Assembly: GCA_001630475.1 (NCBI GenBank)
Contig: KV419402.1
Span: 303,910-367,909 of the forward strand
Reading direction: 5' to 3'
DNA: 64,000 nucleotides
Source: Sistotremastrum niveocremeum HHB9708
Taxonomy: Eukaryota > Basidiomycota > Agaricomycetes > Sistotremastrales > Sistotremastraceae
Numbering within the stretch: the stretch's first letter is position 1; the number at the start of each line of letters is the position of its first letter. A program made the position numbers and the translations under genes. The notes under the pieces are model-generated. The model made no database searches. It was not told the origin of the DNA and saw only the letters and a list, made by a program, of their open reading frames with translations. Shown here piece by piece: positions 1 to 64,000 of this stretch.

Positions 1-537
1 CTCTCGCCGAATACACTTGCCATGTGTAAGACTGCGAACGTTAGCAACGAAAGCCCTTTGCTGGTCGATGCATGGGCTTTCGTCTACCACAATGATGCTG
101 TGTTACTTGCAAAAGGTATCATTGAAAAATCTCGCTGTCGTCGATGATTGCTGATGAGAACATAAGTGAAAGTCCTCTACACTCAAAGCACGGGCAAAGG
201 AGCTCGTCACGCATGGCATCCGACACTCTCCTCCATTGGTGCGCCATCGTATATTGTTGTTCAGCTCTACGAGCGTGCGCAGCTCCATCGTTTCCGCCCA
301 GGAGCCGCCTCAGGATCTCGTCTACACAGTTACACATTCGCTCAAATTACTCGGAATGCGCTCCTTACCCTCCTCGATCGAAACGATTGGCCGAAAGGTG
401 AAGCCCGGTCAGGGAGTGTGGATGTGTCGCAGAAGGTGTGGGAGATCTATGCAGCACTCAGCAAGGACAGAGAGAATCTCAAGGCTCTGATGAGCAAGAT
501 GAAGTCGCGACAACAGAATCAAGACAACGAAGAGTAG
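1..537 (+). CDS. 3' end of an unrecognised protein gene (5' partial)
   Basis: The reading frame is open from base 1 to a 52-nt intron (about 116-166, GT-AG) and then continues to TAG at 535-537. The joined product has about 160 visible residues. It begins before the window and ends in a charged tail, ALMSKMKSRQQNQDNEE. The middle contains IGAPSYIVVQLYERA, which looks like a folded domain, but I do not recognise the family. The intron and the smooth phase across it support a real gene. The start is outside the window. Confidence 0.5.
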
Positions 538-1196
538 ATCATCGAGGAATCGTTTGAAAGGACGTCGTAACATATATTTTATTCACTGTCTATGATCTAT
601 GTACGTTGGTAAATACAGTCTAGTCGCCAGCAATGTCTCTACAGTGTTTCGGACGCGAAGGCTCGTCGCCAGCAATGTCTCTACAGTACTTCGGACGTGG
701 AGGGCCAAAATTCAGATGTCAGGTAGGATTTCGGACATCGAGCCGAAAATTTGGTTCGGACATCGGACATCCGTGTCTGTACCTGACATATCCTGACATA
801 ATCAAGGGTCCTCTCCGAGTCCGTTCTCCCATCGTCGCCGTTTCCTCGTCGTCATCCTTACTGGTTTTGTTTCCTAAACTCGTTCCTGGAAAATCTGCGT
901 GCAATAAATTGGCCCTCGATGCATATCTGAGTGTGTTCAGTAACCCTGTCGTTGTCGCTTGTTTCCGGCTGGGCTTTACTGTCAAGCTTCGAGTTCAACT
1001 TGTAACGATGCGTGATGGAAGCGATCGCGCTGAAGAACGAGTCCTTCTTCTTCATGGGTTCCGCAGATCTAGACATCCTGTTCTGCGTCCTTCTTCATAT
1101 TGCCAATAAAAACTTTCTTGCATCTGAGTAGAAATCTCTTCTCATCGGTATCCCAGTGCCACTGCAAGCACCCAATGACCCGCTTTCGAACACAAA
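538..1196. other. intergenic, no gene recognised
   Basis: No convincing exon chain is seen on either strand. The stretch holds the short direct repeat at 623-698 and several TCGGACAT copies at 735-775. Confidence 0.4.
623..698. repeat. two-copy direct repeat, 41-bp period
   Basis: The copies begin at 623 and 664. They share GTCGCCAGCAATGTCTCTAC, followed by a less exact half ending in TTCGGACG. No function can be assigned. Confidence 0.6.
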
Positions 1197-1234
1197 CTAA
1201 TTTATTCTTATCCAATAATTGCGTACATAGACTG
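1197..1234 (-). terminator. U1 3' block with poly(A)-like signal
   Basis: The gene strand reads TATGTACGCAATTATTGGAT and then AAGAATAAATTAG, with AATAAA exact. This block matches the other ten in order and spacing. Confidence 0.5.
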
Positions 1235-1894
1235 TCATATTCAACTGCCATCCATACACCCCAACCCTCAATAGTGCACGCCAAAGCATTGAGCCAATTG
1301 ACTGGCGCATAACAGAGCCTGCTACGCGCACCCGCACTTCGACATGAGATCTCATGTTCGTCGATGTGTTCTGACCATTGTAGAGGCGATGCTTGAGGGA
1401 GGGAAAAGTCAGGCAAGAGAATGTTCTCGGTGAAGTGACGACGTACAACGGTACAAGGTCACGGAACTGAACTTCAAGGATCTTTGGATAGCGAGAAACG
1501 TTCGGTGAGCTCCTATGATGTCGAGTCCAGTGACGGATCAATGATGAGTATGTGCTAGTAAGGAACAGCAATGAACGGACGTACGACAGCCTTTGACAGG
1601 TAGTCGGTTTCCACCGACCGTTACCTTCTCCAGCATAAATTCCAGTGACTTGGAAAGTGTTGTTAGCGGCCGTGCAGTGAGACTTGAGAGTTCGAGACGA
1701 CTTACCGACGCACGGTGTTTTAGCCTTCACTAGAGAAGGAGAGTCACAAGACAGATCAATCGGAGTCAGAGTTGCTGCGCCACTACCTCCCAAGGATCAT
1801 GGTCCCCTATTTGCGAGACAATGAGCGAGAGCAAAATATGAGACAAATAGTTATACGTAGGAGATAGGGCTATTAAGGTCTCCAACGAATATGT

Positions 1895-2235
1895 ACTCGC
1901 CATACTCGAGTACTCGTCGGTGAGTACTCGTGATGCGAGGCCGAAGGTCTCGCATCCGAAATTTTTTGAGATTTTTTTTGAGAAAACACTCGAGTACTCG
2001 CGTGTATATTCGCGAGTACTCGAGATCACACAAGTATTTGAGAGTATTCGTACTCGAGTGTCTTCATAGCACTCGAGTACTTGCATTCACGAGTATTTTT
2101 GCATACTCGAGTCGACTTGTCAGACTCGAGTACTTGCTGTTCTTGTTCACACTGGTCGTACTCGAGCCCAGACAGGACTCGAGTTCACACTTGTCGAAGT
2201 CGAGCCCAGACAGGGCTCGACTACTCAAGATCACA
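1895..2235. repeat. left subterminal array of CGAGTACTCG palindromes
   Basis: About ten CGAGTACTCG or near copies (ACTCGAGTACTCG, GAGTACTTG) occur here, then a longer duplicated motif TCGAGCCCAGACAGG at about 2165 and 2203. The mirrored cluster is at 3725-3845. Confidence 0.7.
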
Positions 2236-2249
2236 CCTCACGCAAGCTA

Positions 2250-3470
2250 TCTAATTACTCCGATGTCTCTGCGGGTCGGGTTATCCGGTGCGTCTAGACG
2301 GCGATGGCGGTGGCGAGGCGAGAGGCGATATGACGAGGAGGTTGGTGGTGGTGGCAGTGATGAGGGAGACGATGGTCGAGGGAAGAGGAAGCCCCAATGG
2401 ATGTGGGAAAGGTGATGAGAGAGAATGAGAAATTAGTTGTAATTAGACGAGAGACGAGATGACGGACGTACTTACCTCTCAAACGTTCCCAATAACCTAT
2501 ACATTCCAACCTCCTTCATTTAATGCCGCATTCTGGAGATGGCGGAGAATTGCGATGACGTTGCGAAGTCGATGCAGGAGTCCGCGGCGAACACGAAGAG
2601 TGTAGATATAGGATGTTGGCGGCGACGGTGATGATGATGATGGATATGAGAGAGAGAGAGACGGAGGTTATGAAACGATAGAGACGAGGAGTGAGGGGTG
2701 GGCAGGAGCCGACATCGTTAGAAGACTGTAGAATAATTAGCAACGAATACATGATCGACGATTAAGAACAACGCACCTGTCATTCTGAATCCATCTGACC
2801 ATGCCCTATCTCCAACCCATTCTCCACCTCTCGTCGCGTCGAAGTTGAACATCAAAGTTGAAGAACGTTGTCTGAAAAGAATATGGGTCAGTGAGTGCAT
2901 GCGATTCGATTGAGAAGATGACTTACGGTATCGTCTTGCTCTCGTCCGTGCGATCTTGATTTCGTGGGGGAGTGACTGCGGCATCGCCCTATCCCCAACA
3001 CTAACACTCCTCTCTCAACGTTGAAGAATGTCGTCTAGAAAAGAATATGGGTCAGAAGAAGCACGCGATCGAATGAAGATGGGAGCTTACGCTGTTAGAC
3101 CTGGCACGACTCTCGTAGGTGCGATCTTGATGCGGTCGATATCGAAGTACAGTGTCGAGAGACAAGAGGTGATGGCGGTAGATGAAGAGACGTCGGAGAG
3201 CACACTTAGGTGAGTCGTTGTTGTAATTTAGGCAGCGAGTGTTGACGGATGCGGTCTTGATCCCGTCGTTTGCGATGCGATTCCTCGTGACGGTGGCGAC
3301 AGAGAAGGGGTTGAGAGCGCGTTATTGGAGTGTGATGACGAGGGATGTTGCAGGGGATGTGGATGAAAGCAGAGGGCGACGACGAAGACAAGTCAATGGC
3401 GGCGAGTATGGCGGATGCAGACGAGGACGCGCGAGTACTATACAAGAGCTGATGTAAGCAAGTTGATTCG
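2250..3470 (-). other. gene-like exon-intron remnant inside element A
   Basis: On the minus strand exon-like blocks are separated by GTAAGT...TTTTCAG-type introns of about 55 nt, for example 2874-2928 and 3036-3091. An exon plus its intron is duplicated. I do not recognise a product, and the frames do not join into one convincing protein. This could be a captured host gene fragment or the decayed coding part of the transposon. Confidence 0.3.
2844..3135. repeat. tandem duplication of about 175 bp containing an intron
   Basis: The copies start at about 2844 and 3019. They share GTTGAAGAA, then GAAAAGAATATGGGTCAG, the CTTACG splice donor (minus strand) and GTGCGATCTTGAT in the same order. Both exon and intron parts match, so the duplication is genomic. 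Confidence 0.6.
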
Positions 3471-3527
3471 ATACGAAGGGTGCTACAAGAAAAACGCCCT
3501 ATAAAGCCAAAAAAACCACATTTCTAA

Positions 3528-3716
3528 CTCGACTATCTAGCTCAGCGTGCTTACTCGTGGCATGCTGGGCGCTCGCGACAATTTTGTGGTCGTGAGTTCG
3601 ATTCTCAATGCTGGCCGTCGAAATTAATATTATAATAAATAATAATATATATAGATGTATATAATATTTAAATAATAAAAATAATATTAAATTAAATATT
3701 ATAAATAATAATTAAA
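3528..3716 (+). repeat. tRNA-derived SINE-like sequence with A/T-rich tail
   Basis: An A-box-like TAGCTCAGCG at about 3538 is followed by a B-box-like GAGTTCGATTCTC at about 3597, where TGAG and CTCA can pair around the TTCGATT loop. The spacing of about 50 nt suits a pol III type 2 promoter. About 90 bp of almost pure A/T then follows (3624-3715). A clean acceptor stem is not evident, so a SINE head or decayed tRNA is likelier than a working tRNA. Confidence 0.4.
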
Positions 3717-3724
3717 CTACGAGT

Positions 3725-3845
3725 GCTAGCCGGATACTCGTGAGTACTCGCCGTGAATACCCGTACTCACCGGAAAATGAAATCCTGTAACTCAGTACTC
3801 GCCGGAAGATCCCGGACGAGTACTCGCGCGAGTATACTCGCGAAT
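3725..3845. repeat. right subterminal array of CGAGTACTCG palindromes
   Basis: Copies such as TGAGTACTCGCCG, CAGTACTCGCCGG and CGAGTACTCGCGCGAGTA lie just inside the right end of element A, in mirror arrangement to the left array. Confidence 0.65.
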
Positions 3846-4024
3846 GTATTCTTTTTCCCTATATTCGTTGGATGCCTTAAGGGCTATGTCGCACATTGCC
3901 GTAATGCACTTAGCGCAGAGACCGACGACAAGAATCAGCGAAGGGAGAAATGGTGAATCACGGATCAGAGACATGAGGCAGCGACGACAACGTAATTTTC
4001 TCAGATAGAATAGGACGATCCAAG

Positions 4025-4906
4025 GGAAGCAAGGTCCGTTCAAAGAAATTTAGCCGCCTCCGGCGGTTTTCGACAAATCGAAGCGTCCGGCTCCGGGAAG
4101 AGGCTGACAGATATCCGTGACCTCGGCTTCGTTTCATCTCCGACCGTCTTGGTCTTTGTCGTCGTTCACGACGACGACGCGTCACAGTGCTAGAAAACGC
4201 AAGGTCAGCTTCTTTCCCACTCGATCTATCAACATCTTTGCTGACTTCCTGGGCTGATTTAGCTATCCTCGCTCCCTCGCGGCTGATACGAAAAATCAGC
4301 GCAGGGGTCAACGGACGCGCGTCGGGGTGGCACGAAGACGCGTCCAACGCGTAATAGCTCTTTTGGGGTGGCTGTAAAGGGGGCCGAGATGAACGGAGGG
4401 AGTGGAGAGAGTGAGTTGGACCATGGATTCACGAAAGGCATGGTATTCTCGCTTTTTTCTGTTTTCTGTTTGCCTTTCTCTTCTGTGTTCACTCACTTTC
4501 ACCCTTCAAAAATACATGTAATGGCCCCTACTCACTCTAGACTCACCCTTTCGCTTCTGGCCCATGTTTGAAATAAAAAAAGATACATTTTTCCGGATTT
4601 TATTACTTGAGAGGTGTGAAGATCAATGCAAGGCAGTCCAATAATTCCCGAAAATCAGGATCAAATCAGGACTTCTGCATTATCACAAGACAGCAACCCC
4701 TGTCTTCACATATGCTATACGCGCTGCTGCCAGTTTCTGCCTAGGACGCTGCTCAGATATCTGCAGCCCTGAAGTCTCGCGGCTTCCGAGGAGCCCAAAG
4801 TAGAACTTTCGGTTACGGAGTGAGAGCGTATCTCCGCAGCCGAATGCTTCGATTTGTCCGGCAACCGCCGGGGCGGCTAAATTTCTTTGAACGGACCTTG
4901 CTTCCC
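4025..4906. mobile_element. hAT-like non-autonomous element with long inverted repeats (element B)
   Basis: Inverted repeats of about 80 bp (4025-4104 and 4830-4906) include about 35 identical positions starting GGAAGCAAGGTCCGTTCAAA. The 8-bp direct repeat GATCCAAG flanks the element (4017-4024 and 4907-4914). The 882-bp interior shows no transposase; it has T-rich and A-rich tracts near 4450-4600 and no clear gene. The duplication length points to hAT, though other families with 8-9 bp duplications are possible. It lies inside U1. Confidence 0.72.
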
Positions 4907-4922
4907 GATCCAAGAAGGTGTG

Positions 4923-4980
4923 GATAGATGGGGGAAAGATGGAGGGTAGCGAAGCGATTCGGCCTCCTTTTATACCCCAG
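4923..4980 (-). promoter_or_regulatory. U1 promoter: TATA box plus CATCT tract
   Basis: The gene strand reads GGGGTATAAAAGG at 4966-4978, with CCCTCCATCTTTCCCCCATC just downstream (4927-4946). The upstream element AGGCTTGGCAT (+ strand) is at 5051-5061. Confidence 0.6.
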
Positions 4981-6226
4981 CCGCGGAGCAGCGTCGTCCG
5001 AATCCTCTCGAAAGATGTCGGGGTCGATCGAGAAGAATGAAGGGGAGGAAAGGCTTGGCATAAACATTGACATCGGTGCTTCGGGAGGCCCAGATCTGAA
5101 GATTCTTCACTCGATCTGGAAGGGATCGGAAGAAAGAAGCATGGATCTACGTCCGACGTCTCATCAGCGTTTGTCTCGCGATCGAGAATCACTCTCTCCA
5201 TTCCGAAGATCGAGGAGAACTCAAGATCGGCTTTCCAACCTGTAGGGTCCGCGGCCCACGACACACGCTGAGTGGCCCAATTCTCCCTATTCGACATCGC
5301 ACTTAGAATCTGCTATAAGTTGCGTTCGGCATTTGCCGTACATATGTAACACTTGCAAACTTCTTTCAAACTCCGACTTTCGCCTCCTCGTCCTCCTCGT
5401 TCGTTCATCGTTATTCCGCTCACACTCGTTCATTCGTCATCGACAACTTGTAAATACGACACCATCCCGCTCCTTCACGCATTCCGTACTCGTTCCGCAG
5501 CCTCCAGGCACTAATCCGGTTCCCCTCATCACTTCCACCAATCCCATTCGACTTCGTATATCTTAATTGTTCACCATCGCATCACGCACGCCGTCCTCAT
5601 AAAGCAACATTTCATTTATCATTCCAACCCTCGCCGACGATCTCGCATACTCAACTCGCCTTTACCTCTCTCGACGTCGCCCCCTTCATCGGCCTTCAAA
5701 GGTCAGGGCACTACGACTAGTGGATCAAGACCGGAACTTGTGAGACACGTCGGATAGTCTCAAATGGGTTGGCTTTGCATTTTATGTTTGTTCTTAGGCC
5801 GTTTCATGTATGACCCGTTGTAGCACAGCTAGTGGGTCAATTTATTCATTGTAGACCTCTGGCCGGGTCATGGACTCGATTTCATTGGTTCGTCACTCAT
5901 TGACTCTTTCGTATATATACTATCATGTATTACTTGCTTAGGACACCGAATACTACCCCCATCTTGCGTGCTACTCTCTCTTCCGCGTGACTCTATTTAA
6001 AAATATCCTCTCTCTCTCTTTCTTGTCAACAAACTCTTTCACTCGGGCTTCACACTAAGCGATCTCTGCGGCGAACTATACATTCTTCTAGTCTACTCAA
6101 TTAAAAATCTCTACACAACCATCGATCCGATCTTGTAGATCGAGGCCCGGGCAGTAAACTCTTCATCTCAATTGCGAATTGGGCGAAAAGGTGGGGGATA
6201 GAACAGAGTCCGAGTCCAAGTGACAC
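4981..6226. other. U1 upstream region and unassigned spacer
   Basis: The first 250 bp is U1 upstream sequence resembling that of U3 and U6 (GATCTGGAAGGGATCGGAAG near 5110). A plus-strand TATATATA at about 5912, followed by a CT-rich run near 6006, could be a promoter, but no coding exon follows that I can support. Confidence 0.4.
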
Positions 6227-6262
6227 GATTCGATCACAAAACAATTTATATTCTATCCAATA
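6227..6262 (-). terminator. U2 3' block
   Basis: The gene strand reads TTGGATAGAATATAAATTGT and then TTTGTGATCGAATC. This is one of the best matches to the family consensus. Confidence 0.55.
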
Positions 6263-7110
6263 TCGGTCAAACGAACGGACACGTCGTACGACCCACTAGC
6301 ACCCCGTCGAATGAGAAATCCAAGATCATACTCTCGCAACACCCTAGCATCCAACTGCCCTCCGCAACACTGACCTCGAGGAACTAATCACAACTCTGCA
6401 GCTCCCCGGTCTACCTGCGAAATAGGACCTGCTGTCTTGACCAGCTTTGCTTCGCGTTTAGTGACTCTAATCTTCGGCAGCTGATACAATGATCCAAGGC
6501 ATGTTCCTGGTCCAGGATAGCATAGACGAATTCAGTGCAGAGAAACAACTTGGCCCGAAGCGCTGATAAAATATCGGTCCTCGTGCTTACAGTCCTACGC
6601 AGGATCTGTACCATTTGATGAGCGGCGACGCAGCTAATAGAGGTGCCTGACATGAATAATGGCGGAGCAAGCAAGGATCATAAATAACGTACGCGAATTT
6701 GGGACGAGTCCGACCCCGAAGAGATCGACACGCTCAATACAATCTGTAAGAGGACATAATGATCCCGCAGATTGCGTGATGATATCTCTCAGAGAGGAGG
6801 ATACAACCTGCATGCTCCATCATCATGAGCTCAAAGGAAACGAGGCCGAGCTTACTAGGTCCGTTATGACGCATAAAAAGTGTTGAACGGATGAGAAAGC
6901 TGTTGTTCCGAGAGCTGGTCCAAAAGGTATACACATGTCAGATGAAAATCAGAACAGCAAAGACGAAGCACGTACTCGTTGCAGCCATATATGTCCCGAT
7001 TCGTCTGCTACTGCTTCGTGCCATAGTGCGCGGGTGTTCAACGGGATGACTTTCGAGAATGGTGTCGGTGGATACAAGATTGTCGGACAGGATAGATACT
7101 GAGTGGAAAG

Positions 7111-7178
7111 TTAGATGAAGTTAGATGGGGGGAAGATGAGGATTTTCTCACCGAGGTCTCCTCCTTATATACACCAGC
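7111..7178 (-). promoter_or_regulatory. U2 promoter
   Basis: The gene-strand TATA box GTATATAAGGAG is at 7161-7172. CATCTTCCCCCCATCTAAC follows at 7117-7138. The upstream element GAGCTTGGCATC (+ strand) is at 7255-7266. Confidence 0.65.
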
Positions 7179-7180
7179 CT

Positions 7181-7685
7181 CCTCGTCGCCCATGATCGGA
7201 ATAATCGACCCGAGATTTGAAGCGGGAGGGCGATTCGGAAGATGGTTCTGGGTTTGAGCTTGGCATCGTGGGGAACATATCGATCGAGATTTGCATCATC
7301 GAGGTTCTCAGAGACGTTCAGGAAGAATACGGGGGAACAGAGCTTCTATACAGGTGGGGCCTGTGATCGAAGATCTTGTCTCAGTTCGGGAGAATCGAGA
7401 AAGATTGACAGCCGGCGCCCACCGATCACCGATCATCGACCCATTCTGAATCTCAGCCTCTTCATCGAATTATCGTCCGAGCGAGAAGCTTCCCTGTCGG
7501 ATCCGCGGGTGAAGAAGATTCGGGGCCGACACGCTAAACGCCCAAGCTCAGATGGGCTAGAAAATAGAGAGAAAATTCCGAGAGACCCATACGACAATGG
7601 GAGAGACTGGGACGTACTCTCTAGATGTTGTCATTGAGTTCTTCCGTATCAAACGTCGATCGAGAGTTTGAGCAGAGACTCAGAT
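7181..7685. promoter_or_regulatory. divergent intergenic region between U2 and P1
   Basis: There is no gene in these 505 bp between the U2 TATA box and the P1 block. It contains repeated GATCG and CGGAAGA motifs and the GCTTGGCAT element. Confidence 0.4.
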
Positions 7686-9123
7686 GACGCCAAACACGGC
7701 CAAACACGGAAAATTGGCTATATACCATTTCGAACTCCGCTCTGTCATGACAAAAAATTGTTGTCGTTCGCGAGCGTCGTTGGAAGCCTGATGTCTGCAA
7801 TCTTGAAATCTCACAGACGTTCCTCCGTAAGCTCGTTTCTATCCCCTATCTTCCAAAGATATCAACAAGCTTACGAAATTTCCAGTGATTTCAGTCTCGC
7901 AACCACTTCAGGTTTTCCAATATTTCACGCTGCGTTCGTGACCTTACTCCCTAGGATGTCAGCTTGATAAAGCATCAGTAGAGGCATGTACATTTGCCGC
8001 ACCGAACTCAGTCTTCGTGATACTGAGCTAGTTCTGTAGCGTTGGCCTGTGCTGCGCGGTTGGACTCAATTCTAAACGAGATGCATCCATCCAACTCTTC
8101 TCAAGGCGATCTTGGTCATATAAACGATCTGAATCCTAGGCGATCTGAATCCTCCTCATCTTTCAGATGATAATGCTTCACGTTCCTCGTTCCGCTCAAG
8201 TCACCTCTTCTGTCCTCCAACAGCAGTCCGGGAGCCGTAGCCCTCGATCCCCCAAGACTCCACTCATCGGGGACTCTTGTACATCCCTTTTCCATCTAGT
8301 CTTGTATCCTGTCTGACATCTATGTAATTCAAAGGCTTCTACGACTTCGACTTGACGCTTTCGACAGAGCTAGATGCGTTGCCTCTCTGCCACGTGTCAA
8401 ATCCATCGGACGAATACTTGATACGAAAGCAATGGCACATATAGGATAGTGGGAAGGTTGGGAGATGATGCTTCTCTGAGCTATCGTTCGCCCTTGTCTT
8501 ACGCCTGCTCCTTTCGTGACCATTTTCCGTTTCGCTGACGTCTTATTCTATCCTATTCCAGACCCGATTTTTCCTAAAACAAAATTCATAGTGCTGCTCT
8601 GATATCTCTAGCGTCACTGCCTGCCTCAGTGTCATACTCGCCTCGTCCATCACAACTGCGGCTTGCATTCGAATGCCTCGGGTCTATGGTCCACAAGCAT
8701 ACACCCCATAGAAGGGACTGTCAACCTCGCATTATCAAGGATCGGTCGTCTGACGAAGCTCTCCGTAAGATGCTTAAATCACATGCCGGCCTTACCTAGG
8801 ACTCTTAACTCAGCACTAGGACATAGCCTCAAGATGTGACCTCGCACTGTCAACAAATTTCTAAGATATGTCGTCTGATAGGAATTGTCAATCGCTTCAG
8901 GCGTACTAGCACACGGCTGATTCTGGATGTCCTGTACTTTTTTGTTTCCGTGGAAAAGACAAGTTGAAGCTCGCTGCAGAATCGGGAACGGAAAGGATCG
9001 TTTCCCATGCTGAGCTTCGGGAATGAATTTTGGATATAATGTGCTTGCTTCCATCATCGGTCATCCAGATCCGTATACATAGTTGTGCTCGTCGGCGTGT
9101 TAGTTCCGACAGAAGCCAGGCTA
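7686..9123 (+). other. P1: possible divergent plus-strand unit beside U2
   Basis: It opens with the P block (7686-7750): GCCAAACACGGCCAAACACG, a TATA-like GGCTATATACC, then CGAACTCCGCTCTGTC. An intron-like GTAAGC...TTTCCAG lies at 7827-7885. No product is recognised downstream. The segment runs up to the U3 3' block, so the two would converge. Confidence 0.35.
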
Positions 9124-9172
9124 TTCGAACATAAAACGATTAATTCTGTATCCAATAAGTACATACAACGAC
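9124..9172 (-). terminator. U3 3' block
   Basis: The gene strand reads TATGTACTTATTGGATACAG and then AATTAATCGTTTTATG, one of the more diverged copies. Confidence 0.45.
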
Positions 9173-9940
9173 TCCGCATCAAGACCACCACAAATATTCG
9201 ACCTTCCACAGCTTTGATCAACCGAATGAAAGTGATCTTATACCCAATCGACGATACCCCCAATACACCTGTCACTTCCTTCCTTACCAACTTGAGTAGT
9301 TCTGTGTAAAATCTTGAGTCACTCCCGAATAGCCTTTGTAAGGAAAAATGAGAATGCGGATTGTGCAGTGAAGGACGAGAACTTACGTAGACGTAGGGAG
9401 GTGGGGTGACAGATTTGTGAGGTCTTCCTTTCTGGCCTTCCGTTCGCTCTGAATAGAGACCTTAGCGATTGAGTCACGGGCGGAAATGACGTTGACATAC
9501 TACTAAACTTCCCTCACAAAGACAACCCGGTCACTTTACACGGAGCGAAGGACTTGTGCAAGCTATCATGAAATATCAGTCGAAAAGTCACAATATGGCA
9601 TGAAACCAGAGACGACCTACGTTCCAACATCCACCGCACGACAAGGGAAAGGAAATCACCGTGACGCCGACATGCCTTATCAATAAAATGATACATGTCA
9701 GTGAAATGAATAAAAGATGAGATGCGGCATGAGATCATACTTTCGGAGATCGTAAATCTAATGAGTGTCATCAACGCCGTGATGCCGGCTTGGACTATTT
9801 CAAGAGCGGCGATGAGGAGTGAAGATGTTATTGACCAGAAGAACCCGATAAGTGACAAGGTGGGCCATGACGAGGGCGAAAGAGAAAAAGCATAATAGAA
9901 ATTGAAGAGAAATAAATTTTATGATGGAAGGAAAAATCAA

Positions 9941-10010
9941 GAAGATGGGGAAAGATGGGGGAAAGATGGAGATTCGAACAGTCATTGGTCTCCTTATATA
10001 CTCGTCGGAG
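9941..10010 (-). promoter_or_regulatory. U3 promoter
   Basis: The gene-strand TATA box GTATATAAGGAG is at 9991-10002. Two CATCTTTCCCC repeats follow (9941-9972). The upstream element GGGCTTGGCATCGG (+ strand) is at 10076-10088. Confidence 0.65.
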
Positions 10011-10329
10011 TCGGGACAAATGCTCCCGAATGGTGATCGAAGATGACAGGAGTGGATCGGATCGACGTGAACAAGGGCTTGGCATCGGTTTGGAGGCAAC
10101 GGATCTCAAGATCTTCGGCGAGATCTGGAAGGAATCGGAAGGAGTAGAAGCGCATATAGAACCCTCTTTCCCTTCGATCGAGTTGTCGCCTCCGCCGAAC
10201 GAATAAAGAGGATCTCTCCGAGCATGGCAAGACGATCGACTAGATCTCTTGTTCCAATCTTGGGGTGCAGACGTCAACTCGATTACATGCGACGCATACA
10301 AAAGTGTTCCGGGCCAGTCAAGAGTGCAA
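10011..10329. other. U3 upstream spacer
   Basis: No gene is seen. The sequence resembles the region upstream of U1 and U6, for example GATCTTCGGCGAGATCTGGA near 10109, and abuts the U4 3' block. Confidence 0.4.
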
Positions 10330-10377
10330 TTCGATCACAAAAGATTTTATATTGTATCCAAAGTACGCATATACGAG
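10330..10377 (-). terminator. U4 3' block
   Basis: The gene strand reads TATGCGTACTTTGGATACAA and then TATAAAATCTTTTGTGATCG. Confidence 0.5.
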
Positions 10378-11065
10378 CCTGTATTGAGCGACAAATTCGA
10401 ACAAACCCCAGCTCTTCTTCACCACGACGAACACACTCTCCCCCAACTTAACCCCTCCCTCCATAGCAGATACAGGACAAGACTCTGATAACACACACAC
10501 TGTCCCTTCTCGGGTAGCAAGATTCCTGCTAATGCATGCTGTAATGAGAATAATTACAGAATTAGTCAAGAGACAAAGCGGGAGTTGGGAACACGTACAG
10601 TCCACGGTCGGGATGTCTCCAAAATTACGACTGGTTGCGTCATTGAAGGAGAAAAACGCGAACTGAATAAATTCAATCAGGCAAAGTGTGTGCTCGTAAG
10701 AACAAAATAACACATACGGGATTCCCTACGGTTCGCCAGACCAACTTCAACAAACAAAGCAGACGCATACAAGACCAAAACCGAGGACAGAGGAACAGGC
10801 ACTGGGACGACTTTCTGCATCCTTTGCAAAAAGTCAGCCGATGCGTAGATCACGAGGACGCAGCACAAGAGATATCACGTACTGGTCGAAACGACCATAT
10901 GCACTACTCGTCAATCATAGAAGATGTCGCGGCCGTGGATGGCTGGGACTTGCACACGGCAACGTGTACGGAGAGGGAGCACACTCGACTAGAATTATAC
11001 ATGGTTGGGAGATCAAAACCAAGAAAGTGATATGGGCACGAAACGGAAAGTCTGTCGTACAGATT

Positions 11066-11122
11066 AGAATAGATGGAGAGGAGATGGGGAAACGGACACT
11101 TGCTTCTCGGTCCTTATATACT
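11066..11122 (-). promoter_or_regulatory. U4 promoter
   Basis: The gene-strand TATA box GTATATAAGGAC is at 11111-11122, then CCCCATCTCCTCTCCATCTA at 11071-11090. A TTGGCTTGGCG (+ strand) is at 11363-11373, further upstream than in other units. Confidence 0.6.
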
Positions 11123-11542
11123 CGAGAGTTGCGATATCGGAACTGAGTTCCGGAAAAATTCCTCTGGGGTATGAAGGGAAGTGTCGGAAGACAAAAATAG
11201 AAAAGAGCGATCGGAAGTCGAAGAAGCGTCCTGGAAACGCGGATCAGCTCGCGGATCTCGTCCAAGATCGGGGAGGATTGCAGTGTTAGAAGCTTCGAGA
11301 GAAGGATTGCAGGATCCGCCGATCGACAGAAGAAGCTGCAGGCCGGAAGGATCGAGAAGCTGTTGGCTTGGCGTTTACTAATTGATTCCGAGTCCTTCGG
11401 CCCCAGCATTCGATCAAATCACCCCGAGTCGTGGGGGCCCTGTCAGATCGGCGATTCAATGAAGGCAAGCTCAGGCTCCGATGATCGCGGCGTCACAGAG
11501 ATCTCTTCCTTGACGCTCGAGAACCCGACGAAGAAGGCCCTG

Positions 11543-11593
11543 ATTTCGATCAAAAAAGAATTTATATTCTACACAAGACACGCATACAAACAC
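11543..11593 (-). terminator. U5 3' block
   Basis: The gene strand reads TATGCGTGTCTTGTGTAGAA and then TATAAATTCTTTTTTGATCG. Confidence 0.5.
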
Positions 11594-12090
11594 TCCTGCA
11601 TTGAAGGCGCGAGATGAGAGCCTGTTGGTACTCCTCTACGAGATTTTTGCAGACACATCTACGCACAAGGTGGCGAGGGTAGTAGACGAACTGTACGACT
11701 GAGGATCAGTACTGAAAACAGCGTAGTCGAACTAGATCACATTCACCTCTCTCAACATCCACCTATCGCCTGGTCGGTCTTGACCATGCCCAAACGAACT
11801 AGAACAAACCCAACGGCAGCGGCGAGATTGAGAATGGTAAACGAGGTATCGCTGTTTTTGAATGGTCCTTATCAACCGGTTAAAGATTCAACCAGGAAAG
11901 AGGTGCATGGCGCTCACCAGGTATGCCACTCTCAGTGACTTCGAACTCGCATCAGATATCCCGAAATCCAATGTACTATTGCATCAGGCAACGAAGTCAG
12001 CAGTGGCCTCGAGGAGTGGATCGGATGCGGAGACGAACCCATGCGACGAAATCGATCTAACAAACGGCCAAGAAAATTATAGGGAGGAGA

Positions 12091-12148
12091 TGCAGATAGA
12101 TGGGAGTAGATGGCGATTCCAGAAGAATTTCTCCTCCTTATATACTGC
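12091..12148 (-). promoter_or_regulatory. U5 promoter
   Basis: The gene-strand TATA box GTATATAAGGAGGAG is at 12131-12145, and CCATCTACTCCCATCTATCT follows at 12094-12113. Confidence 0.62.
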
Positions 12149-12152
12149 AGGC

Positions 12153-12670
12153 TTGACGAACGGAGTTTGAGGACCGGATCTGTGCTCGCTCAGAATCGAC
12201 GAGCATCTTCTCGGTCGATCGATCGATCATCGACCATGAGTCCCGACGGAATCAAATGTTGTTCGAGGCATCAAGGGGATGATCGGGAGGATCTCCGTCG
12301 ATCGTCGATGGTTGGCCAAGGGGTGGAGTCAGCGAGTAGTCAGCGATCTTCGGAACGGGCAAGTGTTCTCCTAATGCGGATCCTATTCAGAATTATCGAG
12401 CGCGATCAATCCAGTTGATGATCGAGCTCACCTGAACATCGCGATCTTCTCGGAATCATCACAATGTGTTCTCATGTGCTTCATAGAGCCGTTGGCCCGT
12501 TGCAAGGAGCTCAGTTTTGGGCTACAGGCGCTAGCTTCAAGAAACCGACGTGGTTTGTGAATTCGAAGGACGTTGGAGGGAGAGGAGATCGTGGCAGATT
12601 TTCCAACCCACAGATGGCTTAATTTCGGCGACTTCTTCGGTGTCCAGGATAGAATGAGAGGTTGAGACGA
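12153..12670. promoter_or_regulatory. divergent intergenic region between U5 and P2
   Basis: No gene is seen. The 518-bp spacing between U5 and P2 matches the other three U-P pairs. Confidence 0.35.
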
Positions 12671-13919
12671 CGAGAGCGCCAAACAGGTGCAAATCCAAAA
12701 CAATCCGACGAAATATTCTCTTTGAAACTCCGCTCTGTCGTCGTTTCTTTCACTGGCTGTTTCTTCATGCTCATTCTCTGTCTTTGATCTGGTAGTCTGC
12801 GGAGAACATCAATTCTACCTGTTTCTGTGATCGATAACGAAGATCGACCTGTGTCTGAGACCGCAGTGAGTTGACAGGTTGCATCGATAACGACGATAAC
12901 TGACTAATTCTGAGTGCTCTCTTCTAGTGCATACGTCTGGGGCGAGCCTCAAACCTTGGGATCAGGTTTCACAGCAGCAGAAGTCTTCCTCAACGTTTCC
13001 AGTACGCAGTTTCCTTTCCGATAACCTTGCGAGGAGCTGAGCGCAGCACAGCTTCATCGATTTTCTTGTAGTTGCCTCGTTCTCGTCCTCTTGAAGATGC
13101 ACACACACTCTCTCTCCTAGTTGTACGCAAACCAGAGTGCGAAGAAGACTCACACATTGAGCTCATCAAATTTTCGAATCTGAAGGCGGCTTCTTGTGGC
13201 GACCTCTGCCTTATTCGGCGTGTCCTGGTTGGCTGTATCGGCGACATCTCTGTCTTCCTGCACCGTGACTCGTGGATTCAATATATAAACCTTCCTGTCA
13301 AGATATGTCGCGTTTGACATGGCGGCATTGCAACGAAACTTGTCCTTCCAACGCAAACTCCCTCGCCTCTCCGTGATGACGTGGCTTTTCCTAGTATCGA
13401 CGAACTTCGTGTCGTGCTGAAGCTGTATAGCAAATTCACCTCAAGATACCGGAAGCTGTCATCTGCTTCTATGTCTCATCACGATTCGACTCTTTGACGA
13501 ATTCTGCTTACTTGTATGGCATGCCTCCGACTATGGTGAAATCTTCAACTGTCCTCGTTCTAGCTCCGTTCTGTCTTCTCGATATTCCCCTGATTGTTCT
13601 CTTCCGACCGCTGGTCTCACATGTACGCGTCAACAATTCCGTCTAATTGTAACGGTCAGTCTTCGGCATTCAGCCAACGCATTGATGCTCAAAGATGTCC
13701 CTCTGAGACACTGTTCCATCATCCACGTCTCACCTACTGCGGCTTCTTGTGGACACTCAATTCCGCATCAATCAAGTTCGACTTTCGTGATAGAACGACT
13801 CCAAGCTCTCAGCTGTCATATCGTGTCGACGTTATCAGGCTAATATCAGCAGTGTCGATGGCGTTTCTAGACTGCGTTTCTTGGATCGGTTGTAGCCCGT
13901 CTCTTATCAACGATGGTGT
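12671..13919 (+). other. P2: possible divergent plus-strand unit beside U5
   Basis: The P block is at 12671-12740 (GCGCCAAACAGGTGCAAATC, then AAATATTCTCTTTGAAACTC). An intron-like GTGAGTTGAC...CTTCTAG follows at 12866-12927, starting 195 bp from the block, versus 197 bp in P4. TTTCTGTGATCGATAACG before it is also shared with P4. Downstream frames are short (for example 13072-13317), and no protein family is recognised. Confidence 0.4.
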
Positions 13920-13970
13920 TTCGATCGTAAAATCATTTATATTCTATCCAACTTGTACTACATATATATA
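13920..13970 (-). terminator. U6 3' block
   Basis: The gene strand reads AAGTTGGATAGAATATAAAT and then GATTTTACGATCG. Confidence 0.52.
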
Positions 13971-14961
13971 CAATAGCTCCGAGATTTCCTCATAGATCTA
14001 CTCAGAAAATCGAATACTCGTCTCGGAAGACATACCGACGTCATCCTGCCATGCTCTCGCACTAAGAGACCCTCCGCGTTACCATATCTGATACGTATGC
14101 GACCATTCTGACCACTCCAAACAGCCATCTGAATTGAGAAGGTCAAAGAAAGCAGACGGGAGGAAAAGCACCGACGTACATAATATCTGCGTACGCAGGG
14201 CGGTGATGGAGCGCCGGATCGAGGGTTCGCAGTACAGCTGTTCCATTATCACGTACTACAGAGAAAGCCAAAGTTGCTGGTGATGAGTTTCTTTGAGTAA
14301 CAGGATGGGTGATCTAGACACACCGTGACCGAAAATGCCGGTCTGAGCTCGGCACTCTCGTCCTACGCGGACACGTCTGCAAGCGATAGCTAATTGCTCT
14401 TTTCTCCACGACTTAAAGGAGCTCGTTCACAGACAGCCGAGGTCCTTCATCCTGGATATGATTTTCAAGATTGAATACAAGAATGAAAAGAGGTCACATA
14501 CTTCGCAAGCACTATGATGCCAACCTTTCCGGGAGCGAAGAGACAATCGGCACAGGACCTAACACCGATTATGGGTTCGAGCAGATGAAATATGATAGAG
14601 TGCGACAGACCTTTCACTAATCACTTTTCACTTACAAGAGCACGCGCCGAGGCTCTCTGGATCGGAGAAGACACTGTGCGTCGTTTTGAAGACCTCGGGG
14701 GATCATCTCGTCTGCACGAGGTAAATGAGGACACAAAAGAAATATCAACCGCGGGATAAAGTACCTCAGTGGCAATGTGTTTTTGCCAGTGAGGAGAGCT
14801 TGCGCATGCCGCATACATATAGGCCACAACCATATTTGGAGGGAGGTTCGTATCGCGCAAGATATAAACGAAAGATGGCATGGGAAAGATTCGGGGGTGA
14901 CCTGGCAAGACTTAGACGCAGGCAGAGGGTGGAGACTGCGAGATGTCGTCTAGGTGAAAAC

Positions 14962-15032
14962 AAGAAGATAGAGGTAGATGGGGGAAAGATGGCGAATCGA
15001 GAGGGAGTTGGGCTGCCTTTATACTCTCCCAA
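14962..15032 (-). promoter_or_regulatory. U6 promoter
   Basis: The gene-strand TATA box GAGTATAAAGGCAG is at 15014-15027; CCATCTTTCCCCCATCTACC follows at 14974-14993. The upstream element is diverged to TTTGGCTTCGG (15118-15128). Confidence 0.6.
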
Positions 15033-15340
15033 CTGCCAAGAACAGAAGCCTCGGGACGAATCCTCCCGAGAGTTGGACAAGAATAGCACAAGAGGATCGG
15101 ATCGAAATGAGGAAAGATTTGGCTTCGGGGTCCATGGAACGGATCTTGAGATCTTCGCTGACGTTTGGAAGGGATCGGAAGAAAGAAGCGTGGATATAGA
15201 TACCGCCGATGCTTCGATCGGGAGAAAATCTGTCAGCCCGGGCGATCGACAGAACTTGGTTCCGATGATCGAATGGATCACGTCTTTAGATCTTGATCTC
15301 GATCAATCGTAGGGGAGCCATATATGCACTCAGACAGACA

Positions 15341-15372
15341 ATTCGATCACAAAATATTATATATTCAAAAGA
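15341..15372 (-). terminator. U7 3' block
   Basis: The gene strand reads TTGAATATATAATATTTTGT and then GATCGAATTG, shorter than in sister units. Confidence 0.5.
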
Positions 15373-16177
15373 AGAGAGAGCCCTTTTACTGTGTCCGGCT
15401 CAGTTCTGTACCTGGCGATTGGGTCTAGAGGAACAATGACGTATCAATATCTAGCCCAGGCGACCCTCTCGTTAGACCTTATTGCCACTGTAGAATCTAC
15501 CTTCACTCGAGCGCAACTGGACCGGGCATCAGCTCCGAACCTCACAAGCAACGCAGCCATCCTTCCAAAGGATTGAGAACTGTATGAGAGATCTTCAGAA
15601 GAGATCTTGAATGAGAGATTTATCAAAGTGTACGTACGCTATCTGAATGCATTACGTGCGGAACAGTAGGCTGATAGATCCACTGCAAGGACCGAGTTGC
15701 GCTCCTGAGAGTGCCATCAGTGAGCTGTAGATGGAGATAGAACTGGAATGCTACGGAGAAGACTAACCTCAAAACCAGAGATAAAGCGTCGGAACGAGCT
15801 CGGACCACAAGAGATAGTACTCACTTCGTCTCCGGGTGGTATATTGGACAGGCAGTCGGTGCGATTACGTCGAGTCTCGATGGAGGTAATCAACCAATGA
15901 AAGACGGAGACTGAACGCGGGAATCAGAAGATGCACCGAAAAACGAGACAATAGGATCAAATGAGTCACTTACCCATGGCGTAGAGTCAAGAGTTTGTCG
16001 AAGAGATGGACGGATGCAGAGACAAGGACGAAGACAGCACTAGTAACGATTTCGACAGGCAGTCACAACCTCTACGTGGTTAATCCAAGATCTTGGCAAT
16101 CAAAATCTCGATGGCGGGATGTTCGAGTCTCGGGGACGCCACGAACCACGACCACAAGATCAAAGTCTAATGTAGCA

Positions 16178-16246
16178 TAGATGCAGATAGATAGAGGGTA
16201 GATGGGGGATTTGCGACTGATTCCTCCTCCTTATATACTCCAGCTT
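16178..16246 (-). promoter_or_regulatory. U7 promoter
   Basis: The gene-strand TATA box GGAGTATATAAGGAGGAGGA is at 16223-16242, followed by CCCCCATCTACCCTCTATCT at 16189-16208. Confidence 0.65.
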
Positions 16247-16745
16247 TCATGGCGCCGCGATCGAAACGGGAGCGATCCTCCCGACGATTCAATTGAAGGG
16301 ACGAGCCGGAAGACAGAGGAGTAGATGGGGAGAAAGATCGAGACGTTCAAGGATCGAGATCGGATTAGCGATTGCGAGGCATCCGGGGGAAACAAGGTTC
16401 CGTTGAAGACGGAGATCGAAGCGCCTGCCATCGGAGAAGTCATCTCAGTTCGGAGGATCGAGAGAAGAAATGCTTGGCAGCCACCGATCGTATTATTCCT
16501 AATAAGGCGAATTCGAGTCTACTTTGAGCATCCCCTTGAAGCAGGAGGTCCTGACGTACCCGCGAGGATCGAAAGATTTTCGGGTCGTCCCGAAAATCAC
16601 GTTTTTCATTCTGATTGAAGGGCGCAAAATTCAGCAGAAAATATTCAGAGGGTCAGAGTCATTCAGGTATATGTGTTCGTCGTTTTCGATGAGTTCCACG
16701 GTGTTGAAAGCGTGATACGAGATCAAGGAGAGACTTGAGAGGACA
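16247..16745. promoter_or_regulatory. divergent intergenic region between U7 and P3
   Basis: No gene is seen in these 499 bp. GATCGAGA motifs and a TGCTTGGCAG near 16470 are present. Confidence 0.35.
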
Positions 16746-18276
16746 GGGCAAAACAGGAACAAATCTGAGAAAAAATCTTTTGGCATCCATTCAAACTCCG
16801 CACCTGTGCAGTTCACGTTTAGCAAATTCATCACGACCTCAACGCCTCCACCTTGACGGCTCAAGAAGCTTGCTGGTCCTGCGTGTCTATCACAAGGTGG
16901 TCCACAACGGACATTTTGCCATCAACCCGCACTGAAATCAAGCGATGGTCCGTGCAATTCACGGTTTTGTTACTGCTAGGTACTCAGGCTCTTATAGCAC
17001 GATGTACATTCTTGCGAGCTATTTTCACGCCGTGTTTACGTCCGACCGACATCTCCGCGACTGCCTCAGGTATGTTTTCTGGGCATCATACTGACACAAT
17101 CTCCAGGTTCAAATTTTCATTATATGCCACGTAGACGGGCGTTGTGTTGCGCAGGAGGAATTTCGATTATACACCCTTAAGTCTTTTTGTCATTGAAAGA
17201 GCCTCCCGGCGTATGTCCCGGCGTTGCGTTCGGTCAGATTTTCTTACTCAGTCCAGGATTCTCAGCTGACGCGTTGTTTATAGGATTCGACGCGCTATTC
17301 GACAAATATTGATAAGGCCCTCGACTTTCAGTGATGAGAAATGCGTAGACATCCTCGGTGCGTGTTTCCCCAGTACATTCTAGACTATGCCTGACTTGTC
17401 CTAGGCTTCGACGGTTCACTACCTCATGATATAGCCCTGGACAGGCATCTTCGAGCCAATCTTCTTCAGGGCTTCAAGTCATTCGTAGGCTCCGCAAGAG
17501 TCACGTGTAGATTATCCCTGACATCTCAAGTCTACCCCACTAGTCCTCAAATTTATCGGACTACGGTTTCGACCGACTACCTCACCAGATACGGAAAACC
17601 TGCGGGGCGAAGTCATGATACAGATAGAGATACTCGTGCATAGTAGGGTCTTACAGAGATGTGCTCATCCAGTAGAGCTTCAACCTCGTTGCCGTACGCC
17701 TCGTCTCATTCTTCCATCTCATTTCGTATTGATCACAGCATCCTCTAGGTCAAGTTATTGTCTTCGTATGGTCCAGGAACCCTCTTATCCTAGATTCGCT
17801 GCTTTCCTCTCCCCGTCGCTGTGATGAACTCTTTCCTAAGATGTCTGACGCTCGTATCTATGCGTTGTACGGGACCTGTGGAGGTGGCTTCAAGAGTCAA
17901 ATTTCTGGTTGGACTTTCCTGAACGTTGTGCTTCCGTGGACCGGATGTTTCGATTCTGCCTCTCGGATTCCCGTTCGTATTCTCGACGTCGTCTCTCGAT
18001 CTAGCTCTTCACCTTTGGCTTCACGGGCTCCCCTACCTGGACTCTCTCGATTACATCTTTGATCATTTTTGTTTTGAGTTGTCTGAAGCGCAAATGCGAT
18101 CTGTCAGACACGTTTGATATGTGGTCGTTACTAAAGAACAGATCAACATAGAATTGAATATCGAACCTCGTCATGTGCAATCTGTACAATAAAGACGACT
18201 ATGTTACCGATATGCTCAGCGTTCACCTTCGTCAATTTGGCATTACTTGCCGTTATCTAAGTAACAGGCACCTTTT
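16746..18276 (+). other. P3: possible divergent plus-strand unit beside U7
   Basis: The P block is at 16746-16805 (GCAAAACAGGAACAAATC, then TTCAAACTCCGC). A frame from ATG at 16945 reads MVRAIHGFVTARYSGSYSTM and reaches an intron-like GTATGT...TCTCCAG (17069-17104), closing at TAG soon after. Further GT-AG blocks exist. No family is recognised. Confidence 0.38.
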
Positions 18277-18328
18277 ATTCGAACATAAAAAATTGATATT
18301 CTATCCAATAAGTGCATACATAGACTGA
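18277..18328 (-). terminator. U8 3' block
   Basis: The gene strand reads TATGTATGCACTTATTGGAT and then AGAATATCAATTTTTTATG. Confidence 0.53.
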
Positions 18329-19141
18329 GACAGAAGTCGAAAAGCTATCCAAATGGTCAACAATCTTCTAACACTACACCGATTGACTCCAGCACGCAGA
18401 GTACCAGTGCAAAGACATGAATAGATTTGGAAGGATGCCACAAACCCGCTTATTGATCATTTAATTGAGCGATGACAGTTGACCACTGTATCGGAAGTGA
18501 AGGGCTCAGAACCGATTGATCAAGCAGAGGCCGGGAGATGGACTTACAGAAATGCCGAGGGTATACGAATCAAATATGGATGACCCCGGTAGCCGTTGAG
18601 TCAGTTGTTCGCTATGAGCACACCGAATATAAGAGATGTTAAATCAAGATGGAAGAAGGATAACGTACTGGTATTCTCCGCCGAATACACGAAGCTCTCA
18701 GGCACCCCAAAGATATATCCACGTAGGTTTCTCAATTGCCTTGTGGACCTTTGTTCAAGTCAGAATGGATACTATGAGGCATTGAATAATATTCGCTTAC
18801 ATGTTTTTCTTCGGGCCTTTGGGTGCGACCGATCGAAAGAAACCACTTTAATCATTACGAAGTCCCCCATGTCTTGATTGGGCTGATGGAAAGTGATGAG
18901 TGAGAAGAAAATCAATTTTGAAGGATTAGATATGCCGTACCTCAGGACAAGAGCTGTACCAGTGTACCTGTCCTGCGCAATCTCGTGATCTTCCGATAGG
19001 CAGCTACAGGTTCCGATTCATGGTCCGAGTCGGTGAGGCAGTCGGTGAGAGGGAAGAGACGATGGGGACTGAGAAAGGGACACGGGCGGGGAGAGGAGGA
19101 TGCCTCGAGGATCTTCGGGGCTAGAATGTGAGGAGAAATAC

Positions 19142-19212
19142 AAGAAGGTAGAGGTAGATGGGGGAAAGATGGGGAGCATTGAACCGATGTTGTCGTCCTT
19201 TTATACCCCAAG
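19142..19212 (-). promoter_or_regulatory. U8 promoter
   Basis: The gene-strand TATA box GGGGTATAAAAGGACG is at 19194-19209; CCCCATCTTTCCCCCATCTA follows at 19155-19174. The upstream element GTCTTGGCATC (+ strand) is at 19308-19318. Confidence 0.63.
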
Positions 19213-19531
19213 CCTCCTCTCACGATTGAGAAGTCTCTTCAATAGCTTCTTCCGACTCGGAGGAATGAATGGAGGCAACGGATCGGACAGGACTCTATCG
19301 TAGGGAAGTCTTGGCATCAAGATCGAGATGTCAGATCGAGAGATCGTCGCGAAGGAACGGAAGGAATCAGCAAAAAGAAGCAGGCAAATAAGCAGGTACG
19401 GCGATCGAGAGAATTCCGACAAAGCGAGAGATCGACGTTCCGACTATCGGTTTGATCTCTTCCTTCGATATTGAAGAACAATATCTTAGTTTTCGCGATG
19501 AGAGGTCCATGTATGCGGCCTCGCAGGGCAG

Positions 19532-19576
19532 GTTTCGATCAAAAAAATATGTTATGTTCTATGCAAGACGTGCCTG
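19532..19576 (-). terminator. U9 3' block
   Basis: The gene strand reads CTTGCATAGAACATAACATA and then TTTTTTTGATCGAAACC, the most diverged copy. Confidence 0.42.
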
Positions 19577-20280
19577 CGCTACCTCGCCTCCAGGGAAAGC
19601 ATACACTGAAAATGCTTTGAAATTACGAAAAGCCACCACTACTTGGTACACTCGCGTTTTGAGTTCTTCCCAATCGCCACACATGACCTACCATGGCACA
19701 CGCCCTCGATTACCACGACACCTCTCCCTATCTTGCTGGCTCATCGGAAGCAATGGACGAGAGCAACATGATAATAGCTATATGCAACGTCCGATGTCAG
19801 TATGATAATATAATGAAAGGCGCTGATAATGGCACAAACTTACGATGTGCTAAACTCCAACTAGTGCAGCCACCCCATCACAGCAGAAAGTGGTAGGGAT
19901 TTCTGTGTATCTCGTTAATCAATCGCAAGACGAGGGAAAGAAGCAGCAACAAACCTGGGGGGTAGCTTGTCTGTAGCAATCGCCGTAATATATTTGCAGT
20001 GGCCTGGAGATGGTCACCAACGTTGGGATCAGCGGGATTAGAGAAGAGATGAGCGTCTTACAGAATAGCACTAACTCCCAGACGGACATCATCCCGATAT
20101 GGAAGGGCTACCATGACGAATGTTGAGAGTCAGAGTGGCGATCTCGAGATTTAGAAGTGAGGTGGAAATGTGAGTGAGTGGAAATGATCCGAGCGTCATG
20201 CGACGTGCTGGATGAGAGAGTTGGCGTGGGAAGTGCAGCGACAAATGAGAATCCGGTCGATAATCAAGACGCTTGGTCGA

Positions 20281-20348
20281 ATAGATGCGAGTAGATTGAA
20301 AAGAGATGGGGATTTTCGATTTCGTTCCGTCTCTTTATATACCGCAGT
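20281..20348 (-). promoter_or_regulatory. U9 promoter
   Basis: The gene-strand TATA box GGTATATAAAGAGACGG is at 20327-20343, then CCCCATCTCTTTTCAATCTA. The upstream element AAGGCTTGGCGG (+ strand) is at 20434-20445. Confidence 0.6.
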
Positions 20349-20851
20349 TTCGAAAGCCAACGATGATCGGAACGTTCGATTCGATGGTCACGGTTGAATC
20401 GAAGGGAAGATTCGGAGGACAAATATTGAGTGGAAGGCTTGGCGGAAGAAGCAATAGTCGGGTGGATCGTCGATCTCGGTGAGGATCGAGAGGATCGAAG
20501 AAGGGAATCGAGGGAGAAGCGCAGAGGGATTGACATCGATCACGAGTTGAGTGGCGTCGGAAATAAACCTGTCCGAGCCTGAGAACTGAATTGGGGCGAG
20601 GGATCGAAAGGGACTCCGATTCATCAGAGGAAAATCTTGGCATCGAGATGAATTTGAAAGGTACGGAAGGGATCGAGAAGAAGAAGCGCGCATATAGCCA
20701 CCTCCGAGCCTTCGATCGATCAAAACTCTGCCAAATCGTGAGCTTGCCGAGAACACAAGTGCCTTGCTATTGACGTCCGTTGTCACGAAGACTTTAACTT
20801 GGTCACAAGGCAGTTACATAGACAAAGACATGACCAGGAGTCTCGCCGGGA

Positions 20852-20903
20852 GTTCGATCACAAAATATTTCATATTCTATCCAAAAGAAGCATACAATGA
20901 CTA
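20852..20903 (-). terminator. U10 3' block
   Basis: The gene strand reads TTGGATAGAATATGAAATAT and then TTTGTGATCGAACT. Confidence 0.53.
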
Positions 20904-21792
20904 AGGTACCCCGAAAATCCTGACTGAGCAAAATCTGGCAACATTAAGCAGAACTCCTTTATCCGATCACCAAAACATTCCCTCCTTTTCATTCCGGAAA
21001 TCGCAGAAATCGCTCACGCCTTCTCTCCCTGGATATGTACTCAGCCTTCTACCGCATCTTGAAGACCCACATTGCGAGCACTCGTACGCAATTTATCTGC
21101 AGTGGCCCACTCATCAACGGTTGTAGGAGCTGTCAACCCTATATGCGAGTTTCTGGTATCAGTATGTGAATAGATCATTTCGTAAGGTGGAGACTTACGA
21201 TGTTTTCTGCCCCAAACTCGCGACAACCTGCAAAACCCACACGGTCCATGATCCTCCGCGAATTCTGAATCAACCTTGTCAGCGGATAACGAAAGGTATT
21301 GTAGAGGAAACCACGCACTCGGTGTGAGTCCTGTCTTGCACGTGGGAAGGTAGAGACGTGGGGAAGACCTGGGGGACATTGACGATGTATCAATAAGTGC
21401 TGATGGAATTGAGAAAGAAACTCACTTTATCTACGAGTTTAACTGATGATATCCCAAACTTCGACGACCATGAAGACCGAGTTCAGGGCCGATGAGTTTT
21501 GTCTCGAAAAGGCTCTGGAGATGATGTGCGGTCTGGACACTTATGACAAGTCCCGATCAGTATATAGCCTGAAATTGAACGGTTGCGCTTACAATAATCC
21601 ATATCTTCTTAATTGAGACTGCAGGATGTGGGGGCGGCTTCGAAAAACAAGTGTCCGCGAGCAACGACATCGAATCTCCACGTCCTTGATTCGGCGAAGA
21701 GTGTTCCATGTTCAAAGTATCCTCCAAGGACGGATGGTGTGGGGGGTTTAGTCAATGGCATTGGCACTGCCTTAAAAGCAAGACACGGCGCG

Positions 21793-21862
21793 GAATAGAT
21801 GGGAGTAGATGGGGATTAGATGGGGAATTCTCAGCCTGTTTGCCCTGCTTATATAGTGCAAT
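21793..21862 (-). promoter_or_regulatory. U10 promoter
   Basis: The gene-strand TATA box ACTATATAAGCAGG is at 21844-21857; CCATCTAATCCCCATCTACT follows at 21804-21823. The upstream element AAGCTTGGCAAA (+ strand) is at 21943-21954. Confidence 0.62.
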
Positions 21863-22239
21863 TCTGAGAGCCGACGATGTCGGAAGAAATCATCCCGATG
21901 ATTGAATGGAAGGAGAGATTCGGAGAATAATTATAGAGTTGAAAGCTTGGCAAATCTGGCTGGGCGTAGATCTTCCCGATCGTCGGGAAGAGCAGGAGTT
22001 CGCAGATCAAGAGGAGTCATTTGAATCGAGAAGATTGGAGGAAAAGAAGAACTGCATGGGATCCGCCGATCGTCGGAATCAGTTTTTCCGGACTGCTCGA
22101 TCGAATTCCTTCCGCAGAGGCAAGACCTGACCTGTCAGGCCGACGATCCGATCGTTGCGCGTCCTCCGAGTTTTGCTTCCGATGATCGGACCTCAGCGAC
22201 GATCGAGTCGATTCGGAATCGGACGTTCGTAGGCCCAAG

Positions 22240-22288
22240 ATTCGATCACAAATTGGCTTATATTGCATCCAAGAAATGCTCGATATAC
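22240..22288 (-). terminator. U11 3' block
   Basis: The gene strand reads TTGGATGCAATATAAGCCAA and then TTTGTGATCGAATC. Confidence 0.5.
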
Positions 22289-23159
22289 TCCCTCCCGTCG
22301 CCAGTAACTACATTGCGTCAGAGACCAATAACAGCATCCATTGTGACTATGGGTGCATCGAGTTCGTACCAGACTTGGAATGGACGATGCACGTAAAACC
22401 TCAACGCAAGACAACATCGATCGCATATCTGAACCTTTGAACCTTTTCACGACGTATTGTCCTTCGTTTGCCAGATGTGTGACTGGGCATGTCCTGGTCC
22501 TAGTAGAAAATTATTCGGATGTTATCTGTGCATATACGTGTACTCACCTTCGCAAGATGTCGATGTCATAGGGATTCATTGTGCGCGCGAAGCCTGGAGA
22601 TACATGCGATCGAACCTGAAATGGTTCTGCAGCTTCATTCACCATCAGGTGATATAGAAAGAGATTGAAAGGGAGAACGCACGAGTGTCACATTATCGGT
22701 CAAGTGAGGTGTGATTGCAGATCCACATATATTCTGGAAAATCATATTCAGTCATAGATCCAGACAGCAACGTGCCCAACGAGACATACTCACGACAGAG
22801 AGGTTGAGCACGATGTTGGATCTATCCCAAATGGGGGGTTCGTACAGACAGATTTCGACCAGGATTGAGAGGACCATGGGATGCGGAACCGAGGGCGGAA
22901 AAAACGGGGTAGAAGTAGATGAAAATACGAGTTTCTTCGACCATGCGAAGGGGCAAGCTATAGTATAAGGCATTCGTAGTGAAGAGAGTATAGATGTAAC
23001 GTAAATCATGAAGACTTACGAGGAATATATTTCAAAGGCAGGTGCAGAACCTAAGTCGAGGTTTGATGCAAGAGAAGAACAACGAGAACAACTTATTTCG
23101 AGGACAATGACGAGGTCAGGCACACCTGCCGAAGACCATAAAGAGATAATCGTATCCAA

Positions 23160-23226
23160 ATGAAAGATGGGGATAGATGGGATGAGATGACGAGCCTGGA
23201 ATTGTTTCGCCGCCTTTTATAGAGCA
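23160..23226 (-). promoter_or_regulatory. U11 promoter
   Basis: The gene-strand TATA box CTATAAAAGGCGG is at 23210-23222, then CATCTCATCCCATCTATCCC at 23169-23188. The upstream element GTCTTGGCACC (+ strand) is at 23311-23321. Confidence 0.6.
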
Positions 23227-23700
23227 GCGGAACCGGGTGGAGTTGCTGGAGGCCGCAAGATTGCAAGCTTCTCCGATGATGGGAGCAAATCGGCGATACT
23301 GCAAAGATTGGTCTTGGCACCGCCGTTGGTATCGAGATCTGCATGAAGAGATCTCAAATTTCTGGGGGCTCGGGAGGATTCGGAAGAGCATTGCGAGAAA
23401 GAATCGGACGTGGTTGCTTCGGAGGAGGTTTGGGGAACTGAGTGTAAGATCGGGGGAGACGAAACAAGGGGACACAGATGGTTACGTTTGTCTCTGAGGG
23501 AAACAAAGCTCATCCTAACACACATGCGTCTCATTGATGTTTGCAACTTGAACGACATCTTACGGGTCAGCGTGACTGGGGAAATTTCCGAGAAAAGACA
23601 TGTCATACGTTTATGAGCACCTAATGACATTTCGGCTTTTTTCGGAAATTTTCAATGTTAAATCGAGGCAAGAGAGTCCCACTGTCATTGGTGAAGATGA
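23227..23700. promoter_or_regulatory. divergent intergenic region between U11 and P4
   Basis: No gene is seen in these 474 bp. It holds the U11 upstream element and TCGGAAGA motifs. Confidence 0.35.
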
Positions 23701-24399
23701 GAATGCCAAATAGAACCAAGCGAAGGAAAGGCGGAAAATATTCACTTTGAAAGTCCGCTCTCACTTGCTCTTGCCCTCGTCATTTTCGTGACCACGTCAT
23801 CTGCTTCGATGATTCAACCATTTCTGTGCTTTCTGGATGCTGGAATAATGATCGATAACAGTATCTCTGAGATTCAGCGCCCTTATTCGAGCTGAAGGTG
23901 AGCAAAACACGTCTTAATTCCGGTCCCAGAGGGTAGAGTCCTCATGCCACTTCCTTTTATCGTTGTAGTGCGCTTTGGGGTTCATTTCTGATATCTCGGT
24001 GATTTTTCGATTTTGCTGAGTTCATACTAGTGATTAGCGTGGTCATCTTATTGTTTGCGAGATCTATAGGGAGACGAACTGCGTTTCGTTGGCGAAAAGC
24101 AGTATCGAATACTTCGCTGGGTTGCATTTGGACAGGGTCACGCCAGGGACCGGGTTTTCCAAATTTAAACACGGATGAGTCCTTCTCGTCGTGCACCAAC
24201 GTTTTTTTTTTTGGTTCATATCCTCAACAGAGGAAATCGCGCCAGGTTGGGTTCAGACACCGGTCATCGATAATCGTGTGTCAGTTGGAAAGACGACGAT
24301 ACTGATATTGTCATGAGTTAATCACAGTAAAGGCCGGGTTCCTCTAGGAAATGTAGCATACAACGAGGTTCTGCACAGCCAAAATATTGCCTGTAACTA
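23701..24399 (+). other. P4: possible divergent plus-strand unit beside U11
   Basis: The P block is at 23701-23765 (GCCAAATAGAACCAAGCG, then AAAATATTCACTTTGAAAGT). An intron-like GTGAGC...CGTTGTAG lies at 23898-23968. Frame 24030-24305 is open, but its composition is not convincing. No family is recognised. Confidence 0.35.
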
Positions 24400-25450
24400 C
24401 TACTGATTTATCCGCGATCTCAGAAGAGTAGAACCAGTCGAGGTCACTGCTGATATGAAGATAGCCGCCTTGGCCAGAGATCGAGCTGATCTGTCGTGAA
24501 GGATTGAAACAGAGTGTACATTTTCCTCTTCAACGTCTACGAGACCATATTTGAACGAAATTGAGGGGTGTTCGCCATGTACAGTGAGGCCTGTGGGTGG
24601 TATCAAATGGCCGTTGACCGGCCCTGTGCGAATCCGGACCACATCTAGAAACATCTGAACCACGTCTGAGAGAGCAGGACTTTGTGCTCACCGTTACCAG
24701 TGTTCGGTCGTCCCGCAAATATTTCTCCGCTTGTCTCTAGCTCTCCTACAAGCTCATCTTGAGACAGCAGATGATGCGCATAGGCCTTTATTCTCAAGGA
24801 ACCTCCAGCGTAATCGCTGTTATCGAATGAGAAAAATCATATCCAGGCGAAGGAGGAGCAAATCTCACAAGATGATTTCCTCACGGCTCCAGTTCGGATT
24901 CCTCCCTCTTGTGGAGACTTTAGAGGTTTTCTTATTTTCACCGCACTCTAGAGTGACGTAGAAATGAGAATTCAGGCTGTGACAGCTTGGCGTCTTCGGG
25001 AAGTTGTATCCACGAATGTCTGAAGCAAATCAGCCAACTGCGGCCATGATACCGCCGAGCCCAAATCATTCACCGAATATTTTCAGTTGTCGTCGTGGAA
25101 CCTCGAGTTTATTTCTATACGACAGCTGGTATCAGTGAAGAGACGTCTCGCGTACATCGTTCTTACTCCTCAAATTTCTGAGTAAGGTTCGAAGCCATTC
25201 TGACTTGTCGCGGATAGATGATTGAGCGAGCAAAACATGGGTGCGCGAATGTCCATGCGCCTTCAAAACAGGCCGAACGTTTCTGGTGTGGATGCCTCGA
25301 GGCTGAGTTGAGCTGATCGTAGGGTCCCGGCAATATGAATGTTCACATTCTCTAATGAATGACTGTCGACATAAGTCGGAATATGACTCAGCCCATGAGA
25401 GGTACAAATGCGGTATGATTGCCAGAGGCGTGTGGAGGTCCTTTTCATGT
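24400..25450 (-). other. two diverged copies of an unknown minus-strand ORF segment
   Basis: Minus-strand frames at about 24400-24660 and 25263-25448 align as YGLVDVEEENVHSVSIL against YVDSHSLENVNIHIAG, followed by RSARSL and RSAQLSL. The copies are roughly 800 bp apart. Neither forms a complete gene that I can build. They may be exons of tandem relics of one unknown gene. Confidence 0.3.
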
Positions 25451-26269
25451 CACCATAAGACCGATAGGTATGCTGAAGGGTATTAATAGCCTATGCAGAT
25501 GGCTGTAAATGATTTTTTTCCGTTCCAGACGGTTGCCGTGTCCGTTGGTGACCTCAAGGACCATACTCGCAAACCCTCTACCTCGAAAGGAATCTTCAAA
25601 GGACGACAATGTCTGCATGAGTGCCAGGCCACAAATGTCTCACGAGAACCAATTAGGACCCCCGAATAAGAACAGTCACGGACAGCAATCGACGTCTCCG
25701 AGAGGACCGCCGTTCAGGTGCTCCGGACCGAGCTTTGTTGGATTCGTTCCAAGATTCGTTCTAACCCTTATATGACGAATCCCATGGACGCCGTTTGATT
25801 CTATGAGAGAATGAATGGGACCAAAAAGGCTGGAGGGGCGCAGATCATCCTCAGTCAAAACCTGAGGGCCTGAAGGAGAGCAGATATCATCTAGTCGAAT
25901 TTACGGATTGTTGCCCAGGTTCGGGCAACTCGGTCTCGACACGGAGACAGAAGGTAATGGCATAGACCCTAAAACCGATGGGATTCCGCAAAATGTGGAC
26001 TAATGTGAGAGGTATGAGCCGATTTTTGAATTTAACTCCCTGTACAAGAGCCAGTGCAAGCCAGGATGTCATCAAATTTGCAAAGGAATATCCGAAGAGA
26101 ATAAATGTTCAAACTCCGATCAGGTCCTCGGTTGCAATCGTAACCATGTCATTAACGCTCTGCGCTGTTACCTCTTCTCTTCTCTGTTCGTTTTCTTGTA
26201 ATGTTCTTTTCTAAGCTATCTGGGGTCGGGAAAGCTCGTGTACGAGTTTACGGTGAGTTAGACGCGTCC
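25451..26269. other. no gene recognised
   Basis: Short open frames occur on both strands, but there is no exon chain. The 5' end of the next gene may lie in the last 100 bp. Confidence 0.35.
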
Positions 26270-27075
26270 ACGCCGAAATGAACTCTCGATGACTTCAACG
26301 TTCGGTTTCGGTTGCTTTATCGTATAGCTCTGTTGCTTGCTTGTGACCTGGTTGTCCTCGCTCTTTCTGCTCGAGTCAACATCTTCCAGGAGTTTTTCTG
26401 TATGTATCTCTCTCAGAGATATATTTGCGAGCTGAACAGTATTACCAGTTGCGGCTGACTTGTTCCCATTCGCTCTTTCTATCGTTACTTTGGTTGTTTT
26501 ACTGGGCATGATGATGGCTGATCTCGCCATTTATGATGCTGTCATTACCCGTCCGGCTTTTGAACTTGCGTGGCTTGGAGTTCTTTCTTTCTTATGGCTC
26601 GGTTAGTCGAATTCTCCCTTCCTTCCAGAAACGCGATTCTTACTTGCCGCAGGTTTCAACGCGTTCTCCAGCTCTCGCTGGGCACATTTGACCCCTTCCA
26701 TGTGTGGGAATATACCGATAGGTATGTTCTCCTACATTCTCTATCGACCTATCTCATGAGATTCAGGATATGAAGCGGAGAAGCTTTGGTGTCAGGAAAT
26801 GGTTGCACTGAGAGCGTTCGTTTGGATAGAATGGGTCATCCGTACGTTCCTTCCTAAATCAAGTTGGCTTATACACTAATTCTCTCCGCTCGATAGTATT
26901 CTTGTCCTTTGGATTCTTGCTGCGTTATGTCACGACTCGTTCCGCCGAAGGAGATAAACATATCTGGACGACTAGCCTCTCCCGCTTCGTTCCCAATCAA
27001 TCCAGCATTGGTCACCTCTCTTTCACTAATGTCCAGGGCGAATTTATACAATGGGAGAAGTTTCCGTCTCATTAG
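26270..27075 (+). CDS. MARVEL-like four-TM membrane protein (start unresolved)
   Basis: Five exons can be chained with correct phase. They give a hydrophobic run IALLLACDLVVLALSARV, then SIVTLVVLLGMMMADLAIYD, then the hallmark RPAFELAWLGVLSFLWLGFN, a Cys-containing loop, and LFLSFGFLLRYVTT. The tail is hydrophilic and ends at TAG 27073-27075. Introns lie at about 26401-26450, 26603-26648, 26718-26763 and 26842-26896. The FEL-W-VL-LWL pattern is that of basidiomycete MARVEL-domain-like proteins of unknown role. The frame is closed upstream at a TGA near 26278, with no in-frame ATG after it, so either an unseen first exon exists or the gene has lost its start. Confidence 0.6.
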
Positions 27076-27509
27076 ATGCTTCTATTATCTGGGTGATTTG
27101 ACCTGAGCTTCCCCGGGTTTCCTTCACCGCTGCGCGGATGAACTGGCTCCTTTTTCGGTCTTGTACTTCGTCTTGAGTATATCGTTCGTTCTTTTATACT
27201 TATGACATCATTTTTTTTTCCTTCCCCACCGAAAAATGGTCCGATGGCCTGCTTATTATTTCACGTGTATCAAAGTTGAATCCGTCTTCAATCGGTGTCC
27301 TGGACTGTCAAGGGAACGCCATGTGTCGGTCTGGACTGGAACGTCCCCAAAAAATACTAAGCGGCGTTCCGATCTCCGACAATGGGCGCCGAGTCAATCA
27401 GCGGTTGCGCCAGTTCAACTTGTCCCAGCTCTTGTCCCGTCGAGTCCTTGAGCATCGTTGACGACTCTGCTGTTCATCTAACTGCTATTCTTGAGCCTGT
27501 ACTCTGGCA

Positions 27510-30500
27510 ATGGTCTTTGGACCAAGACTAGCTCGTATCCAGCGGGAAGTCAAGCAGGCGGCATCGGAGCTTGAGCTGAAGCTTGACTCTGGGAACTTGG
27601 ATTGGTGGTACAACGATGAGCTCACTCCGCTGCCTAGTCCTACCTCTCCAACGGTGCCTCTGCCTACTATCATAGGGAATTCGTGGAGAACGTTAGAGGA
27701 GCCTGATGAAGGAGCGTCGCAGGATGTCCACGACGAGAGCGTGGGCGTCGTTGATGTGTCGGTCTTTGAGCGAGAAGAACCCAAGAAGAAAAGAGGGAGA
27801 CCATCGACAGGGGAACCTAAGAAAGGGAAAGTGAGAGCTATGAAGCCAAAGGCCCCTACTCGCAATTCTGAACGTGAGCCTTTTTGATATGCTTTCTAAA
27901 TCTGAGTATTGATTCGAATCTTGGGCGGCAGGAGTTCAACTGAAGATTATAGATAAATTGCAGAAAGCAGCGGAGGAGAAAGTAGAAGATGAAGTCGAGT
28001 CGAGTCATCATAATAATGAGGAGGCGGAATCAGGTACGCTCGATCCCTGCGCAAAGGCTCGGCGGTGACAATGACTGACACGCATGTGTCTCCTAAAAGC
28101 CCCCTCAGACGAACTCGTCGAAACACCAAGATCAACATGGAGGACCATGACACCTTCAAGCAGAAGCGGTATTAGAGATCGCAGCGTCGACTCTGAGGAA
28201 TCCATATCTACACCGCGGGGGAGAAGTAGATCTCGACGTAGTAGGAGTCGTTCGTCGAAAGTGTTCACTCGGGATGTGAGCGTCGAGTCCGAGGACCCCG
28301 CAGAGAATCCACTTCAACTTGCGGATTTGCCTTGTCATCCTCCCGCATCCTTTATCCCATCACCGCTGGCTCGACCTGAGTCGCCACATTTACCATCCGA
28401 TTGGATTCCGGGCTTTTCTCATTGCTTCGACGAAGGGCCCATGGTGCTTGGAGGAAGTCAGAGCTCGTCAGCAAGTAAGTTACTCGCAAGCTTGCCTTTC
28501 GTCGTCTTACCGTATTCCAAATAGCCCTTTACGAACCTCAATTCGGACTTCGTATGAAGGATGCGAAGGGAGAGCACGGCGCTTATCTTCCTGATCAACC
28601 AGATGACGAATGGTTTTCCCTGTATAACGAACCTCCGAACCAGGTCGAAGAGGTCCCAAACGCGCGCGGCATCACCCATATCGCTCCTATTGAACCTTCT
28701 AGCAAACCCAAGGAGTGCAGCGCTGAAGCTGAACACGTCGCAGAAGCAAGGGGTGAAGATTCCAATACTATTCAGAGCAACAGAAAGTCTGCGGATATCC
28801 CACCTATCGGTCGACTCAAACAAGTGGCTCTTACTTCTGAGTCTCACCCCGTACCTCCTCAACACTTTGAATCGACCCTCGTCGAGAGCAGCAGGCGAGA
28901 ACGTAAGTGATCCTTCAAATATAGTTCCTCGAATACCGTTATAATTGCTGTGACAGGACCGCGCGAGCCCTCACTTACCCCTCCTCCATTGATGAAGGAC
29001 GTCGATGCGATGGACGTCGATTACGAATCATCCATACCGCGGAGCGTTTCTTCCGATACGGGCAGCTCTGATTCGTCACGTCCGCTGAACGTTGATGTTC
29101 AAATCGTCACATCCGAGAATGACCGTACTCTCATTTCCGGTGAAGAATCGATAACTCGCATCGGTTCCGAAGAGCTCATCGAGCAGGCCCCGAAGACCAA
29201 GAACACGCGGCGGAAAACTCAGTGGACTGGTAAGACTCTCCAGTTCGTCGCACATTCGTGTACTCACTCATTGATGTAGTCGACGAGTCTTTCGTACCAG
29301 ATCGTCCCAAGAGGACAAGTAAGGCTCCGAAACATCCTGGCATGCTGGATCATTCGGCTTTGAGCGACATCGACTTCCTCGAAATGAGCTCGTCTAGACC
29401 AAGTGTGCAAGAGGATGTGACTCCACAGAAAAAAGTGCGACACACAAAGTCGAAAAGCACTCCAAAGGGCAGTGCCGATGATAGCGCTGAGATATCCGAA
29501 ACTGGTATGTCGCTACGCAATTTTGAGGTACTCTCCGTTAACTCAGGTTTCCAGAATTCGTAACTGTCACCGCACGACGGCCTGCGAGGACGTTGAAAGT
29601 TCCGAAGCATCCGGATATGGTGGATAGCTCATCGATCCTCGGTCTGGAGATGGACATGCCGGCCTGTCAACAGCGGACCAGCATGAAACGGGGTCGTCCA
29701 GATCACGTCGAAGAGTCCAGGAGGCGACGGAAGCTTTCGCCTCGCGCTATCGCTCCGGATGGCGAACTTCCTCCTACTTCTCTACAGCTTGAAGCAAGTG
29801 AATCCAAGATCTCTTTAAGCATACATGTGGAGCCGCAGAGCCGGCCTTTAAGAGCTTCGTCCGAGGAATCTGATCACTCAGTGGATGTCGAAGCTTATGC
29901 AGAGGAGCCACCGTTTAATGTCGAGGACTCGGGTGTTGATGGTTTCAACAATCGTGAGCGTGCGTCGCTAAACTTCACCCCCAAGGAGGCTCGCCGCATC
30001 ATACAAAGTGGTTCTTGCTTGGCCCTTGTCACGAGAAATACTCCTCTTCCTGTCTGCATGCCTTGCTCACGGAGAAATGGAGGCGTTGAGATTTGTCGAT
30101 TTAGAGGTACGAACATCCCTCATAGATCTGCTCCTTCTCATTCTTCAATTGCTGTAGGTGTACGACAACTTATATTGGACGACAAAGGAAAAGCGTTCGA
30201 ATATTGTTTCCCTCAAAGCCTTGAGGTTGAGCCCGAAATGGCGTACCCTCATAAATGGAATATTCGTCCAGCTAAGGAGCACGTCGATCGAATACTAGTG
30301 GGTGACATCCTCTTCGAATTATGCTTGGCCAACCTTGCAACCAGTCCGTCGTACCGCAAATGCTGCTACCATATCTTGAGGCGGAGGCAGCGCATTCGCT
30401 TCGTGACCGCATTGCCCGCAAACCTTTCGAGACCGGATGCCGAGCGACATGCGGTTCGTATATCTTTACCCATGATTCAATCTCAACCAGCTGACATGGC

Positions 30501-32110
30501 CTCAGATACTTGCATGACATCGTTATTCACGACAACGTGGTTATGCCCAATATGTGGTCGTGAGATCTGTGGTGACTGCCACGATCGACTGGGCACGGTT
30601 CTGAACGAATACGAAGACAAAATCAGGACAGACCGCGATTTCGCGCGGAGTATGACAGGTCCCGATTTCGCGAAACGCAAGGCTCGGTGGTTCCGAGAGA
30701 AAAGAAGCTTCTTTGCCGCCATGTGTGCCACAAGGCGAGCCGTTGTACATCCCCCAGATCAATTCCATCCTATCACCTATTTCGAGCCCGCTGATCTCGA
30801 AGTCGCGATCGCCGAGATGGAAGCAAAAGTCCGCGATAGTTTAGAGGGGGCTTCGTTGAACCTGCAACGGCCGCTCAACCTGCCAAAGCTAGACGAGGAA
30901 CACTTCCATCTAAATCCATTTGCGGACCCATGGGGCATTCCATCTCATCCGCTTCCCGCCTTCTCGGTTGAGGAACTCACAGAGTCTACCTTTCGGTCCA
31001 TCTGGACATATGGCGTGCCAATCCTTGTGGATGGTCTCACGCCCTTCATCAGCGAAATGTGGACTCCGCAGGGTCTTACTGCAAAATATGGCGAAGAAGA
31101 TTGCACGATCATGGACTGCGACAGCGAAACAACCGAAGAGATCAAAGTCGCTGAGTTCTTTGACATGTTCGGCGATTTTACATCGGAAAAGCGACAGCGT
31201 TGTCTGAAGTTGAAGGTGAAGCCTCCGCGGCGTTTCTTTCACGACGTGGTCTGACAGTTGCATGATAGGATTGGCCCCCGGCTTCGGATTTCAAAACTGC
31301 CTTCCCTGATCTATTCAAGGAATTTCAGGAGTTTGTTCCGATACCGAATTATTCTCGCCGAGACGGTGTTTTGAATATTGCGTCTTACTTTCCAACCAAC
31401 TGTGTGGCTCCCGATATCGGTTAGTTTCGGGGAACCGTCAAGTAATCACGCGTTAATTCTCGTTACTAGGTCCAAAGATGTATAACGCATTCGCCTCGCA
31501 TGATGGACCCGGAAGCAACGGATCTACTCGGCTACATATGGACATGGCAGACGCGGTGAACGTTATGACCTACGCGACGGAGTGTCCCAACGGTTTGACC
31601 GGAGTTGCTGCTTGGGATCTCTTCCGGCGCGAAGATTCTGAGAAGATACGATGGTTCCTGCGACAGGAATTCGGCCTTGATCCGATTGAAGATCCTATTC
31701 ACAAGCAGCGGTTCTATCTGGACTCAGAGCTGAGGGAGAAGCTTTATCAGCAGTATGGAATCATCAGCTTCCGGGTGTATCAGCAACCCGGCGAGGCTAT
31801 ATTCATCCCTGCCGGTTGTGCGCATCAGGTGAGCTCAAATTTAACAAAGTTTGATCGGAAACTCGATCTCACCTCTTTGTAGGTATGCAATCTTGCGGAT
31901 TGCATAAAGGTCGCTGTCGACTTTGTCAGTCCGGAGAACGTTGAACATTGCGCTACCCTTACTCGGGAATTCCGGGAACAAAATGGCGAAAGTCTCTGGA
32001 AAGAAGACGTTCTTCAACTTCGAACAATGATGTGGCATGCTTGGAAGGCATGCAGGAAGCTCGAAGACGAGCTTCATTCGGCCAACACCACCCGGCCTAT
32101 GGATCTTTGA
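27510..32110 (+). CDS. JmjC-domain protein, KDM3-like histone H3K9 demethylase candidate
   Basis: Eleven exons join in phase: 27510-27873, 27932-28033, 28100-28474, 28525-28902, 28957-29229, 29280-29504, 29555-30106, 30158-31215, 31269-31419, 31470-31828 and 31883-32110. The product has 1354 residues. The N-terminal half is disordered, with an AT-hook-like KKKRGRPSTGEPKKGK, an RS-rich patch and two PKHP motifs. Cysteine clusters (CMPCSRRNGGVEIC, CPICGREICGDC) resemble the zinc-binding region before the JmjC domain in KDM3/JMJD1 proteins. The C-terminal JmjC domain has the Fe(II) HxD motif in TRLHMDMADAVNVMTYA and the distal His in PAGCAHQVCN. The expected role is 2-oxoglutarate-dependent demethylation of histone lysines in the nucleus. 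Activity is inferred from family. Confidence 0.85.
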
Positions 32111-34083
32111 CTTTCATCTATGAAGTCCTACTGTTGCTTTCGTCTTCTTCGTTATCATCGGTGATCGTGCTTTGAATATTGCGATTCGAATCTTACTTGT
32201 ATATCTTCGATTATCTTGCTTTTTCTTTGTCGTTCGTTGGTTCGTGATGTTTATATGTATTATATTGTTGTAGCATAGATCAATCTAGCCGTGTATAATG
32301 TCGCCCAGCTATAGTTTATTCTCATCGCGGTCGACTCGGCCGAGGACGAAAATGACGACTGTACGTAATCGGATTTGCGTTTCTCTGCCACCAATGGAAC
32401 AACGTTCTGCCTGTCCTCTCTGAAGACTATGGTCTGGCGACAGTAGAATTTACCTGGTTGCACACCACGTAAACTGCCAACATGTGGTATCCGTATACCG
32501 GGTGGCACAATACAACGTGGTCATATTCTTGATACAGAACGTCGACTCGCCGGCCGGCGTCAAACCATCAGGAAGACTCCCAGCGACTGCTTGACCTCTC
32601 CGAGCTGTTCTCAGGTCTCAGGGGTCAATACGGAGATTCATAACAGCGCAATCCCGTTGCCATTGCCGGTTCGTCGAAGACATCGGGCTCGGAGTCTGGG
32701 ACGACTGCGATGTTAGACTTTGCTCGGAAGAGCGACGAAGGCTTATCTGTTATCGTTGGACGACGTACCTGTTATGAACGGTCTTCGAATCAACTCAGTA
32801 TGCTGCAGCGCGCGCTAAGCTCTCTTCCAAAAAAATATTAATGCCAGCATTGAGCTCGAAACATATTTGATGAGATTGCTATGAGTAGGCCACGCGAGGG
32901 TCGAGGCAATTACCCCAATTTGATTCATCGAGGTCTGTGGATCTCATTCTCGCGAATCTGACTTTCACACATTTATTCATTTTATTCTTAGTTTTTATTG
33001 GCGCTCAGAATCCCCGTAAATCGGTCGTTCTCGGGTGGGCAACTTGATACTCTCTTGAAAGGTTCAAATCTCCTCGGACAACATGAAGATGTTATTCCTG
33101 GACCTGACCGGTTGTGGTTACTATGTCGCAAATGCATCCTTTTGAATTCCTCCGCTTTCAGGATGGCGAAACTGGAAGCTTTGTCTCAGGATGGAAGGCT
33201 GCCCAGGATCTTTCTATACGAGTGAACAGCTTCCCTTCTTTCTCCGCACGCGACGGGGTGTTACTATCAGTCAAAGATGTCGAGAGGACTCAGGCCGGTC
33301 TCAGAACGCCGACATGATCTATGTCGAAGATGTCAGCTTGTATTCTGTTGTCGAACAAGTCGGATGATCCCTAACGCTCACCACTAGTACCGGCGTGGCT
33401 CATAAGCAACATCTGACAAGAGCACGGAAGGGGTTCTGGCTTGGCATGCTGGCGTTCGATAAATCGATGGACGAGTCGATTGCACGTTCTAAGGACCCCT
33501 CTATGTCAGTAATGTCATTGGTAGGATTGGCTTTCACTTTTGGATTGCGATAGAAACCAGAAACATCCCATAAGCGGTCAGCATGGCCTTCACAGGGTGA
33601 TCAGCGCTCAGCCCCAAATCATAAGCCAAGGACTCTCTTTTGGGTTAGCTTACTGATGCGCTCGACTGAGCTAGGTCAACTAATTGTGAATCAACATGAT
33701 AACGTTAACATGCGCCCCTGTTCGGCTTCGCCATCGATAACTGAGAACAGTGTGAATAGCCCAAAACGAGGTGTCTTTGATTTAATTGATTAAAAATCGA
33801 ATCCAAAATATGACTCTCCAAGCAGCTGATAGAAGTACCTAGCAAAGATCGTACCTCCTGAATGTCAGTGTCGAAGAGTCAACGTAAACAGAACACCTAG
33901 CGTTTTCGGCCAGGTTTCCGGCATCTAAACAACTCAACTCGACCGGAGTTACTGTGTTGCCATTATCGCGCCATGCAATCAGGGTAATGCGGGCCATGCT
34001 CTCGGCCTTCGCAGCTCATATCTTCTCATAACCTCTTTCTTCCCATCATAAACTCATCTCTGAGTCCCTCGACGACACGAGAA
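32111..34083. other. intergenic, no gene recognised
   Basis: Short frames at 32998-33317 are open but show no recognisable domain. Nothing else is supported. Confidence 0.4.
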
Positions 34084-36378
34084 ATGTCGACTGAGCGCGA
34101 TGCTTTGCTCGGTGCCGACGCACGAAGCGGCGGCTACGTTCTGGCTGCCGACATCGAACCCCAGGCTGGTGAGCTATACGTCGTGAAACTGCAGGATGCA
34201 CTATCTTAACGGGAGCTTTAGTCGATGTCTTAGATGCTGTGGATGAGACTGGGGAGACCTTTGATGATGTTCCGAAAGAGAGACGACAAATTGGTGCGCT
34301 ATATTCTCGTCAGAGCGCAATGTGGTACTCAGTCGTGCACCAGGCTTCGTCAGTGCTGTCTTTCTCATTACGAATCGAATTATTGGAACTGGGTGGGTCA
34401 CGCTTCACGGGATCCATGAGCACATCTAACCCCAAGCGCAATCAGTATATTCGCCACGCCTTCCATCATCCTTCGTTCGTCGGGAAGCATTGGGATGGCC
34501 CTAGTATTATGGCTAGCTGGTGCGACTGTTGCATTTGCTGGTACATCGGTCTACCTGGAGCTGGGAACAGTGCGTATCTTTAATATGATGGGATTCGAGT
34601 TCTAATCTGCGCCTTTCTGTCAGGCTCTACCTCGCAGCGGGGGCGAGAAGGTATATCTGGAATATTTCTTTGGCCGACCGAAATATCTTGTGCTATGCAT
34701 CTTCGCCACATACACCGTCATGACAGTACGCTTTCATGTTTTCTCTTCAGACTGGTTTTCGCTCATTGTATCTAGGGAACTTCTTCTGCGAATGCCGTCG
34801 TATTCGGCGAATGTGAGTATATCTTCCAAACGCCTCAAATTGTAATTTACTCATTCCGTACATCAGACCTCCTCCGGGCACTATCGATAGAGCCTACGCC
34901 TACTCTCACTCGAACCATTGCCGTTGGTTGTCTCACCGCTTGCACCATCCTGCATTCGACGAAGATCCATTGGGGTTTACGGATACAAAATATTCTCGGC
35001 ACCGTCGGCATCGTGCTACTCTTGTTCGTTGCGTTCTCGGGCATCCTCGTTATGATCGGCGTCATCAAGCTGGATCAGGAGACGATCGGAGGCGCTGGGA
35101 CCTCGATCATGATGATGGGTGGTAAAAGCGCATGGAATAAACTGTGGGAAGGGACGAGGACTGATGCTAATGGGATCGTTACGGGGCTGTATAGCGTTAC
35201 GTGGTAAGTCTTCCTCTAGTCTCTTGACCAGCCTTCGTCGACGAAAATACTGACGGATTACCTTCCAGGTCTTATATCGGTTACTCTAATGCTAATTACG
35301 CCCTCTCTGAAATACGTGATCCCATCCGGACCATGAAGCGAGCAGCACCCACTGCTCTCCTCTCCATCTCCCTCATATATTTCTTGGTCAACATCTCCTA
35401 CTTCGTAGTAGTCGATAAAGAAGAGATATTGAACGGCGGTCAAATTGTCGCGTCGCTATTCTTCAGGAACATATACGGAGACAAGAGCGAGAAGGTGCTG
35501 AGTGCTTTGATCGCTATGGTGACGCTGGGCAATGTACTCGCGGTTACGTTTACGACCGGTCGAAGTTCGTTCATCCTACTATACTTCAATGGGCCGAGAC
35601 TGATGTGTATATTCTATCAGTTATTCAGGAGCTTGGACGTGAAGCTGTCCTGCCGTTCTCTGCCTTCTTCTCTTCGTCGAAACCCTTCGGAACTCCTATG
35701 ACCGGGCTACTACAACAATGGCTCGTCGGCAGTCTGACGATTGTTCTTCCGCCCAGCGGAGATGCGTATATCTTTATCTTGAACTGTACGTGTATCTCCG
35801 ATCTCTAGCGTCTTGTGTCGCTCATCTCATCGTGATATCCAGTATCATCATATCCATATTCTATCATCAACACATTGATCAGCTCGGGTCTCCTCCTCCT
35901 CCACATCCCTCCCCGAATCAAATATCTCTTCAAGTCATTCTTCCGTACCCTATTCCGCCTTCGTCCTCAATCGGCTTCTCTCGAAGTATCACCACCCTGG
36001 ACACCACCTTTCTCCTCTCCGATTCTTGTCACCCTCTTCTTCACAGTCTCAAACATCTTCCTCCTAGTCGTACCCTTCATCCCTCCACCCAAAGGCGAAA
36101 AAGGACCTTACGAAAATCTACCCTATTACCTCCACGCTGTGACAGTACTTGGTTTCGCCGTTCTTGGCGTAGCATACTGGTGGTCGTGGGCTCGTTTGAT
36201 GCCTTGTCTTGGGGGATATTCGTTAGATAGGATATGGGTCAAGGGTGTGGGCGATGGGACGAGTGTTGATGTAGGATCGGGTGTGGAGGGAGCTGTTTCG
36301 GCGGATGATGGGATTTCGAGAGCTGTGTTTAGGAAGATTAAGAAGGAGGATGAGACTTCGCTTTCGATATCTATATAG
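34084..36378 (+). CDS. high-affinity methionine permease, Mup1-like (APC superfamily)
   Basis: The start is MSTERDALLGADARSGGY, a hydrophilic N-terminus. Splicing gives RRQIGFVSAVFLITNRIIGT and GIFATPSIILRSSGS, the IIGTGIF signature of TM1 in amino-acid/polyamine carriers. Then follow FAGTSVYLELGTALPRSGGE, SSANAVVFGEYLLRAL, SYIGYSNANYALSEIRDP and a long C-terminal membrane part with YYLHAVTVLGFAVLGVAYWW. About twelve membrane segments are expected. Nine or ten introns of 45-60 nt are present, and the last exon ends at TAG 36376-36378. It should import methionine and related amino acids at the plasma membrane. Substrate is inferred from family resemblance. Confidence 0.85.
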
Positions 36379-36934
36379 AGGGCGTTGGGTTTCGTTTTCC
36401 CATCATGGTTGATCTGGCGGTCTTGCTTTGTTGTGTATTCGTTTTATATCTCTTGTACTGTCGCACTTGTTTATGGGGTTTTCTATATACACGCTCGTCT
36501 AATGGAAGGCCTTTGTACAAACACCGCTTTCATTATCGAGTTGCTCGGTATAAAATTAGATGAAAGTAGCTCAGCTCGAGTAAAGAAATTCCTTTGACGA
36601 CGAGCACTCATAAGCGTCAGTAAAATTCATCTCTGTTCTTATGCATACAACAATGGCGCTCTGTATCGTAAGCTTTCATCAAGCCTGTCCTACTTCTAGA
36701 ATATACCGAGAGCTACCGAATACGGAACAAGCGAATGGGAGGACTGTTGGTCCAACCTCCAGATTAGGTCGCCGAAGATGAAAATGGCGTATTGTTCTGT
36801 CCTTTGTATAAACAGCCTGCCCGTATGCTCCGTTCTTATTAAATCTGAAGCTCTTCACTCTTGCGCTTTGTCCTTCATCTTCCCCATTGTCTACAAAGCG
36901 CTTTGCTTTGTCCCTCAACTCACCTCTTCAAAGA

Positions 36935-37551
36935 ATGGTTAGCGCAGCTGTCAAGTCCAGAGTAAGCCTTTGTTAAAAAGGGAAGAAATCACGATACTAA
37001 TGAATATTAACCAGATGAAGCCTACTATCAAAAAGGAAACCCAAGACTTGAACGTCTCAGTCGCTGATGTCCTAGCGGGCTTAGTAGAATCTGAAGACGA
37101 GGACGCATCGGTGAACGAAGATGAAAAAGCAAACAAAGGCATAGGCGGCAAGAAGAAGAAAGTAAAGGAGGAAGTAAAGGAGGAACCTCAACTCATTCCA
37201 GTCAACGGCGGCTACATTTGCGGCATAAAAGGGTGTGAGCATACCGCTAAGTCTGGAGGTGACATGAAGAGGCACTGGGAAGTCCTGGATCATGGCCCGT
37301 GAGTACTAGCGCTTTTCATTCTTCCGTGCTCCAGTCTGATCGTTCACTTCAGTGGTCAACATGTATGCGAGACTTGCGAGCGAGAGTTGACTCGGGTTCG
37401 TTGAATTCAGAATCCAGGCATGAAAGGTGTACTCAGTTATCTTTAGAAAGATTCCCTCAAACGCCATCAGAGGAACGCGAACGCTTGTCGCAAATACCTA
37501 GCTGAGAAAGCCAAAACGCTGAATGATTCGGATGCCAGTGTTGGATTGTGA
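36935..37551 (+). CDS. zinc-finger protein with paired C2H2/C2HC fingers
   Basis: Four exons: 36935-36961, 37015 to about 37299, a short exon from about 37353, and a last exon to TGA at 37549-37551. The product starts MVSAAVKSR, has an acidic then lysine-rich linker (KKKKVKEEVKEEP), then finger one CGIKGCEHTAKSGGDMKRHW and finger two CETCERELTRKDSLKRHQ, ending with a Cys ligand in RNANAC. This is a small DNA-binding-type protein of basidiomycetes. The target is unknown. It lies just upstream of a second zinc-finger gene with a similar first exon. Confidence 0.7.
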
Positions 37552-38015
37552 AGCCGGTCCTCAAAACCCAGCATAGAGGTTGAAGTGCGTGAAGGGGAAG
37601 AGTACTAGGGTTGGACAGGATAATAGTACCCTGAGAGAAAGAGATTCTGACGATGCAATTGAGCCTAGAAGGGGGGACGGATTGAAGTTGGTTTCGTGTA
37701 AAAGGACCAAGATCAAGTTGGTGACGAATAAGGCGAAGATTTTTCGAGGATATTCGTCCCGTACGATTATGGATGTCAACAAGGCATCGGTAATTGATTC
37801 ATGATCCCTGAAGCCAGGATGTTTGCGTGGAAAGCGCCGTTGAATGGAAGCGCTTGAGCGCTATGCGAATCGCGATGGTCCGAGCGCGCAACATTGGTTA
37901 CGGCAAAAGCCGATGCTCTTTCAGAGTTGCCAAGTTGCATCCACTATTCCCCATTCGCGATCTGGCTGCGTTGCGGCTCGAGGCCCTCTTTGTATAGCAA
38001 AATATTATTTATAGA
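37552..38015. other. intergenic between the zinc-finger genes
   Basis: No gene is seen. A short T/A-rich stretch at about 37998-38012 precedes the next ATG. Confidence 0.4.
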
Positions 38016-38748
38016 ATGGTGCGAGCGTTCCTAAAGCCATCGGTGAGTCGGAATCCAGATCTCCAACCTGAGCCGGGTGTTTATTCACGCATGTGGTCCT
38101 GAAATTTTTCGACAGTCCCCTCGATCTGTCAGATCCCCGAAGACTGTGAAAGTGGAAGACATAGCTGGGGTGAAAAAGGAGGAAGACAATGTTGCTCGAA
38201 AACTGGACTTTTCCTCTTCGTCCCAAAATGGATCCACTTTTCCGAGTGCATCGACAAGCTATCAAGCCCCTAAGCTGATGTTGCAGCCACCAGAGGGGTT
38301 CGGTATGACACCTATGTTGAAGATCGGTGATCCAGTTCAACCTTCATCACCCACAACCTTCAAAGCGGCTCATCCGGAGGCCCCTCGACCTCGGAAGAAT
38401 GCAAGACTCTGGGATCGACAGCTGGCATGTGGGCTCGGCGATTGTCAAGCTGTATTCAAAGGAGTGAACGCTCAGTTTCTTCTTACTCGACACCGAAAGA
38501 ATACAAGGAAACATGTGTGTTATTGAGTTGGATCGCTTCATTCGGTCCTTTCTTTTCTTGGATACTAACGTCGTCTTATCTCAGCGTGACAACGTCGGTA
38601 GTTTTATGTGCCCTCATTCGGGTTGTGATATGACCTTTACGCAGGTGAGATCAAGAATACAAAGCTCTTTCCGTCATCTCAATGCCCCTCCAGAAGGAGC
38701 TCTTTCAACCTCACATAGATACGTGCCAATATCGATTTAAGACCTAAG
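38016..38748 (+). CDS. zinc-finger protein, paralogue-like neighbour
   Basis: Exon 1 is MVRAFLKPS (38016-38042), matching the tiny first exon of the neighbour. The second exon carries VKVEDIAGVKKEEDN, a Ser/Pro-rich linker and finger one CGLGDCQAVFKGVN with LLTRHRKNTRKH. After an intron ending TCTCAG come CPHSGCDMTFTQ and, if the GTGAGA...CTCCAG intron (38645-38693) is removed, KELFQPHIDTC, which completes a C-C-H-C finger. The frame then ends at TAA 38746-38748. Reading through instead gives a stop at 38738-38740 and no complete finger, so splicing is preferred. Confidence 0.62.
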
Positions 38749-39771
38749 CGTCATCGGGTCATCCAATTTCATTCTGGGAGTTCTTGTTGTATTCAAATAT
38801 GTAGACAGTCTTGTTCGGTAAACAATTGTGCTTGATGTACACCCCAGCCAGCGACAAAGGTCGAACCATTGAGACCGAGACCGATGACGATGCAACCTTT
38901 GCAGGGACGCGGAAGCGCCCAACATCCGTCGGTGCTTTTCGGCCGTTATTGCCGACCCCTCCTGACCGTCATCAACGTCTTGTCATCACCATCACGGACA
39001 GTCTGCCCTGTTATGCTACTATCTTGATGACCTCTACACCGTTCAAATCGACCTACAGACCATCTGGGAGGACAAGTCTTGGAATGACTAAATTCAGCGC
39101 TACCGGTATATGTTCAATCATATCGTGAAACCATTCTCTGATTACAATGCAAGACGGCGATGTATTGGTACTTGGATCTGGCTTGCAGCTTCTATCGAGC
39201 TTGTGATGGCGACGGTATCATCTCAACGAGACCTATACATCACCGACCTCTCGCACGGACAAAGTGATACAAGTATCAAAATACTTTAGCTTCAGCGCTA
39301 GGAATACGCGAGGTCAGCCAGCAACTTTTCTCATCCTGCCGAAAGCTTCTAATCAGTCTTTTATAATCATAGTGTGATTGATGCTGCCACTTTACTGTAT
39401 GAATGATACGTACCCTGCAACCAGTGGTCCATTGATCAGACATACCGTAATGATCCCAAGCTGCTCTATTCATATCTCTTCGAGCAGCTGATGCACGTCT
39501 CTAGTGCTTCCTTTGCTCTTGCCTCGCCCCATGTCAAACGGCTGGATTGCCCCTGTGGTTCTTTTCTTAGACCCCGCAACAGGAATGATCCAGTATTTTG
39601 GGCCCGCAACCGGCATGGGGAGGATAGTATATAACATGTCAAAGGTGTGTGCCACTTTTCCTCAGGTTGATCCTCCTCATTCAATTTTTCAACAGCCACG
39701 AGCCCGGTGCTCATTATCTCTTCTTCTTCATTAAATTCACTTTTCGTCGTCTTGATCTCTCCACCTTCGCC
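38749..39771. other. intergenic; one unexplained open frame
   Basis: A + frame at about 38840-39128 contains TETDDDATFAGTRKRPTSVG and could be an exon of an unknown gene or a 3' extension of the zinc-finger gene. The remainder holds the promoter of the secreted-protein gene. Confidence 0.35.
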
Positions 39772-41270
39772 ATGCGCGTCACTCTCTTCACTTCTGCGGT
39801 GGCCCTCTCCGCCCTTTCCGCGTCTGCTATGCCACTAGAAAAGCGCATTGCACAAGTAATTGCTGATTCCACAAAAGACTGGGTAGCGGCTTGTGTATGT
39901 CAATTTGCTCCTCATATACTGTACTGGAGCTGACTGTGCTCAAATAGCAAAAAGCCGGAGGTGCTGACAAGTGCTCAACGGTCTCCGTTGCAGCCTTCCA
40001 AACTCTCCTCGCCGCTGGAAAGAACTGCGATCAACAAGACGCAGCCGATTCTATGGTCTCCCTCGCCAAATCCCTCAACGCCGCAGCCCCCGATCCAGAG
40101 ATGGTTCGCCTGGCCCAACTCTTCGTCCAACAACCCCGAAATGCGCCCGATTCTCTTTCTGTACCTTATTGTCAAAAAGCTCCTCAGAATCCCGAACTCA
40201 ATGGATTATTCCATTGTGAATTCGCCAGCTCAAATCTTCAGAAGTTTAGTGGGGATCAGACGGGCAATGTTCCGCTTGGACAGACAAGTCCGGTCAATCC
40301 GCCTGGCAGCTGCCCTGCGAAGACGGATGGGCCTGTGCCTGATGGTGTGCAGCTCAATACGCTTGTGAAGAATCCCGGTGTTCCTGCAGCAGGGGGTGCT
40401 GCCGGAGGCGCTGGTGCCAGTAGCACTAGTATCGCTACTAGTACCGCTACCAATTCGACTTCTGCAGCTGCTGGTGGAGACGCAGGAGACGCAGGCGATG
40501 ATACCGACGATACCGCCGATGACGCCGATGACACTGATACTAGCGATGCTGGAGACGTCGGAGACGCTGCAGCTTCCAATTCGACTGTCACGGATAACAC
40601 ATTGAGCTCCGCCTCAAACTCCACGTCTTCCACCTCCTCTCTCTCCAGCGCCAACTCCACTACTCTCGATACTGGATCGAATACTGCCAATAGCACCTCA
40701 ACTGGAGATGACAGTGGGGATGACAGTGGAGACGACACTAGCGATGATACGGGAGATGACACTGGTGATGATAGCGGTGATGATTCTGGGGACGATACAG
40801 GCGACGACAGTGGAGATGATAGCACCGGAGACGATTCCGCAGACGATTCATCCGATGACTCTGGGGACGACTCAGGCGATGACACCGGCGACGATTCCGG
40901 GGACGACACATCGGATATCGGCTCGCTATCCAACTCAACCAACTCTACCTCCACCGACACCGGCAATTCTCAGCTCAACTCAACATCTCTCGATACCGGC
41001 GACTCGCAGTTGTCGAATTCGACTGTGTCGGATACCACATCAGGCGATCTGAGCAACTCCAATTCAACGGTCGTTGATACTGGTGACTTGTCGAACTCCA
41101 ACAGTACCAGTACGGATTCTTCGGGTGCCGCTGGCTCTGGAGATGACTCTGGAGACGATTCGGGCGACGATACTGTTGATGACACCGGAGACGATACCGG
41201 AGACGACGCTGGGGACGATTCGGGCGACGATACAGGGGATGATAGCAACAACGATGCCGCAGATAATTGA
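39772..41270 (+). CDS. secreted protein with conserved N-terminal domain and GDD(S/T) repeat tail
   Basis: Two exons (39772-39894, 39948-41270) give 481 residues. The signal peptide is MRVTLFTSAVALSALSASA, followed by MPLEKR, a Kex2-like site. The next ~150 residues contain Cys pairs (CKKAGGADKCS, KNCDQQD, PYCQKAP, LFHCEF, GSCPAK) and match a widespread Agaricomycete family of unknown function. From about residue 190 the protein turns into a Ser/Thr/Asp/Gly low-complexity tail, with dozens of GDDS/GDDT units and NST glycosylation sites. The acidic tail might bind Ca2+ or sit in the cell wall; this is inference only. Confidence 0.78.
40695..41262 (+). repeat. coding minisatellite, GA(C/T)GAC-rich
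   Basis: Imperfect 12-15 bp repeats encode GDDSGDD/GDDTGDD in two blocks (40702-40913 and 41139-41253), separated by a Ser/Asn-rich stretch. The repeat probably varies in length between strains. Confidence 0.7.
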
Positions 41271-41591
41271 AGCTCAAGTTGACGCCCCGCTATAGTCGAT
41301 GACGCCTGTAGATGCCAGTGAGGCAAGTCACTGGACAAAATGAAATACAATTTTTCGGATTTCTTAGAGACGATCCCCTATGAACGCGTGATCATCTACA
41401 TACTATACCCAATAAAGATCCTGTCAATCCTGGTTCTGCAGGGACCGTCATTTACCATAGTAAATCATTTAATTGGAACGTTAATGACGCGACACGTGAT
41501 CGCGATCCCTGTCATCACCTCGCGCAAGTCTGCCCTCACATCGGGCTTAGGGCTCTTCTGCATCACCATCTCGAGCACTTCCACGTCTATC

Positions 41592-43314
41592 ATGAGTCCG
41601 ACAACGAATTCAACCTCTCTGACCGTTTCAGCTTGGGCTGTGCGTGAAGTAGTTGAAAAGATACTAGAGTTTTGTTCGCCGAGAGACCTCGTTTGCGTCG
41701 CCCAAGTTTCCAAGTCCTTGCATCCCTGCGCTATTCAGCGCCTCTATCGAGAAGTTCAGGGATTGAAGCACATCATCCAGTTTTTAGCTCCTTTACGTCT
41801 ACATTATTCGAATGTAGGTGAGTCTGCGAATACCGTCTGCCTTCCGCTCTAATATGCTCTATTAAAAGCCTGACAGCTTCGTTCGCGACCTTGAACCTTC
41901 AGATTGGGAAAGATTCGCTGTCTATTCTAGGCACGTCCGGCGTCTGGTCTACGATGAGAGCGAACTGCCGTCATCTGGCCAGATGTCTACCAGTATATTC
42001 CAGGAGATGGTCATTAGTTGCCCGACCCGAGCTCTATTTCCTCTTCTCCACGAAGTTGAATTGCGCTTCTCTCAGAAAACCTCTTCTCAACAGCGATACT
42101 CGTTTTTATTTCTGCACGAGAACCTGAAAAGTCTGTCGATAGCCTCGGACGCGCAAGGGCTCAAGTACATACTTCGGAGCATCCCTAAAATGTCTCCGAG
42201 GTTGGAGTCGATAAAGATCATCTGCTCGAACTCGATTGAGTCTACAAGCGATGATCTAGTTGCGTTGGTCACGGAGCTCTTGCAGCTCCGAGAAATCACG
42301 ATCTCCTCCCACCTGTTGTCCACGACCGTCCTCCTGGCGTTGGCTAAACACCCTCGTATTGCTACGGTCTGTCAAGACTCGAAGGACGTCACAAATGCAA
42401 AAATATCGGGGACTCAGTATGAGTATAGGTTCGCCGCTACAGACTTCCAGAGCCTCAATTACCTAAGACTGGATACTGCTTTGGACGATCTAACGCGCTG
42501 GCTGTATTCCGACGATATCCTGCCCTCATTATCCAGATTGCATGTTGAGCTGAGAGACAAAGCTCCTCATCTCATGGTACGAGATTGTTTCAGCCAGATC
42601 GCACGAGCACTTCCTCGTATTGTCGGGTTGACATTCGATATGTACACCCACAATAAAGCTCCCTCAGGCGCTCCGTGCGACGTCACCTTCGACACGTTTG
42701 TGCCGCTGCTCAAACGACTTTCGTTGACGTCCTTCATCTTTGACCATCCGGATCCTCTGGCTTTATCCGATCTCGAAGTCGGGCGGATGGCCGCAATGTG
42801 GCCTGTACTGGCCACATTTTCCCTGGGATCTTCAGCGCTCTACTCAGACCCCCAGTCACATCTCACGATGGGCGTTCTTCTCTCTTTTGCCGAGAACTGT
42901 TATCATCTCAAGTCTTTGTCTTTGAATATCAATACCAGCCTCGCTCCTTCTCGCGAGCCATCCGGGGAGTCAGTTTTTGGACATTATTTCGAAACCTTGA
43001 ACGTCGGATGTTCCCCTATCCGTGACGCCCATGTCGCGTCCAGATTTTTGGCCCAAATCCTTCCGGAAAAGGCAGAGATCACGTCTTGGGATGGAGGTGC
43101 TGATATATCCAATACTGGCGCGTCGAAAGCCCTCAAGAGCGCCTTGATCTCCAGATCAGCGCTTTGGCTGGAGGCCCGTGTTTGGATTAAGACACTCGTT
43201 CGTGCCCGATTGCTCCAGGAGGAAAGGATCAGACAAACCCTTGCTTCTCTTGTCTCCAGATTGAGAGCGCTCGAAACTGAGAATATGAAACTCGAGAAGG
43301 AACTTTTTTGTTAG
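41592..43314 (+). CDS. F-box protein with LRR-like region and C-terminal coiled coil
   Basis: Exons 41592-41813 and 41869-43314 give 555 residues. The N-terminus has an F-box-like motif (VREVVEKILEFCSPRDLVCV, AQVSKSLHPCAIQRLYREV). The middle is leucine-rich (LKSLSIASD, LRLDTALDDL, LKRLSLTSFIF), as in Agaricomycete F-box proteins. The end is a charged coiled coil (RLRALETENMKLEKELF). It probably acts as an SCF ubiquitin-ligase substrate adaptor. It is a tandem paralogue of the next gene, with the same intron position, and the segment SHLLST.VLLAL.HP is shared. Confidence 0.78.
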
Positions 43315-44370
43315 CGTTCTTACAGTATTTGTTGGCCTCGATTGAGCTTCAGATGGAAGCGACGAAGCTTGACACGGAAGAAGCGAGTGTTGCGAATCAG
43401 AGACTTATAGTGACATGAAGAAATCCCTTGAACGCGTTAGAAGATCCTAGCTGGCGTCTTTACGTGTTCCATCGGTAACACTCTCCTCCGGGAGGAGTGA
43501 TTCAATAAAGTTGCAATGGCTTTCGTCGCAGTCAAGGCCCCAGGGTGTCACTGATATCGCAGTATTGCTCTGACTCACCACCTTAGCCCTGAATTCCGTG
43601 GGCTCTTTCAGATCGATCACAGGCCATCCCTTTTCACAGGCGAAGGAATCGTCAGGGTATGATACCCTGCGTCACGAGTCGCAATTGTATTCCTGACCTC
43701 TCGCAAGGGCATGAATTTATCATCACCTCCAGGGCTGTTCTTTTTACAGTTCTTCCGAACAAGTGCGTCTATTCAATAATGCAACTTCCCTGTTGCCAGT
43801 TTTTGGTTTCGGCCGCTCTCAGAGAAAGCACATGCGACCGTCTAGAATCCAACTTGTTATGAAGGCCTGAGATTGAATGACCCCCCATGTTTCCGCTATC
43901 GCAAGATGAGAATGTTCCAAGGCCCGCAAAGTTCGAGCTCCTCAACCTGAAGTGAAAAGGGATTCACACTCAAGGCTTTGCATGTATTGGCATTTTGACG
44001 GCCCTCAGCAGGAGACTTCCTTCCATTAGGTCGAGAGAACTGACAGAACAGAATAGGATGCGGCATGATGGGACGTTAACAGAGAAGAAGTCCACCGAAC
44101 CAAGGAATGAAAGTGAACGTGCAGTAAAGAAACAAGGCTTCTGCTAACGTAAACCCTCCCGAGAAAGCCGTCTCGGCCAGCCGGCTCGCTTCCCCACGTG
44201 TTTGGCTGTGACTGACATTGTGACCGTGATTTCCTAGGCCTCCGTCCTTGCTTGCGTCCTTGCATCCGTCGGGACTCAGGACTTGACTCAGGAGACTTCG
44301 ACTTGTCATTCAGGAGCTCAGATTTCAACCGTCTAATCCCCTGCCTGCGATTCATAATTTAGAACGAAGA
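43315..44370. other. intergenic between the F-box genes
   Basis: Holds the repeat block at 44120-44196 and the upstream region of the second F-box gene. No gene is supported. Confidence 0.4.
44120..44196. repeat. upstream block shared with 46425-46510
   Basis: It shares CAAGGCTTCTGCTAACGTAA and GAAAGCCGTCTCGGCCAGCC with the second copy, in order. It lies about 175-250 bp before the second F-box start. Confidence 0.55.
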
Positions 44371-46145
44371 ATGTCTCTCGATCCGGCCAGCAGCGCGTCA
44401 CATTTCTGGCAGATCGGCGAACTCCTCGACTATCTTTTTGAGAGATGTCCTGTTGCGGATCTTGCTAGCTGCGCTAGAGTGTCAAAACTCTTTCACTCTC
44501 ACGCGTCGGATCATCTATACAAGAACGTATCAAAGATTCAGAATGTTTTCCAGTTTTTAGGGCCAGTGGCTCAGCAGACATTCCGTCAGGAGGATGGGAA
44601 ACTTGTAAGCTTAACCGTGTCGACGATTGAGAACTTACTGTTAATGCCCTCCGGATGGATCAGAATTTCGCATACTACCTGCAGCCTCATATCTGGGAAC
44701 GATTTATACCGTACGGAGAACGAGTGCGCTCAATGGAATACGACGAAAGCAAACTACCCCTCGGGTGCCAATTGGTCGACTTCTGCTTCAATGAAATTGC
44801 AGCGACTTGTCCCACTGCCAAAGTCTTCCCTTCTCTTCTCAGTGCCACACTCGTATGGAGAGGAATAGCTAGCCGCGGCCGATTCTCAATAAATTTCTTG
44901 GGAGAAAGCTTGCGAAGGCTTTCGGTAGACTGTGATGCTGACACCCTAAAATATTTTCTGGGAAGCATTCACAGGATCGCCCGAAATTTGGAATCCTTCC
45001 ACCTTGCGTGTGCAAACAGCCTCAATGATACCGAAGCGGGCCTTCTTGCTCTGATCAATGGTCTTCCGACCTTGAAGGAAGTCACTCTTCCTTCGCATCT
45101 TCTGTCGACAGAAGTCCTTTTGGCTTTGTCAACCCATCCTCATATAGAGAGCCTTCACCGCTCAGATTCGCAGTCCTCAACAGCGACCTCTACCAACACC
45201 CCCAAGGGGTTGAATTTTCCGGAGGGAGGCTTTGAGAGACTGAGAAAGTTTAAGGCAGACACAGACCTCGCCGATATGATCAGCTGGCTACAATCTGGGC
45301 CCATACCTCCCTCTTTAACCACACTTCACGTTTGCTCACGCACTTTAGAAACAAATGCCAACATCGATCACTGTTTTACGCACACGTCCAAGGCCCTTCC
45401 GCACTTGACTGTGCTTATCCTTGATTTCACTACTCACAACACCGCTCCGGAGGGCACTACCGCTGAAGTTGCCGGAAACACTTTCAAGTCCCTTTCCGGA
45501 CTGAAACATCTTGAAGTCTTCACTTTCGACCATCCCGCCCCTCTTCTGATTCCCGAGGATCACATTGCGCAGATGGTGAAGGCATGGCCGGCACTACAGT
45601 CGTTTGCGATGAGAACTTCGTCAGTCTGTGCTGATGAACAGTCGATTCTCAGTATGGGCATTCTGGTGACCCTTGCTCAAAGCTGTCCCAAGCTACGGTC
45701 ACTATCTTTCGTCGTCAACACGAAACTAGCGCCATCCCAAAATTTCTCGAAAAAGGAAGGGTTCGCATACCCTTTCTTCGAACTCGACCTAGGTTGCTCA
45801 CCGATAGCCGATGCACGAGCTGTTGCAACCTTCCTTTCTCAAGTTCTCCCCGAAAACGCAAGTGTCACGTATTGTGATAAAGATCCCAGCACGATGACCA
45901 CATCGGCGGCACTTCAGGCCACATTGACATCCAGACAGCAGTGTTGGAAAGAGGTCACGAATTGGCTTGGGCCTCTCATCGGCGCTCGAGCTCGAGAGAA
46001 AGACGCGGAGACCAAGGTCAAATCCATAACCGCCGAACTGGATCTTGCCAAGCAAGAGAACGCAGAGCTCAAAAGAAAGCTCGAGAACTTATCGCGCTCC
46101 ATTAAATTAAAATCGGCCCCTACAACGGATTATGGACAATCATGA
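44371..46145 (+). CDS. F-box protein, tandem paralogue
   Basis: Exons 44371-44604 and 44664-46145 give 571 residues. The F-box-like start reads FWQIGELLDYLFERCPVADL and ARVSKLFHSHASDHLYKNVS. The LRR-like body includes LTLKEV-type strands, THPHIESL and LKHLEVFTFDHPAPL, and the C-terminus is a coiled coil (SITAELDLAKQENAELKRKL). Intron position and motif order match the upstream gene, so the pair arose by tandem duplication. The substrate is unknown. Confidence 0.78.
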
Positions 46146-46424
46146 TGTCCAATTGCTTTCGATGAGTCATATGTGCCAGATATATATGATGGTACAAGAT
46201 CAGATGAATTCAATGCTTGGTTTTCTTGTCGATTTGGGGCATACTCGACTCAGTATACGAGCGACCCAGCATTGGCGACCGCCAAGTAGAAGTGTAGTAG
46301 AAAAATCCACATTTTATCGATGATCTCGTTGCTCTCCAAGCTTCAACAAAATACCAGACAGAGGAGATCAGAGCTCGAAATAACACAAGGGAACGCTGCA
46401 TCGTGTAAGTACGCTTGATGGTAC

Positions 46425-46510
46425 GAGAACCAGTGACAAGCTTTCTGCCGACGTAAGACTTTAAAATTTTGTGAAAGCCGAATCGGCCAACCGGCTCGCT
46501 ATCCTCTCTC
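46425..46510. repeat. second copy of the 44120-44196 block
   Basis: It reads CAAGCTTTCTGCCGACGTAA and GAAAGCCGAATCGGCCAACC and lies 95-180 bp before the phosphoesterase start. It may be a shared promoter element carried along by the duplication. Confidence 0.55.
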
Positions 46511-46602
46511 AAAGTCGCGCCTTGAAAACGCGCATTCCTTGAGTATAGCTAACTGGATTCATTCCTGAGTCGAGCTCTATATTGCATTAAACCAGCTTTC
46601 TT

Positions 46603-47964
46603 ATGTCTCTCATCATCCCTCTCGAGCGCCCAATATCGACAGATACAGTCTCGGTCTACACGTCATACGACATTGATAACCCTCCAGCACATCCCGGTCC
46701 AGACTTCACTCGAATAATATGCATATCCGACACACACGCAGAGTCCTTCCCAGTACCCGACGGAGATGTGCTTATCCACGCTGGCGATTTGACCGACCTG
46801 GGATACTTCGATGAGCTGAAGACAACGATGGATTGGATTTGTGCTATGCCACATCGAGTGAAGATTGTTATTGCGGGGAATCATGATGTTGGTAGGAAGT
46901 CTCTTTGTTCGTGTCGGTGGGGGGATGTGTGGATTGATGATGCGATGTTGCAGTTGCCTTTGGATTCGGAGACTTATCATAGGAATTGGGCGAAGTTGGC
47001 TATGGGAAAGCCTGAGGTACGTGATCGTCCATCTGGCACTTTTCCGTCTGACCTCGATATCATGTAGAGTACTTCAGAAGCTCTTGATCTTATGACTGGG
47101 ACACAGGCACGGAATGCCGGCGTGGTGTATCTCAATCAGTCGAGCGTTCAATTACAGCTCAAACCTGGTGGTAGACATTGGAACATATTTGGGACTCCTG
47201 TAAGTTCACCCATCGACATCATCTCATCTCGCTCCTCAGTTCTGATCCTGATATAGGCATCACCTGGGTCAGGTCTGATCTCACATCCTATCGTGCCGAA
47301 CGCAGTTGATCTCATCTGTTATCTACAGGCTCCGCCTTTTGTTATAAGAGAGGAGAAGATGCTAAGAGTCAGTCTTGAGCCTCGGCTTCTGTTGACGATT
47401 CTTGATGTCAATAAGACCTTCATTCTGCGATTCCGGAGGACACTGATATCTTGTGAGGTCATTCACCTGTCAGTTCAGTGACATGTCTGATCGCTGCGTC
47501 GAAGAATTACACATACGCCGCCTTATAACATACTTGACGACGTGCAGTATGCAGACCGCGTTGTGCACCCCGGTTGTAAAGATTTGTGGGAACGAGTGCA
47601 AGATGTACGACCGAGGGTCCACGTCTTCGGTCACATACACCTACGTGAGTTTTCATAAACTTGATCAATGAGATGTTGCCACTGATATTTCGTGTGATAG
47701 CTCATGGCGCTCTGATTCATCAGTGGCCTGGCTCTACCCCAGATACAGCTCAATATCAAGAAACGTTGTTTATCAATGCAGCTAATCAACCAATAGGCGC
47801 TGGTGTGGGCCAGCTTCAAGACGATATGCGAGAACGTGGAGTACGTTGCTTCCGCCGTTTTGAAAGGGGTATAGTACTGATCTTCGGTGCTATCATAGAT
47901 TGAACTGAAGACAGGAAGCTATCCCTTTCAGCCTGTGATTGTAGACATCCGTGATATTCCATAA
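46603..47964 (+). CDS. calcineurin-like metallophosphoesterase (239FB-like family)
   Basis: Metal-binding motifs appear in order: ICISDTHAES, HAGDLTDLG, VIAGNHDVG, ILITHTPPYNILDD and HVFGHIHLPHG. The chain needs several short introns. A 16-nt exon (47257-47272, ASPGS) and a GTCAGT...AATAAG intron keep the frame through AFCYKRGEDAK and SAIPEDTDIL. The last intron ends at 47899 and the gene closes with YPFQPVIVDIRDIP at TAA 47962-47964. Two metal ions would be bound by the Asp/His/Asn set. The physiological substrate is unknown. Confidence 0.8.
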
Positions 47965-48996
47965 TCAAGGCATCGGCAAGCTATCAACGAATTTTGCTCG
48001 ACGACGATTGTGCATCCATGCCGTTGCTGTTCGCAGTTTCTCGAGAATAGATGCGGATTACCCCTAGCTTGCGTGCTTTGATCATTGAAAGCGTTCTTGA
48101 TCGGTGGACTTGGAAAAGATCTATGAACATGGGTCCTTGGCCTTTCGGAAAGCGTACACGGTAAAGGAGCATGTGAAATTAACGTTTTAGCGTTTCGTGA
48201 CGTAGCCCACAACACACCCCTTGGGGTAGGCGAAACATCCGTTATCAGATAAATAATGCAACCGTCTGAGGCCCATGGATCGACCTCATGGGTATGCGCC
48301 ATAGTAGTGGGCGGATTGTGCGATATAGAAGGATGGGTCGGTCAAATATTGCGAGTGGAATCGGATTGATGAATACTCTTATACTCGTCATGAACTGTGC
48401 CGTGGCACAGAAGCTTTAGCAACTTGAGGCGCGTTCCGGATGGGGAACGGCCGGACATCAAGTTCCTTTTTGAGGATATCGAAGTTTCGGCTGAGCGGCG
48501 TTGCATCACTAAGCATTTAACAATTTGACCCAAACCTCTTCAAATTTGTGCTGGTGTTTCGTCTACGACAGGCGTGGATTTATAGCGAGATAACTGCTCT
48601 GTTGGCTATTTTGAGAGAAAATGATGGCAAAATAATCACGGAAGTTGCCGATAACGTTCGTCCCGCTCAACATGAGTCGAACAAAGCAGCCTCGACGCTT
48701 GTGCGATTGAGTAGATCTCCATGGGTAAGACTGCACGTTCACTTCGACGTCTGTTTCGTGCCTAATTTGGGCCCAGTCTCCGTCTAAAAGCTGGCGCTAG
48801 GTGATCGGCGCTACGAAGTGCTGCTCCATCTCGGGAACTGAATACTAAACTGGCACTTATCAAAGGAGATCAACCGGGCGTTCTGCTCCGCTAAGATATA
48901 GCATGGCACATTGGGGTACTCCTTCGCGCCTTTACTCGTCTCCGCCATCATCCCCCCTTCCACCACCAACACCTCGTCTCTACGACGAAAAACAAT
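47965..48996. other. intergenic, no gene recognised
   Basis: Minus-strand frames here (for example 47928-48302) contain short protein-like phrases but no domain that I can defend. Confidence 0.4.
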
Positions 48997-51038
48997 ATGG
49001 TTCTCTTCAAGGACAGTCCGGAATATGTGGCTCGCAAGAACAACAAATTTGAGCCGGTGAACGTCACGTTCAAAGAGATTCATTCGGCGGTTCCGAAAGA
49101 GATATTCGTTCGCAATTCCGCTTGGGGCCTCTACTATTGGGGTCGCGATGTTGCCCAGTCGTTGCTCTTCTGGTATCTCGCGACGTACATTGATCCTTTC
49201 GCTGCTTCGCCTGTTGTAGCAGCATATGGAAAGACAGCTCAATTCGCTGTAAAATGGGGCCTTTGGGCGACATACTGGTGGTGGCAGAGTTTGACCTGGG
49301 GTGGCATGTGGTGTCTCGGTATGTCCTCTCTTATCCTCAAAGCAATCAATTGATCTCACAATCCAAATCAGGCCATGAAGTGAGCGATCAGTCTCGTCTC
49401 CGAATGTTTGACCCAATTCTGAATTTATTCTGATTTAAGGCCGGACACGAAACACTATCGCCCCATACTCTTGTGAACCAATTCATTGGATTCACCCTCC
49501 ACTCTTGGATTCTCGTTCCCTTCTACTCATGGAAATACTCCCATGCCATCCATCACGTAGCCAAAATTTCTCAGCGTTCTCGTTCAGCATACTGATTTCC
49601 CGTTACAGAAAGCCACAGGTCACATGGATAAAGATGAGGTACGAGAACCTGCATGATAAATGACATGGGATCTCTGATGGACGTATTTAGATCTACGTGC
49701 CGTACGTGCGACAAGACTTCAAATTACCCCCTGAGCAAGTGGCCACGAAGCGCGATTACATGGAAGTCTTCGAAGAGGCGCCCATTGTCGCTCTTGCTCG
49801 GCTCATCATCATGCAGACCTTGTATGTCATTACGTGCCCTGTCAAGTCGATTTCATTTCTGACAGGCTGCTTTACAGGGGCTACCAGCTGTATCTTACGT
49901 CAGCATTTTATCGCAAAAATATCTCTTCGAAACTTACTGAGGCGTTTTGCAGATTGAATACCATGGGCAGCCCTATGTATCCTCCTGGTACTAACGTGAG
50001 TATTGTCTTCGCTCGACTGGTACCTGGTTTGACGGCGATGATTCTCAGCACTTCGAGCCTGAATCCCCTATCTTCAAAAAAGAACAGAGTATGTGGACCA
50101 TCGTGCCTATTGGATGAGCCTATATTGAAGTTGATGTTTTAGGGAGAATGGTTGTTCTCTCCGACATCGGTGTCGGCGCTGTCGCCGCAATTTTGGCCTA
50201 CGCGACCTACAAGAGCAGCCTTTCCGCCTTCATCAAGTATTACCTCGTGACCTATTTCGTATGTCGCCCCTTCTTTCGATGAGTCTTCCAGTATCTGACC
50301 TTCTGTTCAGTTGGCCAATCATTGGTGAGTTATGTCTCTAAAACAACAACGTCATGACCCTTAAGTTCGGCGTCTCTCAGGGTTGGTGAGTACTCTGCCC
50401 TTGACCTTCTCATAGCCATGGTTAACCTTCTCAATAGTCTTGACCACATTCCTTCAACACTCCGATCCTACCCTTCCTCACTATCGTTCTGGCGTAAGCT
50501 CTGGTTATTGTGGTGATTTATTTCGACCTGACGTCCTATTGTAGGAATGGAACTTCATTCGCGGAGCTAATGCCACCGTCGATAGACCCGTCTTGGGATG
50601 GATTGGACGCTTCTTCCTCCACAACGTCTCGCACGATCACGTCGCTCACCACTACTTCTCTCGGTGAGTCGAATGGAGTTCAGCCACGCCTTAATCTGAC
50701 CGCTCAATTTAGCGTCCCTTTTTATAACCAACCCACCACTACCAAGGTCCTCAAAGAGGTCCTGGGTGACCATTACAACTACGATTCGACTGTACGTTCT
50801 CCCCCTTCCTCCTATCGTCCGATCGCTCACGCACATGGTGGTATAGAACTGCTTCTACGCACTCTGGCGCTCATTCAACGAATGCCAATTCGTCGAACCC
50901 GAAGGTGACATCGTCTTCTATAAAAACAAGAATGGAGTCGTCGCTCGTGAAGTTTCGCCTACGATGAAATCCCTCAAGGCAGTGCCTCCCGCGGTTACTG
51001 AGCGTCCGGAGCTTGTGGCTCATTTGACGGAGATGTAA
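48997..51038 (+). CDS. delta-12 (oleate) fatty-acid desaturase
   Basis: The start is MVLFKDSPEYVARKNNKFEP. The three histidine boxes are present: GHEAGHE at residues 108-114, HAIHHKATGHMDKDE and HDHVAHHYF. The His box 1 codons are split over an 8-nt exon (49372-49379) between two introns. Membrane stretches surround the boxes, and further exons give GYQLYLT, NTMGSPMYPPGTNHFEPESP and FYNQPTTTKVLKEVLGDHYN. The end is ERPELVAHLTEM. It is an endoplasmic-reticulum di-iron enzyme that makes linoleate from oleate. The first-box spacing and length agree with fungal Fad2 proteins; delta-15 activity cannot be excluded. Confidence 0.85.
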
Positions 51039-51743
51039 ATGTCTTAGATATTTTGCGTCTGTATTGTAAAGAATAGTTGCGAGAGGGATTGGAAAGAGAG
51101 GATGGAGGGACGGTTGTTGTTGCATTTTTCGACTAAGATTCGGTTTTGGCATAGCATACGTAAAGGTAGATGCAATTCAATTCATTAGAGAACACGATCC
51201 GGGTCATGAATGACCGCCTTCTTGTCATCCTCTTGTCTATGCAGCTCTCCAAGTAAAGCATTTATAGTAGCCCCTACTAGGGTGCCACGGTCAGTACCAC
51301 CGCGCGGATAACAAGATTCGACGGACTCGGAGCGTCCGGATACCGCTTCTGTTCCTACAACGTATCCGCTGCTGTCTCAACTGACGGAGTCGCCGGCCAG
51401 CTCTCCCCACCCCCTATACTATGCATCTCTCAACTTATATACAACTACAGATCGCGATGAACTTCAAGGCCGTTCAGCGCACCCCACAGGACGAGAAGAC
51501 CGAGGTGGACCACATCGGACGTGATCTGCAAGCGGAAATACCTCCATTAGCAAGTTGGTCGCAGGAGAATAGGACTTCTTTTCACGGGAGACGGGATTTG
51601 GGAAGCTATAGCTACTACTAAGTCGGTCAGTCATTATTCCCTCCTCTCCCGAAGCCACGCCACCTATCTAACTTGCTCATCGCAGGAGTCGGATACATCG
51701 AGGACTTTGGACGAATTGCTAATACTCATTGGATCTGTCAAAA
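51039..51743. other. intergenic, no gene recognised
   Basis: Contains the 3' flank of the desaturase and the upstream region of the monooxygenase. The short + frame at 51421-51621 has no recognisable domain. Confidence 0.4.
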
Positions 51744-54020
51744 ATGAACAAGACTGTCGATGTTCTGGTCGTGGGAGGCGGTCCTACAGGCCTGCTCACT
51801 GCGTACAATCTCCTGAAGCTTGGAGTTTCGGTGCATCTTGTGGGTGAGTTGACCCGTACATTGCCTCGCCCACTTTCTGAACTCGAACTATGACGATGCA
51901 GAGCGATATGAGAAATCTACACAGGCAATTTATGGGAGAGCATGTATATTGTGGCCTCGAACGTTGGAACTACTTGGTATGTTGAATTATCCTGGATCTC
52001 TTCGGACTGCTTACCATTTTTAAAATGCCAGATCAGCTCGGTGTCTATGAAGATCTGAGCGACATTGGCTTCGTCTTGAGGTACATTCTTGCCAGCTCCT
52101 CTGTCGTCAGTTTCATCATGCTCATGATAATATCAGGGGTGCGGATACTTATCGTGATGGAAAGAGACTTGAAGGAAGAGGATGGTCATTTGTCGGAAAC
52201 GCATCTCGAGGAAAAACATTCTTCACTCACCAGTGAGCTCTTCCGCTGACCAGACAGCCAGCTGAGTTCTCACTAAACCCATTCTCCTCAGTATAGGGGT
52301 TCGCCAAAAATATTCAGAGGACGTTTTCCGTCGATTTATTCGCGGGATCGATCCGACGGCTTTGAGTGCTCCAGATGTTTTCGTGGACTATGTTCAAGAT
52401 GAAACAAATGCTGAATATCCAATCACTGCAAATATTCAGAAGAATGGTACCGCGTATTCGGTGAAATGGTGCGTTGGCAGTCTATTAGATCTAGTCGCAT
52501 TCTTATCGTTTGTTCTAGTAAATACTTAATCGGCGCAGACGGTGCTCGATCTGCCGTCCGTCAACAAGCCCAGATTGACTTCCCAGGAAGCATCTCTCCT
52601 CAGCGGTGGATACGGTTAGATGCAGTGGTCAAGACGGACATGCCAAATCCTCGCTCTCGAGGCGTAGCGATCGAATCTCCCACCCACGGCAACATCCTAT
52701 GGACGCTCGTCGACCAGTATGTCATTCTCATTATCATTGGGAGTAAAATTGTCTGAATGGTATACAAGTGGACGAACGAGACTCGGTTATGCGCTGCCCC
52801 CCAAATTGTCAGAGGAATATGACAATGGGACTCTGGAGATCACGGCGGAGGTTGCAATGGAAGAAGCTAGAAAGGCCGTTGCACCTTTCACGTTGGAGTT
52901 TGAAGAATTGGACTGGTATACGGTCTATTCGATATCGCAGAGGGTCGCGGATGTGTATATTAAGGGTAATGTCGTTCTTACGGGTGATGCTTGTCATACA
53001 CACTCCTCGGGGACTGCACAGGTATGTTCCGTTCTTAAGGTACATTCATCCACCTCTTCACACAACCTCTTTGCAGGGCATGAATACTGGTGTCCATGAT
53101 GCGATCAACTTATCTTGGAAGCTAGGTGGATATCTACTCGGCATTTACACAAAAGAGGTTTTCCTTTCATATGTACGTTCCTTCTCTACTCCGAAACGAC
53201 CCATGCTGAAGTTCGTCAACAGGAGTCGGAACGGAGGTCCTCGGCCCAACATCTCATTCAGACTGATAAAGAAACCGCAAGCCTTATGAGCGGCGTGATG
53301 CCGGCTCATCTTAAAGATCAATACCCAGAAGACGTCGATATCCGTGAAGTCCTTGAAGACAGCTTCGCGCGCAATGCCGCCTTCACCGTCGGTCTCGCAA
53401 TATCCTATTCGTCAAACGTCCTCAATTGGCCTATCGATCCTTCTCTCATCACAAAGACTTTATCCGGTCATCGTCTTCAGGATATCATGCTCGAGCCTCC
53501 AGGTGCTCGAGCTCCTCGAAGACTATACGACTTGATGCCGAATACCGGACGATTTTACTTGATCGTCTGTGCAGGTTCACGAGACTCTATTCCAAGAGAA
53601 TCTCTTCGGAAGCTCGACGAATACCTCTCAAGCTCACAAAGCTTCACTCATCGACTCAATTCGAAAGCTTTCGCGTTCCTGACTATTATCTCGGGACATG
53701 CTAATCAGGCATGGGAGTTGATGGGCGTAGAGCCTTTTGGTCATGTTTATTATGATCCTAAAGGCGTGGGATATGATACTTGGGGTATCGATCCGACAGA
53801 GGGAGCAGTCCTTGCCGTTCGTCCGGATGGGATATTGGGTTTGGCCACCCCGTTAGATGATGCCGAACGATTGGGAGACTACTTCGAGGGAATCGTACTT
53901 CCTAGTGCTGCTGTCTCAGGAGCGAAGCTTAATGATAACGTCGGTATCATTCAAGATCGTCAGACAAACGCTGGAAAAGGCGAAATCTCGCTTGAGAATG
54001 AAGCAGAGCGAATAGTGTAG
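51744..54020 (+). CDS. FAD-dependent monooxygenase, phenol 2-hydroxylase type
   Basis: The start MNKTVDVLVVGGGPTGLLTA carries the GxGxxG nucleotide-binding motif. Later exons give YGRACILWPRTLELLDQLGV, FFTHHIGVRQKYSEDVFRRF, LIGADGARSAVRQ and the second FAD motif GDACHTHSSGTAQGMNTGVH. A C-terminal thioredoxin-like region includes LVCAGSRDS-type and ISGHANQAWELMGV segments. The usual HSP.AGQG is here HSSGTAQG. About nine exons; stop at TAG 54018-54020. It hydroxylates aromatic or related rings using NADPH and O2. A 5'-truncated paralogue follows at 55841. Confidence 0.83.
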
Positions 54021-55840
54021 TAACCTAATATTGCTACCGTTCTTACTGCGCTGCTCGTCTGGCGGTGCCTGCAGCCTGTATGGTAGATTTAGAGTTTTGA
54101 CTTGTATTGACACTATCCGCTGTTCTGATAGCTCATCGTGATCACCAATTGCAAAGTTCAATCTTCGACGACCTCGATTGGAGATATCGGCCGAAAGACC
54201 GAACCATTTCCTTGACCACTATCATGCCACATCGATCCCGACGTAAGCCTGGCAACTTCACCACACCCAGGACTAGAATGCTCGCAACCTTTCGATAATA
54301 AGATCTCGGTAGGAAGGTCAGCCGTTCTCTGGACCATGGACTTTATACAACAATGATCTGGATTATTGAACATCGCTCAAATGTGCTCCCAGCGTTCGAT
54401 GACGATGGGGCTGGCCGCAGAACTGGTAGTACTATGACCCCGTGTTCCTAAGATGGCGTCTTCAAACTGCTCGTCCGTGGACCATGGTGAACTTGAGGCT
54501 GTCAGCTTCCCGAGTTCTGCTCTTTGTCGATGGCTGCCTAGAGAGACTGAGTCATTGTCTCAATCCATACTATCTGGGCTCTGGTGTTTCAATTACTGTA
54601 TCCCTCTGAAATGAGCAATGCCATAAGTGAGCGCTCGTACCTGTTCCGGAGCGACTTAGAAGAGAGAACGATTCGAAATACGAATATTGAGTTTTTGGCG
54701 CACCCGTGAGTCTCCTTATCTCATATCCCAACGATTCTTGCTCACAATGCCTCTGCCGTACTGATACGACGACGGAGTGAGCGTGTAATCGCGGGACTCA
54801 TCTGGCGTATCCACCTGACCTTGATAACGTTATAACCTTGTTTTCGCTCGAGGCCCCATCAAGTTGTTGAGCGAGCCTGATCAATTTGCGGAGTGGATGT
54901 CGTAGGATGATCCTGGATAAAAATGTCTCGATTCCTGGTCAACGCATGTCTGATCCATCGAGCCCTGGGGCCTCTGTGTTTTCAAACTTTGTATCTTAAT
55001 TGGCAGATCAATACAGGGAGCCGGGTGGAATTAGGAACCTGTTTCCCCCTCTACACTGCAATACGAGAGATCCGGGAGCTGATCTGGGGTGTCGACGACT
55101 CAATGAGACTCCGCTTGCGCAATTGCTATTCGACATCCTGGTCTGTGTTGGCTGACTTGCTTCTCGACCTTATACGTAAGGAGGCACAATCACTCGAGAG
55201 CTACCGAAGGTCGAATCTGTAACAGATGACTTCTGTTCTCCTAAGTCTCAACTCCGGATCGATCGCAATTCAAGTTGACGCTGCAGGTCCGGATATCCTC
55301 AGGGCCCCTGGTTAGATCCACAGTACTCGCGAGTGGTAGCAATGCGTAAATTCGGTTGAACCGTTTGGAAAATTATGCCATTCCTAAGTCGTCGTGAGCT
55401 TAGATCATGAAAGACGAAGCAAGGCAAGACTAGATGTGCCTTGATTTTAACGTGCTCCTGGGTAGCATACGTGTTAGATCACGAAGTAAAAGTCGGAGTT
55501 AGCGGCCTGAGGTCCCCTCGTTCTTGCCATCACAGTGCTAACGGGGCTATGAGCGGTCTACCAGCTCATCTACCTATGGCGCCAGCATCATCTCAGTCCG
55601 GACCGTACTGCAATATCAAACGCATGCTGCTACCAGATGTCCATGTTAAAATGCCAGAGTAACTCCCTTGGTTCTCGGTGGCATCTTCCCACTGGCATCG
55701 TTGACATCTTTATATCTTGCAACAAGCATTTGACCGAGTCTTGAAGACTTGTAAGTACCAATAAGATGCGATACACGTTGCTCCTTAAGGTGAGATGCTG
55801 CCGTTTCCCAGGACCATGCGAATCTTACACGCAAAAACAG
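54021..55840. other. spacer with possible F-box and dehydrogenase relics
   Basis: A + frame at 54923-55222 (SRFLVNACLIHRALGPLCF) resembles the segment after an F-box but stands alone. On the minus strand at about 55600-55800 the phrases GTYKSSRLGQMLVARY and TVRTEM recall a short-chain dehydrogenase, interrupted by stops. Neither is a complete gene. The junction with the truncated monooxygenase lies close to 55830. Confidence 0.3.
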
Positions 55841-57725
55841 AGGAGGCTCCAACTATCGGAATGGACAGAGACTCGAAGGCACTGGATGGGCTTTTACAAG
55901 GAAGGCTATTGAGGGCAATACCTTCTTCTCACACTCGTTCGTCATCTGACCGCATGAATCCATCCTCGTCTCTGATTGGATGATCGTCTTAGTCTGGGAA
56001 TCCGTCAGAAATATATAGAAGAGATATTCCGTCGCTTCATTCGCAAACTGGATCCGTCGGCATTCAGTCCCTCCACAACTTTCATCGATTACACTCGGGA
56101 TGACCGGGACACCTCATATCCCATCACGGCATTTATTTCCAACAATGGATCCAAATACAGTATCAAATGGTTCGTGACCAGCTCAATGCCTCTGATTCCA
56201 TTCTCAGAGCGTCTTCAGCAAACATTTGATAGGTGCAGATGGTGCTCGTTCCGCTGTTCGAAACAAGGCGAACATCGGCTTTTCCTCTGTCAGCTCAGGC
56301 CAGAGGTGGGTGCGGATGGATGCGGTAATCAAGAGCGATATGCCAGAAGGTCGAAGAAACGGAGTATTGATAGAATCTCCGACCCATGGTAGCATTTTGT
56401 GGGTCATGATTGATCAGTGAGTCCTGACATGTTGAACGCAACAACTCGACTGAATGCTATAACAGTGGCCGGACGAGACTTGGCTATGCTTTGCCTCCAG
56501 CTTTGTCTGAGGCGTATGACAAGGGCAAGGAGATTACCCCGGAGATTGCTATGGATGAAGCAAAGAAAGCCGTCGCTCCCTTTTATCTTGAATCCGAGAC
56601 CTTGGATTGGTATACGGTGTATTCGGTTTATCAGGGTATTGCGGATTCTTACATGAAGAACGGAGTCATTCTCGCTGGTGATGCCTGCCATACACACTCA
56701 TCCGGAAGTGCACAAGTAAGGACGTTTACACGCATCAATACAGCTATCTTGATGAATCTTTTATATTTGTGTAGGGTATGAACGCCGGCGTCCACGATGC
56801 AGTGAATCTGTCGTGGAAGCTGGGAGGATATCTCCGTGGATGGTATACCAAAGACACTTTCCTTTCATACGTATGTCGCCTGCTGTTTCCAAGAAATCTT
56901 GACATACGAAAAACATTTCAGGAGTCCGAACGAAGATCGTCTGCACAACAGCTCATTGAGGTGGATATTGAACTAGCGAGCCTGTTCGGCGGTGTCATAC
57001 CACCTCACTTCAAAGATCTGCCTGAAAACTTTGATACGCGTGAAGCCCTGAACGACTGCTTCAAACGCAATGCCGGATTCACCACTGGCTTGACGATATC
57101 CTATTCGTCGAATATCCTGAATCAATCGTTTGAACCCAGCCTCGCCTCCAAGGCTGAAGCCGGTCATCGTCTTATGGATGTCATGCTAGAACCACCAGGA
57201 GGTCGTGCACCTCGACGACTATACGAGTTGATGCCGAATAACGGGCAATTCTATATCATCGTATGTGCAGGCGCACGCGATTCTATTCCAAAACGATCTC
57301 TCCGGGTACTCGTTACGTACTTGTCAAGCCCGCAGAGCTTCACGCGTCGACTACATTCCGCGGCCTTCGCATTCTTGACTATCATCAGTGGTCATGTCAA
57401 CCAAGCATGGGAGCTTCTAGGCGTGGAACCGTGGGGTCACGTCTACTATGATCCCCAAGGCGCCGCCTACAATACTTGGGGCATTGATCTAGCTAAAGGT
57501 GCCATTCTTGCCGTTCGTCCTGATGGTATCCTGGGACACGTCGTCTCCCTGGATGCACCTGAGCAGCTGGGAGCGTATTTTGATGGTATCGTGCTTCCAA
57601 GAAAGGCCGAGTCGGCTGCGGATATCGATGGGACGGAAATTATACGTAATGGGTCAGGCAATCTTCCCGTGGGCGAGATATCAGTTCAGAATGAGCCGGA
57701 GCGAATGGTGCTGGCCAAGTTGTAG
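55841..57725 (+). pseudogene. 5'-truncated paralogue of the FAD monooxygenase
   Basis: The frame starts after an acceptor-like AAAACAG with GSNYRNGQRLEGTGWAF, equivalent to an internal exon of the upstream gene, then SLGIRQKYIEEIFRRFIRKL, GARSAVRNKANIGFSS, GDACHTHSSGSAQGMNAGVH and a full C-terminal region ending PERMVLAKL at TAG 57723-57725. The exons that encode the GxGxxG motif and the first ~85 residues are missing, and nothing like them lies upstream. The rest is open and spliceable, so loss of the 5' end looks recent. Without the Rossmann start it should not bind FAD. Confidence 0.75.
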
Positions 57726-60700
57726 TTGATAGGCGTACGTGCACTGTGAGCGTTCTTCAGTACTTTCTCGATGAGACTCTCAGGGTAAAACACGCGCAAT
57801 AACAATCTGTTGACACTGATGGAGTGTATTCATCATCATTATCTGGACAAGTTTTTCGCAGAGTCTTCTCATACCTGATAGGGAATGTGAGCCCGATGCA
57901 CAGTTTTAGGAACACATCTTCCCGTCGGAATATTCTCTCTCGAAGTCAGAGCTAATCGCGCCATCGCGCACGTTTGGCGGATCGAACGAATGATGGAGTT
58001 GCGATTGGCACCAGCACCAGCACCGTAGTACGGCAATGATGCGGGTGCCCTCAACCTTGCGCGCTTTAGTTATTCGACGTCGGGGAACAAGATCGACGTT
58101 CAATAACATGTTAATAGTTTTCGGTCTTTGAGAGCCAAATCTTGACTGTTGACTTGAAAATACCATGGTTAAAGGGTGTCCGATGGATTGCCCTCGAAAG
58201 CAACATGACGATATTCGTCCTGAGATGGACACGAGAACCCGATACCGCATGTACAGCAGACGATCTGAGCAGACCTTTTGAGCATGATGACCTGGAGAAA
58301 TGAATCCTACAGCACTGTTAGTGCATTACTCCATTTAGCGTGGGCATTCTAGGCTGCACTGACATTCTGGTTAGTAAGACTATTTTTCGGTTTCCATCCG
58401 ACAAACGTACCACACAACTAGATTCTAAAATTCATGCAGGGTGAGAGTCAGCGCAGTTGGTCCACGCGCAAGGAAAGAATATCAACTTGCTGATCCTGCA
58501 CGTTTGCCATCGCTGGCAGAATTCTTCCATCACGATTCAGATCTGACAGATCATGTGAACGATGGCACATGTGAGTTTTGGGGAGAGAGAACAATAGGGA
58601 TGTCTTATGTGAATTTTTGATCCCAAGCCAACAGTACACTGCGTCGAAGAAGTGCGAGGAGAATTGTTGAAAAGATTTTGATCCGCATTCGGTTTCGGCC
58701 AAGGTTTCGGCTGACGTTGAGGAATTCCCGCAAGCCGACGCCGACGGCCGGCATTTGCGGTTCCTGGGCGTGACACTGCCGTGACAGTCGTGTTTCTTCC
58801 GCGGATGCGTGGATGTCAAGCTTGTCAAACTGCAGCTCATCTGCGCAAGCTACGCTGTGTCCCTGCTGGTTCTCTCTCATCTAGACGACAAACTGATTTT
58901 CTTCGCTCACTAGAGATCATTCCGAGTCTCGTTTAGTTTATAATACTCCTCGACTCGTCAGAATGGGCAGGATGAATGTTTTGGATGCCTGCCGAGCCAT
59001 AGCGGATCTACGAGTCGTAAAAATCTATTTTCAGTGGGAAAGAATCACGAAGATGTCTCAAACCATTCCGAATCTCTAAGATGGGTCTTTCCGGCGGTGA
59101 TGCCTCGTACAAAGCATTAATTACTACAAGCAAATCTTACGTCCCTACCGGAGTCGGATGGTTCTCATGAGGCAAAGGTTTGATTGGAATTGCTCACTGA
59201 ACTTCATACATTCATAAGCTATCCTTGATGGGAGATACTCAGCGCGTATACAGCATCTACTCTATGATTCAGAAGATCCCGACCCATTGAATTGCTGTGC
59301 CATCCACCTGTGTTCTTCGTGCGCCCCCGGCTGGATTGAGCCTGAGTGATCCGCATTCATAGGAGCTATCTGTCTATCGAGACAGGAATGCGCTCTTGCT
59401 TTGTAAATTTCCCATATTATACGTCAGGATCAAATCTCATTTGCTCGTGCTGATAGGGGGAGCGGGGACCATGCAAATCCTGCTTCTAATTTGCGTTCTA
59501 GGACCTCACCCTCCCTGAACAGATACTACAGCTCTGCTGTTCATCAATCTGCTGTTACACTCGGCGATAGCAATTATTCAGAGCCGCCAGTGTTCAAAAT
59601 GTCCCCCACTTATCGACTTCTTCTTTCATGACTCTCGTTCCGATCTGACTCCGTTTTGCCCTGCTTCTGGCTTGGACTGTGCTTCGTTGGAGCCCCCTCT
59701 TTCGACGCACAGAAAGGCACTGCAGATACAGTTCATCTGCGCCCTTTAGTCACCAGGGACGCATTGCAACCTCACTTCGAACGATGACAATTTGCCTAGA
59801 TGTTCGTGTTACCATTCGATCTTTTTGGCATTTGACAAGGCAGCGAAACACGACGGATGGGGCTGTCAAAATACACCTTTGTCATTGTATGTTTTTGGAA
59901 ACAATCGGCTCACTTTGCGCGATCGCACAATCGGACTGAGGAATGCGCTATCAGGTTCCCGTACGAGGCTACGAGCTCAATTCATGTATCAGGCCTCGAA
60001 TTTCCGCATGTGTCTCTTCCTAGGCTCATGATGACATCAGTTAGTCGACAGAGACATAGCTCAGGTCGTCAATGGTTTCCGAGTCATGATGAGCGGGACC
60101 AAATGTCAACGACTCAGAGATAAGCAGTCAGGCACGACAACCCCAGTGGACCAAAAAAGGCAATTCGGCTGTGACCACGTTTGGTGCCTGATTCAGGGGA
60201 CGATCTTCCTTAGCCGGTCGGTAGCGCTCGGCGATCATTGATCATCATGAGTGTTGTAAGGCGACAAGTTCATTCGGTATTCCGCAACGACCAACACCGC
60301 AGTAACTTTGAGGAAGATCGCCGCAGAAATGACAGGCAATTTTTCTGACTAAACGTCCGCGGATGCCAGTGGTTGGGGATCCATGTGGAAGTAATGCTCG
60401 ACATCTTACCGGCGGATATCAAGATCGCGCGGGTATGGCGGGCCTGAGACACAGAAGGCGCGTCAGATAGCATCTTTGGCCAGCGAATGCGGAAGTATTT
60501 CACAGTGACACGTGAATGACTTCACCAGCGGTCTCTGTTCAACATTGAGCATACTCCATTGGGATAACTGAGAGTGGGCATTGGCTTCTGAACACACGCT
60601 CTATAGCACCTCCGCAATACGCTGGTTTGTAAACGCTTGCCTTGGCTTCCCGCGGTGCCTGGATAGAAGCTCAATTTTTGTTTGGTAATCCCGGCAATGT

Positions 60701-60839
60701 TCCATTGCCACTGCGCTATGCGCTCTCAAACTCTTGAGAAATTTATCCTCTCATGCTCTATATAAATACTGATCTTGATGCCTCAATTCCACAGGTCACA
60801 TTTCCTCTTCGCTTGTCTGCAGCTTTATTATCTCGAACA
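57726..60839. other. long spacer, no gene recognised
   Basis: Several frames of 60-130 codons occur on both strands (for example 58448-58880 minus, 59679-60031 plus). None shows a known motif or a convincing exon chain. The final 100 bp is the promoter of the peroxygenase, with TCTATATAAATAC at about 60757. Confidence 0.4.
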
Positions 60840-62414
60840 ATGCCCAGCACAACCTCTCTCGTATTTCTCGCCAGTTCCCTCTTCGTCCCTGTTGCTTTGG
60901 CATTCCCGACTCACGTGGCTCGGTCCGAGGTACAAGATGGTCAGACTGGAGTCAAAATAAAGCTCCCAGCGCCTGCCACTGATACGAGTATCAAGCCGAT
61001 CCCTGGTCAGTAGCTTGTTACTTCCATATAATCGTTGATGAATAGTCGATGCCTGACTCTTTTCTTTTTGTAGATGCCGATCATCCCTTCAAGGCTCCCG
61101 GTCCCAATGACCTGCGAGGTCCCTGTCGTGAGTCTGTTCAAGAGGTGGAGTGTGAGCAGAACTGAGTAAATTGTTTAGCTGGACTCAATACCATGGCAAA
61201 TCACGGATATCTTCCCCACAAGTAAGCCATGAGCTCGAGCAGTCATCAGCGGGCAATAACATCCAAACCCAGCGGAATTGCGACTTTTGAACAAATCATC
61301 GCTGCATCCCAAGAAGCTTTCAACATGGGTTTCGATCTTGCTTCGTCTTTGGCCGCACTCGCTATAGTATGTTTGGGCACTATTGGGTCACACTAGCATC
61401 GATCTTACTACTCTCTTCTTGTGATAGCTCGGACGCGGAAACGCCTTCATTAACAAGGTGTCTATTGGTGGAGTCACCGACAAGATTCCTCCTCTTCCAT
61501 TCCAGATTGATGGCCCTGTTGCCGGTGGTCTCGCCAAGCACGGTCGCTTTGAGGGTAAACAGCAAGAAATCCTTTCATTACTTTTTCTTATTATATTCCT
61601 ATTAGGTGATATCTCGGAGACGAGACATGATATCGGCGAGGGTGACTTCCAAAACTTCCAAGACGACCTGTATGATGAGGTCAGGGCATATTTTCATTAG
61701 GCATTTGAAGCATTGGCTGAACGAACACTAGTTCCTTACATACGTCGGAAGATTTGGCGGTGACTCGACTGTCACCGGGGATGCTTCTGTGGTGAATCTC
61801 AAAGTCATGCAAGAATTCAGATGGCACCGTTTCCAGCAGGAGGTGGCGTCCGACGAAAACGTATGAATTTCGCGATCCCGACGATTCAACATGCTCATCA
61901 CTTTATTCCTCATAGCTAGTCTATAACCTTGCTCGTCTTAGTGTCAGCTACAACGAAGCAGCCTTCGTGATCACCTTGTTCCCCGGTGCGGATGCTGAAA
62001 TGAACACCGGCATTCTTGGATCCTTCTTCCGCAATCAGACTTTCCCCCCGAATTGGTCCCGCACCGGCACCATCGGAACCTTCGACGCAATCCTCGACGT
62101 GGCTGAGCAGATACTACAGGCACACCCTGTGTCTGCGGGACGCAACATCAACGGCCAGTACGTCCTCGATGCTCCCCCCAACACCGGAAGCGTGAGCACT
62201 TTTGTTTGCTATCATTCTAAATATATAATTTGACGTCGCACTTCAGGCCACCACCGATGTTCATTTCGATCTGATGTCGGGGCTCTCCGCTAGTCTTGTC
62301 ACCAACACCACTGGACTTTTGCAGGAGAACGTCCAACTGCTCCTCAAGGTTCTGGCTGCACCTTTCGGCGCTGATCCTACCAAACAGCTTCCCACCGGTT
62401 CCCCCGGTCAATAA
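60840..62414 (+). CDS. unspecific peroxygenase (heme-thiolate peroxidase), secreted
   Basis: The signal peptide is MPSTTSLVFLASSLFVPVAL. The heme-ligand Cys73 lies in GPCPGLNTMANHGYLP. The Mg-site motif EGDIS, then SETRHD, and the acid-base pair R and E in ARLSVSYNEAAF (spaced R-x6-E) match AaeUPO Arg189/Glu196. About eight exons with 50-60 nt introns; the end is PTKQLPTGSPGQ at TAA 62412-62414. It would use H2O2 to transfer oxygen to a broad range of substrates outside the cell. Key residues are all present, so activity is likely. Confidence 0.88.
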
Positions 62415-63108
62415 GCGAGAACATATCCCTGTATTATTCCAATTCTAACCCCTCTTGGAGGGTATATACGAACCCTATTTCATTTTGGGCATTTTATTTA
62501 ACTTTCTTGGTATGTCATTAGAAGGGCCGGTATTTAACTTTGAAAGATATATATAAAACATCTCGTTGTCTCATCTAGATCCTGTGTGTACCAAGCCTAT
62601 GCGAACCGAGGTCTCGTCCTATCATCGCTCTCCCGTGCTAACAACCTGCCTTAAGGTGTGCAGCAAGAGCCAAATGCATGGTGAACTTTTGATACGAACA
62701 ACGAGAGGGTCACTGTAACACTCGTGCCTGACCATGGACTTCCGGCTAAATGGTCATGAGGATTCGAGCCGTATTATTTGAATCCCCAAAATTTCTCGCA
62801 GGAGGGGATACGAAGGCGCGGAGCGCGGCCAGGATTTTTCAACCAAAAATAGCTTTCGGGCTCCCGAAAGGCCGCTTGATATTGCCATGATGTGATTGCT
62901 ATCAGGAAGGGATTGATACATCAAGTAGCAGGCGATTATGCGACTGGCGTCTATATTCCGGCACAGCATTTGGTCCATGAATGTACAGACTTTCCTCCGC
63001 CTGTTGACAGAATCGTATTTTAGGCAGTCATGTACAGAGAGCCGACCACTGTCAAAGATTTTACAAATTTGGATCCTCCCATTTGCAGCTTTCTACCAAG
63101 TCGACGAG
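62415..63108. other. intergenic, no gene recognised
   Basis: Contains the 3' flank of the peroxygenase and the upstream region of the methyltransferase. Confidence 0.4.
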
Positions 63109-64000
63109 ATGCCTCAGAACCCAGTCGCCCCAAAGCCTCTGAGAGACCTTCACGGAAGAGGGATGAACACGCTTTCAGAGGTTTATCAATTGCCGGCCGA
63201 TCCTGTCGAGTTTAATGTAAGCAACGACTTTCTCAACACGACCAAGCACGAACTATTTCCTAGAGACTGGACCTACAACATCGAATCTGGCTGAAGTTGA
63301 TGAAAGGCCCTGTACCCTTTTCTGACGAAACGCTCGAGGATCTCCTAAGAGGAAGGAAAGGATATCAGCCAGCCCTCCTTGACCTTGGTCGTGGCTCTGG
63401 CATTTGGTACGTAAAGAGATCATGGAAAGAAAGGAAGGAGATTAATCGGCGTGTTTTCGAAGGTCTATTGAAATGGCCGAGAGATTTCCTCACGCCAAAG
63501 CTGTAGGGTTTGACCTTGTGGAATCGCAACCTCCGTAAGTTTGCTACTTGCGACACTCATCAGCGACTCCACATTGAACGAAAATATTGAACCTTCAACG
63601 TAGCGCGCTACCCAACAATTGCACGTGAGCTCGGTCTGTGTTCATTGCTTGATAAGGAAACTTACCAAGGCACTGAAGCTTTTCCACTGGCGACCTCACC
63701 CGTGGCTTGCAACCTCTATATGACCAATTCGATCTGGTGCACCTCCGTCTGGTGATGTTGCATGTCAGCACCGGCGGTTTTCTCTCCTGGAAGTCCCTGA
63801 TTAGGTCGAATAGATTAAAGGCGAAGAAGTTAAAAAAACAGCCCTCAAGGAGGCGGTTGGATGTTTGAGGCCGGGTAAGGCAACACAAATGGGTAGCACA
63901 CGACTTTGATGTCTTCTTCAGGGGGTATCATCGTGATACTGGATTACGATGAGTGTTTCCTCGACGAAAATAAACGACCCTTGCGACCTGCGCAGGATGG
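63109..64000 (+). CDS. SAM-dependent methyltransferase (3' partial)
   Basis: The start MPQNPVAPKPLRDLHGRGMN is followed by EVYQLPADPVEFN, an intron, RLDLQHRIWLKLM, and motif I LLDLGRGSGIWSIEMA (usually DLGTGSG; the Arg is unusual). The next exons give PPALPNNCTFSTGDLTRGL, QPLYDQFDLVHLRLVML and EAVGCLRPGGIIVILDYDE. All introns are short and the phases fit. It runs off the window. The family is the class I methyltransferase type common in fungal secondary-metabolite clusters; the substrate is unknown. Confidence 0.78.

What the first reader, a model, noticed from the sequence alone, without database searches (positions are those of the whole stretch)
1197..23226. Eleven co-oriented units with conserved promoter and 3' end but divergent bodies
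All eleven have a TATA box, a CATCT/CCCC tract and a 3' block with AATATAAAT-like signal and TGATCGAA, always on the minus strand and in this order, 0.6-1.1 kb apart. The bodies, although full of intron-like signals, hardly align. This could be a co-regulated family of fast-evolving small proteins, a non-coding RNA family, or an array kept alike at its ends by gene conversion. I know of no described family with this layout.
Basis: partly seen in the sequence, partly recalled or inferred. Interest (0 to 1): 0.86.

Follow-up and report, generated by a model that had tools for sequence, protein, structure and literature searches.

The report
Gene-like array conserved at its ends
In DNA that looks fungal, eleven related gene-like units in a row keep their start, splice and end signals but share almost no sequence in between, as if being switched on and processed matters more than the message itself; no RNA data were available to show that they are transcribed.

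Summary
Eleven minus-strand units (a-k) lie between 1,192 and 23,221. Leave-one-out profiles recover 11 of 11 core promoters and 11 of 11 3' blocks, and nothing in 24-64 kb scores better than E 0.3. CATCT starts 32-34 nt after the TATA start in 11 of 11 units and often recurs about one helical turn further on. The 400 bp upstream are rich in CGATCG. Bodies align like shuffles but carry sense-strand splice signals.

New: the units form four modules (abcd, ef, ghi, jk). First, middle and last units have different promoter subtypes, and each module has a head element. So a multi-unit module was duplicated. Unit k is split by two transposon-like inserts.

Best reading: tandem genes for short spliced RNAs, with regulation and processing constrained and exon sequence nearly free. 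Coding evidence is mixed: one ORF test gave combined p 0.0037, a more flexible one p 0.13, and no shared protein was found. Fast-evolving small proteins remain the main rival. Organism, genome and transcripts were not available.

The parts
22248..23221 (-). unit a (first unit of module 1), TATA to 3' block
20860..21855 (-). unit b (middle unit, module 1)
19541..20341 (-). unit c (middle unit, module 1)
18285..19205 (-). unit d (last unit, module 1)
15349..16237 (-). unit e (first unit, module 2)
13927..15023 (-). unit f (last unit, module 2); weakest intron signals (one strong intron)
11552..12144 (-). unit g (first unit, module 3), shortest
10337..11120 (-). unit h (middle unit, module 3)
9131..10000 (-). 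unit i (last unit, module 3)
6236..7171 (-). unit j (first unit, module 4)
1192..4974 (-). unit k (last unit, module 4), split by two insertions
   Evidence: promoter and 3' block profiles; introns in the 3' part; insertions
4024..4906 (.). insertion in the leader of unit k: inverted arms of 82 nt (66 of 82 identical) flanked by the same 9-mer on both sides; Mutator-like by repeat length (recalled)
1873..3880 (.). second insertion in unit k: inverted ends of 20 nt (90%) flanked by the same 8-mer on both sides; hAT-like by repeat length (recalled)
23693..23785 (-). head element of module 1 (leave-one-out match)
   Evidence: E 1.2e-6
16682..16802 (-). head element of module 2
   Evidence: E 3.6e-6
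12623..12744 (-). head element of module 3
   Evidence: E 6.5e-14
7627..7747 (-). head element of module 4
   Evidence: E 1.3e-10

Best explanation
A tandem array of eleven paralogous, co-oriented transcription units, produced by repeated duplication of a first-middle-last module. Shown by sequence: each unit has a TATA box, a CATCT-containing start region about 33 nt downstream (often repeated at about 10-11 nt spacing), an upstream region dense in CGATCG/TCGATC, several short GT-AG intron signals in the body, and a distinct 3' block (TTGGATA..AATATAA..TTTT..GATCGAA). Inferred: a shared DNA-binding regulator on the CGATCG sites switches the array on together; RNA polymerase II starts at the CATCT; the RNA is spliced and cut at the 3' block, giving RNAs of roughly 0.4-0.8 kb with no conserved reading frame. 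Selection keeps expression, splicing and 3' end formation, while the exon sequence is nearly free to drift. The act of transcription or processing, or sequence-independent properties of the RNAs, would then be what matters.
For: Core promoter and 3' block recovered in 11 of 11 leave-one-out runs. Bodies at shuffle level while core and 3' block are above it (0.564/0.556 body, 0.665/0.549 TATA+90, 0.648/0.550 3' block; 45 pairs of ten units). CATCT at +32 to +34 in 11 of 11, at +42 to +45 in 9 of 11, at +52 to +54 in 7 of 11. CGATCG 4.77 per kb upstream against 0.20 per kb in 24-64 kb and 0.39 in bodies. Intron signals on the sense strand, antisense 0 in 9 of 10 units. No Pfam match at the curated cut-off for 10 candidate ORFs; no similarity among 8 candidate proteins (28 pairs, best z 2.2) and no GC1>GC2 codon signature in the four validly framed candidates (differences 0.00-0.03, against 0.08-0.17 in five long ORFs of the window). 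Flexible ORF test p 0.125. Upstream conservation in the last-unit class is not codon-periodic and has frame-breaking indels. First, middle and last units differ as subtypes in upstream (p 0.0026) and leader (p 0.0014).
Against: No transcript, no second species and no whole genome were available. With fixed intron chains, four units (a 169, h 134, j 152, km 146 aa) have ORFs across 2-3 introns longer than expected, combined p 0.0037 over 11 units; three of the four (a, h, km) run on past the 3' block. Five of 11 units have a frame open across all internal exons. Only 5 of 10 units exceed all 60 shuffles in intron score, and the weaker introns were picked by hand. 3' blocks do not follow the subtypes (p 0.18). 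No RNA structure signal (fold z -0.70 to 2.21 in 11 units). The neutral rate of divergence was not measured.
Confidence: 0.5

Rival explanations
1. A clustered family of very fast-evolving small proteins (roughly 50-170 aa, several introns), co-regulated, whose coding parts have diverged beyond recognition; some members may be dead.
For: Fixed-chain ORF test: a, h, j, km at p 0.003-0.020, combined p 0.0037 over 11 units. Unit b also gives a 143-aa frame across four introns if a weak alternative donor is chosen by hand. Clusters of fast-evolving small proteins are common in fungi (recalled).
Against: Flexible-splicing test p 0.125; c, d, e, f and g at or below the null. No codon-position signature and no similarity between candidates. 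Intron phases worked out by hand from the exon lists disagree between units. First-ATG frames range from 5 to 152 aa (read by hand). One sub-threshold Pfam hit only. Three of the four long ORFs pass through the 3' block.
Confidence: 0.25
2. A decaying array of pseudogenes whose ends happen to look alike still.
For: No shared ORF; unit k is split by two insertions; unit f has weak splice signals.
Against: Neutral decay would erase ends and bodies at the same pace. Ends and splice signals persist while bodies are at shuffle level, and the conserved columns are motif-like.
Confidence: 0.13
3. Ends held alike by gene conversion or recombination, with bodies free.
For: Tandem co-oriented copies allow it.
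Against: Ends are only moderately alike and subtype-specific by position in the module; conversion would give long near-identical tracts.
Confidence: 0.05
4. Ends of a transposon or LTR-like family with varied cargo.
For: TATA near one end and an AATATAA block near the other recall an LTR; real transposon-like inserts lie in unit k.
Against: Eleven of 11 in one orientation with module order first-middle-last, no inverted repeats pairing unit ends, no copy in 24-64 kb at E below 0.3. The rest of the genome could not be searched.
Confidence: 0.07

Closest known systems
Intergenic lncRNAs whose constraint lies in regulation but not in transcript sequence (Chen et al. 2016, PMC4739325; passages seen)
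   Same: Conserved promoters with poorly conserved exon sequence. [quoted passage not shown]
   Different: There: single mammalian loci compared between species, with RNA evidence. Here: eleven paralogues in one array, probably fungal, compared with each other, without RNA evidence, and with a marked start region and 3' block.
Clusters of small secreted (effector-like) protein genes in fungi (recalled)
   Same: Tandem, co-oriented, short, several small introns, fast divergence.
   Different: No common ORF found, no shared residues, candidate ORFs lack the codon-position signature. Signal peptides were not tested with a tool.
RiPP precursor families such as MSDIN genes of Amanita (recalled)
   Same: Paralogous short genes with conserved outer parts and a variable middle.
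   Different: There the conserved parts are peptide leader and follower; here the conserved parts are promoter and 3' end and no conserved peptide was found.
snoRNA host genes (recalled)
   Same: Pyrimidine-rich start, spliced RNA with fast-evolving exons.
   Different: Introns here average 59.7 nt over 39 picked introns and no Rfam family reached its gathering score in the window.

Membership tests
Regulation-constrained lncRNA loci | Transcribed, capped, spliced RNA | not testable with these tools
   No RNA data; only promoter, splice and 3' signals
Regulation-constrained lncRNA loci | Promoter conserved | tested here: met
   Among paralogues only: 11 of 11 leave-one-out
Regulation-constrained lncRNA loci | Exon sequence not conserved | tested here: met
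   Body identity equals shuffles; mean z 0.34 over 45 pairs
Regulation-constrained lncRNA loci | No coding capacity | tested here: inconclusive
   p 0.0037 for long ORFs; p 0.125; no codon signature
Small secreted protein gene cluster | A reading frame shared by the members | tested here: not met
Small secreted protein gene cluster | Signal peptide | not tested
   No signal peptide tool was run
Transposable element (TIR, LTR or SINE type) | Terminal repeats or target-site duplications at unit ends | tested here: not met
   two inverted pairs in 1-24 kb, neither pairing the two ends of a unit; target-site duplications at units not searched separately
Transposable element (TIR, LTR or SINE type) | Dispersed copies | tested here: inconclusive
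   None in 24-64 kb; genome not held
snoRNA host gene or other known structured RNA | Match to a known RNA family | tested here: not met
   Rfam 0 matches at gathering score
RiPP precursor family | Conserved leader or follower peptide | tested here: not met
   No similarity among 8 candidate proteins

The most novel reading that the evidence does not exclude
Probability: 0.35. Interest if true: 0.8.

Novelty: new variant of a known kind. Interest (0 to 1): 0.58.

Why it matters
If the units are transcribed, this is a natural experiment with eleven paralogues on what is selected in a non-coding gene: the act and processing of transcription, or the sequence. Such classes are known from single mammalian lncRNA loci compared between species (PMC4739325, passages), where alignment of orthologues is the difficulty. 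An array of paralogues with sharply marked starts and ends makes the question testable by removing or swapping bodies. If they turn out to be coding, they would be a family of proteins whose members cannot be recognised as relatives by sequence, only by their promoters and ends, which gives a practical way to find such genes. The module structure gives a relative order of duplication against which body divergence can be measured.

Tried and rejected
Coding frames: three tests. (combined p 0.33) was flawed because ORFs without a stop before the 3' block were dropped; one search corrected this (p 0.0037); one search allowed flexible splicing (p 0.125). An early simple gene finder gave nothing convincing. 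Pfam: 0 families for 9 of 10 candidate ORFs, one hit below cut-off for the tenth. RNA structure: fold z -0.70 to 2.21 for 11 spliced models against mononucleotide shuffles; no consensus structure for leader or 3' block. Rfam 0, tRNA 0 with the bacterial setting. Exact 3' block pattern in viral contigs: 0, not a fungal collection. Papers: eight searches seen as listings gave no title describing such an array; only passages of PMC4739325 were read. A CGATCG-binding fungal regulator was sought once (two papers listed, not read). A coding origin of the conserved upstream DNA was rejected because substitutions are flat over codon positions and indels break the frame.

Gap regions between modules: three of the four compared resemble one another (DE-IJ z 7.5, FG-IJ z 6.5, DE-FG z 3.8; A_up weaker at 2.7 or less), with loose gap costs and triplet shuffles; only the head element was confirmed by leave-one-out profiles.

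In one search the exon set used for unit h was out of frame (its translation holds a stop), so h is left out of the codon-position comparison; the five comparison genes are long ORFs, of which one (53100-54020) has a Pfam match.
Full report
What is there. The window is eukaryotic DNA, probably from a fungus (short introns; window ORFs with JmjC, amino acid permease, calcineurin-like phosphoesterase and phenol hydroxylase dimerisation domains). The organism was not established and its genome is not held. Between 1,192 and 23,221 lie eleven units, all on the minus strand. Each starts with a TATA box and ends with a block close to TTGGATAGAATATAAAT..TTTTGTGATCGAA. Ten are 593-1097 nt from TATA to 3' block.

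More than chance. Leaving out each unit in turn, profiles of the other ten find it in 11 of 11 cases for the core promoter (E 1.1e-7 to 4.3e-14), the longer promoter (3.5e-9 to 2.8e-24) and the 3' block (0.002 to 3.2e-11). The best non-member is E 0.72 or worse for the core and 0.55 or worse for the 3' block. For the longer promoter it is 0.069 or worse in 8 of 11 runs and 3.2e-4 to 5.8e-3 in 3 of 11, always at one CGATC-rich place upstream of unit c. In 24-64 kb no promoter or 3' block match was better than E 0.3. The strict TATA-CATCT pattern occurs 9 times against 0.02 expected.

Start region. CATCT begins 32-34 nt after the first T of the TATA box in 11 of 11 units, again at +42 to +45 in 9 of 11, and at +52 to +54 in 7 of 11. 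Paired CATCT at this spacing occurs 15 times in the window, 14 at units, against 0.61 expected. The first copy lies where a TATA box would place the start of transcription (general knowledge); the spacing of about one helical turn is an observation without a tested meaning.

Upstream. In the 400 nt upstream of eleven TATA boxes CGATCG occurs 21 times (4.77 per kb), against 0.20 per kb in 24-64 kb and 0.39 in bodies; TCGATC 34 times against 1.8 expected. Unit a is the exception, with few sites. This looks like a field of binding sites for a common regulator; that is inference.

Bodies. For ten units (k left out), 45 pairs: matches per length 0.564 in bodies against 0.556 shuffled, 0.665 against 0.549 in TATA+90, 0.648 against 0.550 in the 3' block, 0.595 against 0.560 at -330 to -100. 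Local alignment: mean z 0.34, best a-e 3.8 and b-c 3.6. Yet the bodies carry intron signals on the sense strand: chain scores 3.0-11.9 against shuffle means of 1.2-2.7, above all 60 shuffles in 5 of 10, antisense zero in 9 of 10. Thirty-nine introns picked with some judgement in eleven units average 59.7 nt; +5 is G in 37 and +6 is T in 32 of 39 (picking favours such sites). First donors lie 196-280 nt after the TATA start in the ten units that could be measured.

Modules. By position the units fall into four groups: abcd, ef, ghi, jk. Labelled first (a, e, g, j), last (d, f, i, k) and middle (b, c, h), pairs of one label are more alike than others upstream (mean z 6.6 against 2.7, permutation p 0.0026), in the leader (11.2 against 6.4, p 0.0014) and weakly in the body (0.97 against 0.24, p 0.03; only the 3' part of k used), but not in the 3' block (8.5 against 7.8, p 0.18) (I set the labels after seeing the leaders, though they follow position). 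The two pairs with the best body alignment, a-e and b-c, are same-label pairs. A further block, GAGCGGAGTTTCAAA with flanks, lies about 450-600 nt upstream of each first unit and of no other unit; leave-one-out profiles find it in 4 of 4 cases (E 1.2e-6 to 6.5e-14, best non-member E 0.65 or worse). So a module of head element plus first-(middle)-last units was duplicated, and the bodies then diverged almost completely while the ends did not.

Unit k. Its promoter (4974) and 3' block (1192) are 3.8 kb apart because of two insertions: 4024-4906 with 82-nt inverted arms (66 of 82 identical) and the same 9-mer on both flanks, and 1873-3880 with 20-nt inverted ends (90%) and the same 8-mer on both flanks. 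What remains adds up to about 0.9 kb, a normal unit length (arithmetic).

Coding or not. For coding: with fixed intron chains and 200 nt allowed beyond the 3' block, a (169 aa), h (134), j (152) and km (146) exceed shuffles at p 0.003-0.020; the other seven do not; combined p 0.0037. In five of 11 units a frame stays open across all internal exons. Against: with flexible splicing the combined p is 0.125; three of the four long ORFs run through the 3' block; four validly framed candidates have GC1-GC2 of 0.00-0.03 where five long ORFs of the window have 0.08-0.17; eight candidates show no mutual similarity (28 pairs, best z 2.2); intron phases, worked out by hand, disagree; and Pfam gave one sub-threshold hit for 10 candidates. 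I read this as non-coding more likely than coding, not as settled.

How it would work. The pattern (ends and splice signals kept, exons at shuffle level) is hard to get by neutral decay, which would erode ends equally, or by gene conversion, which would leave long near-identical tracts. It fits selection on being transcribed, spliced and ended. The nearest published idea is the class of intergenic lncRNAs in which constraint is on regulation but not transcript sequence (PMC4739325, abstract and passages seen). Here it would appear as a paralogous array. Transcription itself, the regulator and the function are inferred.

Limits. No RNA, no relatives, no genome. The library searches (eight, listings only) found no description of such an array, which is weak evidence of absence because many papers are not held.

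Noticed in passing
16420-18230, 12320-13870, 7350-9080 (and weaker 23480-25300): The long gaps between modules resemble one another along their length (z 7.5, 6.5 and 3.8 for the three pairs of the first three). Their plus strand has the T-rich make-up of the unit sense strands and a few plus-strand intron signals: perhaps a divergent second family.
   Followed up: partly
4024-4906 and 1873-3880: Two transposon-like insertions in unit k, Mutator-like and hAT-like by flank duplication length (recalled); no transposase was sought.
   Followed up: partly
2872-3091: Inside the second insertion two successive intron-like stretches, 164 nt apart, are 70% alike, as if an intron with its exon edge had been duplicated.
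   Followed up: no
1895-2237 and 3734-3846: Many copies of the palindrome CGAGTACTCG near both ends of the second insertion, like subterminal repeats.
   Followed up: no
39948-41270: Long ORF on the plus strand with 12- and 24-nt repeats giving an Asp/Ser/Gly-rich tract; no Pfam match.
   Followed up: no
52668-54020 and 55976-57725: Two plus-strand ORF groups that look alike by eye; 53100-54020 matches the phenol hydroxylase dimerisation domain, the second was not scanned.
   Followed up: no
41866-43314 and 44631-46145: Two long plus-strand ORFs that look like relatives by eye; neither has a Pfam match at E 0.01.
   Followed up: no
5080-6236: The spacer between units j and k is 1262 nt, where the other last units have 326-337 nt; no repeat ends were found in 4800-6400.
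   Followed up: partly
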